Shown piece by piece: positions 1 to 64,000 of a stretch of 64,000 nt of DNA (the stretch's first letter is position 1; every line of letters starts with the position of its first letter). A program made the position numbers and the translations under genes. The notes beneath the pieces were generated by a model that had not been told where the DNA came from, did no database searches, and worked only from the letters and a program-made list of their open reading frames with translations. This stretch comes from Mesorhizobium sp. SOD10 (GTDB lineage Bacteria > Pseudomonadota > Alphaproteobacteria > Rhizobiales > Rhizobiaceae), in the NCBI GenBank assembly GCA_000824805.1, contig CCNA01000006.1:310001-374000 (forward strand), written 5' to 3'.

Positions 1-1
1 T

Positions 2-397
2 CTGACCATCCTCGCGCCCTTCACCACCTGGCTGATGAAATCCGGTTTCGATTCCATCCCGCGCGAGATTGAGGCCGCTGCCATGATCGACGGGGCGGGA
101 CTGCTCCAGACCTGGCGCATCATCACCTTGCCGCTGGCCGCACCCGTCGTGGCGACGTCGGCGCTGTTTGCCGTGCTGCTTGCCTGGGACGAGTTCTTCT
201 ACGCCCTGCTCTTCACCTCGGACCAGCGGGCAAAGACATTGACGGTCGCCATCGCCGATCTCGCCGGCGGCCGCGTCTCCGACTACGGACTGATCGCCAC
301 CGCCGGCGTGCTCGCGGCCTTGCCGCCCGTGCTGATCGGCCTCGTCATGCAACGCGCGCTGATCTCGGGCCTGACCAGCGGCGGAGTGAAAGGATAA
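2..397 (+). CDS. Sugar ABC transporter permease, C-terminal part
   Basis: The reading frame is already open at base 2, so the gene starts outside the window and about 131 residues remain. The EAA loop (EAAAMIDGAG, about residues 22-31 of the visible part) is the motif by which MalG/UgpE-type inner-membrane permeases dock onto their ATPase. Hydrophobic membrane segments lie on both sides. It ends 2 bases before the SIS gene and belongs to an operon with the PfkB kinase and the ATPase at 2341, so it should be one of the two permeases of a carbohydrate importer. The substrate cannot be read from this fragment. Confidence 0.9.
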   Translation: MTILAPFTTWLMKSGFDSIPREIEAAAMIDGAGLLQTWRIITLPLAAPVVATSALFAVLLAWDEFFYALLFTSDQRAKTLTVAIADLAGGRVSDYGLIATAGVLAALPPVLIGLVMQRALISGLTSGGVKG

Positions 398-399
398 TC

Positions 400-1416
400 A
401 TGACTGCAGAAAAGAAACGCCCGGCCGGGCTTCTCGCGATCGATCGCGAGATGGCGCGCCAGCACGAAGATGCGCTTGCCTCCTACCACAACAATCAGGA
501 GGCGGCCGCCAAGGTCGCCGCTTCGATCAGGAAAACCGGCCGGCTCGTCATGCTAGGCATGGGCGCCTCGCATGCCGTCGCCCGCGCGGTCGAGCCGCTC
601 TATCGGGCGCATGGTATCGACGCCATCGCGCTGCCACTCTCGGAACAACTTGGACAGCCGCTGCCGCTTGAAGGCAGGACGGTGATCGTCACCTCGCAGT
701 CCGGCGAAAGCGCCGAGGTGCTGCGCTGGTTTGGCGGGGCCGGCGATCGCACCGAAACCTTCGGCCTGACGCTGGAGGCCGGCTCCTTCCTCGGCCGCAC
801 AGTACCTTGTCTGGTAGGTGCCGGCGGCACCGAGCTTGCCTTTGCCGCGACCCGCAGCCTGACCGTGACCTTCGCCCTGCACCTTGCCATACTGGCCGCG
901 CTTGGCGACGATCCGGCCGGCGCGCTCGCCGTGCTCAAGGCGCCTCAGACGGTCGACATCGATGCCGCGCTCGCGGCGCTGAGCACCGTCGCGACCGTCG
1001 TCACGTCCGGCCGCAAGCTTCAAGGCTTGGCTGAAGCCCTTGCGCTCGGCTTCACCGAACTGTCGCGCCTGCCTTGTTTCTCACTGGAAGGCGGCCAGCT
1101 GCGCCACGGGCCGATGGAGATGCTGGGCCCAAGCATTGGCGTCGTGCTCTTCCGCGGCAACGACCCGACCGCGGAACTCGTCACCGCGATGGCCGTTTCG
1201 GTGGTCGAGACCGGCGCGCCGCTGATCGTGTTCGACGCTTCGGACAAACCGCCGGTCACAGGCGCCGTGACACTGGGCTTCAAACCCGCCACGGGCCTGG
1301 CGGCGGTCTTTGCCATGCTGCCTGTGGCGCAACGCCTGATGATCGCCTTCGCCGATTCCCGCGTCGGGAATGCCGGAACGCCGGTGCGTACCACCAAGAT
1401 CACGCGGAGCGAGTGA
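400..1416 (+). CDS. SIS-domain sugar-phosphate isomerase/deglycase-like protein
   Basis: This 338-residue protein resembles the isomerase half of GlmS and the AgaS/FrlB-type proteins, with two SIS (sugar isomerase) folds. The first SIS domain includes GMGASH (about residues 53-58) and the phosphosugar-binding TSQSGES (about 97-103). The second contains LRHGPMEML, matching the conserved HGP of the family. The N-terminal amidotransferase domain of GlmS is absent, so glutamine-dependent glucosamine-6-phosphate synthesis is unlikely. Position between an ABC permease and a PfkB kinase suggests it acts on a phosphorylated amino sugar or Amadori compound after uptake. That substrate is inference. 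Confidence 0.85.
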   Translation: MTAEKKRPAGLLAIDREMARQHEDALASYHNNQEAAAKVAASIRKTGRLVMLGMGASHAVARAVEPLYRAHGIDAIALPLSEQLGQPLPLEGRTVIVTSQSGESAEVLRWFGGAGDRTETFGLTLEAGSFLGRTVPCLVGAGGTELAFAATRSLTVTFALHLAILAALGDDPAGALAVLKAPQTVDIDAALAALSTVATVVTSGRKLQGLAEALALGFTELSRLPCFSLEGGQLRHGPMEMLGPSIGVVLFRGNDPTAELVTAMAVSVVETGAPLIVFDASDKPPVTGAVTLGFKPATGLAAVFAMLPVAQRLMIAFADSRVGNAGTPVRTTKITRSE

Positions 1417-2340
1417 TGCGGCCGCTCGCGGTAATCGGCAATGTCAATGTCGACCTGATCGTCGGGCCGGTCGCGCCCTGGCCGAAGGCAGGCACCGAGA
1501 CCGTCGTCAATCATGATGACCTGCGGGTTGGTGGCCAGGCCGGCAACACGGCGCTTGCCTGGCAGGCATTGGGCATCGACTTCGACATTGCCGCCAATCT
1601 CGGCGACGACCAGTTCGGGCGCTGGCTGCGCGAAGCCTTCGGATACCGCGCGCAGAGATGGCCGGTTCGTCCGGAGGGCACGACATTGTCGGTCGGCATG
1701 ACCCATCCCGATGGCGAGCGCACCTTCTTCACCACGCGCGGCCACCTACCCCGCTTCAGCCTGGGCGACGTGCTCTCGGTGCTGGACGGCAACCGGCTCT
1801 CCGGCGGCTATGCGCTGCTCTGCGGCTCGTTCCTCACCGACGACCTGGCGCGCGATTACGACGCCTTCTTCGACTGGGCCGAAGCGCACCGCATCGCCGT
1901 TGCGCTCGATACGGGCTGGCCGATCGACGGCTGGACGGAAGCGAACTGCGCCGCTGCGCGCGGCTGGCTGTCGCGCTGCACACTGGCGCTCTTCAACGAG
2001 GTCGAGACGACGACATTGGCCGGTCTCGCAAGTCCGGCGGAAGCGGCACGCAAGATCCGCGACGGTATGAGGGACGGCGCGACGGTCGTGGTCAAGCGCG
2101 GGCCTGACGGCGCGATCGCCATCGGCGCCGATGGCAAACTCATCGACTTGCCGGCGCCGCGCGTCAGGGTCGTCGACACGATCGGCGCCGGCGACGTCTT
2201 CAACGCCGCCTTTCTGGCGGCGCTGGCGGAAGGGCGATCGCTGGAGAACTGCCTGTCAGCCGCCATCCGAGTGGCCTCGCGCGCCATCTCAACCCTGCCC
2301 CGCGACTATGGCGGGCCGATCCAATTCGAGGATGCCGCCC

Positions 2341-2354
<14 letters not shown>
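1416..2354 (+). CDS. PfkB-family carbohydrate kinase
   Basis: A 312-residue ribokinase/PfkB-family kinase. The N-terminal GNVNVDLIVG and the C-terminal DTIGAGD signature are both present, with the probable catalytic base at Asp260. I chose the ATG at 1416, which overlaps the preceding TGA by one base. The open frame runs further upstream but only as an out-of-frame shadow of the SIS gene. The family phosphorylates sugars, nucleosides or sugar acids using ATP. With the SIS protein and ABC importer it probably phosphorylates the imported sugar in the cytoplasm. The pairing recalls FrlD/FrlB for fructoselysine, but specificity cannot be deduced here. Confidence 0.88.
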
Positions 2355-3417
<1,063 letters not shown>

Positions 3418-3504
3418 GGAGCGGCGTTTCCGCTCGGGGAGAGGCCATCTTGACGCGGCGGGCGTCGAAACGTCATGCTGCCCAGATCAGGCAAGGGGGG
3501 TTGC

Positions 3505-3597
3505 ATGAAAAAAACTTATGAGAAGCCGACGCTGAACAAGCGCCAGAAGCTGTCCCGCGTCACCGCCGTGTGCACGCCTTCCACTTGCGTGGCTTGA
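3505..3597 (+). CDS. Small peptide with RiPP-precursor-like leader
   Basis: A 30-residue open frame, MKKTYEKPTLNKRQKLSRVT followed by AVCTPSTCVA. A G-rich ribosome site (AAGGGGGG) ends 4 bases before the ATG. The YxxPxL element (YEKPTL, residues 5-10), followed by a basic stretch and a hydrophobic residue, resembles leader peptides recognised by RRE domains, best known from lasso peptides. The last ten residues hold two Cys separated by four residues plus Thr and Ser, and no Asp or Glu, so a classical lasso macrolactam ring is not possible. No modification enzyme is adjacent. The inverted repeat at 3639-3667 lies downstream. That it is translated and modified is inference. Confidence 0.5.
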   Translation: MKKTYEKPTLNKRQKLSRVTAVCTPSTCVA

Positions 3598-3638
3598 CCG
3601 CCTCAGGGAAGGGTATGAACTGGCACAAGCCGGAGAGT

Positions 3639-3667
3639 GGTTCGCCGTTTGCGTGAAACGGCGAACC
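3639..3667. terminator. Perfect 12-bp inverted repeat between convergent genes
   Basis: GGTTCGCCGTTT, a five-base loop, then AAACGGCGAACC. It lies 41 bases after the small peptide gene and 38 bases before the stop codon of the convergent aldehyde dehydrogenase gene. Symmetry and position suggest a bidirectional transcription terminator. There is no clear T-run on the plus side, so terminator function is moderately supported. Confidence 0.5.
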
Positions 3668-3705
3668 GCTGTTGACCGTACTGAGCCGCTATGGCCGCGG
3701 CGCCG

Positions 3706-5220
3706 TCAATCGATGTCGAAGGACACGCCCTGCGCGAGCGGCAGCGCCTTGGAGAAGTTCACCGTGTTGGTGGCGCGGCGCATATAGGCCTTCCAGGCGT
3801 CCGAGCCGCTCTCGCGGCCGCCGCCGGTCTCCTTCTCGCCGCCGAACGCCCCGCCGATCTCCGCGCCTGAGGTGCCGATATTGACGTTGGCGATGCCGCA
3901 ATCCGAGCCGTCGACGCCGAGGAAGCGTTCGGATTCCTGCAGGTCGCGCGTGAAGATCGACGAGGATAGGCCCGCGCCCACCGCATTGTGCTGCTCCAGC
4001 GCCTCATCGAAATCCGTGTATCTCATCACATAGAGGATCGGCGCGAAGGTCTCTTCCGTAACGGGCGAGACCTGCTCCGGCATCTCGACCAGCGCCGGAT
4101 GCACGTAATAGGCATCCGGATGGCCGTTCTCGACGCGCGTACCGCCCGTCACCTTGCCGCCATGCGCTTGCGCTTCCTTCAGCGCCCTCTGCATGTTGTC
4201 AAAGGCCGCCTTGTCGATCAGCGGACCGACCAGCGCCTTGCCTTCGAGCGGATTGCCGACCGAGACGGTCTCGTAAGCCTTCTTCAGCCGCGGCAACAAA
4301 GCGTCATAGACGCTGTCATGCACGAACAGGCGCCTGAGCGTCGTGCAGCGCTGGCCGGCCGTGCCCATGGCGCCGAAAGCGATGGCCCTGAGCGCCATGT
4401 CGAGATCGGCGGTCGGGCAGACGATGCCGGCATTGTTGCCGCCGAGCTCGAGCACGGCGCGGGCGAAGCGCTTGGCAAGCCTGGGGCCGACCTCGCGGCC
4501 CATGCGCGTCGAGCCGGTGGCCGAGACCAGCGGCACTTTCGGATGGTCGACCAGCACCTCACCGACCACGCGGTCGCCGATCAGCACCTGGAGCAGGCCC
4601 TCCGGCGCGTCTGTGCCGAAGCGCTGTGCGGCGCGCCTGAAGATCGCTTCGCAGGCAAGCGCGGTCAGCGGCGTCTTTTCCGACGGCTTCCAGACCACCG
4701 CATCGCCGCAGACGAAGGCGAGCGCCGCATTCCACGACCACACCGCGACGGGGAAATTGAAGGCCGAGATGACGCCGACCACGCCCAGCGGATGCCAGGT
4801 CTCCATCATGCGGTGCCCGGGTCGCTCGGTGGCGATGGTGAGGCCATAGAGCTGCCGGGAAAGGCCGACGGCGAAATCGCATATGTCGATCATTTCCTGA
4901 ACTTCGCCAAGGCCCTCGGACGGGATCTTGCCGACCTCGATCGACACCAGCCGGCCGAGTTCGTCCTTATGGGCGCGCAACTCTTCGCCCAGCAGCCGCA
5001 CCAGTTCGCCGCGCTTCGGCCCCGGCACCAGCCGCCAGGCCTGGAAGGCCCTGTGCGCGGCATCGATGGCTTTGCCGGCGTCCGCCGCCGAGATCGACTT
5101 CAGCGCCGCGATCTGCTCGCCCGTCACAGGGCTGCGCACGACGAGGTCGCCTCCAACAAGCGCATCCTTGGCGACGCCGAGCTTTTCCAGAAGTGAGGCC
5201 GTTTCCTTCGCTAATGTCAT
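3706..5220 (-). CDS. ALDH7-family aldehyde dehydrogenase (aminoadipate-semialdehyde/piperideine-6-carboxylate type)
   Basis: A 504-residue NAD-dependent aldehyde dehydrogenase. Family features are ISAFNFPVAVWSWN for cofactor binding, KPSEKTPLT, VSATGSTRMG, the catalytic-base motif ELGGNN and the nucleophile Cys292 in GQRCTT. ELGGNN and the long ATNTVNFSKALPLAQG C-terminus are characteristic of the ALDH7/antiquitin subfamily, which oxidises alpha-aminoadipic semialdehyde in lysine breakdown. The ATG at 5220 follows an AAAGGGAT ribosome site, and the upstream in-frame extension lacks family similarity. Glutaryl-CoA dehydrogenase, a later enzyme of one lysine route, lies 14 kb away. A role in lysine or related diamine breakdown is likely but not proven. 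Confidence 0.88.
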   Translation of the reverse strand: MTLAKETASLLEKLGVAKDALVGGDLVVRSPVTGEQIAALKSISAADAGKAIDAAHRAFQAWRLVPGPKRGELVRLLGEELRAHKDELGRLVSIEVGKIPSEGLGEVQEMIDICDFAVGLSRQLYGLTIATERPGHRMMETWHPLGVVGVISAFNFPVAVWSWNAALAFVCGDAVVWKPSEKTPLTALACEAIFRRAAQRFGTDAPEGLLQVLIGDRVVGEVLVDHPKVPLVSATGSTRMGREVGPRLAKRFARAVLELGGNNAGIVCPTADLDMALRAIAFGAMGTAGQRCTTLRRLFVHDSVYDALLPRLKKAYETVSVGNPLEGKALVGPLIDKAAFDNMQRALKEAQAHGGKVTGGTRVENGHPDAYYVHPALVEMPEQVSPVTEETFAPILYVMRYTDFDEALEQHNAVGAGLSSSIFTRDLQESERFLGVDGSDCGIANVNIGTSGAEIGGAFGGEKETGGGRESGSDAWKAYMRRATNTVNFSKALPLAQGVSFDID

Positions 5221-5416
5221 TTTTATCCCTTTCAGATCCCGCCTCTCGGGCGGAGATGGAAGCCATGCGCCATGCCGTGACCGTGTCGTCGGGCACAGCC
5301 GAGCGCTTTGATGGCGTGGCATTACTCGTTTCGGGGAAAAACCGCCACCCCGGCATGGTCCAAGGCCGGTTTGCGAAATTGGGCCAGACAACAAGGTCGG
5401 GCGAAGGCGTCCGTCC

Positions 5417-6691
5417 TCAGCGCACCTTTTGCATCGACGACTTCTCGGCGCTTTCCTTGATGAGGCGGTCGATATGCATTCGGATATGCGCCGCCTCGGC
5501 GGCGGTGTTGGCCAAAGCGATGGCGCGGTCGAAGGCGACGCGCGCCTCCTCGTTGCGGCCAAGCTGCATAAGCAGCCCGCCCCTCAGCCCGAAGAAGTGG
5601 AAATAGCCCGACAGCCGCTCTTCCAGCGGCTCGATCATGGCAAGTGCTGCCTCCGGGCCGCGCACCTTGCTGACCGCTACGGCACGGTTCAGCGTCACCA
5701 CCGGTGACGGCTGCATCTGCTCCAACAGGCCGTAGAGCAGGTCGATCTCGGCCCAGTCGGTATCCTCGGCCGTCGCCGCCCGCGCATGCAGCGCCGCGAT
5801 CGCCGCCTGCACCTGGTAGGGTCCGGGCTTGCGATGGCGCAGCGCCTTGTCGACCAGCGCCAGGCCCTCGTCGATCATCTTGCGGCTCCAAAGCGAGCGG
5901 TCCTGGTCCTCGAGCAGCACGATCTCGCCATTCTCGTCGAAGCGCGCCGGCGCGCGCGCATGCTGGAGAAGCAGCAGCGCCGTCAGCCCCATGATTTCCG
6001 GTTCCTGCTGGAACAGCCTGAGCAGCAGCCGGGCAAGGCGGATCGCCTCTTCGCAAAGCGGCGCGCGGGCCGGCGCCTCGCCGCCATTGCTGGAATAGCC
6101 TTCGTTGAAGATCAGATAGACCATCGCGGCGACCGCGGCGAGCCGCTCCGAGCGCTCGACCGCGCCTGGCGTCTCGAACGGCACGCCGGCGTCGGCAATG
6201 CGCGCCTTGGCGCGGGTGATGCGCTGTTCCATGGCGCTCTCGCCGACCAGGAAGGCGCGCGCGATCTGCTTGACGGTGAGTCCGGAGACGATGCGCAGCG
6301 CCACCGCGATCTGCTGCGTTGCCGGCAGATCCGGATGGCAGCAGATGAACAGAAGCCGCAGGATGTCGTCGCGGTAATGCGCGCCGTCCAGCCGCTCGGC
6401 CATGTCGCTCTCGGCGTCCTCCAGATCCGATACCTGGTCTTCCTCCGGCATCGGCGCCTGCTTGGAGCGCTTGCGCACCGCGTCGATGCCGCTGTTGCGC
6501 CCGACGAAGATCAGCCAGGCCGCCGGATCGCGCGGCGGCCCGTTCTTCGGCCAGTTCTTGAGCGCCCTCAGGCATGCGTCCTGGAAAGCCTCTTCCGCGG
6601 CGTCGAGGTCGCGGAAGTAGCGCAGCAGCGCGCCCATCGCCTGCGGACGGGCGTTGCTGATTGCGGTGCTTATCCAGGCGAGCTCTGTCAT
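5417..6691 (-). CDS. ECF-type RNA polymerase sigma factor, ECF42-like with C-terminal helical repeat domain
   Basis: A 424-residue protein, about twice a normal ECF sigma factor. Residues 1-90 form sigma region 2 (EEAFQDACLRALKNWP). Region 4 (GLTVKQIARAFLVGESAMEQRI) lies near residues 130-160. The remaining 250 residues form a DUF6596/TPR-like helical domain with LIFNEGY. This layout and the directly preceding YciI/DGPF gene (4-base ATGA overlap) match the ECF42 group, whose members typically lack an anti-sigma factor and neighbour DGPF proteins. The C-terminal domain is thought to control activity in that group. Target promoters are unknown. Confidence 0.9.
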   Translation of the reverse strand: MTELAWISTAISNARPQAMGALLRYFRDLDAAEEAFQDACLRALKNWPKNGPPRDPAAWLIFVGRNSGIDAVRKRSKQAPMPEEDQVSDLEDAESDMAERLDGAHYRDDILRLLFICCHPDLPATQQIAVALRIVSGLTVKQIARAFLVGESAMEQRITRAKARIADAGVPFETPGAVERSERLAAVAAMVYLIFNEGYSSNGGEAPARAPLCEEAIRLARLLLRLFQQEPEIMGLTALLLLQHARAPARFDENGEIVLLEDQDRSLWSRKMIDEGLALVDKALRHRKPGPYQVQAAIAALHARAATAEDTDWAEIDLLYGLLEQMQPSPVVTLNRAVAVSKVRGPEAALAMIEPLEERLSGYFHFFGLRGGLLMQLGRNEEARVAFDRAIALANTAAEAAHIRMHIDRLIKESAEKSSMQKVR

Positions 6692-7062
6692 ACCGCGACC
6701 TTTGTCGGATTGAAGACCGAAACCGGCCGGATCTCATAGGAGCCGCCGCTCGGATTGACCTCGGAGAGCTCGCGCGCGAATTCGACGGCTTCGTCGAGAT
6801 CGTTGCATTCGAGCGTGTAGAAGCCCAGGAATTGTTCCTTGGTCTCGGCGAACGGACCGTCGAGCACGACCGACTCCCCCTTGACCTTCCGCAGCGTCGT
6901 GGCCGCCGTGGTCGGCAAAAGCCGCGCCACGGGGCCTAGCCGGCCGGCCTTGGCGTATTTGTCCTGCACGTTCAGGAGCTTTGCCATGACCTCGTCGTCC
7001 TGTTCCTTGCTCCAGGAGCAAACGACGTCTTCGGAGGCATAGCAGAGGATGGCGTAGAGCAT
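6688..7062 (-). CDS. YciI/DGPF-domain protein
   Basis: A 124-residue YCII-related protein containing the diagnostic VLDGPFAETKEQFLGFY (about residues 66-82). The family folds as a ferredoxin-like dimer; biochemical activity is not established for most members. It is first in a two-gene operon, its stop overlapping the sigma factor start by 4 bases. DGPF proteins are the standard genomic partners of ECF42 sigma factors and may be sensors or targets of that regulator. Confidence 0.9.
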   Translation of the reverse strand: MLYAILCYASEDVVCSWSKEQDDEVMAKLLNVQDKYAKAGRLGPVARLLPTTAATTLRKVKGESVVLDGPFAETKEQFLGFYTLECNDLDEAVEFARELSEVNPSGGSYEIRPVSVFNPTKVAV

Positions 7063-7173
7063 GGTCTCGTCCTTTCCGTATCAAAGGACGCGACACTAGG
7101 ACCCTTCCCGACACGAGGTCGATAAAAAAATTCATCGCCCGATCACGGCCTTGGCGATCTTTGCGCCTGCCTG

Positions 7174-8265
7174 TCAGGCGCCATGCGCCTGCAGCCATCT
7201 GAGCACCAGCGTTTCTTCCTCGTCCAGCCCGGATATCAGGCGCTTGCGCTTGTTGGCCTCTGCCATCTCGTCAAGCAGGCGCCCTTTGCTCCAGGCCTCG
7301 AACACCAGCGGATGGATGTAGCAGTTGCGGCAGACCGCCCGCGTATTGCCCAACCGCTCCGCGACCTTGTCGACGACGCTGTTGATCACCCGGTTTTGCT
7401 GCCTTTTGCTTTCCGGCAGCTCGGTCGCGGCAAACAGCGACGCCGCATGGATTGTGCCGCCCCAGGTGCGGAAATGCTTTGAGCTGAAGTCGGCACCGGA
7501 TGCCTCGCGGATATAGCGGTTGACGTCCTCCGAACGCACCGGCCGCCGGTCGCCATGCTCGTCCAGATATTGGAACAGCTTCTGTCCGGGCAGATCCTGG
7601 GCGCCGCGCACTACCTTGGCGATGCGGCGGTCGACCAGCTTCAGCTTCCATTCCTTGCCCGACTTGCCCTTGAAGGCGAAGCGCAGGCTGGAGCCGTTGA
7701 TCTCCACATGGCGGTCGCGCAGCGTGGTCAGCCCGAAGCTCTTATTGTCGCGCGCATAGGCCGCGTTGCCGATGCGGATCATGGTGTTGTCGAGCAACCA
7801 GACCACCGAGGCGACGACACGCTCCAGAGGCAGCCCGTGCCGGCGCAGATCGGCGTCGATCTGCCGCCTGAGAACAGGCAGGCTTTCCGCGAACGCGACG
7901 AGGCTTGAATATTTGACGCCGTCGCGTTCCTCGGTCCATTGCGGGTGATAACGGTATTGTTTGCGGCCGCGCAGATCCCGGCCCGTTGCCTGGATATGGC
8001 CGTCCGGATCGGGCGATATCCATACGTCCGTCCAGGCCGGCGGAATGACGATCGCCCTGATGCGGGCAAGCGTCGCTTCGTCGACGGTTCTGCCATCGGG
8101 TCCCGAATAGGAGAACCCCGTTCCTTTTCGCAATCTGCGGATGCCGGGATCGGCATCGCTGACATAGTTGAGCGACGTGCTCTCCGCCGAGTTGCGAGCG
8201 CCGTTCCTTCGGGTTTCCTCGTCCCGCGCCGAGCGGTCCGATGACGATTGTGAATGCCGCAGCAT
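7174..8265 (-). CDS. DNA topoisomerase IB (poxvirus-like)
   Basis: A 363-residue type IB topoisomerase, which relaxes supercoils by a transient 3'-phosphotyrosyl link. Visible features are the N-terminal domain (IPPAWTDVWISPD), RKQYRYHPQW, the catalytic arginine region VRSEDVNRYIRE, KHFRTWGGT and the nucleophile Tyr316 in CRNCYIHP. The first 30 residues are polar and probably disordered, so an internal start is possible. Bacterial members are scattered in rhizobia and actinobacteria and probably supplement DNA gyrase. It stands alone between a short gap and the glycosyltransferase genes. Confidence 0.92.
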   Translation of the reverse strand: MLRHSQSSSDRSARDEETRRNGARNSAESTSLNYVSDADPGIRRLRKGTGFSYSGPDGRTVDEATLARIRAIVIPPAWTDVWISPDPDGHIQATGRDLRGRKQYRYHPQWTEERDGVKYSSLVAFAESLPVLRRQIDADLRRHGLPLERVVASVVWLLDNTMIRIGNAAYARDNKSFGLTTLRDRHVEINGSSLRFAFKGKSGKEWKLKLVDRRIAKVVRGAQDLPGQKLFQYLDEHGDRRPVRSEDVNRYIREASGADFSSKHFRTWGGTIHAASLFAATELPESKRQQNRVINSVVDKVAERLGNTRAVCRNCYIHPLVFEAWSKGRLLDEMAEANKRKRLISGLDEEETLVLRWLQAHGA

Positions 8266-8328
8266 GCCGGCTCCGCGAAATGACCCGTAGATAAAGCCGC
8301 GCGCCGAAGACTGGTTCCGAATGAGGTT

Positions 8329-9072
8329 TCAGTCCCGCCGGTTGGCGGATAGATCCGCCATCCAGAGCCCGCCATCGTCGGTATGGGCGGGAAAATACTC
8401 GCGGCCCTTTGGCACCGCCTCGAGGACGATTCCCGACTCGTCCGCCAGATAGTCGTAGCCGATCTGCTGCAGCCGGCGATCCGGATCGAGGCGATTGTAG
8501 AGGTCGCGGCGCGCCGTGCGCCGCTTTGGCTCGATCATCTTCAAATGATAGAGATTGAGGCCGCTATCCTCGAGCCTGAAGCCGATATCGTCGGGAAACC
8601 AGGCGCCATGCAGATCCTTCGATCTATAGCGCTCAGGAGGGTAGGCGCCAAAAAGCCTGTGCTGCATCTTCTGGCCCCACGGGCCATCGACCCTGTAGCT
8701 GGCCGGCGTATACATCTCCCGGCAGCGGAATCCCCAGGCGATGCGCCTGGACCCGCTGATCAGCCGGCCGATGCGGCCGGCGACGGCATTTTCCAGCCTT
8801 TCGTCGGGATCCATGGCCAGAACCCAATCGGCGCCCGCCTCATGGGCCGCGGCGATAAGCGCGCGCCGCCTCTGCGGCTCGCTGCTGAAAAGCCCCTCCG
8901 AGGCGCGGTCGTCATAGGCGACCCAGCCGTCGACGACAGGCGCAAGGTTGGCGATGAGGTCGGGCACGAGGTGCTGATCGTAGCGATAGCTGAAGACGGC
9001 AACGATTTTGCGCCGCGACCAAAGCCATCGGCCGCGTCGCCGGCGCGGCGGCTTCATCTCGATGGTGATCAT
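8329..9072 (-). CDS. Glycosyltransferase family 2-like protein
   Basis: A 247-residue protein with a GT-A-like fold. WVLAMDPDERLENAV (about residues 83-97) holds the acidic metal-binding motif typical of family 2 glycosyltransferases. The N-terminus is very basic (PPRRRRGRWLWSRRK), and the first strand reads KIVAVFSYRYD. No transmembrane segment is evident. A GGAGG ribosome site lies 7 bases before the ATG. It is the last of three glycosyltransferase genes on this strand, 22 bases after the middle one, so all three may build one surface glycan. Donor and acceptor are unknown. Confidence 0.75.
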   Translation of the reverse strand: MITIEMKPPRRRRGRWLWSRRKIVAVFSYRYDQHLVPDLIANLAPVVDGWVAYDDRASEGLFSSEPQRRRALIAAAHEAGADWVLAMDPDERLENAVAGRIGRLISGSRRIAWGFRCREMYTPASYRVDGPWGQKMQHRLFGAYPPERYRSKDLHGAWFPDDIGFRLEDSGLNLYHLKMIEPKRRTARRDLYNRLDPDRRLQQIGYDYLADESGIVLEAVPKGREYFPAHTDDGGLWMADLSANRRD

Positions 9073-9094
9073 CGCCGGCCCTCCGTCTTGCAGC

Positions 9095-9940
9095 CTACCG
9101 GGCGCCGACGGACGCCCCCAACGATTTGGCGAACAATGCCAGCCACACGATCGGCAGCGACAGCCTGGCGAAAGCCCGATCCCTGCCGGACAGCCCCTCC
9201 TTGATCAGCGTGCCGACATTGCGCCGGTCATGGAACACCTTGCGGAACGGGCGCGCGGGTCTTTCGGCTTCGAGGGACCCGAGATAGGCGCCATAGCGGC
9301 GCCCGCGGCGATATTGGTCGGCAAGCAATCCGAATAGACTCGTCTCGTTGCGGTGAATAGTCAGGATCCTCGGTTCCCAGACCGGCTGCAAAGCCTCCGG
9401 CAACCTGGCCATGAATTCGGTGTCTTCTCCCGACGTCAGCCGCTCGTCGAACGCTCCGTATTGCTCGAACAGCTTCCGGTCGAACGAAACCCCGTAGCGC
9501 TGCGCCTTCTCGGCCGGAAGACCGGGCAGGCGTCGCATATAGGTGACGAGATGCGCCGCGCAGGCGACCAGATTGCGCGGGTGGCTGTTGAGGACGGCGC
9601 TCGCCACAGCCGCCTCGCCTTCCCGGTGACGCTGCAGCCGGATTTCGGCCCATTGTGGACAGGCCAGGCAATCATCCGCGAGAAAAGCGACGAATGGAGC
9701 CTGCGTTGCGGCTATGCCACGATTTCGCGCGGCGCCGGCAAACAATCGCTCCTCGACATCGATCACTGTGACGTCGATGCCGCAATCGGCAAGCAGCGCT
9801 TTGGCGTTGCCGCCGCCGGAATTCACCACCACGATTTCGAGCGGAACATTCTGATCGAGCACCGACCTTACCGCGGCCGCCAGTACGGCGGGTGCCCGGA
9901 AACCAATCACCACAACCGCGAGATCCGGCCTCCCGGCCAT
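9095..9940 (-). CDS. Glycosyltransferase family 2 protein
   Basis: A 281-residue GT2 enzyme. It starts with LAVVVIGFRAP and EIVVVNSGG, the nucleotide-binding strands. AARNRGIAATQAPFVAFLADD (read in two halves) carries the metal-binding acidic pair, and LTSGEDTEFMAR is the probable catalytic ED region. A hydrophobic C-terminal stretch (LSLPIVWLALFAKSLG) may attach it to the membrane. Its ATG overlaps the TGA of the preceding transferase by one base, which indicates translational coupling. It probably transfers a sugar to a cell-surface polysaccharide or lipid; specificity cannot be inferred. Confidence 0.85.
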   Translation of the reverse strand: MAGRPDLAVVVIGFRAPAVLAAAVRSVLDQNVPLEIVVVNSGGGNAKALLADCGIDVTVIDVEERLFAGAARNRGIAATQAPFVAFLADDCLACPQWAEIRLQRHREGEAAVASAVLNSHPRNLVACAAHLVTYMRRLPGLPAEKAQRYGVSFDRKLFEQYGAFDERLTSGEDTEFMARLPEALQPVWEPRILTIHRNETSLFGLLADQYRRGRRYGAYLGSLEAERPARPFRKVFHDRRNVGTLIKEGLSGRDRAFARLSLPIVWLALFAKSLGASVGAR

Positions 9941-10914
9941 CAGGCGCTTTGCAGTTGGGCGGCAGGCGCCGAGAACCGGCGCCGCAGCGCGATCTTCAGC
10001 CGATAGCGCATGCAGCGCCAGACATCCGCGCCCGCCCGAGGCGCGGCTTCAGCCACGCTGAGGAATCTTGCCGCCGTGTCGAAATCGCCGCGCGCATAAT
10101 GGACGCGCGCGATCTTCAAAGCGACGAGCCCTTCCCGGGTCTTGAGCGACCGCTCCGCGACGCCGCAGGACCGGAGCCGGCGCAGCGCCAGGCGCCATTG
10201 GAGAAAGCCCGTGGCAGGCTTGATCGTGAAACGGTCGTCGGACCGCTCAGCCGACACGAAATAGATGAAGATCGGTCGTGTCAGGACCTCAAGCGAGCCT
10301 TTGGCCATCAGGCGCGCCCAAAACAGCGTGTCCTCGTCATAGGCAAGCCCAGTCGGGAACCTCGTGTCACCGACAACCCGCCGCGACACCAGCGCGCTGC
10401 CGACCGCGATCGATCGTATTCGCCCTTCGAGATAGGCGCAGGCATTGGCCGGTCCGCTTGCCGCATAGCCGCCTGGCAACTTGATCGACCGCTTCTCCCC
10501 ATCGACCTGTCGGCGGTAGGCGCCAACCACCATGTCGGCCTCCGATTGCGCCCTTGCCTTGGCCAGCAATGCGCGCAGCCCACCCTCCAGATGAAGATCG
10601 TCGGCATCGATCATATAGATCCAGGGAAAGCTGGCCTGTTCCAGCCCCAGATTCCTGGAACCGCCGGCGTCACGGCAGCTCGATTTGATGATGCGCAGCG
10701 GCAAGGCAAGCCGCAATGCAGCTTCCGTAGCGATCGCCGTGGTGGCGTCGGAAGACGAATCGTCGACCAGCAGCACCTCGCCGATGACTTCTTTTTCCGG
10801 CGCCAGCGAAGCGAGCGTCCGGGCGATCGTCCGAGCCGCATCATGTGCCGGAATGATGACGCTTACCGCTTTCAAATCTGTCCCCACGCCGCTAAGCGAT
10901 CCGAGAGCAACCAA
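9940..10914 (-). CDS. Glycosyltransferase family 2 protein
   Basis: A 324-residue GT2 enzyme. It has the classical start VSVIIPAHDAARTIARTLASL, EVLLVDDSSSD, and the DXD-type motif in WIYMIDADDLHL. AYDEDTLFWARLM follows at the expected ED position. The C-terminal third is helical and basic. A GTG codon 11 residues in (GVGTDLKAVSV) is an alternative start. It is the first of the three-gene glycosyltransferase operon and is preceded by only 65 bases after the transglutaminase gene, so read-through from that operon is possible. Confidence 0.85.
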   Translation of the reverse strand: MVALGSLSGVGTDLKAVSVIIPAHDAARTIARTLASLAPEKEVIGEVLLVDDSSSDATTAIATEAALRLALPLRIIKSSCRDAGGSRNLGLEQASFPWIYMIDADDLHLEGGLRALLAKARAQSEADMVVGAYRRQVDGEKRSIKLPGGYAASGPANACAYLEGRIRSIAVGSALVSRRVVGDTRFPTGLAYDEDTLFWARLMAKGSLEVLTRPIFIYFVSAERSDDRFTIKPATGFLQWRLALRRLRSCGVAERSLKTREGLVALKIARVHYARGDFDTAARFLSVAEAAPRAGADVWRCMRYRLKIALRRRFSAPAAQLQSA

Positions 10915-10979
10915 TCCCGTTATTCAAGATACCGGGTGCCCCTGCCCTTGAGAAGCGTCCGCGGGCGACCGGTCTGTTA

Positions 10980-11864
10980 TCACACCTTTTCGACAGCGAC
11001 CGGAATGACGTCGACCGCCTGTTCGCCGACCTGACCGCCCGTCGTCTTCAGCACGCCGACGATCGGCGCCACGTCGGAATAATCGCGTCCGTACCCGACC
11101 GTGATATGGTCGTTGCCCGCCCGCATGCCGTTGGTCGGATCGAACTCCTGCCAGCCGGCATCACGCCCGCACCAGGCCTTGACCCAGGCATGCATGGCAT
11201 CCGCGCCTTCGAGCCGGGGCTTGCCCTTGGGCGGAATCGTACGCAGGAAGCCGCTGACATAGCCGGCCGGGATGCCAAGCCCGCGCAGGCCGGCGATCAT
11301 GATATGCGAGAAATCCTGGCAGACGCCGCGCTTCAGCGCAAAGGCGTCGCTCGCCCGCGTCTGAACCGTGGTTGCCTTGCCGTCATAAGTGAAATCGCGA
11401 TGGATGCGATTGCAGAGCTCGACCGCCGTGCCCACGACAGAACCGGCAAGGCTCTCCCGCGCATAGGCGGTGATCGCCGCATCGATGCCGACATGATCGC
11501 TGGCGGCTAGGAAATGATGGGGCGCGGACGGCGACAATGACCGCACCAGATCGAGCTCAGCCCTCAGCCCGCTCATTTCGGGGGAGACATCGAGGCCCGG
11601 CTCGGGCCGCGAGACCGAAACGCGCGCGCTCATCCGGATGTCGAGGGCCTCATGCACCTCGCGAAAGGCGATCGAGGTGACGTTGTTGCCGAAAAAATCG
11701 GAGAAATCGGCACGCTCGGCCGGCGTCGGCTGAAAGGACAGCGAGGCCGCGATGACGCGCTGCACCCCGGCGATCGTCTGCGGCATGACGCGCACCTGAT
11801 GCCGTCCGCCGCCGGCGGCGGCGGCATAGTCGTAGTGCAGATGGAGTTTGATGTCGTAGAGCAT
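10980..11864 (-). CDS. Transglutaminase-like cysteine protein
   Basis: A 294-residue protein with a bacterial transglutaminase-like N-terminal domain (residues 1-80) followed by a transglutaminase core. The catalytic triad is visible as Cys182 (RGVCQDFSH), His225 (AMHAWV) and Asp242 (FDPTNG). Such proteins may hydrolyse or transfer peptide and amide bonds. It has no signal peptide. Its ATG abuts the last base of the upstream ATP-grasp/alpha-E gene, and it is third in an operon with the DUF2126 amidoligase. This combination is predicted from comparative genomics to make or attach a peptide or amide product. The chemistry is not established. Confidence 0.9.
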   Translation of the reverse strand: MLYDIKLHLHYDYAAAAGGGRHQVRVMPQTIAGVQRVIAASLSFQPTPAERADFSDFFGNNVTSIAFREVHEALDIRMSARVSVSRPEPGLDVSPEMSGLRAELDLVRSLSPSAPHHFLAASDHVGIDAAITAYARESLAGSVVGTAVELCNRIHRDFTYDGKATTVQTRASDAFALKRGVCQDFSHIMIAGLRGLGIPAGYVSGFLRTIPPKGKPRLEGADAMHAWVKAWCGRDAGWQEFDPTNGMRAGNDHITVGYGRDYSDVAPIVGVLKTTGGQVGEQAVDVIPVAVEKV

Positions 11865-14273
11865 CTAACCGAAATAGGCTCGGGCAAGGCTGTTGTAGAG
11901 ATCGCCGATCTGGCCGGCGAGGTCATCGAGCAGTTTGGCGCTCATGTCCGACGGCTCCATGACCGCGATTGCCGTGTTGAGCTGCAGGATTTCCTTGGCG
12001 GCGGGCGACATATGCCCCTCGCCGATCGAAGGCAGCATGCCGATCTCCGCCTTCAGCCGCTCGAGCTGGAACAGGATAGAGCGCGGATTGAGCGGGTCGA
12101 GCGCCAGCAGGTCGATCACCGTGCGCCGCCCAGCCTGCACCGGATATTGCCGGCGATGGGTCATGACGCTGTCGCCGATCTCCAGCATCATGTCGAGCGC
12201 GCCTTCCGGCGCCCCGTTCCTGGTCAGCCGGCTGAGCGTACGGGCGATCTGGATGCCGCGTTCCAGCCTGCGGCCGATTTCCAGGAAGCGCCAGCCGGTG
12301 AAGCGATACATGTTCTCGTGCAGCAGGCCGGAAAAGCCGGCGAGCTTGCGCAGCATCACCGTCATCGCCCGTGTCGCGTCGTCTCCGGGCGCGACCGTCT
12401 CGGCGAATTTGTGGATGGTCTTCGACAGATCCTTCAGCGCCAGCCAGCCATCGGGAGAGAAGCGGTCGCGAATTTGCCCCGCGCTGTAGACCGCGCTGTC
12501 CAAAGTGCCGATCAGCCCCTGTGGTATCGCCGTTTCCACCTCGATGCCGAACGGCTCCAGATAGTCCCTGATATCGGCAAGCAGCGGCATATCCGGATCG
12601 GACGTCTCGGCAAGCCGCACGTGATAGGCGCGCAACACGCGCACCGTGTCTTCCGAACGCTCGATATAGCGCCCGAGCCAGGTCAGGTTCTCCGCCGCGC
12701 GGCTGGGCAGGCTGCCCGGCATGGTGCGGTTGAAGCCATCATTCTCCTGCGGCAGCAATGTCTCGCGCTCGACCGGCCTGTCGCTGACCACCCAGACATC
12801 CGCCGCCTGGCCGCCGCGCTGCATCGCGATCGCCGTCGGGTCGAGCGAAAAGCCGACGCGTGCGAAGCCACCGGGCATCACCGTCCAGCCTTCCGGCGTG
12901 CGCGCCAGATAGACGCGCAGGCTGGCGGGCCGAGGCTCCAGCACGCCGCCGACGAACACCGGCGTGGTCGACAGCGTCACCGCTTCCTGGCCGACGAAAC
13001 CGGCGCCGTCCGCCTCGATGCGCGCGACGAGTTCGGCCCGCTCTCCGGCCGAAAGGGAAGATCCGAGCCGTGTCGCGCCATCGTCCTCAAAGGCGAGCCG
13101 GGTCGACAGCGCCGGGCCGACGACCATGCGGTCGATATTGGCCAGCACATGGGCGCGCTCGGCCTCCTGCCCGCACCACCAGGTGGCGATGCTCGGCAGC
13201 TTGAGATCGTCGCCTTGCAGTTCTCGCGCGATCCTGGGCAGGAACGACAGCAAGGCCCGCGTCTCCATCAGGCCTGAGCCAAGCGCATTGACCGCCGAAA
13301 CCGTGCCGCGCCGGATCGCCTCGACCAGGCCCGGCGTGCCGATCTGCGAGTCCGGCCTGAGTTCCAGCGGATCGGCAAAGGCGGCATCGAGCCGTCGCCA
13401 CAAGACGCCGATCGGCAGCAGGCCCGAGACGGTGCGCACCATCAGCCTGCCGCCGGAAACGGTCAGATCCTCGCCCTCGAGCAGCATGATGCCGAGATAG
13501 CGGGCGATATAGGCGTGCTCGTAATAGGTTTCGTTGAGCGGTCCGGGCGTCAGGATGGCGACACGTCCTCCCGACTCCTTGGCCATCCCGTTCAGCGCGT
13601 CGCGGAAACGGCGGAAGAAGCCGGCGAGCCGATGCACATGCATCTCGCCATAGACGTCCGACAGCGCGCGCGTGGTGGCGACGCGGTTCTCCAGCGCGAA
13701 GCCCGCGCCCGACGGCGCCTGCGCGCGATCGCCCAGCACCCACCAGCGCCCGTCCGGGCCACGGCCGAGCTCGAAGGCGACCATGTGCAGGAAATGCCCG
13801 CTGGCCGGGCGGACGCCGGCGACGGGGCGCAGATATTCGGGGCTCGCCGCGATCAGCCCGGCCGGCAGGATGCCCTTTTCGATCAGCCGGTTCGGCCCAT
13901 AGATGTCGGCCAGGATCGCCTCGAACAGGTCGGCGCGCTGGGTAAGGCCCGCGCTGATCTCGGCCCATTCCTTCTCGTCGATCAGCAGCGGGACATGCGC
14001 GAGCGGCCATTCGCGCTCATTGGCGCCGGCCTGTTCGTAGACGCGGTAATAGACGCCGGCGTCGCGCAGATACTGGTCGGCGCGGGCAAAGCGCTGTCCA
14101 AGCCGATCCGCCCCCAGATCGTCGAGCGCGTCGATAAAGAAGCGCCAGGCCGGACGCGGGCTGCCCGACGCGTCGACCATCTCGTCGGCAACGCCTTCGA
14201 TCGGCCGATAGCGCTCCAGCAGGCTCTGCGTCCGCAGCCTGCCGCCCGCCCTTCTCTGATTCCCCTTGGCCAT
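11865..14273 (-). CDS. Circularly permuted ATP-grasp/alpha-E domain fusion protein
   Basis: An 802-residue protein. Residues about 1-470 form a circularly permuted ATP-grasp ligase (DUF404/DUF407 type), with ILADIYGPNRLIEKG, TPGPLNETYYEHAYIARYLG and LPRIARELQGDDLKLPSIATWWCG. Residues about 490-802 form an alpha-E (DUF403) helical domain, with LPSRAAENLTWLGRYIER and NPRSILFQLERLK. In many genomes these two domains are separate neighbouring genes; here they are fused. ATP-grasp enzymes couple ATP hydrolysis to carboxylate-amine ligation. The gene lies 6 bases after DUF2126 and directly before the transglutaminase, so the three proteins probably work together in the cytoplasm. The product is unknown. 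Confidence 0.9.
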   Translation of the reverse strand: MAKGNQRRAGGRLRTQSLLERYRPIEGVADEMVDASGSPRPAWRFFIDALDDLGADRLGQRFARADQYLRDAGVYYRVYEQAGANEREWPLAHVPLLIDEKEWAEISAGLTQRADLFEAILADIYGPNRLIEKGILPAGLIAASPEYLRPVAGVRPASGHFLHMVAFELGRGPDGRWWVLGDRAQAPSGAGFALENRVATTRALSDVYGEMHVHRLAGFFRRFRDALNGMAKESGGRVAILTPGPLNETYYEHAYIARYLGIMLLEGEDLTVSGGRLMVRTVSGLLPIGVLWRRLDAAFADPLELRPDSQIGTPGLVEAIRRGTVSAVNALGSGLMETRALLSFLPRIARELQGDDLKLPSIATWWCGQEAERAHVLANIDRMVVGPALSTRLAFEDDGATRLGSSLSAGERAELVARIEADGAGFVGQEAVTLSTTPVFVGGVLEPRPASLRVYLARTPEGWTVMPGGFARVGFSLDPTAIAMQRGGQAADVWVVSDRPVERETLLPQENDGFNRTMPGSLPSRAAENLTWLGRYIERSEDTVRVLRAYHVRLAETSDPDMPLLADIRDYLEPFGIEVETAIPQGLIGTLDSAVYSAGQIRDRFSPDGWLALKDLSKTIHKFAETVAPGDDATRAMTVMLRKLAGFSGLLHENMYRFTGWRFLEIGRRLERGIQIARTLSRLTRNGAPEGALDMMLEIGDSVMTHRRQYPVQAGRRTVIDLLALDPLNPRSILFQLERLKAEIGMLPSIGEGHMSPAAKEILQLNTAIAVMEPSDMSAKLLDDLAGQIGDLYNSLARAYFG

Positions 14274-14279
14274 TGTCGA

Positions 14280-17200
14280 TCAGAATCTCGCCGGCCGCCT
14301 GAGGTCAAGGGTCATGGGAAACTCTTCAGAAGCTTCTTCGTCGCGCAGCACATAGCCGCCCGGCGTATGGCCGCGCGGTTCGAACCGGGCAAGGCGCCGT
14401 GCCTCGGCCTCGTTGCCGTTGACCGGGAAGGTGTCGTAATTGCGCCCGCCCGGATGCGCGACATGGTAGACGCAGCCGCCGACCGAGCGGCCCGACCAGC
14501 GGTCATAGATGTCGAAGACCAGCGGCGTGTTGACCGGCAGCGCCGGATGCAGGCCCGACGGCGGCTGCCAGGCCTTGAAACGCACGCCGGCCACCGCGAC
14601 CTCGCGATTGTCTGTGACCTTCATCGGCACGATGCGGCCGTTGCAGACGATGGCGTGACGCTCCGGATTGAGCCCTTCGGTCCGCACCTGCAGCCGCTCG
14701 ACCGAGGAGTCCACAAACCGGACCGTGCCGCCGATGGCGCCCTGCTCGCCCATCACATGCCAGGGCTCCAGCGCCTGCCTCAATTCCAGCTTGACGCCGG
14801 CATGTTGCACCTCGCCGCAGAATGGAAAGCGGAACTCGAGCTGGGCCGCGAACCATTCGGGGCGGAAGTCAAAACCGTTGAGCTTCAGATCCTCCAGCAC
14901 GTCGAGGAAATCCGCCCAGACATAATGCGGCAGCATGAAACGGTCGTGCAGCGAGGTGCCCCAGCGCACGAAACGGCCCTCGAGCGGGTTCTTCCAGGCA
15001 CGCGCAATGATCGCGCGGACCAGCAATTGCTGCGCAAGCGACATGCGCGCATTGGGCGGCATCTCGAAACCGCGGAACTCGACCAGGCCAAGCCGCCCGG
15101 TCGGACCGTCGGGCGAGAACAATTTGTCGATGCAGATTTCGCAACGATGCGTGTTGCCGGTCACGTCGGTCAACAGATTGCGGAACAGCCGGTCGACCAG
15201 CCAGGGCAAGGGCGCCTCGCCCTTGTCCGGATGCGGCACCTGCGCCAGCGCGATCTCCAGCTCGTAGAGCGAATCGTGCCTCGCCTCGTCGATGCGCGGC
15301 GCCTGGCTGGTCGGGCCGATGAACAACCCTGAGAACAGATAGGACAGCGACGGATGCCGCTGCCACTGCAGCACCAGGCTTTTCAGCAGGTCGGGCCGGC
15401 GCAGGAACGGGCTGTCATTCGGCGTCGCGCCCCCTACCACGACATGGTTGCCGCCGCCGGTGCCGGTGTGGCGGCCGTCGATCATGAACTTGTCGGTGCC
15501 GAGCCGCGACTGCCGCGCCTCCTCATAGATCGCGCTGGTCGTCGCGACGCATTCCCGCCAGTTCGCGGCCGGGTGGATGTTCACCTCGATGACACCGGGA
15601 TCGGGCGCGACGCGGATGACGTTGAGGCGTGGATCGTGCGGCGGAGCATAGCCCTCGATATGCACCGGCAGGCCGATGGCCTTCGCCGCGTTCTCGGCTG
15701 CCGCCACCAGTTCGAGATAATCCTCCAGCGCCTCGACCGGCGGCATGAACACGCAGAGCCGCCCGTCGCGCGGCTCGACGCTGAGCGCGGTGCGCACCGC
15801 GCCGCCGATCTCGGTCAGTTGCTGCTCGACCCGGTCCTGCCGGGCCGTGGCGGCGGTGAAGGACGCCTCGGCCTGTTGCCGCGCGATTTCGTCGGCGCCG
15901 CCGGCCTGCGCTTCCCGCAGGATGGCATCGCGCGCCGGCAGCGTGCCGCGCGGCACGGAGGGATCGACCGGCACGATATAGGGGAATTGCGCCGGCGGCA
16001 CGTAAGGCAGCGCGCCGAGCGGCAGGCGATAGCCGACCGGTGAATCGCCCGGCACCAGGAACAGCCGGCCCCGCCGCGTCTTCCATTTCTCCGAGCGCCA
16101 GCGATTGCCCGCGGCGGCCTGGCTGTTCCAGCGCTGCACCGGCAGCACATAGCCGGACGGCTTGGTCAGGCCACGCTCGAAGACGCGGGCCATGCGGCTG
16201 CGCTCTTCCGGGTCCTCCAGCTTCGAGTTGGTGGGATCGACATTGTCGGGCAGCTTGCTTTCCTTGAGCAGCCATTCGCCCGGATCCTCATAGGCCTCGC
16301 TGACCATCGCCTTGTCGATGCCGAGCTCGCCGGCGATCGCCTTGAGCAGGCTTTCGGCCTGCTCCGGTCCCACGGCGGCACCACCCTTTTCCCGCGCGAT
16401 CAGCGACGGATCGCGCCAGACCGGCTCGTCATCGGTGCGCCAGTAGAGCGAGAAGGTCCAGCGCGGCAGGCTTTCGCCCGGATACCATTTGCCCTGACCG
16501 TAATGCAGGAAACCGCCTGGCGCGAAGCGCTCGCGCAGCCGGCGGATGAGCTGGTCGGCCTTGTCGCGCTTGGTCGGACCGACGGCGGCCGTGTTCCATT
16601 CGGTGGATTCGAAATCGTCGATCGACACGAAGGTCGGCTCACCGCCCATGGTGAGCCGCACGTCCCCGTCTCTTAGCGCCGCGTCGACTTTTTCGCCCAG
16701 TCGATCAAGCTCCTCCCAGCTTTCATCGGAGAACGGCTTGGTGATGCGCGGATGTTCGGCGATGCGCTCGACCCGCATGTCGAAGCCGAAATCGACATTG
16801 GCGAAGCTCGCCATGCCGGAGATGGGAGCCGCATTGCGGAAATGCGGCGTCGCAGCCAGCGGCACATGGCTTTCGCCGGTGAGCAGGCCGGAAGTCGGGT
16901 CGAAGCCGATCCAGCCGGCACCGGGAATATAGACCTCGCACCAGGCATGCAGGTCGGTGAAATCGACCGAGGTCCCGGGCGGTCCGTCGAGCGAGACGAG
17001 GTCCGGCTTGAGCTGGATGAGATAGCCGGAGACGAAACGCGCGGCGATGCCGAGGTTGCGCAGGATCTGGACCAGGAGCCAGCTTGAATCCCGGCACGAG
17101 CCCTTGCCGACGGCAAGCGTCTCTTCCGGCGAATAGACACCGGTCTCCATGCGCACGATATAGGCGATCTCGCGCTGCAGCCTTGCATTGAGGCCTACGA

Positions 17201-17633
17201 GGAAGCTGACGGTGTTGGCCGGGCTGCGGTCTATGCTTTCGAGGAATTTGGACAGGAGCGGTCCTGCCGGTTCCGGTTTCCGGTAGATGGCGAGATCTTC
17301 CCTGACCTCCTCAGGGTAATCGAACGGGAAGTTTTCCGCGCTCTCCTCGACGAAGAAGTCGAACGGATTGTAGACCGTCATGTCGGCAACGAGGTCGACC
17401 TCGATCTTCAGTTCCGTCACCGGCTCCGGAAAGACGAAGCGGGCGAGGAAGTTGCCGTATGGGTCCTGCTGCAGGTTGACGAAGTGGTTCTTCGGCTCGA
17501 CCTTCAGCGAGTGGCTGAGCACCTTGGTGCGCGAATGCGGCGCCGGCTGCAGCCTGATCACCTGGGGACCGAGCGCCACCGGCCGGTCATATTTGTAATG
17601 GGTCAGGTGATGGACGGCCGCCAGAATTGCCAT
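14280..17633 (-). CDS. Transglutaminase fused to DUF2126 putative amidoligase
   Basis: A 1117-residue protein. Residues about 1-280 are a transglutaminase domain with triad Cys180 ([10 protein letters not shown]), His229 (LHAWCEVY) and Asp245 (GFDPTSGLL). The remaining 800 residues match the DUF2126 putative amidoligase family: [48 protein letters not shown] and [15 protein letters not shown]. It has no signal sequence. It is first in the operon with the ATP-grasp/alpha-E fusion and the second transglutaminase. A CCGGGG ribosome site precedes the ATG. Amidoligase activity is a prediction for the family, not a demonstrated function. Confidence 0.9.
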
Positions 17634-17713
17634 GGTGCCCCGGAGAATGGCGTTTTATCGCCAGACCCTGACATAAGTCCTGGCCATTCTCCAAGCAGAG
17701 ATGTTGCGCTGCA

Positions 17714-17774
17714 CTTAATTTAAGCAGCTACCGGATGTTCGGACATCGCTTGTCCCTATCCCCCGTAAGGGACA
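17714..17774. promoter_or_regulatory. Cluster of three short palindromes before the transglutaminase operon
   Basis: Within 61 bases lie CTTAA-T-TTAAG (17714-17724), GATGT-N4-ACATC (17734-17747) and TGTCCCT-N10-AGGGACA (17751-17774). The last begins 14 bases after the stop of the upstream unknown gene and could terminate it. The first two lie 80-115 bases upstream of the DUF2126 start, where an operator would be expected. The region is more A+T-rich than its surroundings. Functions are inferred from position only. Confidence 0.4.
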
Positions 17775-17787
17775 CGCCACTTTGCGC

Positions 17788-18930
17788 CTAAATGATCAAT
17801 ACATCGACGAACCTGCCGAATCCGCGCATTTTCTCAAGATTTACCGCAAGCCATGCGTTCTTAAGATGGTCGGCTGCGCGATCACCAATCTCAGGCGTCA
17901 GGCCTGGCGGGAGTTTGGGAAAAGTTGCGAAGCGGGTGCTGCATGGGTGGAAAAGAAGACAGTACTCAAGAACCTGCGGCGTCCCGTCAGGGCGCGATGG
18001 CATTGCCTCCAGGGTGACAGGGGTCAATTCCTCAAGCCGCACAGGAAACGACAGCCCGGCAATCCCGACGTCCATTTCATAGATATGGGGGGCTTCACGG
18101 TTCACAACCGGAATCCGAATCAGGACATCCGGTTCGTCCTCCACAGTAACGGTGTGAGACCAGTTGCCGAGCTTGTTGGCTTCGACCTTGTAGCGAGAGA
18201 GAGGCCTGTTCGCGGCCCTTTCGGGCGTGAAGGTTTTGACGAAATCGAGGATCGCGTCCTGTATCACCAAGAGTTCGGGCATCGGATTTCGCCAGTTCCA
18301 GTGCAGTTCGCCAACAATGACGGGAACGGTCAATCCCTGCCAGTATTCTGCATTGACCTGCACTTCCCTCACGCTGCGCCCTACTAGATCCTGCAACGGT
18401 TTCTCGATCAGCGCTCGAATGTCTTCGATATCCGATTCCGATAGTCCTTCAATCTTGGTCCGAAACGGGTCGGTGTAGTTGATCCGCTCGACAGTGATAT
18501 GAGAGCAATACGCTGCAGGGGCTTTGCTGTGGAGGGGTCGCGCGGAGCTTGGAAATAATGCGAACTCGTCGAGCCAGCGAGCAATCGAAGTCCGCCAGCT
18601 AGATGCGGCAGGGACCTCGCTATGGGAGAGAGACGGGCTTGGATGCTCAATTTTCTCAAGCCAACGGGTAATGGCAATGCGAACACTGCCGAGGTCATCG
18701 AAAACCAGATTGGCGTCCCAGACATACATTGTCCGGACAAGCCCGCGATTCAGGCAGAGTGCCCAATTGTGTCCGGAATATATCGAAAATCTGCACCCTG
18801 CAGGGTATGAAACCCAAGTGCCGCCGTTGAAGCTGAATTGACCCGGATATCCGTCCTTCTGCACCAGACGCTTGCCGCGAAAACGTTTGAGGCCCTCACG
18901 GACGCAGTCGGCGCTGCTCTGACTTGTCAT
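17788..18930 (-). CDS. Protein of unknown function with atypical base composition
   Basis: I do not recognise this 380-residue protein. It is soluble, with no signal peptide or membrane segment, rich in Trp and aromatic residues, and contains HWNWRNPMPELLVI and a basic N-terminus (LKRFRGKRLVQ). An in-frame TTG at 18972 would add 14 residues, but the ATG at 18930 is preferred because a GGGAGAG ribosome site ends 5 bases before it. Codon choice is visibly less G+C-biased than in all neighbours, with many TTT, AAT and GAA codons. This suggests recent acquisition. It may resemble the TIGR04255 group of orphan proteins, but I could not confirm that. Confidence 0.7.
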   Translation of the reverse strand: MTSQSSADCVREGLKRFRGKRLVQKDGYPGQFSFNGGTWVSYPAGCRFSIYSGHNWALCLNRGLVRTMYVWDANLVFDDLGSVRIAITRWLEKIEHPSPSLSHSEVPAASSWRTSIARWLDEFALFPSSARPLHSKAPAAYCSHITVERINYTDPFRTKIEGLSESDIEDIRALIEKPLQDLVGRSVREVQVNAEYWQGLTVPVIVGELHWNWRNPMPELLVIQDAILDFVKTFTPERAANRPLSRYKVEANKLGNWSHTVTVEDEPDVLIRIPVVNREAPHIYEMDVGIAGLSFPVRLEELTPVTLEAMPSRPDGTPQVLEYCLLFHPCSTRFATFPKLPPGLTPEIGDRAADHLKNAWLAVNLEKMRGFGRFVDVLII

Positions 18931-19021
18931 TGCGCTCTCCCAAGGAACTGAAGAGCAACACTGATTATCCAAATCCTGTACTGTTTATTTAACAACACAG
19001 CCCCAATGGGGGCCATCTGTA

Positions 19022-20212
19022 TCAGAAAAACGCCTGAATCCCCGTCTGCGCCCGTCCGAGGATCAGCGCATGAACGTCATGCGTGCCCTCATAGGTGTTG
19101 ACCGTCTCCAGGTTCTGCGCGTGGCGCATCACGTGGTAGCCGATCTGGATGCCGTTGCCGCCATGCATGTCGCGGGCTTGGCGGGCGATGTCGAGCGCCT
19201 TGCCGCAATTGTTGCGCTTGACGATCGAGATCATCTCCGGCGCCATCTTGCCTTCGTCCATCAGCCGGCCGACGCGCAACGAACCCTGCAGTCCGAGAGC
19301 GATCTCGGTCTGCATGTCGGCAAGCTTCTTCTGGAAGAGCTGCGTGCCGGCGAGCGGCTTGCCGAACTGTTTTCTGTCGAGGCCGTATTGCCGCGCCCGG
19401 TGCCAGCAATCTTCCGCCGCGCCCATCGCGCCCCAGGAAATGCCGTAACGCGCCCGGTTGAGGCAGCCGAACGGACCTTTCAGGCCCGAGACATTGGGCA
19501 GCAGCGCCTCTTCGCCGACCTCGACGCCTTCCATCACCACTTCGCCGGTGATCGAAGCGCGGAGGCTGAGCTTGCCGCCGATCTTCGGCGCCGAAAGCCC
19601 CTTCATGCCCTTTTCCAGAATGAAACCACGGATCTGGTTGTCATGCGCTGTCGACTTCGCCCAGACGACGAAGACATCGGCGATCGGCGCATTCGAGATC
19701 CACATCTTGGAACCGGAGAGCTTATAGCCGTTCGCGGTCTTCTCGGCGCGCGTCTTCATGCCGCCCGGATCGGAGCCGGCATCCGGCTCGGTGAGGCCGA
19801 AGCAGCCGATCCATTCGCCGGAGGCGAGCTTCGGCAGATATTTTTTGCGCTGCTCTTCCGAGCCATAGGCATGGATCGGATACATGACCAGCGACGACTG
19901 CACGCTCATCATTGAGCGGTAGCCGGAATCGATGCGCTCGACCTCACGCGCCACCAGCCCGTAGGTGACATATCCGGCGCCAAGCCCGCCATATTCTTCC
20001 GAAATGGTGATGCCGAGCAGGCCCGCCTCGCCCATCTCGCGAAAGATCGACGGATCGGTCTTCTCGTCGGCATAGGCTTCCTCGATGCGCGGCGCCAGCT
20101 TGTCGGCCGCGAACGCCGCCGCCCCGTCGCGCACCATGCGCTCGTCCTCGGAAAGCTGGTCCTCGATCAGGAAAGGATCGTTCCACACGAAGGCACTCTT
20201 CTCAGCGGCCAT
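19022..20212 (-). CDS. gcdH: Glutaryl-CoA dehydrogenase
   Basis: A 396-residue flavin-dependent acyl-CoA dehydrogenase, the normal length of GcdH. It converts glutaryl-CoA to crotonyl-CoA in lysine, tryptophan and glutarate breakdown. Diagnostic stretches are [52 protein letters not shown] and the catalytic base Glu375 in [16 protein letters not shown] prefer the ATG at 20212, which follows GGGAGAG by 6 bases; an open frame continues to 20296 without family similarity. It is divergent from a GcvA-type LysR gene 103 bases away, the usual regulator arrangement for this gene. Confidence 0.93.
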
Positions 20213-20315
20213 GGCCCGCTCTCCCGGCATATTTAAGGTGACCGGCTTATCGGCGTCCGCAGGGGAAAAATCAAACGAAATTGCATCACGGATCAATGAG
20301 CGTTAGTAATGGATC

Positions 20316-21227
20316 ATGAACGTCCAGCGCCGCCTTTTGCCCAACGCCGCCGCCCTTGCCGCCTTCGAAGCGGTGGCGCGCCTCGGCTCCTTCACCGCCG
20401 CCGCGCGCGAGCTCGACCTGACGCAAGGGGCCGTCAGCCGGCAGATTAACCTGCTGGAAGAGCAGTTCGGCCGGCGTTTGTTCGAGCGCGACAGCCGCAA
20501 TGTCAGGCTCTCGACGGCCGGCGAGACCTATGCCGAAGCGGTGCGCTCTGCGCTTGGCCAGTTGCGCGACGCAGCACTTAGATTGATGAGCAATCGGCAT
20601 AGCGGTGTTCTCAACCTGGCCATCCTGCCGACCTTCGGCACGCGCTGGCTGATGCCGCTGATCCCGGATTTCGTCGCTCGCCACCCCGATATCACGATCA
20701 ACTTCGCCACCCGTATCGGCCGCTTCGACTTCACGCGCGAGCGCCTCGACGCCGCGATCCATCACGGCATGCCCGATTGGCCCGAGGCGGATTGCACGCT
20801 TCTGATGCGCGAAACCGTTATGCCGGTGGTTTCGCCCGAATTCCTGGCCAATCGCGCGATCGCCGCGCCGGCCGATATCAGTCGCTTGCCATTGCTGCAC
20901 ATGGCGACGCGTCCCGGCGCCTGGAGCGAATGGTTCGAGCATCAGGGGCTGGAGGCGCCGACCGGTCCCGGCATGCAGTTCGAGCAATTCGGCACGGTAG
21001 CGCAGGCCTGCATGGCGGGTCTGGGCGTGGCGCTGCTGCCGGAAATCCTGATTGCGGGTGAATTGCAGCGCGGCCAGTTGGTGCCCGCCCCCGGCCAGCC
21101 GATGCAAAGCCGCAGCGCCTATTATCTGGTCGTGCCGCACGACAAACGCGGCCATCCGCCGGTCGCCAGTTTTCGCGACTGGCTGCTGGGTCAGATCGGC
21201 AAGGAGCCAGCAGTGCTCGCGTGGTAG
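20316..21227 (+). CDS. LysR-family regulator, GcvA type, probable regulator of gcdH
   Basis: A 303-residue LysR regulator. The winged-helix N-terminus (LAAFEAVARLGSFTAAAREL, QGAVSRQINLLEEQFGRRLF) is followed by a periplasmic-binding-protein-like effector domain from about residue 90 (LNLAILPTFGTRWL). The sequence is of the GcvA subgroup. It is transcribed away from gcdH, and the 103-base gap should hold both promoters and the LysR operator. Divergence suggests control of gcdH, probably responding to glutarate or a CoA ester. The ligand is inference. Its stop codon directly abuts that of tex on the other strand. Confidence 0.9.
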   Translation: MNVQRRLLPNAAALAAFEAVARLGSFTAAARELDLTQGAVSRQINLLEEQFGRRLFERDSRNVRLSTAGETYAEAVRSALGQLRDAALRLMSNRHSGVLNLAILPTFGTRWLMPLIPDFVARHPDITINFATRIGRFDFTRERLDAAIHHGMPDWPEADCTLLMRETVMPVVSPEFLANRAIAAPADISRLPLLHMATRPGAWSEWFEHQGLEAPTGPGMQFEQFGTVAQACMAGLGVALLPEILIAGELQRGQLVPAPGQPMQSRSAYYLVVPHDKRGHPPVASFRDWLLGQIGKEPAVLAW

Positions 21228-23549
21228 CTACTTCCGTTTCATCGCTGCCGCGAGCGCCGCACCGAATGCGCCCTGCGAAGGGCGCTCCGGCTGGCGATGC
21301 GGCGCCTGAGATCGCGGCGCCGGCTTGCCGCCGCTATGGTCGCGCTGGCCGCCACGAGGCGCCCCACCCTCGCCGCCATCCTTGCGCATCGACAGCCCGA
21401 TGCGCTTGCGTTTGATGTCGACATCAACGACCCGCACCTTCACCACGTCGCCCGCCTTCACCACCTCATGCCCATCCTTCACGAAGCGGTCGGCCAATTG
21501 CGAGACATGCACCAGCCCGTCCTGGTGCACCCCGATATCGACGAAGGCGCCGAAGGCCGCGACATTGGTGACAGTGCCTTCGAGCAGCATGCCGGGCTTC
21601 AGGTCCTTGATGTCGTCGACGCCCTCGGCAAAGGTCGCGGTCTTGAAGCCGGGGCGCGGGTCGCGTCCGGGCTTTTCCAGCTCGGCGATGATGTCGCGCA
21701 CCGTCGGCAGGCCGAAGCGCTCGTCGACGAAGACGCGCGGATCGAGCGCCTTGAGCACGGCGCTGTCGCCCATCAGCGAACGCACGTCGCGGCCGCAAGC
21801 GGCGACGATCTTCTTCGCTACGCCATAGGCTTCCGGGTGTACCGCCGATGCATCGAGCGGCTCCGTGCCGTTCGGGATGCGCAGGAAGCCGGCGCACTGC
21901 TCGAATGCGCGCGGCCCTAGCCGTGCCACCTTGAGCAGGTCCTTGCGGCTGGCAAACGGCCCGGTCGCGTCGCGATGCGCGACGATCGCCTCGGCGAGCG
22001 ACGGCCCAAGCCCCGACACCCGCGCCAAGAGCGGCGCCGAGGCCGTGTTGAGGTCGACGCCAACCGCGTTCACCGCATCCTCGACCACCGCTTCGAGCGA
22101 GCGGCCGAGCCGGTACTGGTCGACATCGTGCTGGTATTGGCCGACGCCGATCGATTTCGGCTCGATCTTGACCAACTCGGCGAGCGGATCCTGCAGTCGC
22201 CGTGCGATCGACACCGCGCCGCGCAGCGAGACATCGAGACCCGGGAATTCCGCCGCTGCCGTCGCCGAGGCCGAATAGACCGAGGCGCCAGCCTCGCTGA
22301 CGATCACCTTGAGCGGCTTCGGTCCGGCGCCAACCGGCAGCTCCGACAGCATGTCGGCCACCAGCTTTTCGGTCTCACGGCTGCCCGTGCCGTTGCCGAT
22401 GGAGATCAGCTCGACCTTGTGCTGGCGGATCAAGGCGGCGAGTTCCGCCTGCGTGCCGCGCACATCGTTTTTCGGCGGGAACGGGTAGACGGTCGTCGTC
22501 GCCACCAGCTTGCCGGTGCCGTCGACTACCGCCACCTTGACGCCGGTGCGGATGCCGGGGTCCAGCCCCATGGTCGGCCGCGAGCCGGCGGGAGCGGCCA
22601 ACAGCAGGTCCTTCAGGTTGCGGGCAAAGACATGGATCGCCTCGTCCTCGGCCCGCTCGCGCAAGTCGCGCATTAGGTCGAGCGTCAAATGCAGCGACAG
22701 TTTTATCCGCCAGGTCCAGCCGGCGACTTCCATCAGCCATTTGTCGCCCGGCAGGGTGCCGCCGATCGCATAGGCATTGGCGATCATGCGTTCGACCGGC
22801 TTCACCGGTGAGGTATCGTCGGCATCGACCTCGATATCGAGCGACAGCACCTCTTCATTGCGGCCGCGCAGCATGGCCAAAGCACGGTGGCTGGGCACGC
22901 CCGCCCAGCGCTCGACATGGTCGAAATAGTCGGAGAATTTCGCGCCGGCTTCCTGCTTGCCGTCGACCACTTTTGCGCGCAGAAAGGCGCGTTCCTTCAT
23001 ATAGGCACGCAGCTTGCCGACCAGATCGGCATTCTCGGCGAACTGCTCCGACAGAATGTCGCGCGCGCCTTCGAGCGCTGCCTTGGCGTCGGGAACCTCG
23101 TCGGTGACATAGGCGAGCGCAAGCTCGCTCGGTACCGCCGACCGGTCGGCCAGGAGTGCCTCGGCGAGCGGCCCGAGCCCGCGCTCCTTGGCGATCTCGG
23201 CCTTGGTGCGCCGCTTCGGCTTATAGGGCAGGTAGATATCCTCGAGTTCCGCCTTCGTGGCGGCCGCCGCGATCTTGGCTTCCAGCTCCTCGGTCAGCTT
23301 GCCCTGCTCGCGGATGGAGCTGACGATCGTCTCGCGCCGCGCATCGAGCTCTCGCAGATAAGCGAGCCGCTCGGAAAGATCGCGCAACTGCGTGTCGTCC
23401 AGACCCCCGGTGACTTCCTTGCGGTAGCGCGCCACGAAGGGGACTGTCGCGCCCTCGTCGAGCAGCCCGATTGCCGCTGCGGCCTGTTCCGGCCGCGCGC
23501 CGATCTCGGCCGCGATGATTGCTGCGATGCGCTTGGTGTCCGATGCCAT
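21228..23549 (-). CDS. tex: Tex-family S1 RNA-binding protein
   Basis: A 773-residue homologue of the transcription accessory protein Tex. Domains in order are the N-terminal helical region ([22 protein letters not shown]), the central YqgF-like RNase H fold ([17 protein letters not shown]), the helix-hairpin-helix pair ([20 protein letters not shown]) and a C-terminal S1 domain ([33 protein letters not shown]). A basic Gly/Ser/Arg-rich tail ends the protein. Tex binds nucleic acid in the cytoplasm and is a housekeeping protein of uncertain exact role. Length and domain order are complete. Confidence 0.95.
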
Positions 23550-23671
23550 GCTGGTCCCTGCAGAAAAGAGCGGCGACCATAGGCCGGCAGAACCGCTACG
23601 CCAACCGCAGCGGTTTCATCACAGGGCGAAGGTCCACAGAAAACAGCCCTTGGAACCAGCCTCTAGTCGGC

Positions 23672-24850
23672 TCAAACCATTTGGCTCAGCGCTTCCAGGA
23701 ACGCCACAATGTCGTTGTCCAGCTTTTCATCCACCGGCTCCGGCTGCGACGACATCTTGGCAATGACCACTTCCGTCTTCGGATTGACGTAGAGCCACTG
23801 GCCGTGAATGCCGATGCCGCAGAAGGCGCCGCTGTCATGGCCGGTCTGGTACCATTTGTTGCGGTAGCGTCCCTTCGGGAACAAAAACGCCATCGTGCCG
23901 CGCTGCCAGGCTTCATGGCTGCCGCCGGTGGCGACGGTGTCGCGCACCCAGGCTTCAGGAACGATGCGGCGGCCGTTTGCCGTGCCGCCCTGCCGCATCA
24001 TCTCGCCGATGCGGGCAAGGTCGCGCGGGGTCATCGACATGCCGCCGGCCGTGCGCGCCGTGCCTTCCATGTCGACCGTCACCGACATGTCGCTTGCGGC
24101 CCCCAGCGGCAGCCAAAGCTTCTCGCGGAGCAACTCGCTCACGCGCGTTCCCGACGCCCGCTCGACGACGATGCCGAGCACATCTGAATTGGGCGAGCGG
24201 TAGCGATAGGTCTGGCCATGCGGCTCGGCAAGGCGCTGGATGGTCATCAGGAAGGAAGCGAGGCTCTCCGATCCGCCGCCGGGATTCCACAGCGTCGAGC
24301 GGCGGTAGCGGGCAAAGGCGCTTTCCGGATCGAGATAGGCCTCCTCGAAATCGAGGCTCACCGTCATGTCGAGCACATTGCGCACGCTCGCATCGGCATA
24401 GGCCGAGTCCTTGGCTTCGGGAATGTATTGCGTCACCGGCGCGGTGGGGTCGAACAACCCCTCGCCTTCCAATATGCCTGCGAGGATCGCCGTCACCGAC
24501 TTGCTGATCGAAAAGATGATGTGGCGGGCTCCGAACGGCATATGCGGCGCCGACCAGTCGCCGACCAGCTTGCCGGTCTTCAGAATCGTCAGTCCGTCCG
24601 TGTCGGAACGTTTCAGAAAGCCCTCGACCGTTTCACTGCCGCCGGCGAGTGAGACCTTCTCCTCGAGCAATGCGCCGAGCGATTTCGCCTGCTCCTCGCC
24701 GCCGGGCGCCGCCGCGACATGCGCGCTCGGCACCAGTTCGCCGACATTCTGGAAGGACCATCGGTTGAACGGCGAAAGCCGCCAGGTTTCGAGCCGCACA
24801 TCCTTGCGGGCAAAGCCATATTTGGCCTCGAAGGCGCTCTTGCCGGTCAC
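23672..24850 (-). CDS. Serine hydrolase of the beta-lactamase/DD-peptidase-like family
   Basis: A 392-residue protein of the class C beta-lactamase-related fold. The nucleophile motif is Ser114-I-S-Lys117 (FSISKSVTAIL), and the second motif is the Tyr in YRSPNSD. I chose the GTG at 24850 because a GGGAGAG ribosome site precedes it, 28 bases after the upstream paralogue's stop; the longer ATG frame overlaps that gene. No signal peptide is evident, so it is probably cytoplasmic. It is a paralogue of the next gene upstream and ends the strand's run of genes. Members cleave varied esters and amides; substrate unknown. Confidence 0.8.
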   Translation of the reverse strand: MTGKSAFEAKYGFARKDVRLETWRLSPFNRWSFQNVGELVPSAHVAAAPGGEEQAKSLGALLEEKVSLAGGSETVEGFLKRSDTDGLTILKTGKLVGDWSAPHMPFGARHIIFSISKSVTAILAGILEGEGLFDPTAPVTQYIPEAKDSAYADASVRNVLDMTVSLDFEEAYLDPESAFARYRRSTLWNPGGGSESLASFLMTIQRLAEPHGQTYRYRSPNSDVLGIVVERASGTRVSELLREKLWLPLGAASDMSVTVDMEGTARTAGGMSMTPRDLARIGEMMRQGGTANGRRIVPEAWVRDTVATGGSHEAWQRGTMAFLFPKGRYRNKWYQTGHDSGAFCGIGIHGQWLYVNPKTEVVIAKMSSQPEPVDEKLDNDIVAFLEALSQMV

Positions 24851-24878
24851 GACACTCTCCCAGATTCGATTTGCGGTT

Positions 24879-26075
24879 TCAGGCCAGCGCGGCGGCGATG
24901 GCATGCACCGCCTTCTGCGTCGCCACCGAATAGGCGAAGTTGAGGAAATCCGGATAGGTCGAAAGCTTCACCACAACCATCCTGTGTTCCCAGCTGATAT
25001 GGATCAATTGGCCGAACACGCCGCGGCACATCAGCGAGCGTGAGCGCGAATCCTCGATCCAGAACTGGTTGCGGTAGCTGCCGTCCGGCAGGGTCGGGCT
25101 GAACTTCGGTCCGTGCCTGCCGGTGCGCGTCGCCTCGATCCAGTCGGCCGGGATGACGCCGCCGCCATGGTCGAGGATCAGCTGCCCGAAGCGGCCGTAG
25201 TCGCGCAGCGTCGCGTTGAAGCCGCCATCGGCCAGCGCATAGCCGGCGCTGTCGACGGTGAAGCAGGCGCTTTCGTCGGCGCCGAGCTTTTGCCAGAGTT
25301 CTTCCGAGACGAGCTGCGCCAGGCGCTTGCCGCTCACGCGCTCCATGATGAAGGCGAGCACGTCGGTCTCGATCGAGCGGTATTCGAAAGCCTCGCCATG
25401 CGGGCGCACTTTGTCCTTCAGCCGCAGGATCAGCTCGAACAGATGTGACGGCCACGCAAAATCCGGATCGCTGCCTGGCGGGATCGGCTTCCAGCCGGTC
25501 GCGACATCGACCTGGCCGATCTCGGAATAGCGGTCGGTATATTCCTCGGAAAAGCGCACGCCCGTCGTCATGTCGAGCACGTGCTGGACGGTAGCGCCGG
25601 CCCAGCCGGTCTCACCGAGTTCCGGCAGATAGTCGGTCACCAACCTGCCCGGATCGATCAGGCCGCGCCCGACCAGTATGCCGCACACCGACCCGGTGAC
25701 CGACTTCGCCATCGACTGCGACAGATGCAGCGTGCGCTCGTCCATGCCGTTGAAATAGCGCTCATAGGCTATTCTGCCGTCCTTCAGCACCAGGAAGCCG
25801 TCGGCATAGGTTTCGTCGAGCAGGCCAGCGAGTGTCGTCGGGCGCCCTTCGCTATCCGCTACGGCGAGGTCGTCGAGATCGACCTCGGCGCGTTCGAGGC
25901 GGCGGCGATGGCCGTTGCCGCGCCAAACCTCGACCGTTGGCAGAAATTCGCGGATGTGCTGGAAGGCCCAGCGATTCCAGGGCGGCCGGTCCCAGTCGAG
26001 CTTCGGCGGCACCAGCTTCGGCGGCGAGCCCTGCATGATCGGCGGCCGCGGATCGGAGTTGCGATAGGACGACAA
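24879..26075 (-). CDS. Serine hydrolase of the beta-lactamase/DD-peptidase-like family
   Basis: A 398-residue paralogue of the following gene, sharing WNRWAFQ near the N-terminus, the S-x-x-K nucleophile motif (Ser121-M-A-Lys124) and YRSIETDVL. It has no signal sequence. It lies 111 bases downstream of the polyamine-binding protein gene on the same strand, with a hairpin between them, so it may form its own transcription unit with its paralogue. The closest families hydrolyse esters or amides, including 6-aminohexanoate oligomers. An acylpolyamine amidase role is possible given the neighbours but is speculative. Confidence 0.8.
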   Translation of the reverse strand: MSSYRNSDPRPPIMQGSPPKLVPPKLDWDRPPWNRWAFQHIREFLPTVEVWRGNGHRRRLERAEVDLDDLAVADSEGRPTTLAGLLDETYADGFLVLKDGRIAYERYFNGMDERTLHLSQSMAKSVTGSVCGILVGRGLIDPGRLVTDYLPELGETGWAGATVQHVLDMTTGVRFSEEYTDRYSEIGQVDVATGWKPIPPGSDPDFAWPSHLFELILRLKDKVRPHGEAFEYRSIETDVLAFIMERVSGKRLAQLVSEELWQKLGADESACFTVDSAGYALADGGFNATLRDYGRFGQLILDHGGGVIPADWIEATRTGRHGPKFSPTLPDGSYRNQFWIEDSRSRSLMCRGVFGQLIHISWEHRMVVVKLSTYPDFLNFAYSVATQKAVHAIAAALA

Positions 26076-26140
26076 GATTTCCTCCTCGAGGCATGCCGCT
26101 CAAAAGCCCCTCGTAGAGCGATATGCACAGAACCACTCAC

Positions 26141-26170
26141 AAGGAAGGGAGGCCGTAGCCTCCCCTCCTT
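26141..26170 (-). terminator. Hairpin terminator-like element after the polyamine transporter operon
   Basis: AAGGAAGGGAGGC, a CGTA loop, then GCCTCCCCTCCTT: a 13-pair stem with one mismatch. It begins 17 bases beyond the stop of the substrate-binding protein gene on the minus strand. There is no strong T-run, so some read-through to the serine hydrolases is conceivable. Confidence 0.6.
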
Positions 26171-26186
26171 TCATGCGTCGCGCTGT

Positions 26187-27215
26187 TTATTTGCGCAGGT
26201 TGGTCCAGATCTTGTTGTAGATCTCCACCACGTCCGGCGGGCAAGGCGGCACGAATTCCGGTGTCGGCGAGCCGGCCGGAGGGCTGATTTCCGGCGAGTT
26301 GGCGAACTCCGCAGGAAGGAATTTGTGGCTGCCCGCGATGCCGTTGTCATAGCCGGCGAACTCCGAGATCAGCGCCGCGTTTTCCGGAGCCATGACGAAG
26401 TCCTGGAACAGCTTGGCGTTCTCGAGGTTCTTTGCGCCCTTCAGCACCGCGACATTGTCCATCCAGCCTTCGATGCCTTCCTTCGGATAGGCATATTTGA
26501 TCGCCGGGATTTTTTGCCGCGAACGGTAGCTGGCGCCGTTCCACTGCTCCGAAACGATGACGTCGCCGGACGTGATTTTGGTGATGGTGTCGTAGCTGAA
26601 GGTTTTCCACGACGGCTTGGCGGCCATGAGGATGTCGTTGATCTTCTTCAGATTGGCCTTGTCGGCGCCGCAGCGTGGCACACCGGCATAGCGCTCGGCC
26701 GCATGCATCACGGTGTTGACGTCGTCGAGCATGTTGATCTGGCCCTTCAGTTCATCGGGCGGATTGAACAGGATGGCCAGCGTGTTGATGTCGCCCTTGA
26801 ACTTGTCCGTATTGACGGAGAACGCGGTCGTGCCGAATTGCCACGGCGCGGTATAATGGCGCCCGGCGTCCCAATAGACGTCGACGAATCGCGGATCAAT
26901 ATTCTTGCCGTTCGGCATCGCGTTGGGCTCGGTCTTTTCGAGCAGGCCCTCTTCGACCATGATCTTCACGGTGTAGTCGGACGGCACCACGATGTCATAG
27001 CCGGAATTGCCGGCGCGCACCTTGGACAGCATGGTTTCGTTGGAATCGTAGTCGTCCAGCGTCACCTTGACGTTGTACTGCTTCTCGAATTTTTCGATCA
27101 GCTTGGGGTTGGTGTAGTCGCCCCAGTTGTAGATATGCAGTTCGCCGTCGGCGAGCGCCGGCACTGCCCACAAAAGAACGGCCGCGGAAACGGCCGCCAT
27201 CAGTTTTCCAGACAT
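26187..27215 (-). CDS. Polyamine ABC transporter substrate-binding protein, PotD/PotF type
   Basis: A 342-residue periplasmic binding protein. The signal peptide is residues 1-22, with cleavage after ALA. The mature start DGELHIYNWGDYTNP is typical of spermidine/putrescine-binding proteins. YNVKVTLDDYDSNETMLSKV and GYDIVVPSDYTVKIM follow. The ATG at 27215 follows an AAGGAG ribosome site; the longer open frame upstream is a shadow of the permease gene. It is the last gene of the transporter operon, 44 bases after the second permease. An acetylpolyamine deacetylase nearby supports a polyamine ligand; the exact one is not determinable. Confidence 0.92.
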   Translation of the reverse strand: MSGKLMAAVSAAVLLWAVPALADGELHIYNWGDYTNPKLIEKFEKQYNVKVTLDDYDSNETMLSKVRAGNSGYDIVVPSDYTVKIMVEEGLLEKTEPNAMPNGKNIDPRFVDVYWDAGRHYTAPWQFGTTAFSVNTDKFKGDINTLAILFNPPDELKGQINMLDDVNTVMHAAERYAGVPRCGADKANLKKINDILMAAKPSWKTFSYDTITKITSGDVIVSEQWNGASYRSRQKIPAIKYAYPKEGIEGWMDNVAVLKGAKNLENAKLFQDFVMAPENAALISEFAGYDNGIAGSHKFLPAEFANSPEISPPAGSPTPEFVPPCPPDVVEIYNKIWTNLRK

Positions 27216-27259
27216 TTTATATTCTCCTTGCCTTCCCATTGTGTGTTGGAGCTCGTGGA

Positions 27260-28072
27260 TCATTTCGCGCGCCGCCGCGCGATCAGGAACGAGACCGTGA
27301 CGAACAGGATCGACACCAGGAGCAGGATGGTCGAGATGGCGTTGATCTCCGGCGTCATCGGTCGCCGGATCTGGTTCCAGATATAGAGGGGCAGCGTCGT
27401 CTGGCCGGGGCCGGCGACGAGCTGCGTGATGGTGAAATCGTCGAACGAGACGATGAAGGCGAGCGCCGCGCCAGACATGATGCCGGGCACCAGCAGCGGC
27501 AGCGTGATGCGCTTGAAGGCGTTCCACGGCGTTGCGTAGAGGTCCGCCGCAGCATATTCCAGCGTCAGGTCCATGTCCTCGAGCCGCGCCCTGATCGGCA
27601 TATAGGCAAAGGGGATGCAGAACACGGTGTGGGCGAGGATCAGGTTGCCGATGCCGAAATTCAGCCCGAGCGTGCCGGCAATCAGCGCGAAGAAGGAAAG
27701 TGTCGCGACCGCCGTGATGATCTCGGGCACCATCAGCGGCAGGTTGATGACCATGAAGGCGGCCGCCAAACCGCGCCAGGGCTTCACGCGCGTCATGCCG
27801 ATCGCGGCAAGCGTCGCGCAGATCGTCGAAACGATCGTCGCCGTCACCGAGATGATCAGCGTGTTCTTCGCCGCGTTGTGGAACTCCTCGTTGAGGAATG
27901 CGCTGCCGTACCAGTTGAGCGTGACGCCCTCCCAATGCGTGACCAGCGACCCGCTGTTGAGCGAGAAGACCATCAGGATCAGCACCGGTGTATAGAGCAC
28001 CAGCAGGCAGATGACGGCGATCGAGCGGAAGCCCGGCTGGTCCTTGATGTCCATGATGCGGGGCTCAGCCAT
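27260..28072 (-). CDS. Polyamine ABC transporter permease, PotC/PotI type
   Basis: A 270-residue inner-membrane permease with about six membrane segments, beginning with IAVICLLVLYTPVLILMVF. The EAA-type ATPase-docking loop is LEYAAADLYATPWNAFKRI. I chose the ATG at 28072, which overlaps the first permease by 8 bases. It forms the translocation pore with the PotB-like partner. The gene sits in the order ATPase, permease, permease, binding protein. Confidence 0.92.
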   Translation of the reverse strand: MAEPRIMDIKDQPGFRSIAVICLLVLYTPVLILMVFSLNSGSLVTHWEGVTLNWYGSAFLNEEFHNAAKNTLIISVTATIVSTICATLAAIGMTRVKPWRGLAAAFMVINLPLMVPEIITAVATLSFFALIAGTLGLNFGIGNLILAHTVFCIPFAYMPIRARLEDMDLTLEYAAADLYATPWNAFKRITLPLLVPGIMSGAALAFIVSFDDFTITQLVAGPGQTTLPLYIWNQIRRPMTPEINAISTILLLVSILFVTVSFLIARRRAK

Positions 28073-29012
28073 GCTGCACCTTCCCCGACGTGTTGCGGAC
28101 ATAGAAGAACAGCGCCACCAGCACCGCCGCCATCAGGATCAGCGCCTGCGCGCAACCGAGCGGCCAGTTGCGCCCCGATCCGAATTGCTGCGCGATGAGA
28201 TCGCCGATCATCAGGTGAACGCCGCCGCCCAGGATCAGCGGCGTCACATAGGCGCCGAGCGCCGGGATGAAGACGAGCAGGCAGCCGGCGATGATGCCGG
28301 GCTTGGACAGCGGGATGATCACCCGCCACAGTACCTGCCGGCGCGTCGCGTAAAGATCGTAAGCTGCCTCGACCAGGCGGAAGTCGAGCTTCTCGAGGCT
28401 CGAATAGAGCGGCAGCACCATGAACGGCAGGAAGGCATAGAGTAGGCCGAGCTGGATGGCGAAGTTGGTGTAGAGCATCGTGATCGGCTTATCGATCACG
28501 CCGAGCGCAAGGAGCGCGTTGTTGATCAGACCCTCGTCGCGGATGATGAACATGATCGCCAGCGTGCGGACCAAAAGGTTCGACCAGAACGGGATGGTGA
28601 TCAGAAGCACCCACCAGTTGCGCTGCGCCGGCGGCCGCGTGGCCATGAAATAGGCGGTCGGGAAACCGAGCAGCAGGCAGATGATCGTCGTCACCACGGC
28701 GAACAGGAAGGAGCGCAGGTAGATGATCAGGAAATCCGGCGTGAACTGCAGCGTGTCGTCAAAGATGTCGCGCTGGAACAGGAAGTTGAGATAGGCGTCG
28801 GTCGAGAACTGCCACTGCACGCCGCCATAGGGCGCGGCGACGAGGAACGAGTAGATGCAGATGATGATCAGCGGCAGCACGCCGAAAATGCCGATGATGA
28901 TCAGCGCCGGCAGCGACAAGAGCCGGTTGCGCCGCGCACTTGTCTTCACCGCCTGGGCTTCGAACAACGCGGCCTTGGAAAGCGTGGTCGGGGAGAGCGC
29001 GGCTGTCGTCAT
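28065..29012 (-). CDS. Polyamine ABC transporter permease, PotB/PotH type
   Basis: A 315-residue permease. An N-terminal cytoplasmic tail of about 35 residues precedes the first membrane helix (LLSLPALIIIGIFGVLPLIIICIYSF). The docking loop is LVEAAYDLYATRRQVLWRV. LGFPTAYFMATRPPAQRNWW is typical of PotB. Its ATG overlaps the ATPase stop by one base. It pairs with the PotC-type permease as the membrane channel. Confidence 0.92.
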   Translation of the reverse strand: MTTAALSPTTLSKAALFEAQAVKTSARRNRLLSLPALIIIGIFGVLPLIIICIYSFLVAAPYGGVQWQFSTDAYLNFLFQRDIFDDTLQFTPDFLIIYLRSFLFAVVTTIICLLLGFPTAYFMATRPPAQRNWWVLLITIPFWSNLLVRTLAIMFIIRDEGLINNALLALGVIDKPITMLYTNFAIQLGLLYAFLPFMVLPLYSSLEKLDFRLVEAAYDLYATRRQVLWRVIIPLSKPGIIAGCLLVFIPALGAYVTPLILGGGVHLMIGDLIAQQFGSGRNWPLGCAQALILMAAVLVALFFYVRNTSGKVQHG

Positions 29013-30178
29013 CAGTCTTTCAGGACGCGGGCGGCGTCCTCCTCGAACTGAATGCCGACCTTGGCGCCGGTCTCGTAGGTCACCGCGCTCGAACGGCTGT
29101 TCTGATGGCGTACGATGAAATTCTCGCCGCCGCCGTCGAGCTTGACGTGATAATGCGTGTCGGTGCCGAAATAGACGATGTTGGAGAGCGTGCCGGTGAT
29201 CGTGCCCTTGGCCGGATCGGAAACCAGATCGGCATGCTCGGGACGCACCACCAGCGTCACCTCGCCGGTCGGATTGAAGCCTTCCGGATAGCCGGCGCTG
29301 ATCGTGGCGCTGCTGGCGAATTTGACCGTCGCCACGCCGGCCTGTTTCGACACCACCGTGCCGGGCAGGAAATTCGTTTCGCCGATGAAGTCGGCGACGA
29401 AGCGTTCGGCCGGCCGGTCGTAGATGTCGCGCGGCGTGCCGACCTGCAGGATCTTGCCGGCCGACATCACCGCGATGCGATCGGACATGGTCAGCGCTTC
29501 TTCCTGGTCGTGGGTGACGAAGATGAAGGTGATGCCGGTCTCGTTCTGCAGCCGCTTCAGCTCGATCTGCATTTCCTTGCGCAGCTTGTAGTCAAGCGCC
29601 GACAACGGCTCATCGAGCAAGAGCACCTTCGGCTGCGGCGCCAGCGCACGGGCCAGCGCCACGCGCTGCTGCTGGCCGCCCGAAATCTGGCTGGTGCGGC
29701 GTGCCTTGAGCGCCTCCATCTTGACCAGCTTCAGCATCTGCGCGACGCGCGCCTCGATCTCCGCTTTCGGCTTGCCGAGCATCTCCAGCCCGAAGCCGAT
29801 ATTCTGCGCCACCGTCATATGCGGGAAAAGCGCATAGCTCTGGAAGACGGTGTTGACCGGGCGTTTGTAGGGTGGGAGCGGCGCGATGTCCTGGCCGTGA
29901 AGCAGGATCTCGCCGGCGGTTGGGAAATCGAAGCCGGCAATCAATCTCAGCAGTGTCGTCTTTCCGCATCCGGAGGGGCCGAGCAGCGTGAAAAATTCGT
30001 TCTCGCGGATCGACACCGACACCGTGTCGAGGGCGGCTACCTGGTTTTCGCCGGTACCAAAGACCTTGCGAACACCGCGAACTTCGATCGCGTTCTTACC
30101 CGGCTGTTCCGGCACGATTACCCCATTGAGAGAGCCTGCTCTTGTCGGCAGGTGTGTTCCTGTTTTGATTGTCACCAC
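29012..30178 (-). CDS. Polyamine ABC transporter ATP-binding protein, PotA/PotG type
   Basis: A 388-residue ATPase with Walker A (GPSGCGKTT), Q-loop ([11 protein letters not shown]), signature ([15 protein letters not shown]), Walker B ([12 protein letters not shown]) and H-loop ([11 protein letters not shown]). A C-terminal TOBE domain follows ([12 protein letters not shown]). The start is uncertain: the frame opens with GTG at 30178 and the ABC domain begins about 30 residues in, so a later start is possible. It is the first gene of the transporter set and lies 77 bases downstream of the amidohydrolase gene, which may share its transcript. Confidence 0.9.
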
Positions 30179-30255
30179 AAGCCGGTCGGCTTGGCAACTG
30201 CTGAGCGGTGACTCGATCCGAGCCTCTGTTCAATTAAGCAATTCCTATGCCATCG

Positions 30256-31923
30256 TTAGGCCTGGTAGGTGATCCTCCCCCCGCAGATGGTGGTCATCGG
30301 ACGCACGGTGTGCAACGCTTCCGGCGCGGTCGCCTCGATATCGGCCGACAGGACGACGATATCGGCGAGATATCCGGTTTTCAGGCGCCCCTTGCGATGT
30401 TCGTTGAACTCCGCATAGGCGCCTTCGACCGTGTAGCCCTCTATTGCTTCCCGCAACGAGAAGCTCTGGTCCGGCATCCCTTCTGCCCAAGGCTTACGCA
30501 TCACCGCCGCCTGAATGGACAGGATCGGATCGACCGGCGAGACCGGCCAGTCGGATGCGAACACCACGCGGGCGCCGGCGTTCTTCAGAGTGCGCCAGGC
30601 ATAGCTTAACGGCCACTTGTCGCGGCCGATGCGCGAGATTGTCGGCTCCAGCGGGAAGTTCAGCGCGCCCGGCGGATGCGCCGGCTGCATCGAGGCAAGC
30701 ACGCCGAGCTCCGCGAAGCGCGGCACGTCGGAGGCCGTGATCACCTCGATATGCTCGATGCGATGTCGGCTGTCGCGCCGGCCGTTCTTCTTCAGCGCCG
30801 CCTGATAGCCGTCGAGCACCGCCCGAACGGCGCCGTCCCCGATCGAATGCACGGCGATCTGCAGGCCGCGTCTGTCGGCCTCGACCGCCACCTCGGCGAA
30901 ATGTTCCGGCGAAAACAGCGGCTCGCCGCGCCATCCAGGCCGGTCGGCATAGTCGTCGACCATCACCGCCGTCCAGGAATCCAGCACGCCGTCATAGAAG
31001 ACCTTGACCAGGCCGGAAGACAGCCATTCGGAATTGTAGGTCGCGGCCATCCGCGAGGCCTTTTCCAGCATGTCCAGCTTCATGAAATTCTTGAAGTGGA
31101 ACGGGATCCTGGTGCGGCAAAGCAGCCGTCCCTCTTCTTCCAGCCCGGCCAGCAGCTCAAGCTGGTAGAGGTTGCCATCCATGTTCTGGATCGAGGTGAT
31201 GCCATGCTTGGCGCACCATTCAAGGCCGCGATGCATCAGGTCGCGATCGGCCGCCAGTTCCTTCGCCGACGGATAAGGATCCGGCTCGGCGCCCTCGAGG
31301 CCAAGCCGCGTCCGGTTTGCTCCGTAATGATCGAGAAGCGGTCCGAAGGCCTCGCCTTCGCGCAACTCGCCGGCAGCAAGCCCGTCGGCGCCCATGACGA
31401 CCTCATTGCCCTGTCCGACCTGCCTGCCATTCAGCAGCCCGGCCTCTTCCAGCGCCTTGGTGTTCGCCCACATCGTGTGGTGGTCGGAAGCCGACATGGC
31501 GAACGGCCGGTCGGGAATGATGCGGTCGAGATCGTGGCGCGTCACCGGCTCCGGCAGGATGGCGTAGTCGACGCCGGCGCCGATCAGCAGCCTGGTGTCC
31601 GGGCGCTTGGCCGCGAAATCCTGGATCGCGTTGCGCAGCGCCTCGAAGCCATGCACGCCTGCCAGATGCAGATTGTCGAGCTCGGCCGCGCCGCCGAACA
31701 GATGCATATGCGCTTCGATGAAGCCCGGCAGGACGGAGCCGCCCTGAGCGTCGACAACCTTTGTCGCCGGTCCTTTGAGCTCTTCGATGGAAGCGCGGCT
31801 GCCAATGGCAATGATGGCGCCGTTCTTGACGGCGACAGCCTCGGCGGCGGGATTGTCGTCGTCCATGGTCAGCACTCGGCCATTGACGACCACCAGATCC
31901 GCACCACCATTCGCAACCGACAT
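30256..31923 (-). CDS. YtcJ-like metal-dependent amidohydrolase
   Basis: A 555-residue amidohydrolase-superfamily enzyme. The first metal ligands are His72 and His74 (FIEAHMHLFGG), followed later by AVHSIGDGAVRAVLDGY, RHRIEHIEVI and FASDWPVSPVDP, where the conserved His and Asp ligands lie. YtcJ-like enzymes hydrolyse diverse cyclic or N-acylated amides; most are uncharacterised. No signal peptide is present. It is the promoter-proximal gene of a minus-strand run ending in the polyamine transporter and is divergent from the TetR gene. This suggests it processes the imported amine derivative or acts on an induced product. Confidence 0.85.
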   Translation of the reverse strand: MSVANGGADLVVVNGRVLTMDDDNPAAEAVAVKNGAIIAIGSRASIEELKGPATKVVDAQGGSVLPGFIEAHMHLFGGAAELDNLHLAGVHGFEALRNAIQDFAAKRPDTRLLIGAGVDYAILPEPVTRHDLDRIIPDRPFAMSASDHHTMWANTKALEEAGLLNGRQVGQGNEVVMGADGLAAGELREGEAFGPLLDHYGANRTRLGLEGAEPDPYPSAKELAADRDLMHRGLEWCAKHGITSIQNMDGNLYQLELLAGLEEEGRLLCRTRIPFHFKNFMKLDMLEKASRMAATYNSEWLSSGLVKVFYDGVLDSWTAVMVDDYADRPGWRGEPLFSPEHFAEVAVEADRRGLQIAVHSIGDGAVRAVLDGYQAALKKNGRRDSRHRIEHIEVITASDVPRFAELGVLASMQPAHPPGALNFPLEPTISRIGRDKWPLSYAWRTLKNAGARVVFASDWPVSPVDPILSIQAAVMRKPWAEGMPDQSFSLREAIEGYTVEGAYAEFNEHRKGRLKTGYLADIVVLSADIEATAPEALHTVRPMTTICGGRITYQA

Positions 31924-32070
31924 CGCGACTCCACATTTTGCTGAGGGACCGACAGCGCCCGGAGCCCAACGAGCTACCGCTCCACCGGGGCGGCGCCATA
32001 GGGCAAGAGCGATGCCGATGCGCCGTCTTCGAAATTCCCCTTGTTATCGTGGAAGACAGCGTGGATAAAG

Positions 32071-32122
32071 AATGCGACTGTTTATTCGCGTTTGTCAACA
32101 GCCGGAATTTGCAATGTATAGT
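32071..32122 (+). promoter_or_regulatory. Candidate promoter and operator between amidohydrolase and TetR genes
   Basis: AATGCGA-N8-TCGCGTT (32071-32092, one mismatch) is a TetR-sized imperfect palindrome. It touches a possible -35 TTGTCA at 32092-32097. A -10-like TATAGT at 32117-32122 follows with a slightly long 19-base spacer. Because this -10 element overlaps the in-frame ATG at 32114, the TetR gene more likely starts at the GTG at 32177. The same region must hold the amidohydrolase promoter on the other strand. Confidence 0.35.
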
Positions 32123-32176
32123 GGACTGCACCCCGCGCCGACGGTGGGGTCGAGCGGGGAACGGGGGCAACGAGCA

Positions 32177-32830
32177 GTGAAGCGCAGTCTCGACCGCAAG
32201 ACCAGAATAGCGCTCGAACCGCGCAAGCAGCCGCGGCAGCAACGGTCAAGCAAGGTGGTCGACAGGATTCTCGATGCGGCCCTGATCCTGACGCGCGAGC
32301 AAGGAACCAGAGCGCCGACGACGCTCGCCATCGCGCAGCGCGCGGGCCTGTCGGTCGGTTCGGTTTATCAGTACTTTCCCAACAAGGAAGCCATTCTTCT
32401 GGACCTGGCCCGGCGCTGGCTGTCGTCTTTTCCCCAGGTGATCCAGAAGCGCATCAACGCCCCCCGGCCAACCAACCGTGATGAGTTTCGGCGCGAAGTG
32501 CGCAAGCTCTTCATCGACACATCCAGGCTCTATCTTGAAAACGCCACGCTGATGCCGGTGATCGAGGCCATATCCGGCAACGCCGACCTGAGGCCGATCC
32601 AAGACGAGTACGACAAGGACATCATCGCTCTTTACGCCGCGTGGCTGCAGCATGTGAATCCGGCTCTTGAAGACAAGATCGCCAGCCGGCTCGGCGTGCT
32701 GATGATGGAAGTCGGCCATGTCTGCCGTCTTGTCGGGTTGAAGAGGGATCGCAGGACATACGACCTCATCGAGGACGATGTGGAGGCCATGTGGCTCGCT
32801 CTGGTGAGCCCCCATCTCAATCTCGAGTGA
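32177..32830 (+). CDS. TetR-family transcriptional regulator
   Basis: A 217-residue regulator from the GTG at 32177, which follows a G-rich ribosome site; an ATG at 32114 would add 21 residues. The DNA-binding helix-turn-helix is TTLAIAQRAGLSVGSVYQYFPNKEAIL, located after a basic arm (RKQPRQQRSSK). The rest is the helical ligand-binding domain. It lies between the divergent amidohydrolase gene and the acetylpolyamine amidohydrolase gene, and probably represses one or both units in response to a polyamine-related inducer. The inducer is inference. Confidence 0.85.
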   Translation: MKRSLDRKTRIALEPRKQPRQQRSSKVVDRILDAALILTREQGTRAPTTLAIAQRAGLSVGSVYQYFPNKEAILLDLARRWLSSFPQVIQKRINAPRPTNRDEFRREVRKLFIDTSRLYLENATLMPVIEAISGNADLRPIQDEYDKDIIALYAAWLQHVNPALEDKIASRLGVLMMEVGHVCRLVGLKRDRRTYDLIEDDVEAMWLALVSPHLNLE

Positions 32831-32861
32831 TTTGGCACTTCCAACCGATTTCGCACTTCCA
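32829..32861 (+). repeat. Two 15-bp direct repeats before the acetylpolyamine amidohydrolase gene
   Basis: GATTTGGCACTTCCA (32829-32843) and GATTTCGCACTTCCA (32847-32861) differ at one base and start 18 bases apart. They fill the 42-base gap between the TetR stop and the next ribosome site. They could be a tandem protein-binding site or simply a local duplication. Confidence 0.6.
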
Positions 32862-32872
32862 GGGGAGATTTC

Positions 32873-33904
32873 ATGAAAACTGTCTATTCGCCACTTCATG
32901 CCGGTCATGCCGACCAGATGGAGCTGGTCACGTCCGCGATCGTGCCGGGTTTCGAGAAGCCGTCGCGGGCTGAATTCATCAGGGCACGCGTGGAGAGCGA
33001 GAAGCTCGGGCCGATCATCGGGCCGGCCGAGCACGACCTTGCCGCGGCCAAGCGTGTCCATGAAGCCCATTACATCGACTTCCTGCCGACGGTGTGGCCG
33101 GAATGGGTCGCCGCGGGCTTCACGGGGTCTGCCATGGGCTTCACCTGGCCGACGCGCGGCCTGCGCGGCGACGTGCCGCCGAAGCGCATCGATGCCTTGC
33201 TCGGCTACTATTCCTTCGATGCGGGCGCCACCTTCGTCGAGGGCACCTGGGCGGCGATCAAGTCCTCCTATGACGTCGCGCTGACCGCAGCCGCCCTGGT
33301 CAAGGCCGGCGAACGCAGCGCCTTCGCGCTTTGCCGCCCGCCGGGCCATCATGCGGGCGCGGCCTTCATGGGCGGCTACTGCTTCGTCAACAACGCCGCC
33401 GTCGTCGCTCAATGGTTCCGCGACCAGGGCGCAAGCCGTGTCTCCATCCTCGATGTCGATTACCATCACGGCAACGGCACGCAGGAGATCTTCTATCGCC
33501 GCGGCGACGTCCAGGTGCTCAACCTGCATGGCGATCCGATGGTCGAGTATCCCTTCTTCCTCGGCCACGCCGACGAACGCGGCGAGGGCGAGGGCGAAGG
33601 CTTCAACATCAATTACCCGATGCCTTTCGGCACCAATTGGGACGGCTGGAGCGCGTCGCTGGAGGACGCCTGCGCCAGGCTCGCCGCCTACGCTCCCGAT
33701 GTCGTCGTCGTCTCGCTCGGCGTCGACACCTTCGAGAAGGACCCGATCAGCCAGTTCAAGCTGAAGAGCGAGGACTATCCCAAGATCGGCCGCCGCATCG
33801 CCAAGCTCGGCCTGCCGACGCTGTTCGTCATGGAAGGCGGCTACGCCGTGGAAGAGATTGGCATCAATGCCGTCGGCGTGCTGACGGGTTTCGAGGATCG
33901 CTGA
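32873..33904 (+). CDS. aphA: Acetylpolyamine amidohydrolase (histone-deacetylase family)
   Basis: A 343-residue zinc-dependent deacetylase. The active site is readable: His159-His160 in RPPGHHAG, zinc ligands Asp196 and His198 in DVDYHHGNG, and Asp285 in GVDTFEKDP. Length and residue spacing agree with the Mycoplana acetylpolyamine amidohydrolase. It removes acetyl groups from acetylated putrescine, cadaverine or spermidine in the cytoplasm, releasing free polyamine. A GGGGAG ribosome site precedes the ATG. Placement after a TetR gene and beside a polyamine importer supports breakdown or salvage of acetylpolyamines. The exact substrate is not determined. Confidence 0.9.
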   Translation: MKTVYSPLHAGHADQMELVTSAIVPGFEKPSRAEFIRARVESEKLGPIIGPAEHDLAAAKRVHEAHYIDFLPTVWPEWVAAGFTGSAMGFTWPTRGLRGDVPPKRIDALLGYYSFDAGATFVEGTWAAIKSSYDVALTAAALVKAGERSAFALCRPPGHHAGAAFMGGYCFVNNAAVVAQWFRDQGASRVSILDVDYHHGNGTQEIFYRRGDVQVLNLHGDPMVEYPFFLGHADERGEGEGEGFNINYPMPFGTNWDGWSASLEDACARLAAYAPDVVVVSLGVDTFEKDPISQFKLKSEDYPKIGRRIAKLGLPTLFVMEGGYAVEEIGINAVGVLTGFEDR

Positions 33905-34335
33905 GCCGCACCCGAACGGCCATACGCCGTCGGATGCAACCGGGGGCGTATTTTTGCGCCCGCCGCGAAATCATTGGCTCAATTCAGCTTTGAATCACCG
34001 CCAAGTAACGCGAAGGCCGGCTGCTGAGTCGCAATGCGAGTCCATCGGATTCGATTTTGTCAAATCGCATTTGATGTCGGATTCATCTGCGGGTAGATTA
34101 GGCCCGAATCAGCCGGTCCACGGGGGGCGCGGCGACCAACCCAAAGTCTCAAGTTCCGGCGCCAGGCCGGTACCAGACGCGGACGGTTTCGCGTTCCCCT
34201 AGAGGGATTCGGCGCGATTGGGCGCCGTTCGCGCCCGTGAGTGTGTTTTCGTAAACGTGACGCGTTTCGGTCCGGCCGTTGGCTTCGCCAGCACCGGGCA
34301 CAAGGATCGATTCCGGCAAGAATCCAAGAATCAAA
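33905..34335. other. 431-base intergenic region upstream of visN
   Basis: I see no gene here. A weak stem (GGGCG with CGCCC around a T-rich loop, 33943-33961) follows aphA and may end its transcript. CGATTT-N4-AAATCG (34052-34067) is a short palindrome. TCGGATTC occurs twice, at 34045 and 34077. A promoter-like pair lies at 34071-34099. If that promoter is used, visN has a leader of about 230 bases, long enough for post-transcriptional control. Confidence 0.6.
34071..34099 (+). promoter_or_regulatory. Candidate sigma-70 promoter for visN-visR
   Basis: TTGATG, a 17-base spacer, then TAGATT, each matching the sigma-70 consensus at four of six positions. It lies 237 bases upstream of visN. A CGATTT-N4-AAATCG palindrome ends 3 bases upstream of the -35 element and could be an operator. 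No other pair with good spacing was seen in this region. Confidence 0.4.
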
Positions 34336-35046
34336 ATGAGCAGTTCCGCCGCGCTTCTTCAAACCGACGCTTCAGGCTCGCGCCTGACGTCCCGCGGCGA
34401 TCTCACCACTTTCTTCATGCAGCTTGCCGCCGATATCGGCGCCGACAGCTATATGCTGGTCGCCATCGTTCATGACCAGGACCGCAACGATGCGCGCATC
34501 GTTTCCTCGAACTGGATCTTCGACGGGATAGAGCTGATCGGCAAAAGGCTGATTGCCAATTTGGCGCTGGGTCCCTTGACCGTGGCGCCGGGCGTACGCC
34601 CGAAGCCGTTGGTGGCCGCGCACGCGCCCGACGCCGGCGCATTGCTGACCGGCGAGGAAGCCCGCCTGCTCGACGTGCTTGGCCACGCCGAAATCTATTC
34701 GCTGCGGCTCAATGTCGGCCGGCAGCGCCTGTTCGTGCTGTTCTCGGCCGCCGAGGCGGGCAAGATCGACGTGGCCGCCCTGATGAAGGCACAGATCAAA
34801 TGCTGTTATGCGCTTTCCGGCATTCCGCAGCTGATCGCGGCGGCGTCCATGCAGGATCCGCTGTCGGACCGCGAGCGCGAATGCCTGTTCTGGGTCTCGG
34901 AAGGCAAGACCACCGACGAGGTCGCCGTCATCCTCGGTGTCTCGTCGAACACCGTCAACAGCTACATCACGCACGCCATCCAGAAGTTCGCGGCCTCGAA
35001 CCGCGCGATGGCGATCGCGACGGCGATCAGGAGCGGCATCATTTGA
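34336..35046 (+). CDS. visN: LuxR-type motility master regulator VisN
   Basis: A 236-residue regulator with an N-terminal sensor-like domain similar to autoinducer-binding LuxR proteins and a C-terminal LuxR helix-turn-helix (LSDRERECLFWVSEGKTTDEVAVILGVSSNTV, read in two parts). The ATG at 34336 gives the normal length. In Sinorhizobium VisN and VisR form a heterodimer at the top of the flagellar hierarchy and activate rem. The pairing and the position at the edge of the flagellar cluster support that identity. No receiver domain is present, so control by phosphorylation is unlikely. Confidence 0.9.
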   Translation: MSSSAALLQTDASGSRLTSRGDLTTFFMQLAADIGADSYMLVAIVHDQDRNDARIVSSNWIFDGIELIGKRLIANLALGPLTVAPGVRPKPLVAAHAPDAGALLTGEEARLLDVLGHAEIYSLRLNVGRQRLFVLFSAAEAGKIDVAALMKAQIKCCYALSGIPQLIAAASMQDPLSDRERECLFWVSEGKTTDEVAVILGVSSNTVNSYITHAIQKFAASNRAMAIATAIRSGII

Positions 35047-35813
35047 AGCACGCACAGGTCAGAGAGGCGGCAGCCGCTCTTTTCAACGATCAGCGCAGTC
35101 CCTTCGGCGCCTTCTCGCTCGGCTCCGAGACCCATCACGCCGCCACCATCCCCGATGCCGTGCGCCGTTGCCGCTGGATCGCCGTTGATATCAACGCCTC
35201 GGCCTTCGGCCTCTATTTCGTCAGTCCCTCGCCCGAGCGCGCGCGTTTGGTTGCGTGTTTCGATTCCGACTATCCCGGCACGGCGGTCGCGACCAAATTC
35301 ATCTCCGGCGCCAATGGTGAGGATATGGTGCGTCACAGCCGCCTCTCGACCGCGCCGCGCTGGTGGGTCGACGACGGCATCGCCGGATCGCGGCAGGTCT
35401 TCCAGTCGCTCGCCTGGGCGGAGCCGACCGCGCCGCTGGCGCCCGGCACAAACGGCATCGCCTTTCCGGTGCATGCCGATCGCGGGCAATGCGGGCTGGT
35501 CGTCTTCCTGGGCTCGGAGATCGCGCTGTCCGACGACACACTTTGCGAGATCCACGCCCGCTCCTTTGCGCTTTTCGCGGCTGTCGCCCGCATCCGACCC
35601 GGCGATACCGGCCGGATGCGCTCGATCTCCAAGCGCGAGCTCGAATGCCTGAAGCTGACCGCCAACGGCAATACCAGCGAGGAGATCGCCAAGCTCCTCA
35701 AGCTGTCGGTTCACACCGCCAACCAGTATCTCACCCAGTCGACGCAGAAGCTCAACGCGGTCAATCGCAACCAGGCGGTCGCCAAGGCCCTGCGGCTCGG
35801 CCTGATCGAATAA
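35043..35813 (+). CDS. visR: LuxR-type motility master regulator VisR (TTG start)
   Basis: A 256-residue partner of VisN, with a sensor-like N-terminal domain and a LuxR helix-turn-helix at the C-terminus (SISKRELECLKLTANGNTSEEIAKLL). The start is inferred to be TTG at 35043, overlapping the visN stop in a TTGA junction. An AGGAG ribosome site lies about 8 bases upstream, and no suitable ATG exists until well inside the conserved region. Overlap implies coupled translation and a fixed ratio of the two subunits. The gene converges on the small orf after flhB. Confidence 0.9.
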   Translation: MKHAQVREAAAALFNDQRSPFGAFSLGSETHHAATIPDAVRRCRWIAVDINASAFGLYFVSPSPERARLVACFDSDYPGTAVATKFISGANGEDMVRHSRLSTAPRWWVDDGIAGSRQVFQSLAWAEPTAPLAPGTNGIAFPVHADRGQCGLVVFLGSEIALSDDTLCEIHARSFALFAAVARIRPGDTGRMRSISKRELECLKLTANGNTSEEIAKLLKLSVHTANQYLTQSTQKLNAVNRNQAVAKALRLGLIE

Positions 35814-35854
35814 TCGATCGAGCCTAGCCTCGACATGTCCAGGAGATCAGACAC

Positions 35855-36292
35855 TCAGGGGAATGCCAGCGGCTCGGTCCTGCGGATACGAGCCTCTTCG
35901 ATCGCGTCCTCGAGCAAGGCCGTGTTGTGCTCCGGCGTTTCGCCAGGCTTCTCGAACGACACGTAGTTGACCACCACGGATGCCTGGTGCTCGGTCAACG
36001 TCAGCTGGAAATAGACCGTCACGCCGCGCGGCCGCAGCTCCAGGTCGAGCACGATGCGCGGGCTGCCACTCCAGTCGACATGCGCCTCCGCACCATGGCC
36101 GAGCCGCAGCGTTCCCGGCCGGAAGTAAAGCTCGACCGCCGAATCCACGAGGTCCGACAGGCAGGCGAGATGCTCCAGCCGGATGAAGGCAATATAGTCG
36201 GCAACGTCGATGAGCCTCAATTCGCCCACCACGGGCTCGATGGCGCTGGCGACGATCAGCTCGCGGGAGTTGGCGTGTGGTTGCCGGTCCAT
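35855..36292 (-). CDS. Conserved small protein of the motA-flhB operon, function unknown
   Basis: A 145-residue protein I cannot assign to a function. It is acidic and has no signal peptide or membrane helix. The middle is beta-rich (VTVYFQLTLTEHQASVVVNYV), followed by an acidic helix. It follows flhB by 17 bases, so it is the last gene of the motA-fliM-fliN-fliG-flhB operon and probably co-regulated with motility. Its ATG lies inside the intergenic space with visR converging from the other side. Confidence 0.7.
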   Translation of the reverse strand: MDRQPHANSRELIVASAIEPVVGELRLIDVADYIAFIRLEHLACLSDLVDSAVELYFRPGTLRLGHGAEAHVDWSGSPRIVLDLELRPRGVTVYFQLTLTEHQASVVVNYVSFEKPGETPEHNTALLEDAIEEARIRRTEPLAFP

Positions 36293-36309
36293 GGATTAGC
36301 GGCGTCCGT

Positions 36310-37392
36310 TCATTGGGTTGCCTTGCGCGGTGCCTTCTTCGAGTAGACGATCCGCACCAACTCGGCGACCGCCTGGTAGAATTGCGACGGGATCACGCTA
36401 TCAACCGAAACTTGCTTGTACATGGAGCGCGCGAGCGCTACGTCCTCGAAGATCGGAATGTTGTTCTCCCTGGCGATCTCGCGGATCTTGAGCGCCACCA
36501 GATCCTGTCCCTTGGCCAGCACGATCGGCGCGGAATCCTCCTCGCGCACATATTTCAGCGCGATCGAGTAGTGCGTCGGGTTGGCGATCACCAGCGTCGC
36601 GCGCGGCACGGCCGTCATCATGCGTCTGCGCGCCCGGTCGCGCGCCAGCGAGCGCAGTCGCGACTTGACGATCGGATCGCCTTCCGACTGCTTCAACTCG
36701 TCCTTGACTTCCTGCTTGGTCATGCGCAGGTCGCGCCGCCAGTGAAAGCGCGACCAGACGATGTCGGTCACCGCGATCAGCCCCATCACGAAGACGATCG
36801 CCACAAGGATGTCGACGAAGATGCCGCGGATGACGAGGCCGAACGAGACCGGGTTGGTGATCATGCCGGCGAGCAGCTTGCGATGATCTTCCGAGAGCGT
36901 GAAGCTCAGCACCGCGATCGCAAAGCCGAGCTTGGCCAGCGACTTCAGGAACTCGACCCAGCCCTGCATGCCGAACATCCGGTTCCAGCCCTTGGCGATC
37001 GAGATGCGCGAGAGCTGCGGCCTGATCCGCTCGCCGAGGATTTGCGGCATGTTCTGGAAGACCGAGGCGCCGACGCCGGCAATCGTCAAGAGCACCAGCA
37101 GGCTGACGACGGCGCGGCCGATCTCGGTCATTACCTGCTTGTAGAGCGAGATGACGTCGGTCTCGGTGTCCATCGGCCAGGCTTCCGGCTTTTCCAGGAA
37201 GGTTGATAGGAACATGCCGAGATCGACGATCGCATCCTTGGCGTAGAAGACGGCAAAAACCAATATGGCGAGGAAGGAGGCAAAGATCGCGGTCTCGCGC
37301 GAATGGGGCAGCTTGCCCTGTTCGATCGTGTCGCGGATCTTCTTTTCTGTGGCTTCCTCGGTTTTGGAATCCTTGTCGACCGCTTCAGCCAT
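36310..37392 (-). CDS. flhB: Flagellar type III secretion switch protein FlhB
   Basis: A 360-residue export-gate protein with four membrane helices in the first 220 residues. A cytoplasmic domain follows with the self-cleaving NPTH motif at residues 271-274 (VIANPTHYSIALKY). Cleavage between Asn and Pro changes substrate choice from rod and hook to filament proteins. The N-terminus (TEEATEKKIRDTIEQGKLP) is the family signature. It lies 24 bases after fliG. Remaining export-gate genes other than fliP are not in the window. Confidence 0.95.
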   Translation of the reverse strand: MAEAVDKDSKTEEATEKKIRDTIEQGKLPHSRETAIFASFLAILVFAVFYAKDAIVDLGMFLSTFLEKPEAWPMDTETDVISLYKQVMTEIGRAVVSLLVLLTIAGVGASVFQNMPQILGERIRPQLSRISIAKGWNRMFGMQGWVEFLKSLAKLGFAIAVLSFTLSEDHRKLLAGMITNPVSFGLVIRGIFVDILVAIVFVMGLIAVTDIVWSRFHWRRDLRMTKQEVKDELKQSEGDPIVKSRLRSLARDRARRRMMTAVPRATLVIANPTHYSIALKYVREEDSAPIVLAKGQDLVALKIREIARENNIPIFEDVALARSMYKQVSVDSVIPSQFYQAVAELVRIVYSKKAPRKATQ

Positions 37393-37416
37393 GGCGCTCT
37401 GACCGGGTCGCTATCG

Positions 37417-38439
37417 TCAGGCGGCTTCGGCGGCGGCGGTCTGCATCGAAGGCAGCTCGAAAGCTCCTTCGCGCGACAGCCGGATGGCGGCGACCGATAT
37501 GCTCTTGCGCGCCGCCATGATGTCGGCAAGCGCGATGCCTTCCGATCCTTGTCCGAGTTCGGATTCGATCATGCGGCGGGAGCGCGCGCCGATCGCCGAC
37601 AGCGCCGATTCGGCGAGTTCCGGCGCGGCCCCGCGCAGCGCCAGCGTGACGAGCTCGGTCGACAGGCCGTCGAACAGCAGGACCCTGGCTTTCTGCGGCA
37701 ACAGCGGCAGGTCGTCGAAGGCGAACAACCGCGACCTGACGCCGGCGAGATCGGGCGTGCCGGCTTCCTCCAGGTCCTGCATAAGTTCGTCCAGTTCGGG
37801 CTTCGCCATTTCGTTGAGCATGCCGGCGACGCGTTCCTGGCCGGCGGTGGTGTCCCGGCTGGCCTTCTGCGACAGCACGCTCACGCGCAGCTGATTCTCG
37901 ACGATCCGGGATGCCGCATCCGGGACGTTGGCCATCGTCACCATGCGCTTGACGATCTGGCTGCGCATCGGCTTTTCCATCGTGAGCAGCACGTTGGCGG
38001 CGGTCTGCGGCGCGAGCTTCGAAAGCACCATGGCCGATGTCTGCGGATGCTCGCCGGCAAGGAAGGAGCCGAGCCGCGACGGCTCGAGCTTTTCGAGATC
38101 CGGCCATATCGGCGGCGGTCCTTCCGGGACCGGCTCGAACCTCCTCTCGCCCATGATGGCGCTCATCTCCTCGGGCGACAGCGATTCGTTCAGGATCGTA
38201 TCCATCCGGTCGGCTGAATCGAGCAGGCCGGCGCCCTCGGTGAATTCGGCTTCGAACTCGGCAACGATGCGCTCCAGATCAGCCTGCGGAATGGTACGTA
38301 AGAGACGTGCGCCCTCGATCAACGCCTTCAGCTCGTCCTGCTTGAAGAACTTGAGCAGGCGGCTGGCCGCGGGCTTGCCCATGGCCACCAGTATGGCTGC
38401 CGCTTTTTGCGGACGTGTCAGCGCCAATGCCGTCGTCAT
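37417..38439 (-). CDS. fliG: Flagellar motor switch protein FliG
   Basis: A 340-residue rotor protein that links the FliF ring to FliM and interacts with the stator protein MotA. The N-terminal domain reads LTRPQKAAAILVAMGKPAASRLLKFF. The middle holds ILSKLAPQTAANVL-like repeats with EHPQT. The C-terminal torque domain contains the charged LFAFDDLPLL helix. It is 34 bases from fliN in the same operon. Length and domain order are normal. Confidence 0.95.
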   Translation of the reverse strand: MTTALALTRPQKAAAILVAMGKPAASRLLKFFKQDELKALIEGARLLRTIPQADLERIVAEFEAEFTEGAGLLDSADRMDTILNESLSPEEMSAIMGERRFEPVPEGPPPIWPDLEKLEPSRLGSFLAGEHPQTSAMVLSKLAPQTAANVLLTMEKPMRSQIVKRMVTMANVPDAASRIVENQLRVSVLSQKASRDTTAGQERVAGMLNEMAKPELDELMQDLEEAGTPDLAGVRSRLFAFDDLPLLPQKARVLLFDGLSTELVTLALRGAAPELAESALSAIGARSRRMIESELGQGSEGIALADIMAARKSISVAAIRLSREGAFELPSMQTAAAEAA

Positions 38440-38473
38440 GCGTGTTGCCCTCGCTGCCGATTGGTCCGCCCTC

Positions 38474-38866
38474 TCAGGCGCTCTTCGCCGCCGCGATGAT
38501 CTCTGTGAGCCTGATGCCGAAGCGCGTCGGATCGCTCTCCAGCACCGTGATCTCGCCGCGCGCTATTCTGCGGCCGTTGACCACGACGTCGACCGGCTCG
38601 CCGATACGCCGGTTGAGCGCGACCGTGGAACCCTTCTGCAGCGCCATCAAATCCGACACGGGCATTTCCGTGCTGCCCAGAATGATCTGCACGTCGACCG
38701 GAATGGTCATGATGATCGAGGAATTGGACCCCGACCGAAGCGCAGCGTCCGGACGGCCCTCCTCTTCACGAAGCACGCCCCGCAGTTCTTCGATAGCGCG
38801 ATCCAACTGCTCGTCAGGTTGGCCGGTTTCCATTTCGGGCTCGGCTTCCACATTTGTCGCTGGCAT
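38474..38866 (-). CDS. fliN: Flagellar motor switch protein FliN
   Basis: A 130-residue C-ring protein. After an acidic N-terminal tail of about 50 residues comes the SpoA domain ([47 protein letters not shown]). It assembles with FliM and FliG at the cytoplasmic face of the basal body. It is flanked by fliM and fliG with about 33-base gaps. Confidence 0.95.
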
Positions 38867-38899
38867 GCTTCTTCGTCTCCATGAATCCCGGGCCTGGCA

Positions 38900-39838
38900 T
38901 CAGCCCGGCATCAGTCCGTCGATGAAATCCTGTCCGGCATCATGAGGGCGGCTGATGCGGACGGTGTAATTCTGCCCAAGCTTGCCGAACTCGCAGACGA
39001 ACAACGTTTTGTCGCGAGCGCTGAGCCTGGCGTTGAGCTGGGCGTTCTCCTCCAGTTCGATCACCTGGCCTGGCTTGAACGCTGCGAGGTCGCCGAGCGT
39101 CAGCCGCGCTAGCGGCATCGTCGCCTCGAGCCGGACGGTCGAGCGCATAACCTCTTCGGAGAAGCGGGCTCGCCAGTCGAATTCGGTGGTCTCGCCATGC
39201 TCGCCCGTGGTGGCACCGCCGCTGCGCGAGGTAAGCAGCAGGCGTTGCGGGATCATCACCGTGACTGTGCCGCTGTCGGACGGCGTCGACAGGCCATAGA
39301 CGATGCGCACGGCGGCGCCGTCGCGCAACACGCGCCGCCTCGCCTCGTTGCCGGATATTGCTTTCGGCACCGGCAGGCGCAAGTCGAGCGAACGTTTGCC
39401 GGATCCGTTGAGCGCTGCCGCCACCTCCTGGAACACGGTGGTCGCCACATCGGCCTCGATCTGCGACAGGTCGCGCTCGATCGGCGCCACCGGCTGGTCG
39501 GGATCGCCGCCGAACAGGGCGCTCACCATGACGGCGACCGCATGCGCATCCATCACCAGCGTCATGGCGTCGGCCGAGATCGGCGAGGACACGATGGTCA
39601 GCGCAAAAGCATCGCCGGCTCGTGAACGCGCCTCGGGAACGCGGCCGACCTCCACCGCTTGCAGGTCCACGGTCACCGGCGCGCCGAGTTCCGCGGCAAG
39701 CGCCTTCTGCAGCAACGGCAGCGCCCGCTCGGCCATGCCGCGGCCGACGCCGATCACCTGCGCCGCCTCGCCGCTGTCGCCGACGAGTCGCTCGATGATC
39801 AAGGCCCGCGTTTCTGACGGACTGGCCGGACTGGTCAT
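38900..39838 (-). CDS. fliM: Flagellar motor switch protein FliM
   Basis: A 312-residue C-ring protein with a CheC-like middle domain and a C-terminal SpoA domain (LEATMPLARLTLGDLAAFKPG, LEENAQLNARLSARDKTLFVCEFG). The conserved N-terminal LSQxEID CheY-binding peptide of enteric FliM is not evident. This agrees with the divergent FliM proteins of rhizobia and may mean a different mode of CheY contact. It lies between motA and fliN. Confidence 0.9.
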   Translation of the reverse strand: MTSPASPSETRALIIERLVGDSGEAAQVIGVGRGMAERALPLLQKALAAELGAPVTVDLQAVEVGRVPEARSRAGDAFALTIVSSPISADAMTLVMDAHAVAVMVSALFGGDPDQPVAPIERDLSQIEADVATTVFQEVAAALNGSGKRSLDLRLPVPKAISGNEARRRVLRDGAAVRIVYGLSTPSDSGTVTVMIPQRLLLTSRSGGATTGEHGETTEFDWRARFSEEVMRSTVRLEATMPLARLTLGDLAAFKPGQVIELEENAQLNARLSARDKTLFVCEFGKLGQNYTVRISRPHDAGQDFIDGLMPG

Positions 39839-39872
39839 GACGGCAGGCGGCCCTGTCTCGGATGCTGCATGC

Positions 39873-40748
39873 TCAGGCCGCCTTCTTCTCGGCGGTGCCG
39901 GCGCTCATGGTGCTTTGCTCCACCGCATCGATCGTCGGACGTTCGTAGGAGGATATGGTCTTGCGGCCGAATTCGATCGCCACCTGCGGCAGGGCGCCGT
40001 TCATATACGCAAGCAGCGTCTGTTTGACGATGATGTAGAGGCGGTTCCTCTTCTCGCGCACCGTCTTGATCTTGGTGGCGACCGGACCGACCACCGCATA
40101 GGACAGGAAGATGCCGAGGAAGGTTCCGACGAGTGCCGCGCCGATCAGGCCACCGAGGATTTCCGGCGACTGGTCCAGCGCGCCCATCGCCTTCACCACG
40201 CCGAGCACGGCCGCCACGATGCCCAGCGCCGGCAGGCCGTCGCCGACCGCCACCATCGCGTGGTAGGCCTTCAGCTTGTCGGTGCGGATCGTCTGGATCT
40301 CTTCGTCCATCAGCGCCTCGATCTCATGCGAGCGGGCATTGCCGATGATGATGATGCGGCAGTAGTCGCAGATGAAATTCGTCAGGTCATGGTTCTTGAG
40401 CACGGTCGGGAAGGCCTGGAAGATCGCCGACTCTTCCGGATTGTCGATATGCGCCTCGACCTCGCTGCGCGACTTCGAGCGCAGTTCGCGCATCAGGCTG
40501 TGCAACACGCCCAGTGTCTCGAGGTAGTCGCGTTCCTTCGGCACCGCCTGCTTGAAGGCTTCCAGAATGCCCTTGCCGGTGTCCTTGACCGTCTTCATCG
40601 GATTGGCGACGAGGAAGGTGCCGAGCGCCGCGCCGCAGATCACCACCGCTTCCCACGGCTGCAGCAATACATGCAGATGCCCGCCCATGGCCATGAAGCC
40701 GCCGAGAACGCAGCCGAGCGTCACCACAAGTCCGATCAGAATGCCCAC
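39873..40748 (-). CDS. motA: Flagellar motor stator protein MotA
   Basis: A 291-residue proton-channel stator with four membrane segments. The first is [21 protein letters not shown] and the last pair surrounds [21 protein letters not shown] and [21 protein letters not shown]. The cytoplasmic loop ([19 protein letters not shown]) should contact FliG. Its partner MotB is encoded at 56272, in a different operon. It is the first gene of the minus-strand operon served by the promoter at 40781-40816. Confidence 0.95.
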
Positions 40749-40780
40749 GACAGGTCCTTCCGCATGTCACGTCGTGGAGC

Positions 40781-40816
40781 AGGGATAGTCCCCTTGCCTT
40801 GTGTGAGGCTTGAATC
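40781..40816 (-). promoter_or_regulatory. Candidate Rem-type promoter of the motA operon
   Basis: Read on the minus strand: GATTCAAG, three bases, CACACAAG, exactly ten bases, then TATCCCT. The two CAAG-ending half-sites start 11 bp apart. It lies 33 bases upstream of motA and stands back to back with the DUF1217 promoter, only 14 bases away. The same layout occurs at four other operon heads in this window. Assignment to Rem is inference from PhoB-type site geometry. Confidence 0.6.
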
Positions 40817-40830
40817 GAAGGCAGCGGACG

Positions 40831-40866
40831 CGATTCAGCTTCGCGCAAGGAAGTGACGCTATCGTG
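40831..40866 (+). promoter_or_regulatory. Candidate Rem-type promoter of the DUF1217-flgF-fliI operon
   Basis: A weak upstream copy CGATTCAG (40831) is followed 11 bp later by CGCGCAAG (40842-40849), ten bases, then TATCGTG (40860-40866). It lies 30 bases upstream of the TTG start of the DUF1217 gene. The box agrees with those before flgB, fliF, flgE and motA. Confidence 0.6.
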
Positions 40867-40896
40867 CAGGGATAGCTTCGGCCGGAGGCATGCCCT

Positions 40897-42018
40897 TTGC
40901 TTAGTACCTATACCAGCTATCGGTTGATCGCCAAAGACATCCCCAAGTCTATCGCCCGCATCGAGCAGCAGCCGACGGTCGATCGCGACACCCAATACTA
41001 TCTGGCCAACATCACCAAGGTGAAATCGATCGACGATTTCGTCAACAACGACCGCCTGTTCAAATATGCCATGAAGGCCTACGGGCTGGAGGACATGGAC
41101 TATGCCAAGGCCTTCATGGTCAAGGCGCTGAAGGAAGGCGTCTCCGACCCCAACAGCTTCGCCAACAAGCTGACGGACAAGCGCTACGCCCAGTTCGTCA
41201 GCGCCTTCAACTTCGCGGCGGACGGCGCCGATGCGACGGTCTACAACCCGGCGCAGCAGCTGGTCACGAAGAACTACGCCATGCAGGCTGAGATCGCCGG
41301 TCTCGATCCGGATTCGGATTATGTGAAGGGCGAGACGACATACTATCTCGCCAACATCACCAAGGTGAAATCGGTCGACGATTTGATGTCGAACAATCGG
41401 CTGTACACCTACGCACTGGCCGCGTTCGGTCTCGACTCCGCCACCGAAGACAAAGACCTGATCAGGCAGGTCCTCGAGGGCGGCGTGCGCGACCCCGACA
41501 GCGTCGCCAACAAGCAGACCAACAAAGCCTATGCCGGACTGGCCGCGGCCCTCAATTTCGAGCAGTATGGCGAAAACGCCACCACCTACGTGCCGGCGCA
41601 GCAGCCGACCGTCGACAAATACCTGCGCCAGACATTGGAAGAGGACGCCGGCCAGACCAACGAGGGTGTTCGGCTGGCGCTCTATTTCCAGCGCAAGGCA
41701 CCCGACATCACCAGCTGGTACGACGTGCTGGCCGACACTGCACTTGCCAGCGTGGTGCGTACCGCGCTCGGCCTGCCGGATTCCTTCGCAACCGCCGACA
41801 TCGACAAGCAGGCGCAGTTGTTCGAGCAGAAGCTCGACATCAAGGACTTCACCGACCCGGACAAGCTCAGCAAATTCCTGACCCGCTTCACCAGCATGTA
41901 CGAGATTGCCCATCCGACCTCGACGGCGGTGACATCGGTCAGCGTGCTCTTCGCGCAACCGACCACTGTCGGCATCTCCACCGATCTGATGATGGCCATG
42001 CAGCAGTTGAAGTTCTGA
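40897..42018 (+). CDS. DUF1217-family flagellar-cluster protein (TTG start)
   Basis: A 373-residue protein of the DUF1217 family, found almost only in rhizobial flagellar loci. The start is TTG at 40897, preceded by GGAGG with an 8-base spacer. It contains repeated units: YYLANITKVKSIDDF (about residues 34-48), YYLANITKVKSVDDL (about 148-162) and a diverged third unit near APDITSWYDVLADTALAS. It has no signal peptide and is soluble. It leads the operon with flgF and fliI, 7 bases before flgF. Its function is not established. The position suggests a flagellar structural or export role. Confidence 0.85.
   Translation: MLSTYTSYRLIAKDIPKSIARIEQQPTVDRDTQYYLANITKVKSIDDFVNNDRLFKYAMKAYGLEDMDYAKAFMVKALKEGVSDPNSFANKLTDKRYAQFVSAFNFAADGADATVYNPAQQLVTKNYAMQAEIAGLDPDSDYVKGETTYYLANITKVKSVDDLMSNNRLYTYALAAFGLDSATEDKDLIRQVLEGGVRDPDSVANKQTNKAYAGLAAALNFEQYGENATTYVPAQQPTVDKYLRQTLEEDAGQTNEGVRLALYFQRKAPDITSWYDVLADTALASVVRTALGLPDSFATADIDKQAQLFEQKLDIKDFTDPDKLSKFLTRFTSMYEIAHPTSTAVTSVSVLFAQPTTVGISTDLMMAMQQLKF
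40996..41383 (+). repeat. Internal 43-base repeat in the DUF1217 gene
   Basis: Bases 40996-41038 and 41341-41383 agree at 41 of 43 positions and encode the same peptide motif (YYLANITKVKS). The third protein repeat is not conserved at the DNA level. Such identity points to recent duplication or gene conversion within the gene. Confidence 0.8.
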
Positions 42019-42025
42019 GAAGATC

Positions 42026-42748
42026 ATGCAGGACAGTCTTTACGTTGCCCTCTCCTCTCAGATCGCCCTCGAGCGTCGCCTCGACACCATCGCCGACAAC
42101 GTCGCTAACGCCTCGACCATCGGCTTTCGCGCCACCGGCGTGAAGTTCGAGGACGTGGTCTCGGGCACCGGGCCAAGATCGGTGTCCTTCGCCTCCTCCG
42201 GCAAGACCTATCTTTCCGGCGCGCATGGCGCTCTGACCGAAACCGGCAACCCGTTCGACTTCGCCATCCAGGGCGACGCATGGTTCGCCATCGAGACGCC
42301 CGCCGGCACGGTGATGACGCGCGATGGCCGCTTCTCCATGAACGAGAACGGCGAGCTGATGTCGATCGAAGGCTACCCGGTGCTGGATGGCGGCGGCGCT
42401 CCGATCCAGCTCGATCCGCGCAACGGCCCGCCCAAGGCAGGCGCCGACGGCTCGCTCAGGCAGAACGACCAATTGGTCGGCGCGATCGGCCTCTATAATT
42501 TCGACCCCGGCGAGAATTTCGTCCGCTATGGGAATTCGGGAATCGTTCCGGCGCGCACGCCCGAGCCCGTCACCGATCGCTCGGACGTCGGTGTCGCTCA
42601 AGGGTTCCTGGAAGAATCGAACGTCAACCCGGTGCTGGAAATGACCCGGCTGATCCAGGTGCAACGCGCTTTCGAGAACACGGCGGCGCTGATGCGGCAG
42701 ACCGATTCCTCCACCGACGACGCGATCAAGACGCTCGGCTCGAAGTGA
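42026..42748 (+). CDS. flgF: Flagellar proximal rod protein FlgF
   Basis: A 240-residue rod protein. The flagellar rod N-terminus (LYVALSSQIALERRLDTIADNVANASTIGF, read in two parts) and the C-terminal VQRAFENTAALMRQTDSSTDDAI motif are present. It follows the DUF1217 gene by 7 bases. Secreted through the flagellar export gate, it forms part of the proximal rod together with FlgB and FlgC. Confidence 0.93.
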   Translation: MQDSLYVALSSQIALERRLDTIADNVANASTIGFRATGVKFEDVVSGTGPRSVSFASSGKTYLSGAHGALTETGNPFDFAIQGDAWFAIETPAGTVMTRDGRFSMNENGELMSIEGYPVLDGGGAPIQLDPRNGPPKAGADGSLRQNDQLVGAIGLYNFDPGENFVRYGNSGIVPARTPEPVTDRSDVGVAQGFLEESNVNPVLEMTRLIQVQRAFENTAALMRQTDSSTDDAIKTLGSK

Positions 42749-42752
42749 CGGC

Positions 42753-44159
42753 ATGGCGACCGGATCGTCCCTGTTGCGCGCTGCCGAGAGCCTGGCGGAA
42801 ACCGGACGGACCGACAGGCTGGCCGCGCTCGAACGCGTCTGGCGGCGGTTCGACGATCCGCAGGCGCTGCTGGCGCGCGGCGGCCGCATCGCCGAGATAT
42901 CGCCGACGCATTACAAGGTTCGCGGCCTGTCCGGAATTGCCAGGCTGGGCGACATCGTCGAGCAGCGCGGCAAGGCCGGCGCGCGACGTGGCGAGATCGT
43001 CAAGATCTCCAGCGACGAGGTGGTGGTCGCGCCCTTCGAAGGCAGCGCCGATGCCGGCATCGGCGACGCCGTCTTCCGCCGCGGCCCGCTAACGGTCACC
43101 CCGCATACCTCCTGGCGCGGGCGCGCCATCGACGCCCTGACCCGGGTCATTGACGGCGGCCCGCCGCTGATCAGGCCGAATGCGGCCGAGGTCGCGCATG
43201 GCGCGACGCCCGGCGCCTTGTCGCGCCAGCGCGTCGGCACCGGTTTCCTCACCGGCGTGAGGGTGATCGACATCTTCACCCCGCTTTGCTTCGGCCAGCG
43301 GCTCGGCATCTTCGCCGGTTCCGGCGTCGGCAAGTCGACGCTGCTAGCCATGCTCGCCGGCGCCGAGGCTTTTGATACGGTGGTCGTGGCGCTGATCGGC
43401 GAGCGTGGCCGCGAGGTGCGCGAGTTCCTCGAGGATACGATCGGCGCCGAGAGCATGGCCAAGACCGTCGCCGTCGTCGCCACCAGCGACGAAAGCGCCA
43501 TGATGCGTCGCCGCGCGCCCGACACCGCCATGTGCGTGGCCGAGCACTTCCGCGACCAGGGCCATCGCGTGCTCCTGGTGCTGGATTCCATCACCCGTTT
43601 TGCGCATGCGCTGCGCGAGGTGGCGACCGGAACCGGCGAGCCGCCGGTCGCGCGCGGCTATCCGGCCTCGGTCTTCACCGACCTGCCGAAGCTGCTCGAA
43701 CGCGCCGGGCCTGGAGCCGAGGGGAAAGGTTCGATCACCGCCATCATTTCCGTGCTGGTGGACGGCGACGACCACAATGATCCGGTCGCCGATTCGGTGC
43801 GCGGCATTCTCGACGGCCATGTCGTGCTCGACCGAGCGCTCGCCGAGCAGGGCCGCTATCCGCCGGTCAATCCGCTGTCGTCGATCTCGCGCCTTGCCGA
43901 CAAGGCCTGGAGCGCCGAGCAGCGCATGCTGGTGACGAAGCTGAAATCGATGATCGCGCGCTTCGAGGACACGCGCGACATCCGCCTGCTGGGCGCTTAC
44001 CAGAGCGGCGCCGACGCCGAGCTCGACAATGCGGTGCGCCAGGTCCCGCTGATCTACGAGGCGCTCACGCAATCGCCGAGGGACCGCGCATCGGCCGATC
44101 CGTTCGCCGACCTCGCCCGCCATCTCAAGGGGAAGCTGAATGGCGATCAAGGAGACTGA
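42753..44159 (+). CDS. fliI: Flagellum-specific ATPase FliI
   Basis: A 468-residue ATPase that drives export substrates toward the flagellar gate. The Walker A motif is FAGSGVGKSTLL, and Walker B is in VLLVLDSITRFAHALREV. GERGREVREFLED and the ATPase-family ARGYPASVFTDLPKLLERAG are also present. It starts 4 bases after flgF and its end overlaps the next gene by 20 bases. FliH, its usual partner, is probably the fliH-like gene at 55646. A typical fliJ is not recognised next to it. Confidence 0.95.
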   Translation: MATGSSLLRAAESLAETGRTDRLAALERVWRRFDDPQALLARGGRIAEISPTHYKVRGLSGIARLGDIVEQRGKAGARRGEIVKISSDEVVVAPFEGSADAGIGDAVFRRGPLTVTPHTSWRGRAIDALTRVIDGGPPLIRPNAAEVAHGATPGALSRQRVGTGFLTGVRVIDIFTPLCFGQRLGIFAGSGVGKSTLLAMLAGAEAFDTVVVALIGERGREVREFLEDTIGAESMAKTVAVVATSDESAMMRRRAPDTAMCVAEHFRDQGHRVLLVLDSITRFAHALREVATGTGEPPVARGYPASVFTDLPKLLERAGPGAEGKGSITAIISVLVDGDDHNDPVADSVRGILDGHVVLDRALAEQGRYPPVNPLSSISRLADKAWSAEQRMLVTKLKSMIARFEDTRDIRLLGAYQSGADAELDNAVRQVPLIYEALTQSPRDRASADPFADLARHLKGKLNGDQGD

Positions 44160-44925
44160 GCTCCAATATACCGAGCGCATGTTGCGCGACAGGCTTGCCG
44201 AGGCCGAGGCGGCGGAGAGGGCCGAAGCCGACGCGGCAAGGACTGCCAAAGACAAGGCCGCGCATGCCAAGACACAAAAGACAGCGGCTCTCCTGACCAG
44301 AGCCGACAGGCCGCATCCGCGGACACCCACCGCTGGGACTGCCGATGTCGTGCAGGCCAGCCGCGATTCCTTGCTCGACGGGCTCTTTCCCCGCACCGAA
44401 TGGCCGGAGCCGCCGAAAGCCCAGTTCCCGCGCCTGGCCGACAGGAGCGCCGACCGCCGCAGCGATTTCGTCATCGCTGCGCTCGGCATCACGCTCGGCC
44501 TGATCTGCGCGTTGTTTCCCTGGTACATTTTCTTCAACCAGGAGCAGTTCGGCGTTCAGGCCATCAAGTTCGGCGGCAGCGGCAGCAATGCCGGGCGCGA
44601 GGGCGGCGGCGTCGTGGCCGAACGCAGCGGGCCGCTGACGGCCAAGGATGTTCCCAATGCCGATATCGACCTCTTTGCCACCGGAACGGTTGAGGACGAC
44701 CCCGCGCCGCCGCCCGGCGACCAGCCGTTTCCCGCCGCCGCTTCGGAATTCAAGATGGTGCATGTCGCCAACGGCCGCGCCATGATCGAGGACGATACCG
44801 GTCTGTGGCTCGTCCAACGCGGCTCGGTCCTGCCCGATTCCAGCCGCGTCGCCTCGATCGAGCAGCGCGGCGGCAAGTGGGTGATCGTCACCAGCACCGA
44901 CAAGGTAATCCAGCTCTCCAAGTAA
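44140..44925 (+). CDS. Single-pass membrane protein of the flagellar cluster, function unknown
   Basis: A 261-residue protein I cannot name. Residues 1-60 are charged and helical (RLAEAEAAERAEADAARTAK), likely a coiled coil. One membrane helix lies near residues 110-130 (FVIAALGITLGLICALFPWYIFF). The outer part is Gly/Pro-rich and ends in a compact domain (IEDDTGLWLVQRGSVLPDSSRV). Orientation should put the C-terminus in the periplasm. It overlaps fliI by 20 bases, at the position where fliJ often lies. It may be a fliJ-region rhizobial protein, but that is weak inference. Confidence 0.75.
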   Translation: MAIKETELQYTERMLRDRLAEAEAAERAEADAARTAKDKAAHAKTQKTAALLTRADRPHPRTPTAGTADVVQASRDSLLDGLFPRTEWPEPPKAQFPRLADRSADRRSDFVIAALGITLGLICALFPWYIFFNQEQFGVQAIKFGGSGSNAGREGGGVVAERSGPLTAKDVPNADIDLFATGTVEDDPAPPPGDQPFPAAASEFKMVHVANGRAMIEDDTGLWLVQRGSVLPDSSRVASIEQRGGKWVIVTSTDKVIQLSK

Positions 44926-44950
44926 TGGCGCCGGGCCATGCGGCCCGCCC

Positions 44951-44986
44951 CGCGCAAGGTCCGCGCAAGACTGGCCGCCTAGTCTT
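44951..44986 (+). promoter_or_regulatory. Candidate Rem-type promoter of the flgB operon
   Basis: Two identical CGCGCAAG boxes (44951-44958 and 44962-44969) start exactly 11 bp apart. Ten bases follow, then TAGTCTT (44980-44986). This is the clearest instance in the window. GCGCAAGACT and AGTCTTGTGC also form a near-perfect palindrome around the spacer. The flgB start codon is 24 bases downstream. Confidence 0.65.
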
Positions 44987-45010
44987 GTGCGTACTCGCCC
45001 GGGAGATTCC

Positions 45011-45391
45011 ATGGAACCCGTAAATCTTTTCGATCTCGCCACGCGGCAGTCGCAATGGCTGGCCGTGCGCCAGTCGGCGATTGCCTCCAACATCGCCAAT
45101 GCCAATACGCCGGGCTACACCGCCAACGACGTGGAGCCCTTCGAAAAGGTTCTCGACCGGACCGCAGTGACGCTTGCCGCCACGCAGGCCGGCCATCTCG
45201 GTGCCGAAACGGCCAATGCCGGCTTCAACGTCAAGCCGGAGGATCCTGAGGGCGCGATCATGCCGTCGAAGAACACCGTGGTTCTCGAACAGGAGCTGAT
45301 GAAGGCGGGCGAGGTCCGCCGCTCCTTCGAGCTCAACACGGCGATCGTCAAGGCCTTCCATTCGATGATGACGATGGTGGTGAAGAGCTGA
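45011..45391 (+). CDS. flgB: Flagellar proximal rod protein FlgB
   Basis: A 126-residue rod protein with the family start ([31 protein letters not shown], read in parts) and the C-terminal helix [22 protein letters not shown]. The ATG at 45011 follows GGGAG; the upstream in-frame ATG at 44987 is only one base past the -10 element and is rejected. It is the first gene of the long flgB-fliP operon and ends 2 bases before flgC. Confidence 0.93.
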
Positions 45392-45393
45392 CC

Positions 45394-45810
45394 ATGGACG
45401 CCCTCACCGCAGCCCTCAAAGTCGCGGCCTCCGGCCTTGGCGCCCAGTCGGAGCGCCTGCGCGTGGTCTCGGAAAACCTCGCCAACGCCCAGTCGACCGG
45501 CAGCACGCCGGGCGCAGATCCCTACCGCCGCAAGACGATCACCTTCCAGTCCGAGGTCGACCGCGCGACCGGCGGTTCGCTGGTGGAAGTCAGCGCGATC
45601 TCCCGCGATCCTTCGGACTTCCCGATCGAGTTCCAGCCCGGCAACGAAGCCGCCGACGACAAAGGGTACGTCAAGATGCCCAACGTCAACACGTTGGTCG
45701 AAATGGCCGACATGAGCGAGGCGAACCGCTCCTATGAAGCCAACCTGCAGGTCATCAAGCAGGCTCGCGATCTGATTTCCATGACCATCGACCTGATGAG
45801 GAACCAGTAA
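45394..45810 (+). CDS. flgC: Flagellar proximal rod protein FlgC
   Basis: A 138-residue rod protein. [29 protein letters not shown] at the start and the C-terminal [24 protein letters not shown] are the FlgC signatures. Its TAA overlaps the fliE ATG by one base. Length is normal. Confidence 0.95.
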
Positions 45811-46139
45811 TGATCGGCGGTATCGGGGCAATACAATTCAAGACGGCAGTCGATGGAGCGGAGCAGGCTTCACCGGGTCTGCTGCAGGGCGGCATCGGAA
45901 CGCAGGCAAGCGAAAGCGTCGGCAGCAGCTTCGCCGAAGTCCTCAGCCACGCCGCGACGAAAACGGTCAACACGCTGCAGAACGCCGAGCAGATGTCGAT
46001 CCAGGCGCTGAAGGGCGATGCAGACACGCGCCAGGTGGTCGATGCGGTGCTGAGCGCCCAGCAGGCGCTGCAGACCACCATCGCCATCCGCGACAAGGTC
46101 GTCTCGGCCTATCTCGAAATCAGTCGCATGAGTATCTAG
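45810..46139 (+). CDS. fliE: Flagellar hook-basal body protein FliE
   Basis: A 109-residue adaptor between the MS ring and the rod. The second half reads FAEVLSHAATKTVNTLQNAEQMSIQA and VVDAVLSAQQALQTTIAIRDKVVSAYLEI, the conserved FliE region. Its start overlaps flgC by one base, and it precedes flgG by 9 bases. Confidence 0.93.
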   Translation: MIGGIGAIQFKTAVDGAEQASPGLLQGGIGTQASESVGSSFAEVLSHAATKTVNTLQNAEQMSIQALKGDADTRQVVDAVLSAQQALQTTIAIRDKVVSAYLEISRMSI

Positions 46140-46148
46140 GACCGCGTC

Positions 46149-46937
46149 ATGAAAGCCCTTGCCATCGCCGCCACCGGCATGAACGCCCAGCAGACCAACC
46201 TGGAAGTCATCGCCAACAACATCGCCAACATCAACACCACCGGCTACAAGCGGGCGCGGGCCGAATTCTCCGACCTGCTCTACCAGGTCGACCGCACGCA
46301 GGGCGTGCCCAACCGCTCCAACACCTCGCTGGTGCCGGAAGGCGTCTCGATCGGTCTTGGCGTCAAGACGACGGCGGTGCGCAACGTTCACACGCAGGGC
46401 GAGCTGGCCAGCACCGGCAACAGTTTCGACCTGGCCTTGACCGGCAGGGGCTGGTTCCAGATCCAGGGAGCCGACGGCGGCACGCTCTACTCGCGCGCCG
46501 GCGCCTTCAACACCAACGCCACCGGGCAGCTGGTGACCGTCGACGGCGCCGAGGTCATTCCGGCCATCACCGTGCCGACCGACGCGGTTGAAGTCATCGT
46601 CAACAAGACCGGCCAGGTCTTTGCCCGCCTGGACGGTCAGACGAACTTGCAGTTGCTCGGCCAGCTTCAGATCGCCAACTTCGCCAACGAGGCGGGCCTG
46701 GCGCCGCTCGGCGACAACCTCTTCCAGGAGACGGCTGCCTCAGGCCCGGCCAATGTCGGCGTGCCTGGCGACCCCGGCTTCGCCACGATCCAGCAGGGCT
46801 ACCTCGAATCCTCCAACGTCGATCCGGTCAAGGAAATCACCGAGCTGATCTCGGCGCAGCGTGCCTACGAAATGAACTCCAAGGTCATCCAGGCCGCCGA
46901 CGACATGGCCTCGGTGGTCTCCAAGAACATCAGGTAA
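46149..46937 (+). CDS. flgG: Flagellar distal rod protein FlgG
   Basis: A 262-residue distal rod protein. The N-terminal [33 protein letters not shown], the G-specific extension [11 protein letters not shown] and the C-terminal [23 protein letters not shown] are all present. Length is standard. It is followed by flgA after 6 bases. Confidence 0.96.
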
Positions 46938-46943
46938 CGGACG

Positions 46944-47465
46944 ATGGCCGCCCCGATCTCCTCCGCACTTCGTCGCGCCGCGCTGGCCACCGTCCTGGTG
47001 ACCGCCGGCATGCCGGCTTTCGCGCAGGATACGGCCGGTCAATTGGCAAACCAGATCGCAGCCGGCCAGCCCGCCGGCGAGGCCGTGCTGATCCCCAACC
47101 GGGTCATCTATCCCGGCGAGACCATCGAGTTTGCCTCGCTCAAGCAGGTGACGCTCATCCCCGGCAAGCACAAGCCCGACGGCATGGCGACGCGCTCCGA
47201 GGAGCTTCAGGGCAAGGTCGCCAAGCGCACGCTTCTGCCCGGCCGCTACATCCCGGTCACCGCCATCCGCGACGCCTGGCTGGTCGAGCAGGGCGCTTCG
47301 GTGCAGGTCTATTTCACCGCCGGCGCGCTGACCATTTCGGCGGCCGGCGTCACGCTGCAACCCGGTGCTGCCGGCGACCAGATCAAGATCCGCAACATCG
47401 ACAGCGGCAAAATCATCTCGGGCACGGTGATGGCCGACGGCACCATCAAGGTCGGCGCTTCGTGA
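46944..47465 (+). CDS. flgA: Flagellar P-ring assembly chaperone FlgA
   Basis: A 173-residue periplasmic protein with a Sec signal peptide (cleavage after AFA, about residue 27). The SAF-type C-terminal domain has LLPGRYIPVTAIRDAWLVEQGASVQVYF, read in two parts. It helps FlgI assemble the P ring and lies directly before flgI, whose ATG overlaps its TGA. Confidence 0.93.
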   Translation: MAAPISSALRRAALATVLVTAGMPAFAQDTAGQLANQIAAGQPAGEAVLIPNRVIYPGETIEFASLKQVTLIPGKHKPDGMATRSEELQGKVAKRTLLPGRYIPVTAIRDAWLVEQGASVQVYFTAGALTISAAGVTLQPGAAGDQIKIRNIDSGKIISGTVMADGTIKVGAS

Positions 47466-48703
47466 TGCGCGCGTTTGTCCTTCTGCTGAGCGCCGCCATC
47501 GGCCTTCAGCCGGCATTGGCGGATGGGCTGACGCCCAAGGCCAAGCGCGAGCTCGCGCAGAAGAACGGCGGCGTTTACGACGATCCGGAATATGATCCGG
47601 CCACGACCCAGCGCATGTTCCGCGTCTCGACCGGCCCAAGCACGCTGCCGCCCGGCCAGGTCGCCGCGCGCATCAAGGATATCGCGCAGTTGCAGAGCGC
47701 GCGCGACAACCAGCTCGTCGGCTACGGCCTGGTCATCGGCCTCGCCGGAACCGGCGACAGCCTGCGCAACTCGCCCTTCACGGAACAGTCGATCCGAGCG
47801 ATGCTGGAGAATCTCGGCATCGCCACCGAGGGCGGCAGCGCGCGCGCCAAGAACGTGGCCGCCGTGATCGTCACCGCCAACATGCCGCCCTTCGTCCAGT
47901 CGGGCGCCCGCATCGACATCGACGTCTCCTCGATGGGCGACGCCACCTCGCTCGCCGGCGGCACGCTGGTGATGACGCCGCTGAAGGCAGCCGATGGCGA
48001 GATCTATGCCGTCGGGCAGGGCTCGGTGATCGTCGGCGGCTTCGCCGCCCAGGGCCAGGCCGAGCAGTTGACGCAAGGCGTGCCGACCGCCGGCCGCGTG
48101 CCCAACGGCGCCATCGTCGAGCGCGCCGTACCGGCCGAGTTCGATGACCAGGGCGTGTTGACGCTGCAGTTGCGCAACCCGGATTTCTCGACCGCCATTC
48201 GCATCGCCGACGCCGTCAATGACTATACCTCGCAGCGTTTCGGCATGCGCGTCGCCGCCGAACGCGATGCCCGAACCGTGCAGATCAGGCGGCCGAAGAA
48301 TGTGTCGGCCGCGCGTTTCTATGCCGAGATCGAGAATCTCGTCGTCGAATCGGACGCCCCTGCCCGCGTCGTTATCGACGAGCGCACCGGCACGATCGTC
48401 ATCGGCAACAATGTCCGGATCTCGCGCGTGGCGATCAGCCACGGCACGCTCACAGTGCGCATTACCGAAGCGCCGAAAGTGGTCCAGCCGGAACCTTTCT
48501 CCAGGGGCCGGACGGCGGTCGAGCCTTTCACCGCCATCGAAGCGAGCCGGCCCGACGCGCGCGTCGCCGTGCTCGACGGTCCCGATCTCGAAACGCTTGT
48601 CTCCGGCCTCAATCGTCTGGGTGTGAAGCCCGACGGCATCATCGCCATCCTGCAAGGCATCAAATCGGCCGGCGCCTTGCAGGCCGATCTGGTTCTCCAA
48701 TAG
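47465..48703 (+). CDS. flgI: Flagellar P-ring protein FlgI
   Basis: A 412-residue periplasmic ring protein with a signal peptide (about residues 1-20, ending PALA). ARIKDIAQLQSARDNQLVGYGLVIGLAGTGD is the family hallmark, read in parts. I chose the ATG at 47465 over the GTG one codon earlier because it overlaps the flgA stop in the usual way. It forms the bushing around the rod in the peptidoglycan layer. Confidence 0.95.
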   Translation: MRAFVLLLSAAIGLQPALADGLTPKAKRELAQKNGGVYDDPEYDPATTQRMFRVSTGPSTLPPGQVAARIKDIAQLQSARDNQLVGYGLVIGLAGTGDSLRNSPFTEQSIRAMLENLGIATEGGSARAKNVAAVIVTANMPPFVQSGARIDIDVSSMGDATSLAGGTLVMTPLKAADGEIYAVGQGSVIVGGFAAQGQAEQLTQGVPTAGRVPNGAIVERAVPAEFDDQGVLTLQLRNPDFSTAIRIADAVNDYTSQRFGMRVAAERDARTVQIRRPKNVSAARFYAEIENLVVESDAPARVVIDERTGTIVIGNNVRISRVAISHGTLTVRITEAPKVVQPEPFSRGRTAVEPFTAIEASRPDARVAVLDGPDLETLVSGLNRLGVKPDGIIAILQGIKSAGALQADLVLQ

Positions 48704-48711
48704 GCACGCCG

Positions 48712-49317
48712 ATGATCGCGCTTCTTTCCTCGAAAACACGCCGTCCCTTCGTAATGATCGCCGCCGCGGCAGCGGCAGCACTTCTCGGCGGCGCTTCCGT
48801 TCGCGCTGAGGACGTTCGGCAGGTCCTGCCCGGCGGGCAGGCCCCTGTTCAGCCGGCCGAACTTACGCGCGAGAAGGAGCCGGTCCAGCCGGCTGCGCTC
48901 GCAGGCGGCAAGGCGCCGGACGAAAGCGAGATCCAGCGCTTCTGCTCCAACATTGCGGACGCCGCGCGCGATCGTCGCTACGCTCTTCAGGCCGAGGAAT
49001 TGAAGCAACTGCAAGCCGGCATCGACGAGCGCATGAAAGCGCTGGAGGCAAAGCGGGCCGAGTACGAGGAATGGCTGAAGCGCCGCGAAGTGTTCCTGGC
49101 GCGCGCCGAGGACGGCGTCGTCAAGATCTATGCCGGCATGAAGCCCGACGCCGCCGCCGAACGATTGGCGATGGTGAATGCCGAACTCGCGGCGGCCATC
49201 CTGATGAAGCTCGATTCGCGCAAGGCCGGCGTCATCCTGAACGAAATGGACCAGAAGGCGGCGGCGACGCTCACCGGCATTATGGCCAGCGCGGCGCGAA
49301 GGGTTGATCCGTCATGA
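48712..49317 (+). CDS. motE: MotC chaperone MotE
   Basis: A 201-residue exported protein of the rhizobial MotE family. A signal peptide ends near residue 32 (SVRA), followed by a Pro/Gln-rich linker. A coiled coil is seen around residues 85-125 (EELKQLQAGIDERMKALEAK), and the conserved region is KIYAGMKPDAAAERLAMVN through LDSRKAGVILNEM. In Sinorhizobium MotE stabilises MotC in the periplasm. motC is 9 kb downstream at 57681. Its end overlaps flgH in an ATGA junction. Confidence 0.9.
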   Translation: MIALLSSKTRRPFVMIAAAAAAALLGGASVRAEDVRQVLPGGQAPVQPAELTREKEPVQPAALAGGKAPDESEIQRFCSNIADAARDRRYALQAEELKQLQAGIDERMKALEAKRAEYEEWLKRREVFLARAEDGVVKIYAGMKPDAAAERLAMVNAELAAAILMKLDSRKAGVILNEMDQKAAATLTGIMASAARRVDPS

Positions 49318-50018
49318 AATCGAAATTGCTCGCCCTGATCGCCCTCGCTACCCTGGCTGGCTGCGGCACCGACCTCAGGGAGGTCGGCAGGGAGCCCGCT
49401 TTGTCGCCGGTCGGCTCCGGCATTGGTGAAGGCGGTTCTGGTCCCTACAGCTATCCTGAGCCGCCTGCCTCGCGGCCGAAGAAGTTCTCGCTGTGGGACG
49501 ATCGCCAGAGCCGGCTCTTTACCGACCCGCGTGCGCTGCGCCCCGGCGACATCCTGACCGTCAACATCAGGCTCAACGACAGGGCCAATTTCAAGAACCA
49601 GAACGACCGCAGCCGCACCGCCGCGCGCAAGCTCGGCTACGACGTCACGCTCGGATGGGACGGCAAGAGCACCAGCGGCAAGGGCGACGCCGGCTTGAGC
49701 TCCAGCACCGAGACCAACGCCGACGGCGAGATCAAGCGCTCGGAGGACATCGCCCTCAACGTCGCCGCCGTCGTCACCGAGGTGCTGCCCAACGGCAATC
49801 TGATGATCAGGGGCTCGCAGGAGGTCCGTGTCAACTATGAGCTTCGTGTGCTGACCATCGCCGGCATGGTTCGTCCGTCCGACATCGGCGCGGAGAACAC
49901 CATCCCTTATGAGCGCATCGCCGAGGCGCGCATCTCCTATGGCGGCCGAGGCCGTGTGAGCGAGGTCCAGCAGCCGGCCTATGGCCAGCAGGTCCTCGAC
50001 CAGGTTCTTCCTTTCTAG
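49314..50018 (+). CDS. flgH: Flagellar L-ring lipoprotein FlgH
   Basis: A 234-residue outer-membrane lipoprotein. A lipobox is visible as TLAGC near residues 16-20, giving acylation at the Cys. The family core reads SLWDDRQSRLFTDPRALRPGDILTV and GEIKRSEDIALNVAAVVTEVLPNGNLMI (each read in parts). It forms the L ring in the outer membrane. It overlaps motE by 4 bases. Confidence 0.95.
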   Translation: MKSKLLALIALATLAGCGTDLREVGREPALSPVGSGIGEGGSGPYSYPEPPASRPKKFSLWDDRQSRLFTDPRALRPGDILTVNIRLNDRANFKNQNDRSRTAARKLGYDVTLGWDGKSTSGKGDAGLSSSTETNADGEIKRSEDIALNVAAVVTEVLPNGNLMIRGSQEVRVNYELRVLTIAGMVRPSDIGAENTIPYERIAEARISYGGRGRVSEVQQPAYGQQVLDQVLPF

Positions 50019-50036
50019 GGCCGGGAGAGCGCTGCC

Positions 50037-50531
50037 GTGGCCAATGTCGAGCAGGTCCAGCCCAAGAAGGGACCTTCCCTGGTGATCCAGCTCGCCATGC
50101 TCTTGGTCGTGACGGGCGCGGCCGTCGGCATGGGCTGGCTTGCCGGCGGCTATCTCAAGCAAGGCGAAACGCCGGCGCCGGTGCCGGCGGCGCCGGAAAA
50201 CGCCGGCACCGCGGAAAAACCGTCCGAGAGCGGCAAGGCGGCCACCGGGCCGGCGCTGGTGCAGCTGGCGCCGATCACCACCAATCTCGCCTCGCCGTCG
50301 GACGTCTGGATCCGGTTGGAGGCATCGGTATTTTACGATGCTTCGCAGCCGCCGGAAATGACCGAGCAGATTCATCAGGATCTGCTCGCATTCGTGCGAA
50401 CGCTGAAGCTGCACCAGATCGAAGGCGCCAGCGGCTACCAGCATCTCAAGGCCGATCTCGATGAGCGCGCGGCGCTGCGCAGCGGTGGCCACGTCAAACA
50501 GGTTCTCGTCAGGACGATGCTGCTCGAATGA
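50037..50531 (+). CDS. fliL: Flagellar basal-body protein FliL (GTG start)
   Basis: A 164-residue single-pass inner-membrane protein. The membrane helix is LVIQLAMLLVVTGAAVGMGWLAGG (residues about 15-38, read in parts), then an Ala/Pro linker, then the FliL periplasmic domain (DVWIRLEASVFYDA, HQIEGASGYQHLKADLDERA). The GTG at 50037 follows GGGAGAG. FliL assists the stator units. Its end overlaps fliP by 4 bases. Confidence 0.92.
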   Translation: MANVEQVQPKKGPSLVIQLAMLLVVTGAAVGMGWLAGGYLKQGETPAPVPAAPENAGTAEKPSESGKAATGPALVQLAPITTNLASPSDVWIRLEASVFYDASQPPEMTEQIHQDLLAFVRTLKLHQIEGASGYQHLKADLDERAALRSGGHVKQVLVRTMLLE

Positions 50532-51259
50532 GAAAATTCCTCATAGCCACGGCGCTCATCGTCGTTACCACGTCCGTCGCCGCGGCCCAGCAGCTCGATC
50601 TCGGCGGCATCGGCAAGGCCGACGGCACGACCGTCGGTTACCTGATCCAGATGTTCGGCCTGCTCACCGTGCTTTCGGTGGCGCCGGGCCTCTTGATCAT
50701 GGTGACGAGCTTCACCCGCTTCGTCATCGCCTTCTCGATCCTGCGCGCCGGCATCGGCTTGCAATCGACTCCGGCAAACCTGATCCTGATCTCGCTGTCG
50801 CTGTTCATGACCTTCTACGTCATGGCGCCGACCTTCGACCAGGCGTGGAACACCGGCGTGAAACCGCTGATGGACAACCAGATTACGCAGGCCGAGGCGT
50901 TCGAGAAGATCTCCGGCCCGTTCCGCGACTTCATGCTGCACAATGTCCGGGACAAGGATTTCGATCTCTTCGCCGACCTGGCCCGTGAGCGCGGCCAGAC
51001 CGTGTCGCGCGAGACCGTCGACCTGCGGATCCTGGTACCGGCTTTCATGATCTCCGAGATCCGGCGCGGCTTCGAGATCGGCTTTCTCATCGTGCTGCCC
51101 TTCCTCGTCATCGACCTCATCGTCGCCACCGTCACCATGGCCATGGGCATGATGATGCTGCCGCCGACCGTGGTATCGCTGCCGTTCAAGATCCTGTTCT
51201 TCGTTTTGATCGACGGCTGGAACCTTTTGGTCGGCAGCCTGGTCCGATCCTTCACCTGA
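50528..51259 (+). CDS. fliP: Flagellar export-gate protein FliP
   Basis: A 243-residue export-gate component with a cleavable signal peptide (after AAA, about residue 20) and four membrane segments. Hallmarks are FTRFVIAFSILRAGIGLQSTPANL, LVPAFMISEIRRGFEIGFLIVLPFLVIDL and MGMMMLPPTVVSLPFKILFFV (each read in parts). It is the last gene of the flgB operon; a GC stem and a 224-base gap follow before the first flagellin. Confidence 0.95.
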   Translation: MRKFLIATALIVVTTSVAAAQQLDLGGIGKADGTTVGYLIQMFGLLTVLSVAPGLLIMVTSFTRFVIAFSILRAGIGLQSTPANLILISLSLFMTFYVMAPTFDQAWNTGVKPLMDNQITQAEAFEKISGPFRDFMLHNVRDKDFDLFADLARERGQTVSRETVDLRILVPAFMISEIRRGFEIGFLIVLPFLVIDLIVATVTMAMGMMMLPPTVVSLPFKILFFVLIDGWNLLVGSLVRSFT

Positions 51260-51264
51260 CGCGC

Positions 51265-51293
51265 CGGGGACAGGTGTCGAAACGCCGTCCCCG
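51265..51293 (+). terminator. Weak hairpin after fliP
   Basis: CGGGGAC and GTCCCCG form a 7-bp stem around a 15-base loop, starting 6 bases after the fliP stop. The large loop and only modest T content afterwards make it a weak terminator candidate. Confidence 0.4.
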
Positions 51294-51427
51294 TTCCGTT
51301 CGAATTTTACGCAGAATATTTTCGATTAACCGTCCGATTTAGCTCTTTGGTAGGGACTTGCCGCCATAGTCGCTCGCAGATGGCGGGTGACCCAGCTGAG
51401 CGGTCATTGGCATGATGCCGCACCGTC

Positions 51428-51446
51428 ATACCGGACAAGCCGGTAT
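51428..51446 (+). promoter_or_regulatory. Hairpin in the leader of the first flagellin gene
   Basis: ATACCGG-ACAAG-CCGGTAT is a perfect 7-bp stem followed by GTAAAAAAAA. It ends 37 bases before the flagellin ATG, whose own ribosome site (AGGT) is weak. It has no T-run, so a terminator role on the plus strand is unlikely. In alphaproteobacteria FlbT controls flagellin mRNA through its 5' leader, so this is a candidate regulatory structure. That link is inference. Confidence 0.4.
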
Positions 51447-51483
51447 GTAAAAAAAATCCGTGTAAAAATAGGTACGAGTAGCC

Positions 51484-52470
51484 ATGGCCAGTATCATGAC
51501 CAACAGCGCTGCGTTGACCGCGCTGCAGAGCCTCAACAACACCCAGAACCAGCTCCAGACCACCCAGACCCGCATCTCCACCGGTTACCGCGTCTCGCAG
51601 GCTTCGGACAACGCCGCCTATTGGTCGATCGCCACCACGATGCGTTCCGACAACCAGGCCATGTCCACCGTTTCGGACGCCCTCGGCCTCGGCGCCTCGA
51701 AGGTCGACACCGCCTATACCGGCATGGATAGCGCGATCACGACGATCAACCAGATCCAGCAGAAGCTGACCGCTTCCTACGGCCAGACGGATGCTTCCAA
51801 GGAAAAGACCCAGGTCGAAATCAAGGCCCTTCAGGATCAGCTGAAGGCCTATGCCGACGGCGCCACCTTCTCCGGCACCAACATGCTGTCGGTGTCGACG
51901 GCTTCGGGCACGGCGGCGGACGTCAAGATCGTTTCGGCCTTCAACCGCAGCGCCACCGGCGCGGTTTCGATCTCGACGATCGACGTCAACGTGGAAAGCA
52001 TCAAGCTCTATGATTCAGGCGCCGCCCCGACCTCGAAGGGCATCCTCGATGCGGCTCGCCTCGGCACCACCGGCGCCACGACCGCCACGGCTCAGAACCC
52101 GACCCTGGGTGCAGCTCCGGCAGCCGGCGATACCTACTCGGTTGCCAGCATGGCTATCTTCTCGGGCGGCACCGCTGCCAGCGACGCTCAGATCCAGCAG
52201 ATGATGAACGTCGTCGATGCCGCGCTGAAGGACATGACGAACGCCGCCACCAAGCTCGGCGCCGCCAAGAGCTCGATCGACCTGCAGAAGACCTTCACCT
52301 CGAGCCTGATGGACTCCATCGATCGCGGCGTCGGCCAGCTCGTCGATGCCGACATGAACAAGGAATCGACCCGCCTCCAGGCACTGCAGGTTCAGCAGCA
52401 GCTCGGCGTCCAGGCGCTGTCGATCGCCAACGGCTCGTCGCAGTCGATCCTGTCGCTCTTCCGCGGCTGA
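51484..52470 (+). CDS. flaA: Flagellin (first copy)
   Basis: A 328-residue filament protein with the conserved N-terminal coiled-coil region (ISTGYRVSQASDNAAYWSIA) and C-terminal partner region (LVDADMNKESTRLQALQVQQ, SIANGSSQSILSLFRG). The variable surface domain is about residues 130-250. Rhizobial flagellins are secreted without a signal peptide. It is its own unit, with a 224-base leader and a strong terminator after it. Symbol is by position; copies are numbered differently between species. Confidence 0.95.
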   Translation: MASIMTNSAALTALQSLNNTQNQLQTTQTRISTGYRVSQASDNAAYWSIATTMRSDNQAMSTVSDALGLGASKVDTAYTGMDSAITTINQIQQKLTASYGQTDASKEKTQVEIKALQDQLKAYADGATFSGTNMLSVSTASGTAADVKIVSAFNRSATGAVSISTIDVNVESIKLYDSGAAPTSKGILDAARLGTTGATTATAQNPTLGAAPAAGDTYSVASMAIFSGGTAASDAQIQQMMNVVDAALKDMTNAATKLGAAKSSIDLQKTFTSSLMDSIDRGVGQLVDADMNKESTRLQALQVQQQLGVQALSIANGSSQSILSLFRG

Positions 52471-52497
52471 TCGCTCTATACTGACCAGGCCAAAGCA

Positions 52498-52530
52498 TCG
52501 GGCCGCGCCAAAAGCGCGGCCCGATTTGCG
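52498..52530 (+). terminator. Rho-independent terminator after the first flagellin
   Basis: TCGGGCCGCGC, loop CAAAA, GCGCGGCCCGA: an 11-bp perfect GC-rich stem followed by TTTGCGTTT. It starts 28 bases after the flagellin stop. Confidence 0.88.
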
Positions 52531-52593
52531 TTTGCTCAAGGCCCGCGCAATCTTCGTTTCTTAACTTCTCGAAAGCCTACTTTTAACAGGCCA

Positions 52594-52621
52594 TTAACCA
52601 TATCGCGCTAGGTATGGTTAA
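52594..52621. promoter_or_regulatory. 9-bp palindrome upstream of the second flagellin
   Basis: TTAACCATA, ten bases, TATGGTTAA: perfect dyad symmetry about 115-140 bases before the second flagellin start, in an A+T-rich stretch. Spacing between half-site centres is about two helical turns, as for a dimeric regulator. The first flagellin has only a single ATTAACC at the similar place. Function is inferred. Confidence 0.45.
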
Positions 52622-52734
52622 CCAATGACTTACGACAGGTTGCCGACTCGGCCCCGACCGGCGCGATCGCAACCGATGGGCAGGTCGAGACCCGGCCTGT
52701 GTGGCATGCCGGCTTTTGAGAAGGAGCGAGTTTC

Positions 52735-53805
52735 TTGGCGAGCATCATGACAAACGCTGCGGCGTTGACTGCACTTCAAAGCCTCAACGCCACCAACAAA
52801 TCGCTCGAGCAGACGCAGGCCCGGATCTCGACTGGCTACCGGGTCTCCGAGGCCTCGGACAACGCCGCCTACTGGTCGATCGCCACCACCATGCGCTCCG
52901 ACAACTCGGCGCTGTCGACGGTGCAGGACGCGCTCGGCCTCGGCGCCTCGAAGGTCGACACCGCCTATACCGGCATGAACAACGTCCTTTCGACGATCGG
53001 CCAGATCAAGACCAAGCTTCTGTCGGCCGTTGGCCAGTCGGATGCCAACAAGGCCAAGACGCAGACCGAAATCACCGCGCTTCAGGCGCAGATGAAATCC
53101 TTCGCCGACGCCGCCACCTTCTCCGGCTCGAATTATCTTTCGGTAACGTCCAAGCAGGTCGCGACCGCCAATGACGGCGTCCAGCCCGACGCCCAGATCG
53201 TCTCTTCCTTCAATCGCTCCTCGTCCGGCGCCATCTCGCTCGGCACCATCGACATCAATGTCGAAAGCACCAAGCTGTTCGATTCCGGCCTCTCCACGGC
53301 CGTCAAGAACCAGGGCATCCTCGACCGCAAGACGTCGATCTATTCCACCGCTGCGGACCAGGCGGCATACGATGCCGCCTATGCGGCCTCGATCGCCGCC
53401 GGCAACACCGACATCGCCGCCAACACCGCAGGCCAGGGCGCGGTGACGGGCACGCCCGTGAAGATCGACAACGTCTCCGCCTTCAATCTCGACATCACGG
53501 CGGCGGGCGTGACCGATGATATCATCACGCAGATGGTCACCAAGATCGACAACGTCATGAGTCAGCTTACCGACGCCGCCACCGTGCTCGGCGCCGCCAA
53601 GAGCTCGATCGACCTGCAGAAGACCTTCACCCAGAGCCTGATGGACTCAATCGATCGAGGCGTCGGCCAGCTTGTCGATGCCGACATGAACAAGGAATCG
53701 ACGCGCCTGCAGGCGCTCCAGGTCCAGCAGCAACTCGGCATTCAGTCCCTGTCGATCGCCAACAGCTCCTCGCAGTCGATCCTGCAGCTGTTCAAGAACG
53801 GCTAA
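52735..53805 (+). CDS. flaB: Flagellin (second copy, TTG start)
   Basis: A 356-residue paralogue of the first flagellin. The start is TTG at 52735, preceded by GAAGGAG with an 8-base spacer, and gives the same MASIMTN N-terminus. An in-frame ATG four codons later would remove this conserved start. The C-terminal 65 codons are almost identical to the first copy at DNA level, while the central surface domain differs and is about 28 residues longer, including YDAAYAASIAAGNTDIAANT. A strong terminator follows. Confidence 0.95.
   Translation: MASIMTNAAALTALQSLNATNKSLEQTQARISTGYRVSEASDNAAYWSIATTMRSDNSALSTVQDALGLGASKVDTAYTGMNNVLSTIGQIKTKLLSAVGQSDANKAKTQTEITALQAQMKSFADAATFSGSNYLSVTSKQVATANDGVQPDAQIVSSFNRSSSGAISLGTIDINVESTKLFDSGLSTAVKNQGILDRKTSIYSTAADQAAYDAAYAASIAAGNTDIAANTAGQGAVTGTPVKIDNVSAFNLDITAAGVTDDIITQMVTKIDNVMSQLTDAATVLGAAKSSIDLQKTFTQSLMDSIDRGVGQLVDADMNKESTRLQALQVQQQLGIQSLSIANSSSQSILQLFKNG
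53586..53784 (+). repeat. Near-identical 3' end shared by the two flagellin genes
   Basis: This segment and 52255-52452 encode almost the same C-terminal region and differ mainly at third codon positions. The first 50 bases match with at most a couple of changes. The central regions are far more diverged, so gene conversion or strong constraint on the ends is likely. Confidence 0.75.
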
Positions 53806-53830
53806 GCCGCCTGATCCCCATTGACCGACG

Positions 53831-53859
53831 AAAGGCCGCGTCTGAAGCGCGGCCTTTTT
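53831..53859 (+). terminator. Rho-independent terminator after the second flagellin
   Basis: AAAGGCCGCG, loop TCTGAAG, CGCGGCCTTT and a continuing TT: a 10-bp perfect stem with a T-tail, 26 bases after the stop codon. It separates the flagellins from the fliF operon. Confidence 0.9.
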
Positions 53860-53914
53860 GCGTCGGCGGGAAGAGGATAACCGTTCAACACTTAGCAGGC
53901 TCCTCGGCCGCAGG

Positions 53915-53950
53915 CCTATCATCCTCGCACAAGCTTCGCGGTCTAGTCTT
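53915..53950 (+). promoter_or_regulatory. Candidate Rem-type promoter of the fliF operon
   Basis: CGCACAAG (53926-53933), ten bases, then TAGTCTT (53944-53950). The upstream half-site 11 bp earlier (CCTATCAT) is poor, but the proximal box and -10 element match those before flgB almost exactly. The fliF start is 33 bases downstream. Brucella FtcR, the Rem orthologue, is known to act on fliF. Confidence 0.6.
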
Positions 53951-53983
53951 CTAGCGGACAGTCATGCTGGGAGCGGTTGAATC

Positions 53984-55642
53984 GTGCCGGAACAAATCCA
54001 GAGCATCATCGCGAATTTGAAGAGCTTCGGCGTGAGGCGTCTGGCGCTCATGGGCGGCATCGCGGCTCTGGTCATGGCCGTCATCGGCATCGCGTCCGTC
54101 TATCTCAACCGTCCGGCCTATGAGACGCTCTATGTCGGTCTCGAGCGTTCCGACGTCAACCAGATCGGCCTGGTGCTGGCCGATGCCGGCATCGGCTTCG
54201 ATGTCGGCTCCGACGGAACCTCGGTGCTGGTGCCGGCCGGCACCACCGCGCAGGCGCGCATGCTGCTTGCCGAGAAAGGCCTGCCGACCAGCGCCAATGC
54301 CGGCTACGAGCTGTTCGACAATGTGGGCTCGCTCGGCCTCACCTCCTTCATGCAGCAGATCACCCGCGTGCGCGCGCTGGAGGGCGAGATCGCGCGCACC
54401 ATCCAGTCGATTTCCGGCGTCAAGGCGGCGCGTGTCCACATCGTCATGTCCGAGCGCGCCAATTTCCGCCGCGACGAGCAGCAGCCCTCCGCCTCTGTGG
54501 TCATCCGCTATGCCGGCAACGATGCCGAGAAAAGCGCCATGTCGATCCGCCACCTCGTCGCCGCGGCCGTTCCGGGCCTCTCGGCCGACAAGGTCACGGT
54601 GCTCGATTCCAACGGCAACCTTTTAGCCGCCGGCGACGACCCGTCCAACACGAGCGCCGCGCGCACGCTCGGCATCGAGCAGACGGTCGAGGCACAGATC
54701 GGCGACAACATCCGCCGCGCGCTGACCCCCTATCTCGGCCCGGACAATTTCCGCGCCAGCGTCAAGGCGGACGTCAACACCGACAGTCGCCAGACCGAGG
54801 AGACGATCTTCGATCCGAACTCGCGCGTCGAGCGTTCGGTGCAATCGGTGAAGACCAACGAGGCGAGCAACCAGAAGCAGGCCTCGACCCCGACCAGCGT
54901 CGAGCAGAACCTGCCCGAGACGCAGACGACGACTACGGAGGGACCACAATCCTCCTCGCAGAACGATCGCAAGGAAGAGATCACCAACTACGAGATCAAC
55001 TCGAAGAAGATCGCGACCGTTTCGAACGGTTACACGGTCAACAAGATGTCGATCGCAGTCGTCGTGAACCAGGATCGCCTGAAGACCATCCTCGGCAAGG
55101 ACGCTACCCCGGAGCAGATTGCCAAGCGCGTCGCCGACATCCAGAAGATGGTCGCCTCGGCGACCGGCTTCGACGACAAGCGCGGCGACATCATCGACGT
55201 GTCTGCGGTCGAGTTCATCAACGGCCTCGACGGCGAGCCGATCGACCAGCCGGGCATCCTCGCCGCGATCGGCACCTATACCGGCACGCTGATCAATGCC
55301 GGCGCCTTCATCGTCGTGGTTTTCCTGGTGGCCTTCTTCGGCCTGAAGCCGATGGCTGCCGCGCTGACGGCGTCGTCGAAGCCCGCGGCCATTGCCGGCC
55401 CGAGCTTCGACGATGTGCAGCGATCCTTGCCGACGCCCGACGCGCCTATCGCCGCGATCGCCGCCGAAACTCCGGCCGGCGCGCTCCCCGGCGCACGCGC
55501 CGGCGCAACCCCGCTCGACGACCTGCGCCAGAAAATCCGGCCGGCGCCGCAGGAGCGGCTTGCCCGCATGGTCGACCTCAACGAGGAGCGCACCGCGCAG
55601 ATCCTGCGCAAATGGGCGGCTGCCCCGGAAGCCGTGGGTTAG
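53984..55642 (+). CDS. fliF: Flagellar MS-ring protein FliF (GTG start)
   Basis: A 552-residue MS-ring protein. The first membrane helix (LMGGIAALVMAVIGIASVYL) lies near residues 22-41, followed by the ring-building motifs (YETLYVGLERSDVNQI, VKAARVHIVMSERANFRRDE). The second helix (NAGAFIVVVFLVAFFGL) lies near residue 440. The C-terminal tail for FliG binding reads ERLARMVDLNEERTAQILRKW. In Sinorhizobium fliF lies before visN; here it stands between flagellins and motB. Start GTG at 53984 gives the family length. Confidence 0.95.
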   Translation: MPEQIQSIIANLKSFGVRRLALMGGIAALVMAVIGIASVYLNRPAYETLYVGLERSDVNQIGLVLADAGIGFDVGSDGTSVLVPAGTTAQARMLLAEKGLPTSANAGYELFDNVGSLGLTSFMQQITRVRALEGEIARTIQSISGVKAARVHIVMSERANFRRDEQQPSASVVIRYAGNDAEKSAMSIRHLVAAAVPGLSADKVTVLDSNGNLLAAGDDPSNTSAARTLGIEQTVEAQIGDNIRRALTPYLGPDNFRASVKADVNTDSRQTEETIFDPNSRVERSVQSVKTNEASNQKQASTPTSVEQNLPETQTTTTEGPQSSSQNDRKEEITNYEINSKKIATVSNGYTVNKMSIAVVVNQDRLKTILGKDATPEQIAKRVADIQKMVASATGFDDKRGDIIDVSAVEFINGLDGEPIDQPGILAAIGTYTGTLINAGAFIVVVFLVAFFGLKPMAAALTASSKPAAIAGPSFDDVQRSLPTPDAPIAAIAAETPAGALPGARAGATPLDDLRQKIRPAPQERLARMVDLNEERTAQILRKWAAAPEAVG

Positions 55643-55645
55643 GCC

Positions 55646-56275
55646 ATGGCTTCCGCAGCCCTTTTCGATCTCCTGCCCGATTTCGGATCGCGGACTCCGC
55701 ATGCCGGCCAGCCGCCGAAGGATCGGGGCGACGTCCAGCAAATGCCTGCGGCGCCGGCGCCGCAGGCCGATATCGGCGCGCTGATTGCCGAAGCGGTGGC
55801 CGACGCAGAGGCGGCGCTCGAGGCACGCCTTGCGCTTTCCCACCAGGCGGCGCTCGATGCCGAGCGCCAGGCCAATGACGAAGCGGCGAAAGCTTTCCTT
55901 GAAAGCTTCGGCGGCGATCTCGGCGCGGCCGTTGCCACGCGCATCGAAGCCATGGAGCAGCGTGTTGCCGAGCTTGCCGGCGCGACCATTGCCCGCATCG
56001 TCGGCGGCTTTCTCAGCGACGACCTGCGGCAACGTTCGCTGCAGGCCCTTTCGCAAGCCATCAGCGCCGCGGTCGCCGACAGCGAGGCCGTGCGTATCGG
56101 TGTCCGGGGGCCGCTCTCGCTGTTCGAGCCGCTAAAGGTGGCGCTCGGGTCCCGCGCCGCCAATCTCGACTTCACCGAGGCGCCGGGCTTCGACCTGACC
56201 GTCACAATCGACGAAACGGTGTTCGAGACGCGTATCGCCGAGTGGTCGGCGTGCTTGTCGGAGGTCCTGTCATGA
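55646..56275 (+). CDS. FliH-like flagellar export protein
   Basis: A 209-residue protein with an Ala/Glu-rich helical middle (IAEAVADAEAALEARLALSH, QANDEAAKAFLESFGGDLG) and a compact C-terminal region (VRIGVRGPLSLFEPLKVALG). This resembles the coiled-coil plus globular layout of FliH/YscL, the regulators of FliI. Similarity is by architecture rather than clear motifs. It starts 4 bases after fliF and overlaps motB by 4 bases. No other FliH candidate is seen in the window. Confidence 0.65.
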   Translation: MASAALFDLLPDFGSRTPHAGQPPKDRGDVQQMPAAPAPQADIGALIAEAVADAEAALEARLALSHQAALDAERQANDEAAKAFLESFGGDLGAAVATRIEAMEQRVAELAGATIARIVGGFLSDDLRQRSLQALSQAISAAVADSEAVRIGVRGPLSLFEPLKVALGSRAANLDFTEAPGFDLTVTIDETVFETRIAEWSACLSEVLS

Positions 56276-57684
56276 GCGCCGTCGACCATGCCAACCCTCG
56301 CCACGAGATCATCATCGTCAAGCGCAATCACGACGGTCATGACGACGGTCACCACGGTGGCGTGTGGAAGATCGCCTTCGCCGACTTCATGACGGCGATG
56401 ATGTGCTTCTTCCTCGTCATGTGGCTGATCAACGCCGCCAATGAGCAGACCAAGGCAGCCGTCGCCAGCTATTTCAATCCGGTCGAGCTGATCGACCGCA
56501 ACTCCAGCCGCAAGGGCCTGGAAGACCTGGGCGACGGCCCGAGCAAGGTCGGGCTGACCGCGGACAACCCGCAGCAGGGCGCGACCAAGGCCGGCGATGA
56601 CGGCAAAGGCGGCGCCGGCTCCTCCGAACGCCGCCAGACGAAGGACGGGGCGCAGGATGCCCAGCTCTCCGATGAGAAGCTGTTTGCCGATCCCTATGCT
56701 GTGCTGGCGGAGATCGCCGCCGATACGGGAGTGATGCAGAACGTCAGCGCCAAGGGCGAAGGCGGCGCCCAGACGGCCGGTCCGGCGACCGGCGCCTCCG
56801 GCGGCGAATCCTACCGCGATCCGTTCGCGCCGGATTTCTGGTCGCAGCAGGTGGCGGCGCCCGATGCCGAGGCAACCGCCGAGCGCGCCAAGATCGACGG
56901 TGATCCGGCCAAGCCCGGCGAGAAAATCGCCACCGCCGCGGCGCCGAAGGTAAAGGCCGTTCCGGCGGCGCCTCCGCTGACGGCCGCGCCGCTCGAAACG
57001 CTGGCAGCCGCGGAACAGGCCGACGCCAAGAGTGGGCAAAAAGCCGCGCAGGGCGTGTCCGAGAAGCCATCGAGTGAAGGTAGCAAGACCGACGAGGGCG
57101 GGAAAGCCGAAACCGACAAGCGCGAGGCCGCGGCCGGCGTCGTTAAGGCCGAGGCGGCGAAGACGGAAAAGATCGAAGAAGAGCAGACCGCCGACAAGGG
57201 CCACAAGACCCCGAGCAAAGCCGCCCTCCAGGAGGCGGCGGACATCAAGAAGGAACTCGCCAAGGCATTCCTGCCCGGCGAGAAGCTCGCCGACGGCGTC
57301 TCGGTCGAGGCCACCGACAAGGGTGTCGTCATTTCGATCACCGACCAGCTCGACTTCGGCATGTTCGAGATCGGCTCGGCCATGCCGCGCCGCGAGCTGG
57401 TGCTGGCGATGGAAAAGATCGGCCACATCATCAACCAGAAGAAGGGCACCATCACCATTAGCGGCCACACCGACGCGCGGCCGTTCCGCAGCGACACTTA
57501 CGACAACTGGCGGCTATCCACCGCGCGCGCCCATTCGGCCTACTACATGCTGGTGCGCGGCGGCGTCGACGAAAGCCGCATCACCGAGGTTGCCGGCTTC
57601 GCCGACCGGCAGCCCAAGATCGCTTCCGACCCGATGGCGGCCGCGAACCGGCGCATCGAAATCCTGATGACGGCCGGCGGATGA
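56272..57684 (+). CDS. motB: Flagellar motor stator protein MotB
   Basis: A 470-residue stator protein, much longer than enteric MotB. The plug and membrane region (VWKIAFADFMTAMMCFFLVM) contains the proton-carrying Asp before the helix. A 200-residue Ala/Lys/Glu-rich linker follows. The C-terminal OmpA-like peptidoglycan-binding domain has TISGHTDARPFRSDTYDNWRL, read in two parts, and FADRQPKI. I use the ATG at 56272, which overlaps the preceding stop by 4 bases. The partner MotA is at 39873. Confidence 0.95.
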   Translation: MSAVDHANPRHEIIIVKRNHDGHDDGHHGGVWKIAFADFMTAMMCFFLVMWLINAANEQTKAAVASYFNPVELIDRNSSRKGLEDLGDGPSKVGLTADNPQQGATKAGDDGKGGAGSSERRQTKDGAQDAQLSDEKLFADPYAVLAEIAADTGVMQNVSAKGEGGAQTAGPATGASGGESYRDPFAPDFWSQQVAAPDAEATAERAKIDGDPAKPGEKIATAAAPKVKAVPAAPPLTAAPLETLAAAEQADAKSGQKAAQGVSEKPSSEGSKTDEGGKAETDKREAAAGVVKAEAAKTEKIEEEQTADKGHKTPSKAALQEAADIKKELAKAFLPGEKLADGVSVEATDKGVVISITDQLDFGMFEIGSAMPRRELVLAMEKIGHIINQKKGTITISGHTDARPFRSDTYDNWRLSTARAHSAYYMLVRGGVDESRITEVAGFADRQPKIASDPMAAANRRIEILMTAGG

Positions 57685-59078
57685 AGGGCAGGAGCGCCAT
57701 CGGCGGCGCAATAGCGCTGCTATTGCTCGCGGCAGGGTCGCCCTCGGTCGCCTCCGCACAAGAGGCGCTGCAGCCCTATCAGCTGGTGCGTTCGCTGCAG
57801 CTGATCCAGGACCGAATTGCCGGCGGCGATCATGCCGCGCTGCCGATGCAGGCGAAGCTGCTCGAAATGATCGACGCCCGGATGCGCGATGCCAATGCCG
57901 AGGACTTCAAGGAACCGAAGAACTTTCGCGCCTTGCTGGTCTATGGCATGAGCGGCGGCAATCCGGTGACGGTCGCGGCGGCGGCTTCGCGCGCGATGAC
58001 CGACCCGCAAAGCCTGGCCATCGCCAAGGGCGTGGTCGCCTATCTGAACGGCCGGCCCGCCGAGGCCATCGAAACGCTGAAGCCGATCGATCCGATGAGC
58101 GTGCCCGCCGACATCGGCGCCTTCCTGGCGCTGGTCAAGGGCTCGCTGCTTGCAAGCGATGATCCTGTCCAGGCGCTCACCCTGCTCGACGAAGCGCGCC
58201 TGCTCAGCCCCGGCACCCTGGTCGAAGAGGCTGCACTCCGCCGCTCCGTCGGCATCGCGGCCGCGCAGGGCGACGCCACCCGTTTCGTGCTGGCCTCGAC
58301 CCAGTATGTCGCGTCCTACCTCTATTCGCCCTACGCCAGCCAGTTCGCCGATGCCTTTGTGTCCGGCGTCATCACGCTGCACATGGCGATCAGCCAGGAC
58401 AAGATCGCCGACATCACCTCGATGATGGATCCCGAGCGCGAGAAGGTGATCTACCTGCGCATCGCGCGCTACGCCGCGATCGACGGCATGACGGAGCTCT
58501 CGGCTTTCGCCTCGGCCAAGGCGGAGCTGGGCCGCGACGGCAACGGCAACCAGGACGACCCGCGTACCCAGCTCTATTCGAGCCTCTCGACCATGACGTC
58601 GGCCAATGTCGATGAGGTGCTTGCCAAGCTCGGCAAAATCGATCGCCGAAAGCTTTCGCAAGGCGACCGCGACCTGCTCGACGCCGCACAGGCTGTCGCA
58701 GGCGAAGTGATGGCGCCGGTGAAAGCGGCCGCCAATGCTGAAGCCGCACCGAAAACGCCTGCAAAGGATGACGAGGCGAAATCCGCGGCTGAGGCCTCTG
58801 CCAATCCGGCCAATGCGGACTTGCCTCCGGTGGAAGGAGCGATGCCCGACCCGGTCGCGGCGGCGCCCGCGGCTTCGCCGTCCCCCGCCCCGCAGCCGGC
58901 GCAAGCATCGGCTGAAACGCCGGCGTCCGCTCCGGCAAAGGCTGACGCCGCGCCGGTGGTGCAGGCATCCGCGCCGGCGAGAACGGCTGATGCGCAAGAC
59001 CCGATCGATGCGGCGGTGACCAGCACGCGCCATCAACTCGACCAGATCGACCAACTGCTCGGAGCAGCTCCCAAATGA
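57681..59078 (+). CDS. motC: Periplasmic motility protein MotC
   Basis: A 465-residue exported protein with a signal peptide (cleavage near residue 27, SVASA). The body is helical (YQLVRSLQLIQDRIAGGDHA, RALLVYGMSGGNPVTVAAAA), followed by a long Ala/Pro-rich tail. MotC is specific to rhizobia and relatives, binds MotB in the periplasm and is required for rotation. motE, its chaperone, is encoded in the flgB operon. Both ends overlap neighbours by 4 bases. Confidence 0.9.
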   Translation: MKGRSAIGGAIALLLLAAGSPSVASAQEALQPYQLVRSLQLIQDRIAGGDHAALPMQAKLLEMIDARMRDANAEDFKEPKNFRALLVYGMSGGNPVTVAAAASRAMTDPQSLAIAKGVVAYLNGRPAEAIETLKPIDPMSVPADIGAFLALVKGSLLASDDPVQALTLLDEARLLSPGTLVEEAALRRSVGIAAAQGDATRFVLASTQYVASYLYSPYASQFADAFVSGVITLHMAISQDKIADITSMMDPEREKVIYLRIARYAAIDGMTELSAFASAKAELGRDGNGNQDDPRTQLYSSLSTMTSANVDEVLAKLGKIDRRKLSQGDRDLLDAAQAVAGEVMAPVKAAANAEAAPKTPAKDDEAKSAAEASANPANADLPPVEGAMPDPVAAAPAASPSPAPQPAQASAETPASAPAKADAAPVVQASAPARTADAQDPIDAAVTSTRHQLDQIDQLLGAAPK

Positions 59079-60433
59079 CCAGCGTCAGCCAGACCTTGCC
59101 GGGCCTTGCTTCGACCCAGTCCCAGCCCCGGCAGCAAGCCGCGGGCGGTAAGGACAACGACCAGAATTTCGGCGAAATGGTTCACGGAACGGAAAAGCCC
59201 GATCGGCTGCGGGACAAGCCTGCGACCGGGCCGGTATTGCCGGACACGCATCCGGCAAGGCGTTTATCGGTCAACAAGCACGATCAGGAGCCGGACCAGG
59301 ACCCGCGGGATAAAACCGGCCCGCAGAGAGCAATGGCGGGAAAGTCCGCGAAGACCACCGCCCGGACCGATGAGCCGAAGTCGACGGCGGACAGAGATCC
59401 CACGGCGCAAGCCGACGATTCTGGACCGCTGCAGGATCGCCTGCCATTGCTGATGGCGCTGAGCGACATGAAGCATTTCGTGCAGTCGGGTGCCGGCGGC
59501 AAGGCTTCCTCCGGCGGTGAAGATGGCGCCGGCGAGCACGGATCGCTTGAATTGCCGTTGCGCCCGGGCAAGCGAGCGGCGGTCGACGGTTCCGGCGGGC
59601 CGCAGTCGCTATCCGGCCGTTCGGGGGCTGAAGATCACGGGCCTGACTTCGGGCAGAAGCCGGTGAAGGCGGACGTGGCTCTCGACATGCCGGGCCGCCC
59701 CGATGCCAAGATCCTATCGGCGCAAGGGAACGAACCGCAGGCCGACGGCCCGGTACCGCCGCAAGACTGGCGGCCGGCTTCCGTCTCCAAGGCCTCGCTG
59801 CAATCGCAGTCGGCCACACAGCAGACATCGGGCAAGCCTTCCGCCGCACGCTTGGAAGTCATCAGCCAACAGAGCTTCCCGGCGCCGCCGCAATACCCGA
59901 TCGGCCAGACGGCATCGGCACTGATTGAGGCCCTTGCCTCCGACAAAGGCGTTCAGCAGGCCTTCGCAAGCGCCTCGGCAGGCTCGCAGACGACCAATTC
60001 TGTTGCCGTTCCGACACACGTGCTGAAGATCGAACTCCACCCTTCGGAGCTCGGAGCGGTTACCGCCAGCCTGCGGCTCTCGGGCGAGCAACTTTCGATC
60101 GAGATGAAGCCCGAGACGCACGAGGCGTATCGCCGACTCACCGCCGACAGCGATGCCATCGTCAAATCCATGCGCAGCCTCGGCTTCGACGTCGACAGGG
60201 TTACGATCCTGCAACCTTCGATAGCAGCCCATGCAGCCAGCCGCACCGACGCGACGAGCGCCATGCCGATATCGGCAGGCCGCGACCAGCCTTCGTTCCA
60301 GCCCGGGAACTCGGGCGGCAACGGCGCGGGCGGCGACCGGCAACCGGGAAGGAACGAAGGCAATGGCGCACAGGAATTCGCGCGTGCCGCTTCGCCTCAT
60401 CGCGAGCGCGCTGGCGACGATATGTATATCTAG
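59075..60433 (+). CDS. fliK: Flagellar hook-length control protein FliK (formerly MotD)
   Basis: A 452-residue protein. Residues 1-300 are hydrophilic and low-complexity, as expected of an extended molecular ruler. The conserved C-terminal FliK domain is at about residues 310-390 (VLKIELHPSELGAVTASLRL, SIEMKPETHEAYRRL, MRSLGFDVDRVTI). In Sinorhizobium the gene at this place was first called motD and later shown to be FliK. It overlaps motC by 4 bases and the next gene by 71 bases. Confidence 0.88.
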   Translation: MTSVSQTLPGLASTQSQPRQQAAGGKDNDQNFGEMVHGTEKPDRLRDKPATGPVLPDTHPARRLSVNKHDQEPDQDPRDKTGPQRAMAGKSAKTTARTDEPKSTADRDPTAQADDSGPLQDRLPLLMALSDMKHFVQSGAGGKASSGGEDGAGEHGSLELPLRPGKRAAVDGSGGPQSLSGRSGAEDHGPDFGQKPVKADVALDMPGRPDAKILSAQGNEPQADGPVPPQDWRPASVSKASLQSQSATQQTSGKPSAARLEVISQQSFPAPPQYPIGQTASALIEALASDKGVQQAFASASAGSQTTNSVAVPTHVLKIELHPSELGAVTASLRLSGEQLSIEMKPETHEAYRRLTADSDAIVKSMRSLGFDVDRVTILQPSIAAHAASRTDATSAMPISAGRDQPSFQPGNSGGNGAGGDRQPGRNEGNGAQEFARAASPHRERAGDDMYI

Positions 60434-60953
60434 TTTCGCCGCCGGCGCGGCCAGCGCCGCCGCCAATCCTTGCGAGCCGGAGATCCTGCGCGCCGCCGAC
60501 CGCTACGGCGTGCCGGCCGGCATCCTTTACGCGGTCGGCCTGACCGAGACCGGGAAGAAGGGCAGCCTTCAGCCTAACGCCCTGAATATAGAAGGAAAGG
60601 CTGTGTTTCCGCGCAGCCGCGGCGAGGCGCTTGCCACGTTCGAGAATGCCCGTCGCGAGGGCAAGACGCTGATCGATTTCGGCTGCATGCAGATCAACCA
60701 TCGCTATCACGGCGCCCAGTTCCGCAGCGTCGAGGACATGCTCGACCCGCACCAGAATGTCGACTACGCGGCCCGCTTCCTGGCGAGCCTGCATGCCAGG
60801 CACATGACCTGGTCGATGGCCGTCGCCCGCTATCATGCCGGCCCCGACAACGACCCGGCGCAGAAGGTCTATGTCTGCCGCGTCATCGCCAACATGGTCG
60901 CCACCGGCTTTGGCAAATGGACCCCGAATGCCAGCGCCTTCTGCAACCAATAG
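60363..60953 (+). CDS. Lytic transglycosylase (SLT-type), flagellar cluster
   Basis: A 196-residue secreted muramidase-like protein. The signal peptide is residues 1-33 (ends SAAA). The SLT fold starts at PCEPEILRAADRYGVPAGIL and contains the catalytic Glu in GLTETG, then FGCMQINHRYHG and YAARFLASL. The ATG at 60363 lies inside fliK, overlapping it by 71 bases in another frame, after an AAGGAA ribosome site. It probably opens peptidoglycan for rod passage, since FlgJ with such a domain is not seen here. Confidence 0.88.
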   Translation: MAHRNSRVPLRLIASALATICISSFAAGAASAAANPCEPEILRAADRYGVPAGILYAVGLTETGKKGSLQPNALNIEGKAVFPRSRGEALATFENARREGKTLIDFGCMQINHRYHGAQFRSVEDMLDPHQNVDYAARFLASLHARHMTWSMAVARYHAGPDNDPAQKVYVCRVIANMVATGFGKWTPNASAFCNQ

Positions 60954-61173
60954 TTGCTTACCTTCAAACGCGCTCGACGCCGCCGGCATACGCTCCGGGC
61001 CAATATCGCCAGCTGGCAGTCCGGGACGAATACACCTGCACGGCCGCCTTTATTACGACCTCCAAAAAAACTCCCAAGAAAATAGCTACAAGAAATGATG
61101 GTTTTTCAGGATTCGCCGAGCCGAGTACCCCTTTCCGCACGGGGCAAGTGAATTTGATTCGGAGGGCGGGCCG

Positions 61174-61842
61174 ATGATCGTGATCGTTGACGAGCGAGAG
61201 CTCGTGACAGAGGGCTACTCTTCACTTTTCGATCGCGAGGGAGTGGCCACGGCCGGCTTCGCGCCAGGCGAATTCGGCGAATGGGTGAGTTCCGCCGCCG
61301 ACACCGATCTCAGGTCCGTCAGGGCCTTTCTCATCGGCGACTGCCGCGAGGGCGCGATATCGCCGCGCCAGATCCGCGACCGCACCGGCGCACCGGTGAT
61401 CGCGCTCAGCGAACAGCACTCGCTCGAACATACGCTGCGGCTGTTCGAAAGCGGCGTCGACGATGTCGTTCGCAAGCCTGTCCACATCCGCGAGATTCTC
61501 GCCCGCATCACCGCCATCCGCCGCCGCGGCTCCGAAGAAGCCGCCTACACTGAAGTCGGCTCGATGCGCATCTTCATGGACGGCCGCGATCCGGAGATCG
61601 ACGGCGAGCCGCTGCCGCTGCCGCGGCGCGAGCGGCGCATCCTGGAATATCTGGCCAGCAACCGCGGCCGGCGCGTGACCAAGACGCAGGTCTTCAACGC
61701 CATCTACGGCATCTTCGACGAAGAGGTCGAGGAGAACGTGGTGGAAAGCCACATCTCGAAGCTGCGCAAGAAGCTGCGTGAGAAGCTCGGCCACGACCCG
61801 ATCGATTCCAAGAGGTTCCTCGGCTACCGGCTGGTGTTTTGA
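61174..61842 (+). CDS. rem: OmpR/PhoB-type motility regulator Rem
   Basis: A 222-residue response regulator. The receiver domain keeps Asp6, Asp56, the Ser in IALSE and the Lys in RKPVH, although Asp-Asp at the start is reduced to Asp-Glu. The C-terminal winged helix reads [21 protein letters not shown] and [20 protein letters not shown]. It matches Rem of Sinorhizobium and FtcR of Brucella, the mid-level activator of flagellar genes, controlled there by VisN/VisR. No histidine kinase gene is near. A GGAGG ribosome site precedes the start. It lies in a 220-base gap without the shared promoter motif. Confidence 0.92.
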
Positions 61843-61862
61843 TGGCCGCCCGCGGCACGTCC

Positions 61863-61898
61863 CGCGCCAGCCTCGCGCAAGACACCAGGCATAGTTTC
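61863..61898 (+). promoter_or_regulatory. Candidate Rem-type promoter of the flgE operon
   Basis: CGCGCCAG (61863-61870) and CGCGCAAG (61874-61881) start 11 bp apart. They are followed by ten bases and TAGTTTC (61892-61898). The flgE ATG is 35 bases downstream. Together with the flgB site this is the best evidence for a tandem half-site. Confidence 0.63.
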
Positions 61899-61933
61899 AT
61901 GGCCTCCTATCCAGGCACTGCGGAGATCCATCG

Positions 61934-63190
61934 ATGAGCCTCTACGGAATGATGCGGACCGGCGTTTCCGGTATGAACGCGCAGGCCAACCGCCTCTCCG
62001 CGGTGGCCGACAACATCGCCAACTCCGACACCACCGGCTACAAGCGCTCTTCGGCCGAGTTCTCGTCCCTGATCATGCCCGGCACCGGGGGCGCCTATAA
62101 TTCCGGCGGCGTGACCACCACGATCCGTTCGGCCATCAGCACGCAAGGCGTCATGACCTACACCACTTCGGTGTCCGACCTTGCCGTCAACGGCGACGGC
62201 TTCTTCGTCGTCCAGGACGCCAGCGGCACGCCCTATCTGACCCGCGCCGGCTCCTTCGTCCCGGATGCGCAAGGCCGGCTGGTTAATGCCGCCGGCTACC
62301 AGCTCATGGCCTACAGCTACGCCAATGGCGATCCGGCCGCGACCGCCAACGGCTTCGAAGGCCTCGTGCCGGTGCAGATCTCCGACCAGGAAATGACGGC
62401 GACGCCAAGCACGGAAGGCATCTTCAGCGGCAATCTGCCGGCAGGCGCTACTCCGGTCGCGGCCGGCAGCCTGCCCTCCACCAACAGCGCTTCGGCCCAG
62501 TACACGTCGAAGACCTCGCTGGTCGCATATGACAATCTCGGCAACAAGAAGCTGCTCGACGTCTATTTCACCAACACCGGCGCCGGCACCTGGGAAGTCT
62601 CGGTCTTCGATCAGTCGAAGGCGACGCCCGGCACCTCCTTTCCCTACACCGGCGGCGCACTGGCATCGACGAACCTCACCTTCGATACCACCACGGGCAA
62701 GCTCACCGGCGCAACCGACAGCATCTCCTTTACCGTTCCGGGCGGCCAGACCCTCAACCTCGATCTCTCCAAGGTGACCCAGCTCGGCACCGGCTTCACC
62801 GTCGCCGACGCCAAGGTCAACGGCAACGCGCCGAGCTCCATCCAGAAGGTCCAGATCGGCCAAGACGGCGTCATCTACGCGCAGTTCGCGGACGGCTCGA
62901 CCAAGGCGCTTTACAAGATCCCGCTGGCCGACGTTCAGAGTCCCGACAACCTTACCGCCATGCCCGGCAACGTCTATGTGGAGAGCACCGACTCCGGCGC
63001 CGTCCATATCGGCTTCGCCAATGAGGGCAAGCTCGGCTCCATCGTCTCCGGCGCGCTTGAAAACTCCAATGTCGATATCGCCGAGGAACTGACCAACATG
63101 ATTGCGGCGCAGCGCAGCTACACCGCCAATTCCAAGGTCTTCCAGACCGGTTCGGACCTGATGGACGTCCTCGTCAACCTGAAGAGATAA
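61934..63190 (+). CDS. flgE: Flagellar hook protein FlgE
   Basis: A 418-residue hook subunit. The N-terminal MRTGVSGMNAQANRLSAVAD followed by NIANSDTTGYKR, the central hook domains (DNLGNKKLLDVYFTNTG) and the C-terminal SNVDIAEELTNMIAAQRSYTAN identify it. Length is usual for rhizobia. It heads the last operon, with flgK 29 bases later. Confidence 0.96.
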   Translation: MSLYGMMRTGVSGMNAQANRLSAVADNIANSDTTGYKRSSAEFSSLIMPGTGGAYNSGGVTTTIRSAISTQGVMTYTTSVSDLAVNGDGFFVVQDASGTPYLTRAGSFVPDAQGRLVNAAGYQLMAYSYANGDPAATANGFEGLVPVQISDQEMTATPSTEGIFSGNLPAGATPVAAGSLPSTNSASAQYTSKTSLVAYDNLGNKKLLDVYFTNTGAGTWEVSVFDQSKATPGTSFPYTGGALASTNLTFDTTTGKLTGATDSISFTVPGGQTLNLDLSKVTQLGTGFTVADAKVNGNAPSSIQKVQIGQDGVIYAQFADGSTKALYKIPLADVQSPDNLTAMPGNVYVESTDSGAVHIGFANEGKLGSIVSGALENSNVDIAEELTNMIAAQRSYTANSKVFQTGSDLMDVLVNLKR

Positions 63191-63219
63191 ACAACGGGCG
63201 CCGCCCGTGAAAGATCAGC

Positions 63220-64000
63220 ATGTCGCTTTCCTCCGCACTAAGCATTGCCCAGTCGGCGCTTCTGGCCACGTCCAAGCAAACCAGCGTCGTGTCGCGCAAT
63301 GTGGCCGATGCGTCGAATCCGGACTACACCCGCCGCATCGCCGTGGTGACCAGCACGGCGCCCGGCGCCAGGGCGGTGGAAATCCAGCGCGCCGCCAATG
63401 ACCTCCTGTTTCGGCAGAACCTCTCGGCGCTGTCGGCATGGAGCGGACAGAGCGCGCTTTACGACGGCATGGATCAGCTCGATCTGTCGGTCAACGGGGT
63501 CGACAACGCGTCGTCCCCCTCCACCGCGATCGCCAACCTGCAGAAAGCCCTGCAGCTCTACGCCACCACGCCGTCGAACCAGAACCTCGGCACCAGCGTC
63601 GTCGACGCCGCCAAGCAAGTGGTGAATTCGCTGAACAGCGGCACCCAGGCGATCCAGGATTTCCGCACTCACGCGGACAGCCAGATCGCCACCGCCGTCG
63701 ACGATCTCAACTCGCTCCTCAGTCAGTTCCAGGATGCCAACAAGGCGGTCATCTTGGGCACCCGTTCCGGCACCGACGTTTCCGACGCGCTCGACCAGCG
63801 CGACGCTCTCCTGAAGAAGATATCGGAATACGTCCCGGTCTCGACCTTCACGCGCGGCGACAACGACATGGTCATCACCACCAAGGACGGCACGACGCTG
63901 TTCGAGACCGTGCCGCGCTCGGTGACCTTCACGCCGTCGTCCGGTTATTCGGCCGGCACGCCCGGCAACACCATCTATATCGACAACGTGCCGGTCTCGG
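63220..64000 (+). CDS. flgK: Flagellar hook-filament junction protein FlgK, N-terminal part
   Basis: The gene is cut by the right edge after 260 codons. The visible part begins MSLSSALSIAQSALLATSKQ and contains VSRNVADASNPDYTRR, the FlgK N-terminal signature. ALDQRDALLKKISEYVPVST is the second conserved block. It encodes the first hook-associated protein, located between hook and filament. The start ATG at 63220 gives the standard N-terminus. The ribosome site is weak. Confidence 0.93.
   Translation, partial: MSLSSALSIAQSALLATSKQTSVVSRNVADASNPDYTRRIAVVTSTAPGARAVEIQRAANDLLFRQNLSALSAWSGQSALYDGMDQLDLSVNGVDNASSPSTAIANLQKALQLYATTPSNQNLGTSVVDAAKQVVNSLNSGTQAIQDFRTHADSQIATAVDDLNSLLSQFQDANKAVILGTRSGTDVSDALDQRDALLKKISEYVPVSTFTRGDNDMVITTKDGTTLFETVPRSVTFTPSSGYSAGTPGNTIYIDNVPVS

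Follow-up and report, generated by a model that had tools for sequence, protein, structure and literature searches.

Five flagellar operons of Mesorhizobium sp. SOD10 – headed by motA, a DUF1217 gene, flgB, fliF and flgE – share an upstream element that is very probably the operator and promoter of the flagellar regulator Rem (LafR in Bradyrhizobium, FtcR in Brucella). Written out in full, it reads nCAKYYTCRCRCAAG, a tandem repeat with a period of 11 bp, and stands exactly 10 bp before TAnnnT. What was computed is the tandem repeat and its fixed spacing, the rank of the sites genome-wide, their constraint and their association with rem; we infer that Rem is the binder, that Rem activates, and where transcription starts. 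Many Alphaproteobacteria associated with plants or animals have Rem, LafR or FtcR as a master regulator of their flagella. With a tested consensus, any genome could be read for the regulon, and it would become clear which of two flagellar systems Rem governs; the box also yields single-base predictions for binding and reporter assays.

Mechanistically, Rem – an OmpR-family protein – would most likely occupy two half-sites, nCAK... and CGCAAG, as a head-to-tail dimer. The half-sites are 11 bp apart, and exactly 10 bp separate the end of the second from a sigma70-type -10 (TAnnnT) downstream. Because of that position, the half-site pair would fill the place of the missing -35, and Rem bound there could recruit RNA polymerase in the manner of PhoB at a pho box. 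The operons for motor/C-ring, rod, MS-ring, hook and export would be turned on together in this Mesorhizobium.

The window – the whole stretch of 64,000 nt that was analysed (contig CCNA01000006.1, positions 310,001 to 374,000) – contains the following sites, with scores from a 42-column profile:

40780–40821, minus strand: candidate Rem-box element before motA; half-sites TTCAAG and CACAAG, 11 bp apart; box 40798–40816; -10 TATCCC, 40782–40787; score 19.6
40826–40867, plus strand: candidate Rem-box element before the DUF1217 gene (orf38-type); TTCAGCTTCGCGCAAG; box 40831–40849; -10 TATCGT, 40860–40865; score 21.0
44946–44987, plus strand: candidate Rem-box element before flgB; 11-bp direct repeat CGCGCAAGGTCCGCGCAAG; box 44951–44969; -10 TAGTCT, 44980–44985
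53910–53951, plus strand: candidate Rem-box element before fliF; ATCATCCTCGCACAAG; box 53915–53933; -10 TAGTCT, 53944–53949
61858–61899, plus strand: candidate Rem-box element before flgE; CGCGCCAGCCTCGCGCAAG; box 61863–61881; -10 TAGTTT, 61892–61897

The genes concerned are:

34279–35813, plus strand: two LuxR-type (GerE) reading frames, visN/visR-like, without an upstream box
39873–40748, minus strand: motA, first gene of a minus-strand run that continues with a FliM/FliN-domain gene (38900–39838), fliG (37417–38439) and flhB (36310–37392)
40897–42018, plus strand: DUF1217 gene, followed by flgF-type (42026–42748) and fliI-type (42753–44159) genes
45012–45391, plus strand: flgB, likely start ATG 45012, followed by flgC, fliE, flgG and flgA
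53984–55642, plus strand: fliF; downstream, a MotB-domain gene (56242–57684) and a FliK-domain gene (59075–60433)
61174–61842, plus strand: rem, OmpR-family regulator with receiver and winged-helix DNA-binding domains (Pfam Response_reg, Trans_reg_C); candidate ligand of the box
61934–63190, plus strand: flgE

The rem gene adjoins flgE, and its Response_reg match reaches 31.3 bits against a Pfam cut-off of 30.2. The best match of Rem among solved structures is RegX3, with the PhoB DNA-binding domain also among the matches; in the alignment to RegX3, read by eye, an Arg stands in Rem at the place of the phospho-acceptor. The name rem comes from an earlier note on this DNA and from the literature, and the names visN and visR from that note.

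Specificity of the element

All five sites were found where the earlier note had placed them, each with CRCRCAAG, exactly ten intervening bases and a -10 hexamer. The consensus CRCRCAAG-N10-TAKYYT is exact at flgB, fliF and flgE, but has one mismatch each at motA (TATCCC) and DUF1217 (TATCGT), and the distance from hexamer end to start codon, given previously as 24–35 nt, becomes 26–36 nt on recounting, with flgB starting at ATG 45012 rather than GTG 44987. The 11-bp direct repeat is visible at flgB, flgE and motA, and weaker at fliF and DUF1217. Within the window the agreement does exceed chance, as had been claimed: the pattern has 15 matches at up to two mismatches, compared with a shuffle mean of 5.78, and none of 100 shuffles reached 15. 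With a profile built from other species only, the five sites occupy ranks 1–5 on both strands of the window (scores 19.6–37.6), the largest maximum among 200 column-permuted control profiles being 16.3.

At the scale of the 6.5-Mb genome, three of the four exact matches to the bare pattern are flagellar operon heads, but with up to one mismatch it gives 38 matches against 45 for a reversed-pattern control. Since the bare IUPAC pattern is not enriched genome-wide, a profile was used instead, and it is the full element that proves specific. Trained solely on sites that precede fliF and flgE in other species, this profile places its six top matches before, in order, flgE (28.8 bits), fliF (27.9 bits), flgB (20.2 bits, a held-out gene at rank 3), flhA, DUF1217 and motA (14.3 bits); four of these six genes it had never seen, and the flhA operon head lies outside the window. 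The motA and DUF1217 sites, at ranks 5–6 with E values of 0.23–0.29, stand barely above noise (13.4 bits).

Co-occurrence with rem

Across genomes, the site tends to be present where rem is present and absent where rem is absent, an association with exceptions among species that are not independent draws. Within the family, a profile match at E≤0.005 occurs in 75 of 101 rem-positive and 0 of 20 rem-negative genomes (2e-10), and at E≤0.05 in 93 of 101 and 4 of 20, respectively. In the order sample, 34 of 54 Rem-positive and 6 of 145 Rem-negative genomes have a match at E≤0.01 (Fisher 2e-18); restricted to flhA-bearing genomes, the counts are 32 of 51 and 5 of 108 (3e-15). The exceptions run both ways: 8 of 101 Rem-positive family genomes are without a match at E≤0.05 and 20 of 54 Rem-positive order genomes without one at E≤0.01, while the matches of the four Rem-negative family genomes are weak (E 0.009–0.04) and in the Rem-negative genome G184 a match lies about 13 kb from flhA. 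Of 61 Rem-positive matches, 13 lie on another contig than rem and the listed flhA, or at a distance from them that exceeds 40 kb.

Two flhA places are listed in nine Rem-positive genomes. Seven of these have matches at E≤0.01, all 13 of them at the rem-linked locus; two (G178 and G197) have none at that threshold. Six weaker matches (E 0.014–0.039) lie elsewhere in the seven genomes, and none comes within 40 kb of the second flhA. This choice of one of two flagellar systems resembles LafR of Bradyrhizobium diazoefficiens, a Rem homologue that is reported to control the lateral and not the polar flagella (PMC8429497).

A cross-genome association alone cannot name the binder, and the box might instead be the site of VisNR (or of CtrA or MucR), with rem merely travelling alongside the same flagellar system. 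VisNR does also control these genes, via rem, in S. meliloti and R. leguminosarum (PMC8429497). Two observations make this reading improbable. VisN matches of at least 83 bits occur in just 7 of 199 genomes, so that 27 of the 34 Rem-positive order genomes with profile matches are without VisN at this level, although a single-sequence search may miss a divergent VisN. The box consists of 11-bp direct repeats of CAAG, whereas a LuxR-type site is usually an inverted repeat and a CtrA site is TTAA-N7-TTAA, a box not seen by eye in the element's aligned columns.

Architecture and constraint

The tandem structure emerges from sites chosen by box and -10 alone. Among 51 motA, DUF1217 and flgB upstreams, 34 have a site above the 95% background; in these held-out sites, upstream column 12 is A in 97% and column 13 is G in 100%, where the commonest background base reaches 37% in either column. 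Repeat identity is highest at offset 11 (0.69 vs 0.25 background). Outside the genus (20 sites from 36 upstreams), the A is found in 19 of 20 and the G in 20 of 20, with an offset-11 identity of 0.64. The element thus has the direct repeat with a period of about 11 bp by which an OmpR/PhoB-family activator site is recognised, and in the consensus of 52 aligned sites the last repeat ends about 10 bp before the -10 with no separate -35. The named loci come mostly from Mesorhizobium and its near relatives. In their upstreams, box and TAnnnT are exactly 10 bp apart in 71 of 71 cases for fliF and 73 of 73 for flgE; the L179 flgE site, which has the box when read by eye, was kept out of both the model and the 73.

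So fixed a distance to a -10-like hexamer would also suit a -35 and a -10 recognised by an alternative sigma factor. This is considerably less probable still: CAAG ends 10 bp before the -10 and is too close to be a -35, the -10 is an ordinary TAnnnT, and the invariant columns (52 aligned sites, by eye) are unlike those of sigma28 (FliA; TAAA-N15-GCCGATAA) or sigma54 (GG-N10-GC). The further half-site 11 bp upstream favours an activator site of OmpR/PhoB type, standing in for the -35, over a -35 element.

Shared descent alone, or a leader-RNA element in place of a promoter, is the least credible reading: it gains from the close kinship of the named loci, but across the 80 loci box and -10 are nearly invariant while the flanks have drifted (box and half-site, 1.8–2.0 bits; T, A and T of the -10, 1.9–2.0; spacer, 0.6–1.2; upstream, 0.2; downstream, 0.5–0.6), the element is common to non-homologous promoters, and in four of the 78 named flgE upstreams, all of which have the box, an insert has displaced box and -10 to 159–222 nt from flgE, the pair unseparated.

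An inverted copy at flgB (44968–44991, minus strand) was set aside as incidental, because it scores only 6.6 bits and its arm, full in the window genome, is incomplete in G096 and cannot be seen in G064, G189 and G123.

Relation to known regulators

Rem-controlled class II promoters are already known, and direct activation of class II genes by Rem has been reported (PMC9812332). The earlier note had proposed an intermediate class sharing a promoter-type signal; such a Rem-controlled class II set is strongly supported, but its element is longer and its membership larger than described, and the bare pattern is unspecific. According to PMC8429497 and PMC9812332, the VisNR–Rem cascade of S. meliloti and R. 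leguminosarum involves the same regulator family and the targets orf38 (taken here to be the DUF1217 gene), fliM and assembly and motor genes; what differs here is that the site is defined by comparison, and that flhA, a weak flaB site and an uncharacterised gene family are added. A Rem-binding consensus was not found in the partly covered literature searched, which included PMC8639532, PMC10469942, PMC5996035 and PMC4696191. FtcR, the OmpR-type regulator of flagella in Brucella melitensis, reportedly acts on fliF, yet its reported ChIP-seq motif, TGTGGGCA, is unlike this box (PMC9456535); a tested consensus would put that motif in question.

The closest architectural parallel is PhoB. Pho boxes are head-to-tail repeats of 11-bp period that lie about 10 bp before the -10 and replace the -35, all of which is matched here; the half-site differs, TGTCA in the pho box and CAAG in the present element.

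Extent of the gene set

The gene set is larger than five, with flhA outside the window, a weak site at flaB and flagellin sites in other families; beyond the genus, conversely, the box does not precede every such flagellar operon. In rem-neighbourhood regions scored against a 99% background (counts resting on 40 of 57 Rem matches in other genomes), a motA upstream site is found in 14 of 16 regions, and in 9 of 11 outside the genus, where the corresponding counts are 9/15 for flgB, 9/23 for flgE, 7/17 for fliF and 1/10 for DUF1217. No box was found upstream of rem in any of 41 regions, as expected if rem sits higher in the cascade. Sites thus lie upstream of assembly and motor operons and not of visN or rem, the pattern of a class II set.

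The motif had been described as missing before visN, rem and both flagellins. This is borne out for visN, rem and flaA (window scores -12.9 to -15.7) but not for flaB, which has a degenerate copy:

52528–52569, plus strand: degenerate copy before the flagellin gene flaB; CTCAAGGCCCGCGCAAT-N10-TAACTT, 165 nt before the start codon; score 10.6

As 27 of 200 permuted profiles also reach 9.8, the case for flaB lies in conservation and not in score: the copy is conserved in the genus, and 23 of 52 flaB-type upstreams of the named loci have a scoring copy. In other families, scoring sites precede flagellins in eight regions, where flaA/flaB labels are approximate, as they are throughout outside the genus, FlaA tblastn picks being unreliable at contig edges and for paralogues. 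Given these sites and the weak flaB copy, the flagellin boundary of the set is not clean.

A broader reading, which we put forward tentatively and consider somewhat doubtful, is that the element belongs to an ancestral Rem/LafR/FtcR code used across much of the order and beyond class II. Flagellins of several families would then be driven from about 120–165 nt upstream, their late (class III) timing arising post-transcriptionally from the long leader (e.g. through FlbT) and not from a separate promoter class; the code might also extend, in ten genera, to an uncharacterised family of about 215 aa encoded away from the flagellar cluster. Of 20 matches that lie away from rem or on another contig, two precede motA genes and two others a DUF1217 or fliF gene; Pfam confirms one motA, and the other three were read by eye. 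Five more precede members of this protein family.

Layout of the flagellar region

Judged by its Rem protein, the 6.5-Mb genome containing the window (61 contigs) belongs to a Mesorhizobium: this Rem shares 100% identity with the M. plurifarium STM8773 protein and 75–99% with those of the 79 other named loci, the nearest being Mesorhizobium. By Pfam, the flagellar operons are headed by motA (minus strand), a DUF1217 gene, a flgB-type rod gene, fliF and flgE; the OmpR-family gene rem separates the fliF operon from flgE, and farther upstream in the window are two visN/visR-like frames of LuxR type. The true flgB start is probably the ATG at 45012, 26 nt from the hexamer.

A shared promoter element

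The single motif that the earlier note had placed before all five operon heads was located at each of them, at the positions given, with CRCRCAAG-N10-TAKYYT exact at three sites and carrying one mismatch at the other two. The conserved element proved longer than noticed, with a second half-site upstream of the box – CGCGCAAGGTCCGCGCAAG at flgB, CGCGCCAGCCTCGCGCAAG at flgE and TTCAAGCCTCACACAAG at motA, with weaker versions at DUF1217 (TTCAG) and fliF (ATCAT).

With up to two mismatches, the bare pattern occurs 15 times in the window, where 5.78 matches are expected, while with one mismatch it shows no genome-wide enrichment (38 matches vs 45 for the reversed control). Random occurrence across the genome, which had been proposed as grounds for rejecting the motif, would therefore have been a misleading test: the pattern is not enriched, yet three of its four exact matches in 6.5 Mb are those at flgB, fliF and flgE.

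A profile of the whole element, R1, was trained exclusively on 52 fliF and flgE sites from other species. All five window sites score above the best of 200 column-permuted profiles, and the six best R1 matches in the whole genome lie before flgE (28.8 bits), fliF (27.9), flgB (20.2), flhA (16.3), DUF1217 (14.6) and motA (14.3), the last two only narrowly over the noise; the next six reach at most 13.4 bits and are partial matches of 18–21 positions. Four of the top six thus belong to genes absent from the training set. The flhA site lies outside the window, at position 389779 of contig C6 (L233:16779–16849), about 43 nt upstream of the flhA frame start. Matches at a similar position before flhA also occur in the other four searched members of the genus, in two genomes of family f2 (G082 and G112) and, at about 180 nt, in G148.

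A further site was seen inside the 3′ end of flhB (36393–36434, minus strand; plain profile 14.8, cmsearch 5.1 bits), roughly 100 nt upstream of a 145-aa ORF (35855–36292, minus strand); its score of 14.8 is within reach of the permuted-profile maxima, the largest of which is 16.3.

Conservation of the element and its tandem half-site

Across 80 named rem loci, the box and TAnnnT occur at a spacing of 10 in 71/71 fliF upstreams; at flgE, the box and TA keep this spacing in 73/73 upstreams, 72 of them with the full TAnnnT (L179, where the site was mis-picked, is omitted, the box being present on reading). In the remaining four of 78 flgE upstreams, the element lies 159–222 nt upstream because an insert separates promoter from gene. 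Information reaches 1.8–2.0 bits per base in the half-site and box and 1.9–2.0 in the T, A and T of the −10, compared with 0.2 bits in the 34 bp above the element and 0.5–0.6 below it.

The half-site was examined in 51 motA, DUF1217 and flgB upstreams from 41 rem neighbourhoods, with sites chosen on box and −10 alone to avoid circularity. A site over the 95% background was found in 34 of the 51, 14 of these from the same genus. In these 34, upstream column 12 is A in 97% and column 13 G in 100%, the commonest base in background sites standing at 37%, and box self-identity at offset 11 is 0.69 vs 0.25. Outside the genus (20 sites from 36 upstreams), A occurs in 19/20 and G in 20/20, with an offset-11 identity of 0.64.

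The flgB site (44962–44991) falls within a near-palindrome, CGCGCAAGACTGGCCGCCTAGTCTTGTGCG, which among five genus members compared is full only in the window genome and partial in another, G096.

Exceptions and flagellin genes

Outside the genus, sites over the 99% background precede motA in 9/11 regions, flgB in 9/15, flgE in 9/23, fliF in 7/17 and DUF1217 in 1/10, counts to be read knowing that these five genes head operons in Mesorhizobium but not necessarily elsewhere.

The motif had also been described as missing before both flagellins, a description that holds for flaA in the window but not for flaB, whose start is preceded at 165 nt by a degenerate copy (CGCGCAAT, TAACTT). In the named loci, 2/77 flaA-type upstreams (both Aminobacter) have a scoring copy. 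Scoring copies precede 23/52 flaB-type genes in the named loci, and outside the genus 8/17 regions have a scoring site 120–165 nt before a flagellin start, mostly lacking the first T of the −10. TTAACCAT-like repeats also occur before flagellin genes in L160, L193, L208, L211 and other loci, as do AT-rich TATATTTTCGATTAACC stretches in Mesorhizobium; both are perhaps CtrA-type sites for a late class.

Association with rem

Among 199 genomes of the order, R1 matches at E≤0.01 occur in 34/54 with Rem (over 160 bits) vs 6/145 others, or 32/51 vs 5/108 when only flhA-bearing genomes are counted. In genomes with Rem, 48/61 matches are at most 40 kb from rem or a listed flhA, vs 1/6 in genomes without Rem. 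In the family sample (121 genomes, 106 genera; 101 with Rem, 20 without), the counts are 75/101 vs 0/20 at E≤0.005 and 93/101 vs 4/20 at E≤0.05; of the best 100 family matches (G000 and G064 excluded), 81 are no more than 50 kb from rem, two are farther away and 17 are on a different contig.

Nine genomes with Rem have two listed flhA places. Seven of them, from three families (G135, G198, G108, G159, G163, G130 and G032), have matches at E≤0.01, 13/13 at the rem-linked locus; six weaker matches (E 0.014–0.039) fall outside that locus, and the second flhA has none nearby. VisN matches of at least 83 bits occur in 7/199 order genomes, and 27 of the 34 genomes with both Rem and R1 matches have none, although this single-sequence search may miss divergent VisN.

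The regulator and a proposed mechanism

On the sequence evidence, the element is a real, specific and constrained promoter element of activator type, and most likely a Rem box, that is, a putative Rem-binding site. If the T of TAnnnT is at −12, the half-sites would lie near −36 and −25, filling the place of the −35. PhoB sites have the same layout, with tandem half-sites in the place of the −35. Among proteins of solved structure, the relatives of Rem are OmpR-family regulators, and the matches include the PhoB DNA-binding domain. In this model, a Rem dimer bound to the tandem site would recruit sigma70 polymerase at all six operons.

Rem-controlled class II promoters are an already known system. 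As published (PMC9812332, PMC8429497), Rem activates class II genes and its homologue LafR governs lateral, not polar, flagella; the association with rem and the two-flhA pattern fit these roles, with rem and all E≤0.01 matches at one locus in the seven two-flhA genomes paralleling the split between lateral and polar flagella. In an alignment with RegX3, the phospho-acceptor position of Rem is occupied by Arg, which agrees with the substitutions at key aspartates reported for Rem in PMC9812332. The literature searched, which did not include the primary Rem paper, yielded no Rem site. For the Brucella homologue FtcR, PMC9456535 reports a ChIP motif, TGTGGGCA, unlike the box.

A candidate target outside the flagellar loci

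A box-like site away from flagellar loci precedes an uncharacterised protein family of ~215 aa in 11/11 genomes that have it (10 genera; L258–L268), out of 121 in the family sample; a search of the window's own genome gave no match to it, and two members scanned had no Pfam match. This protein family is a candidate new Rem target, judging by its upstream regions. As it was discovered via the profile – five members fetched as R1 matches and a sixth (G265) in the match list – only five members test the association, with scores of 4.0, 12.8, 17.1, 20.7 and 22.0. Over all 11, the best upstream score is 4.0 in one genome and 12.8–25.9 in ten; the site lies 66–147 nt before the match to the protein, with TAAC at its left edge in 9/11.
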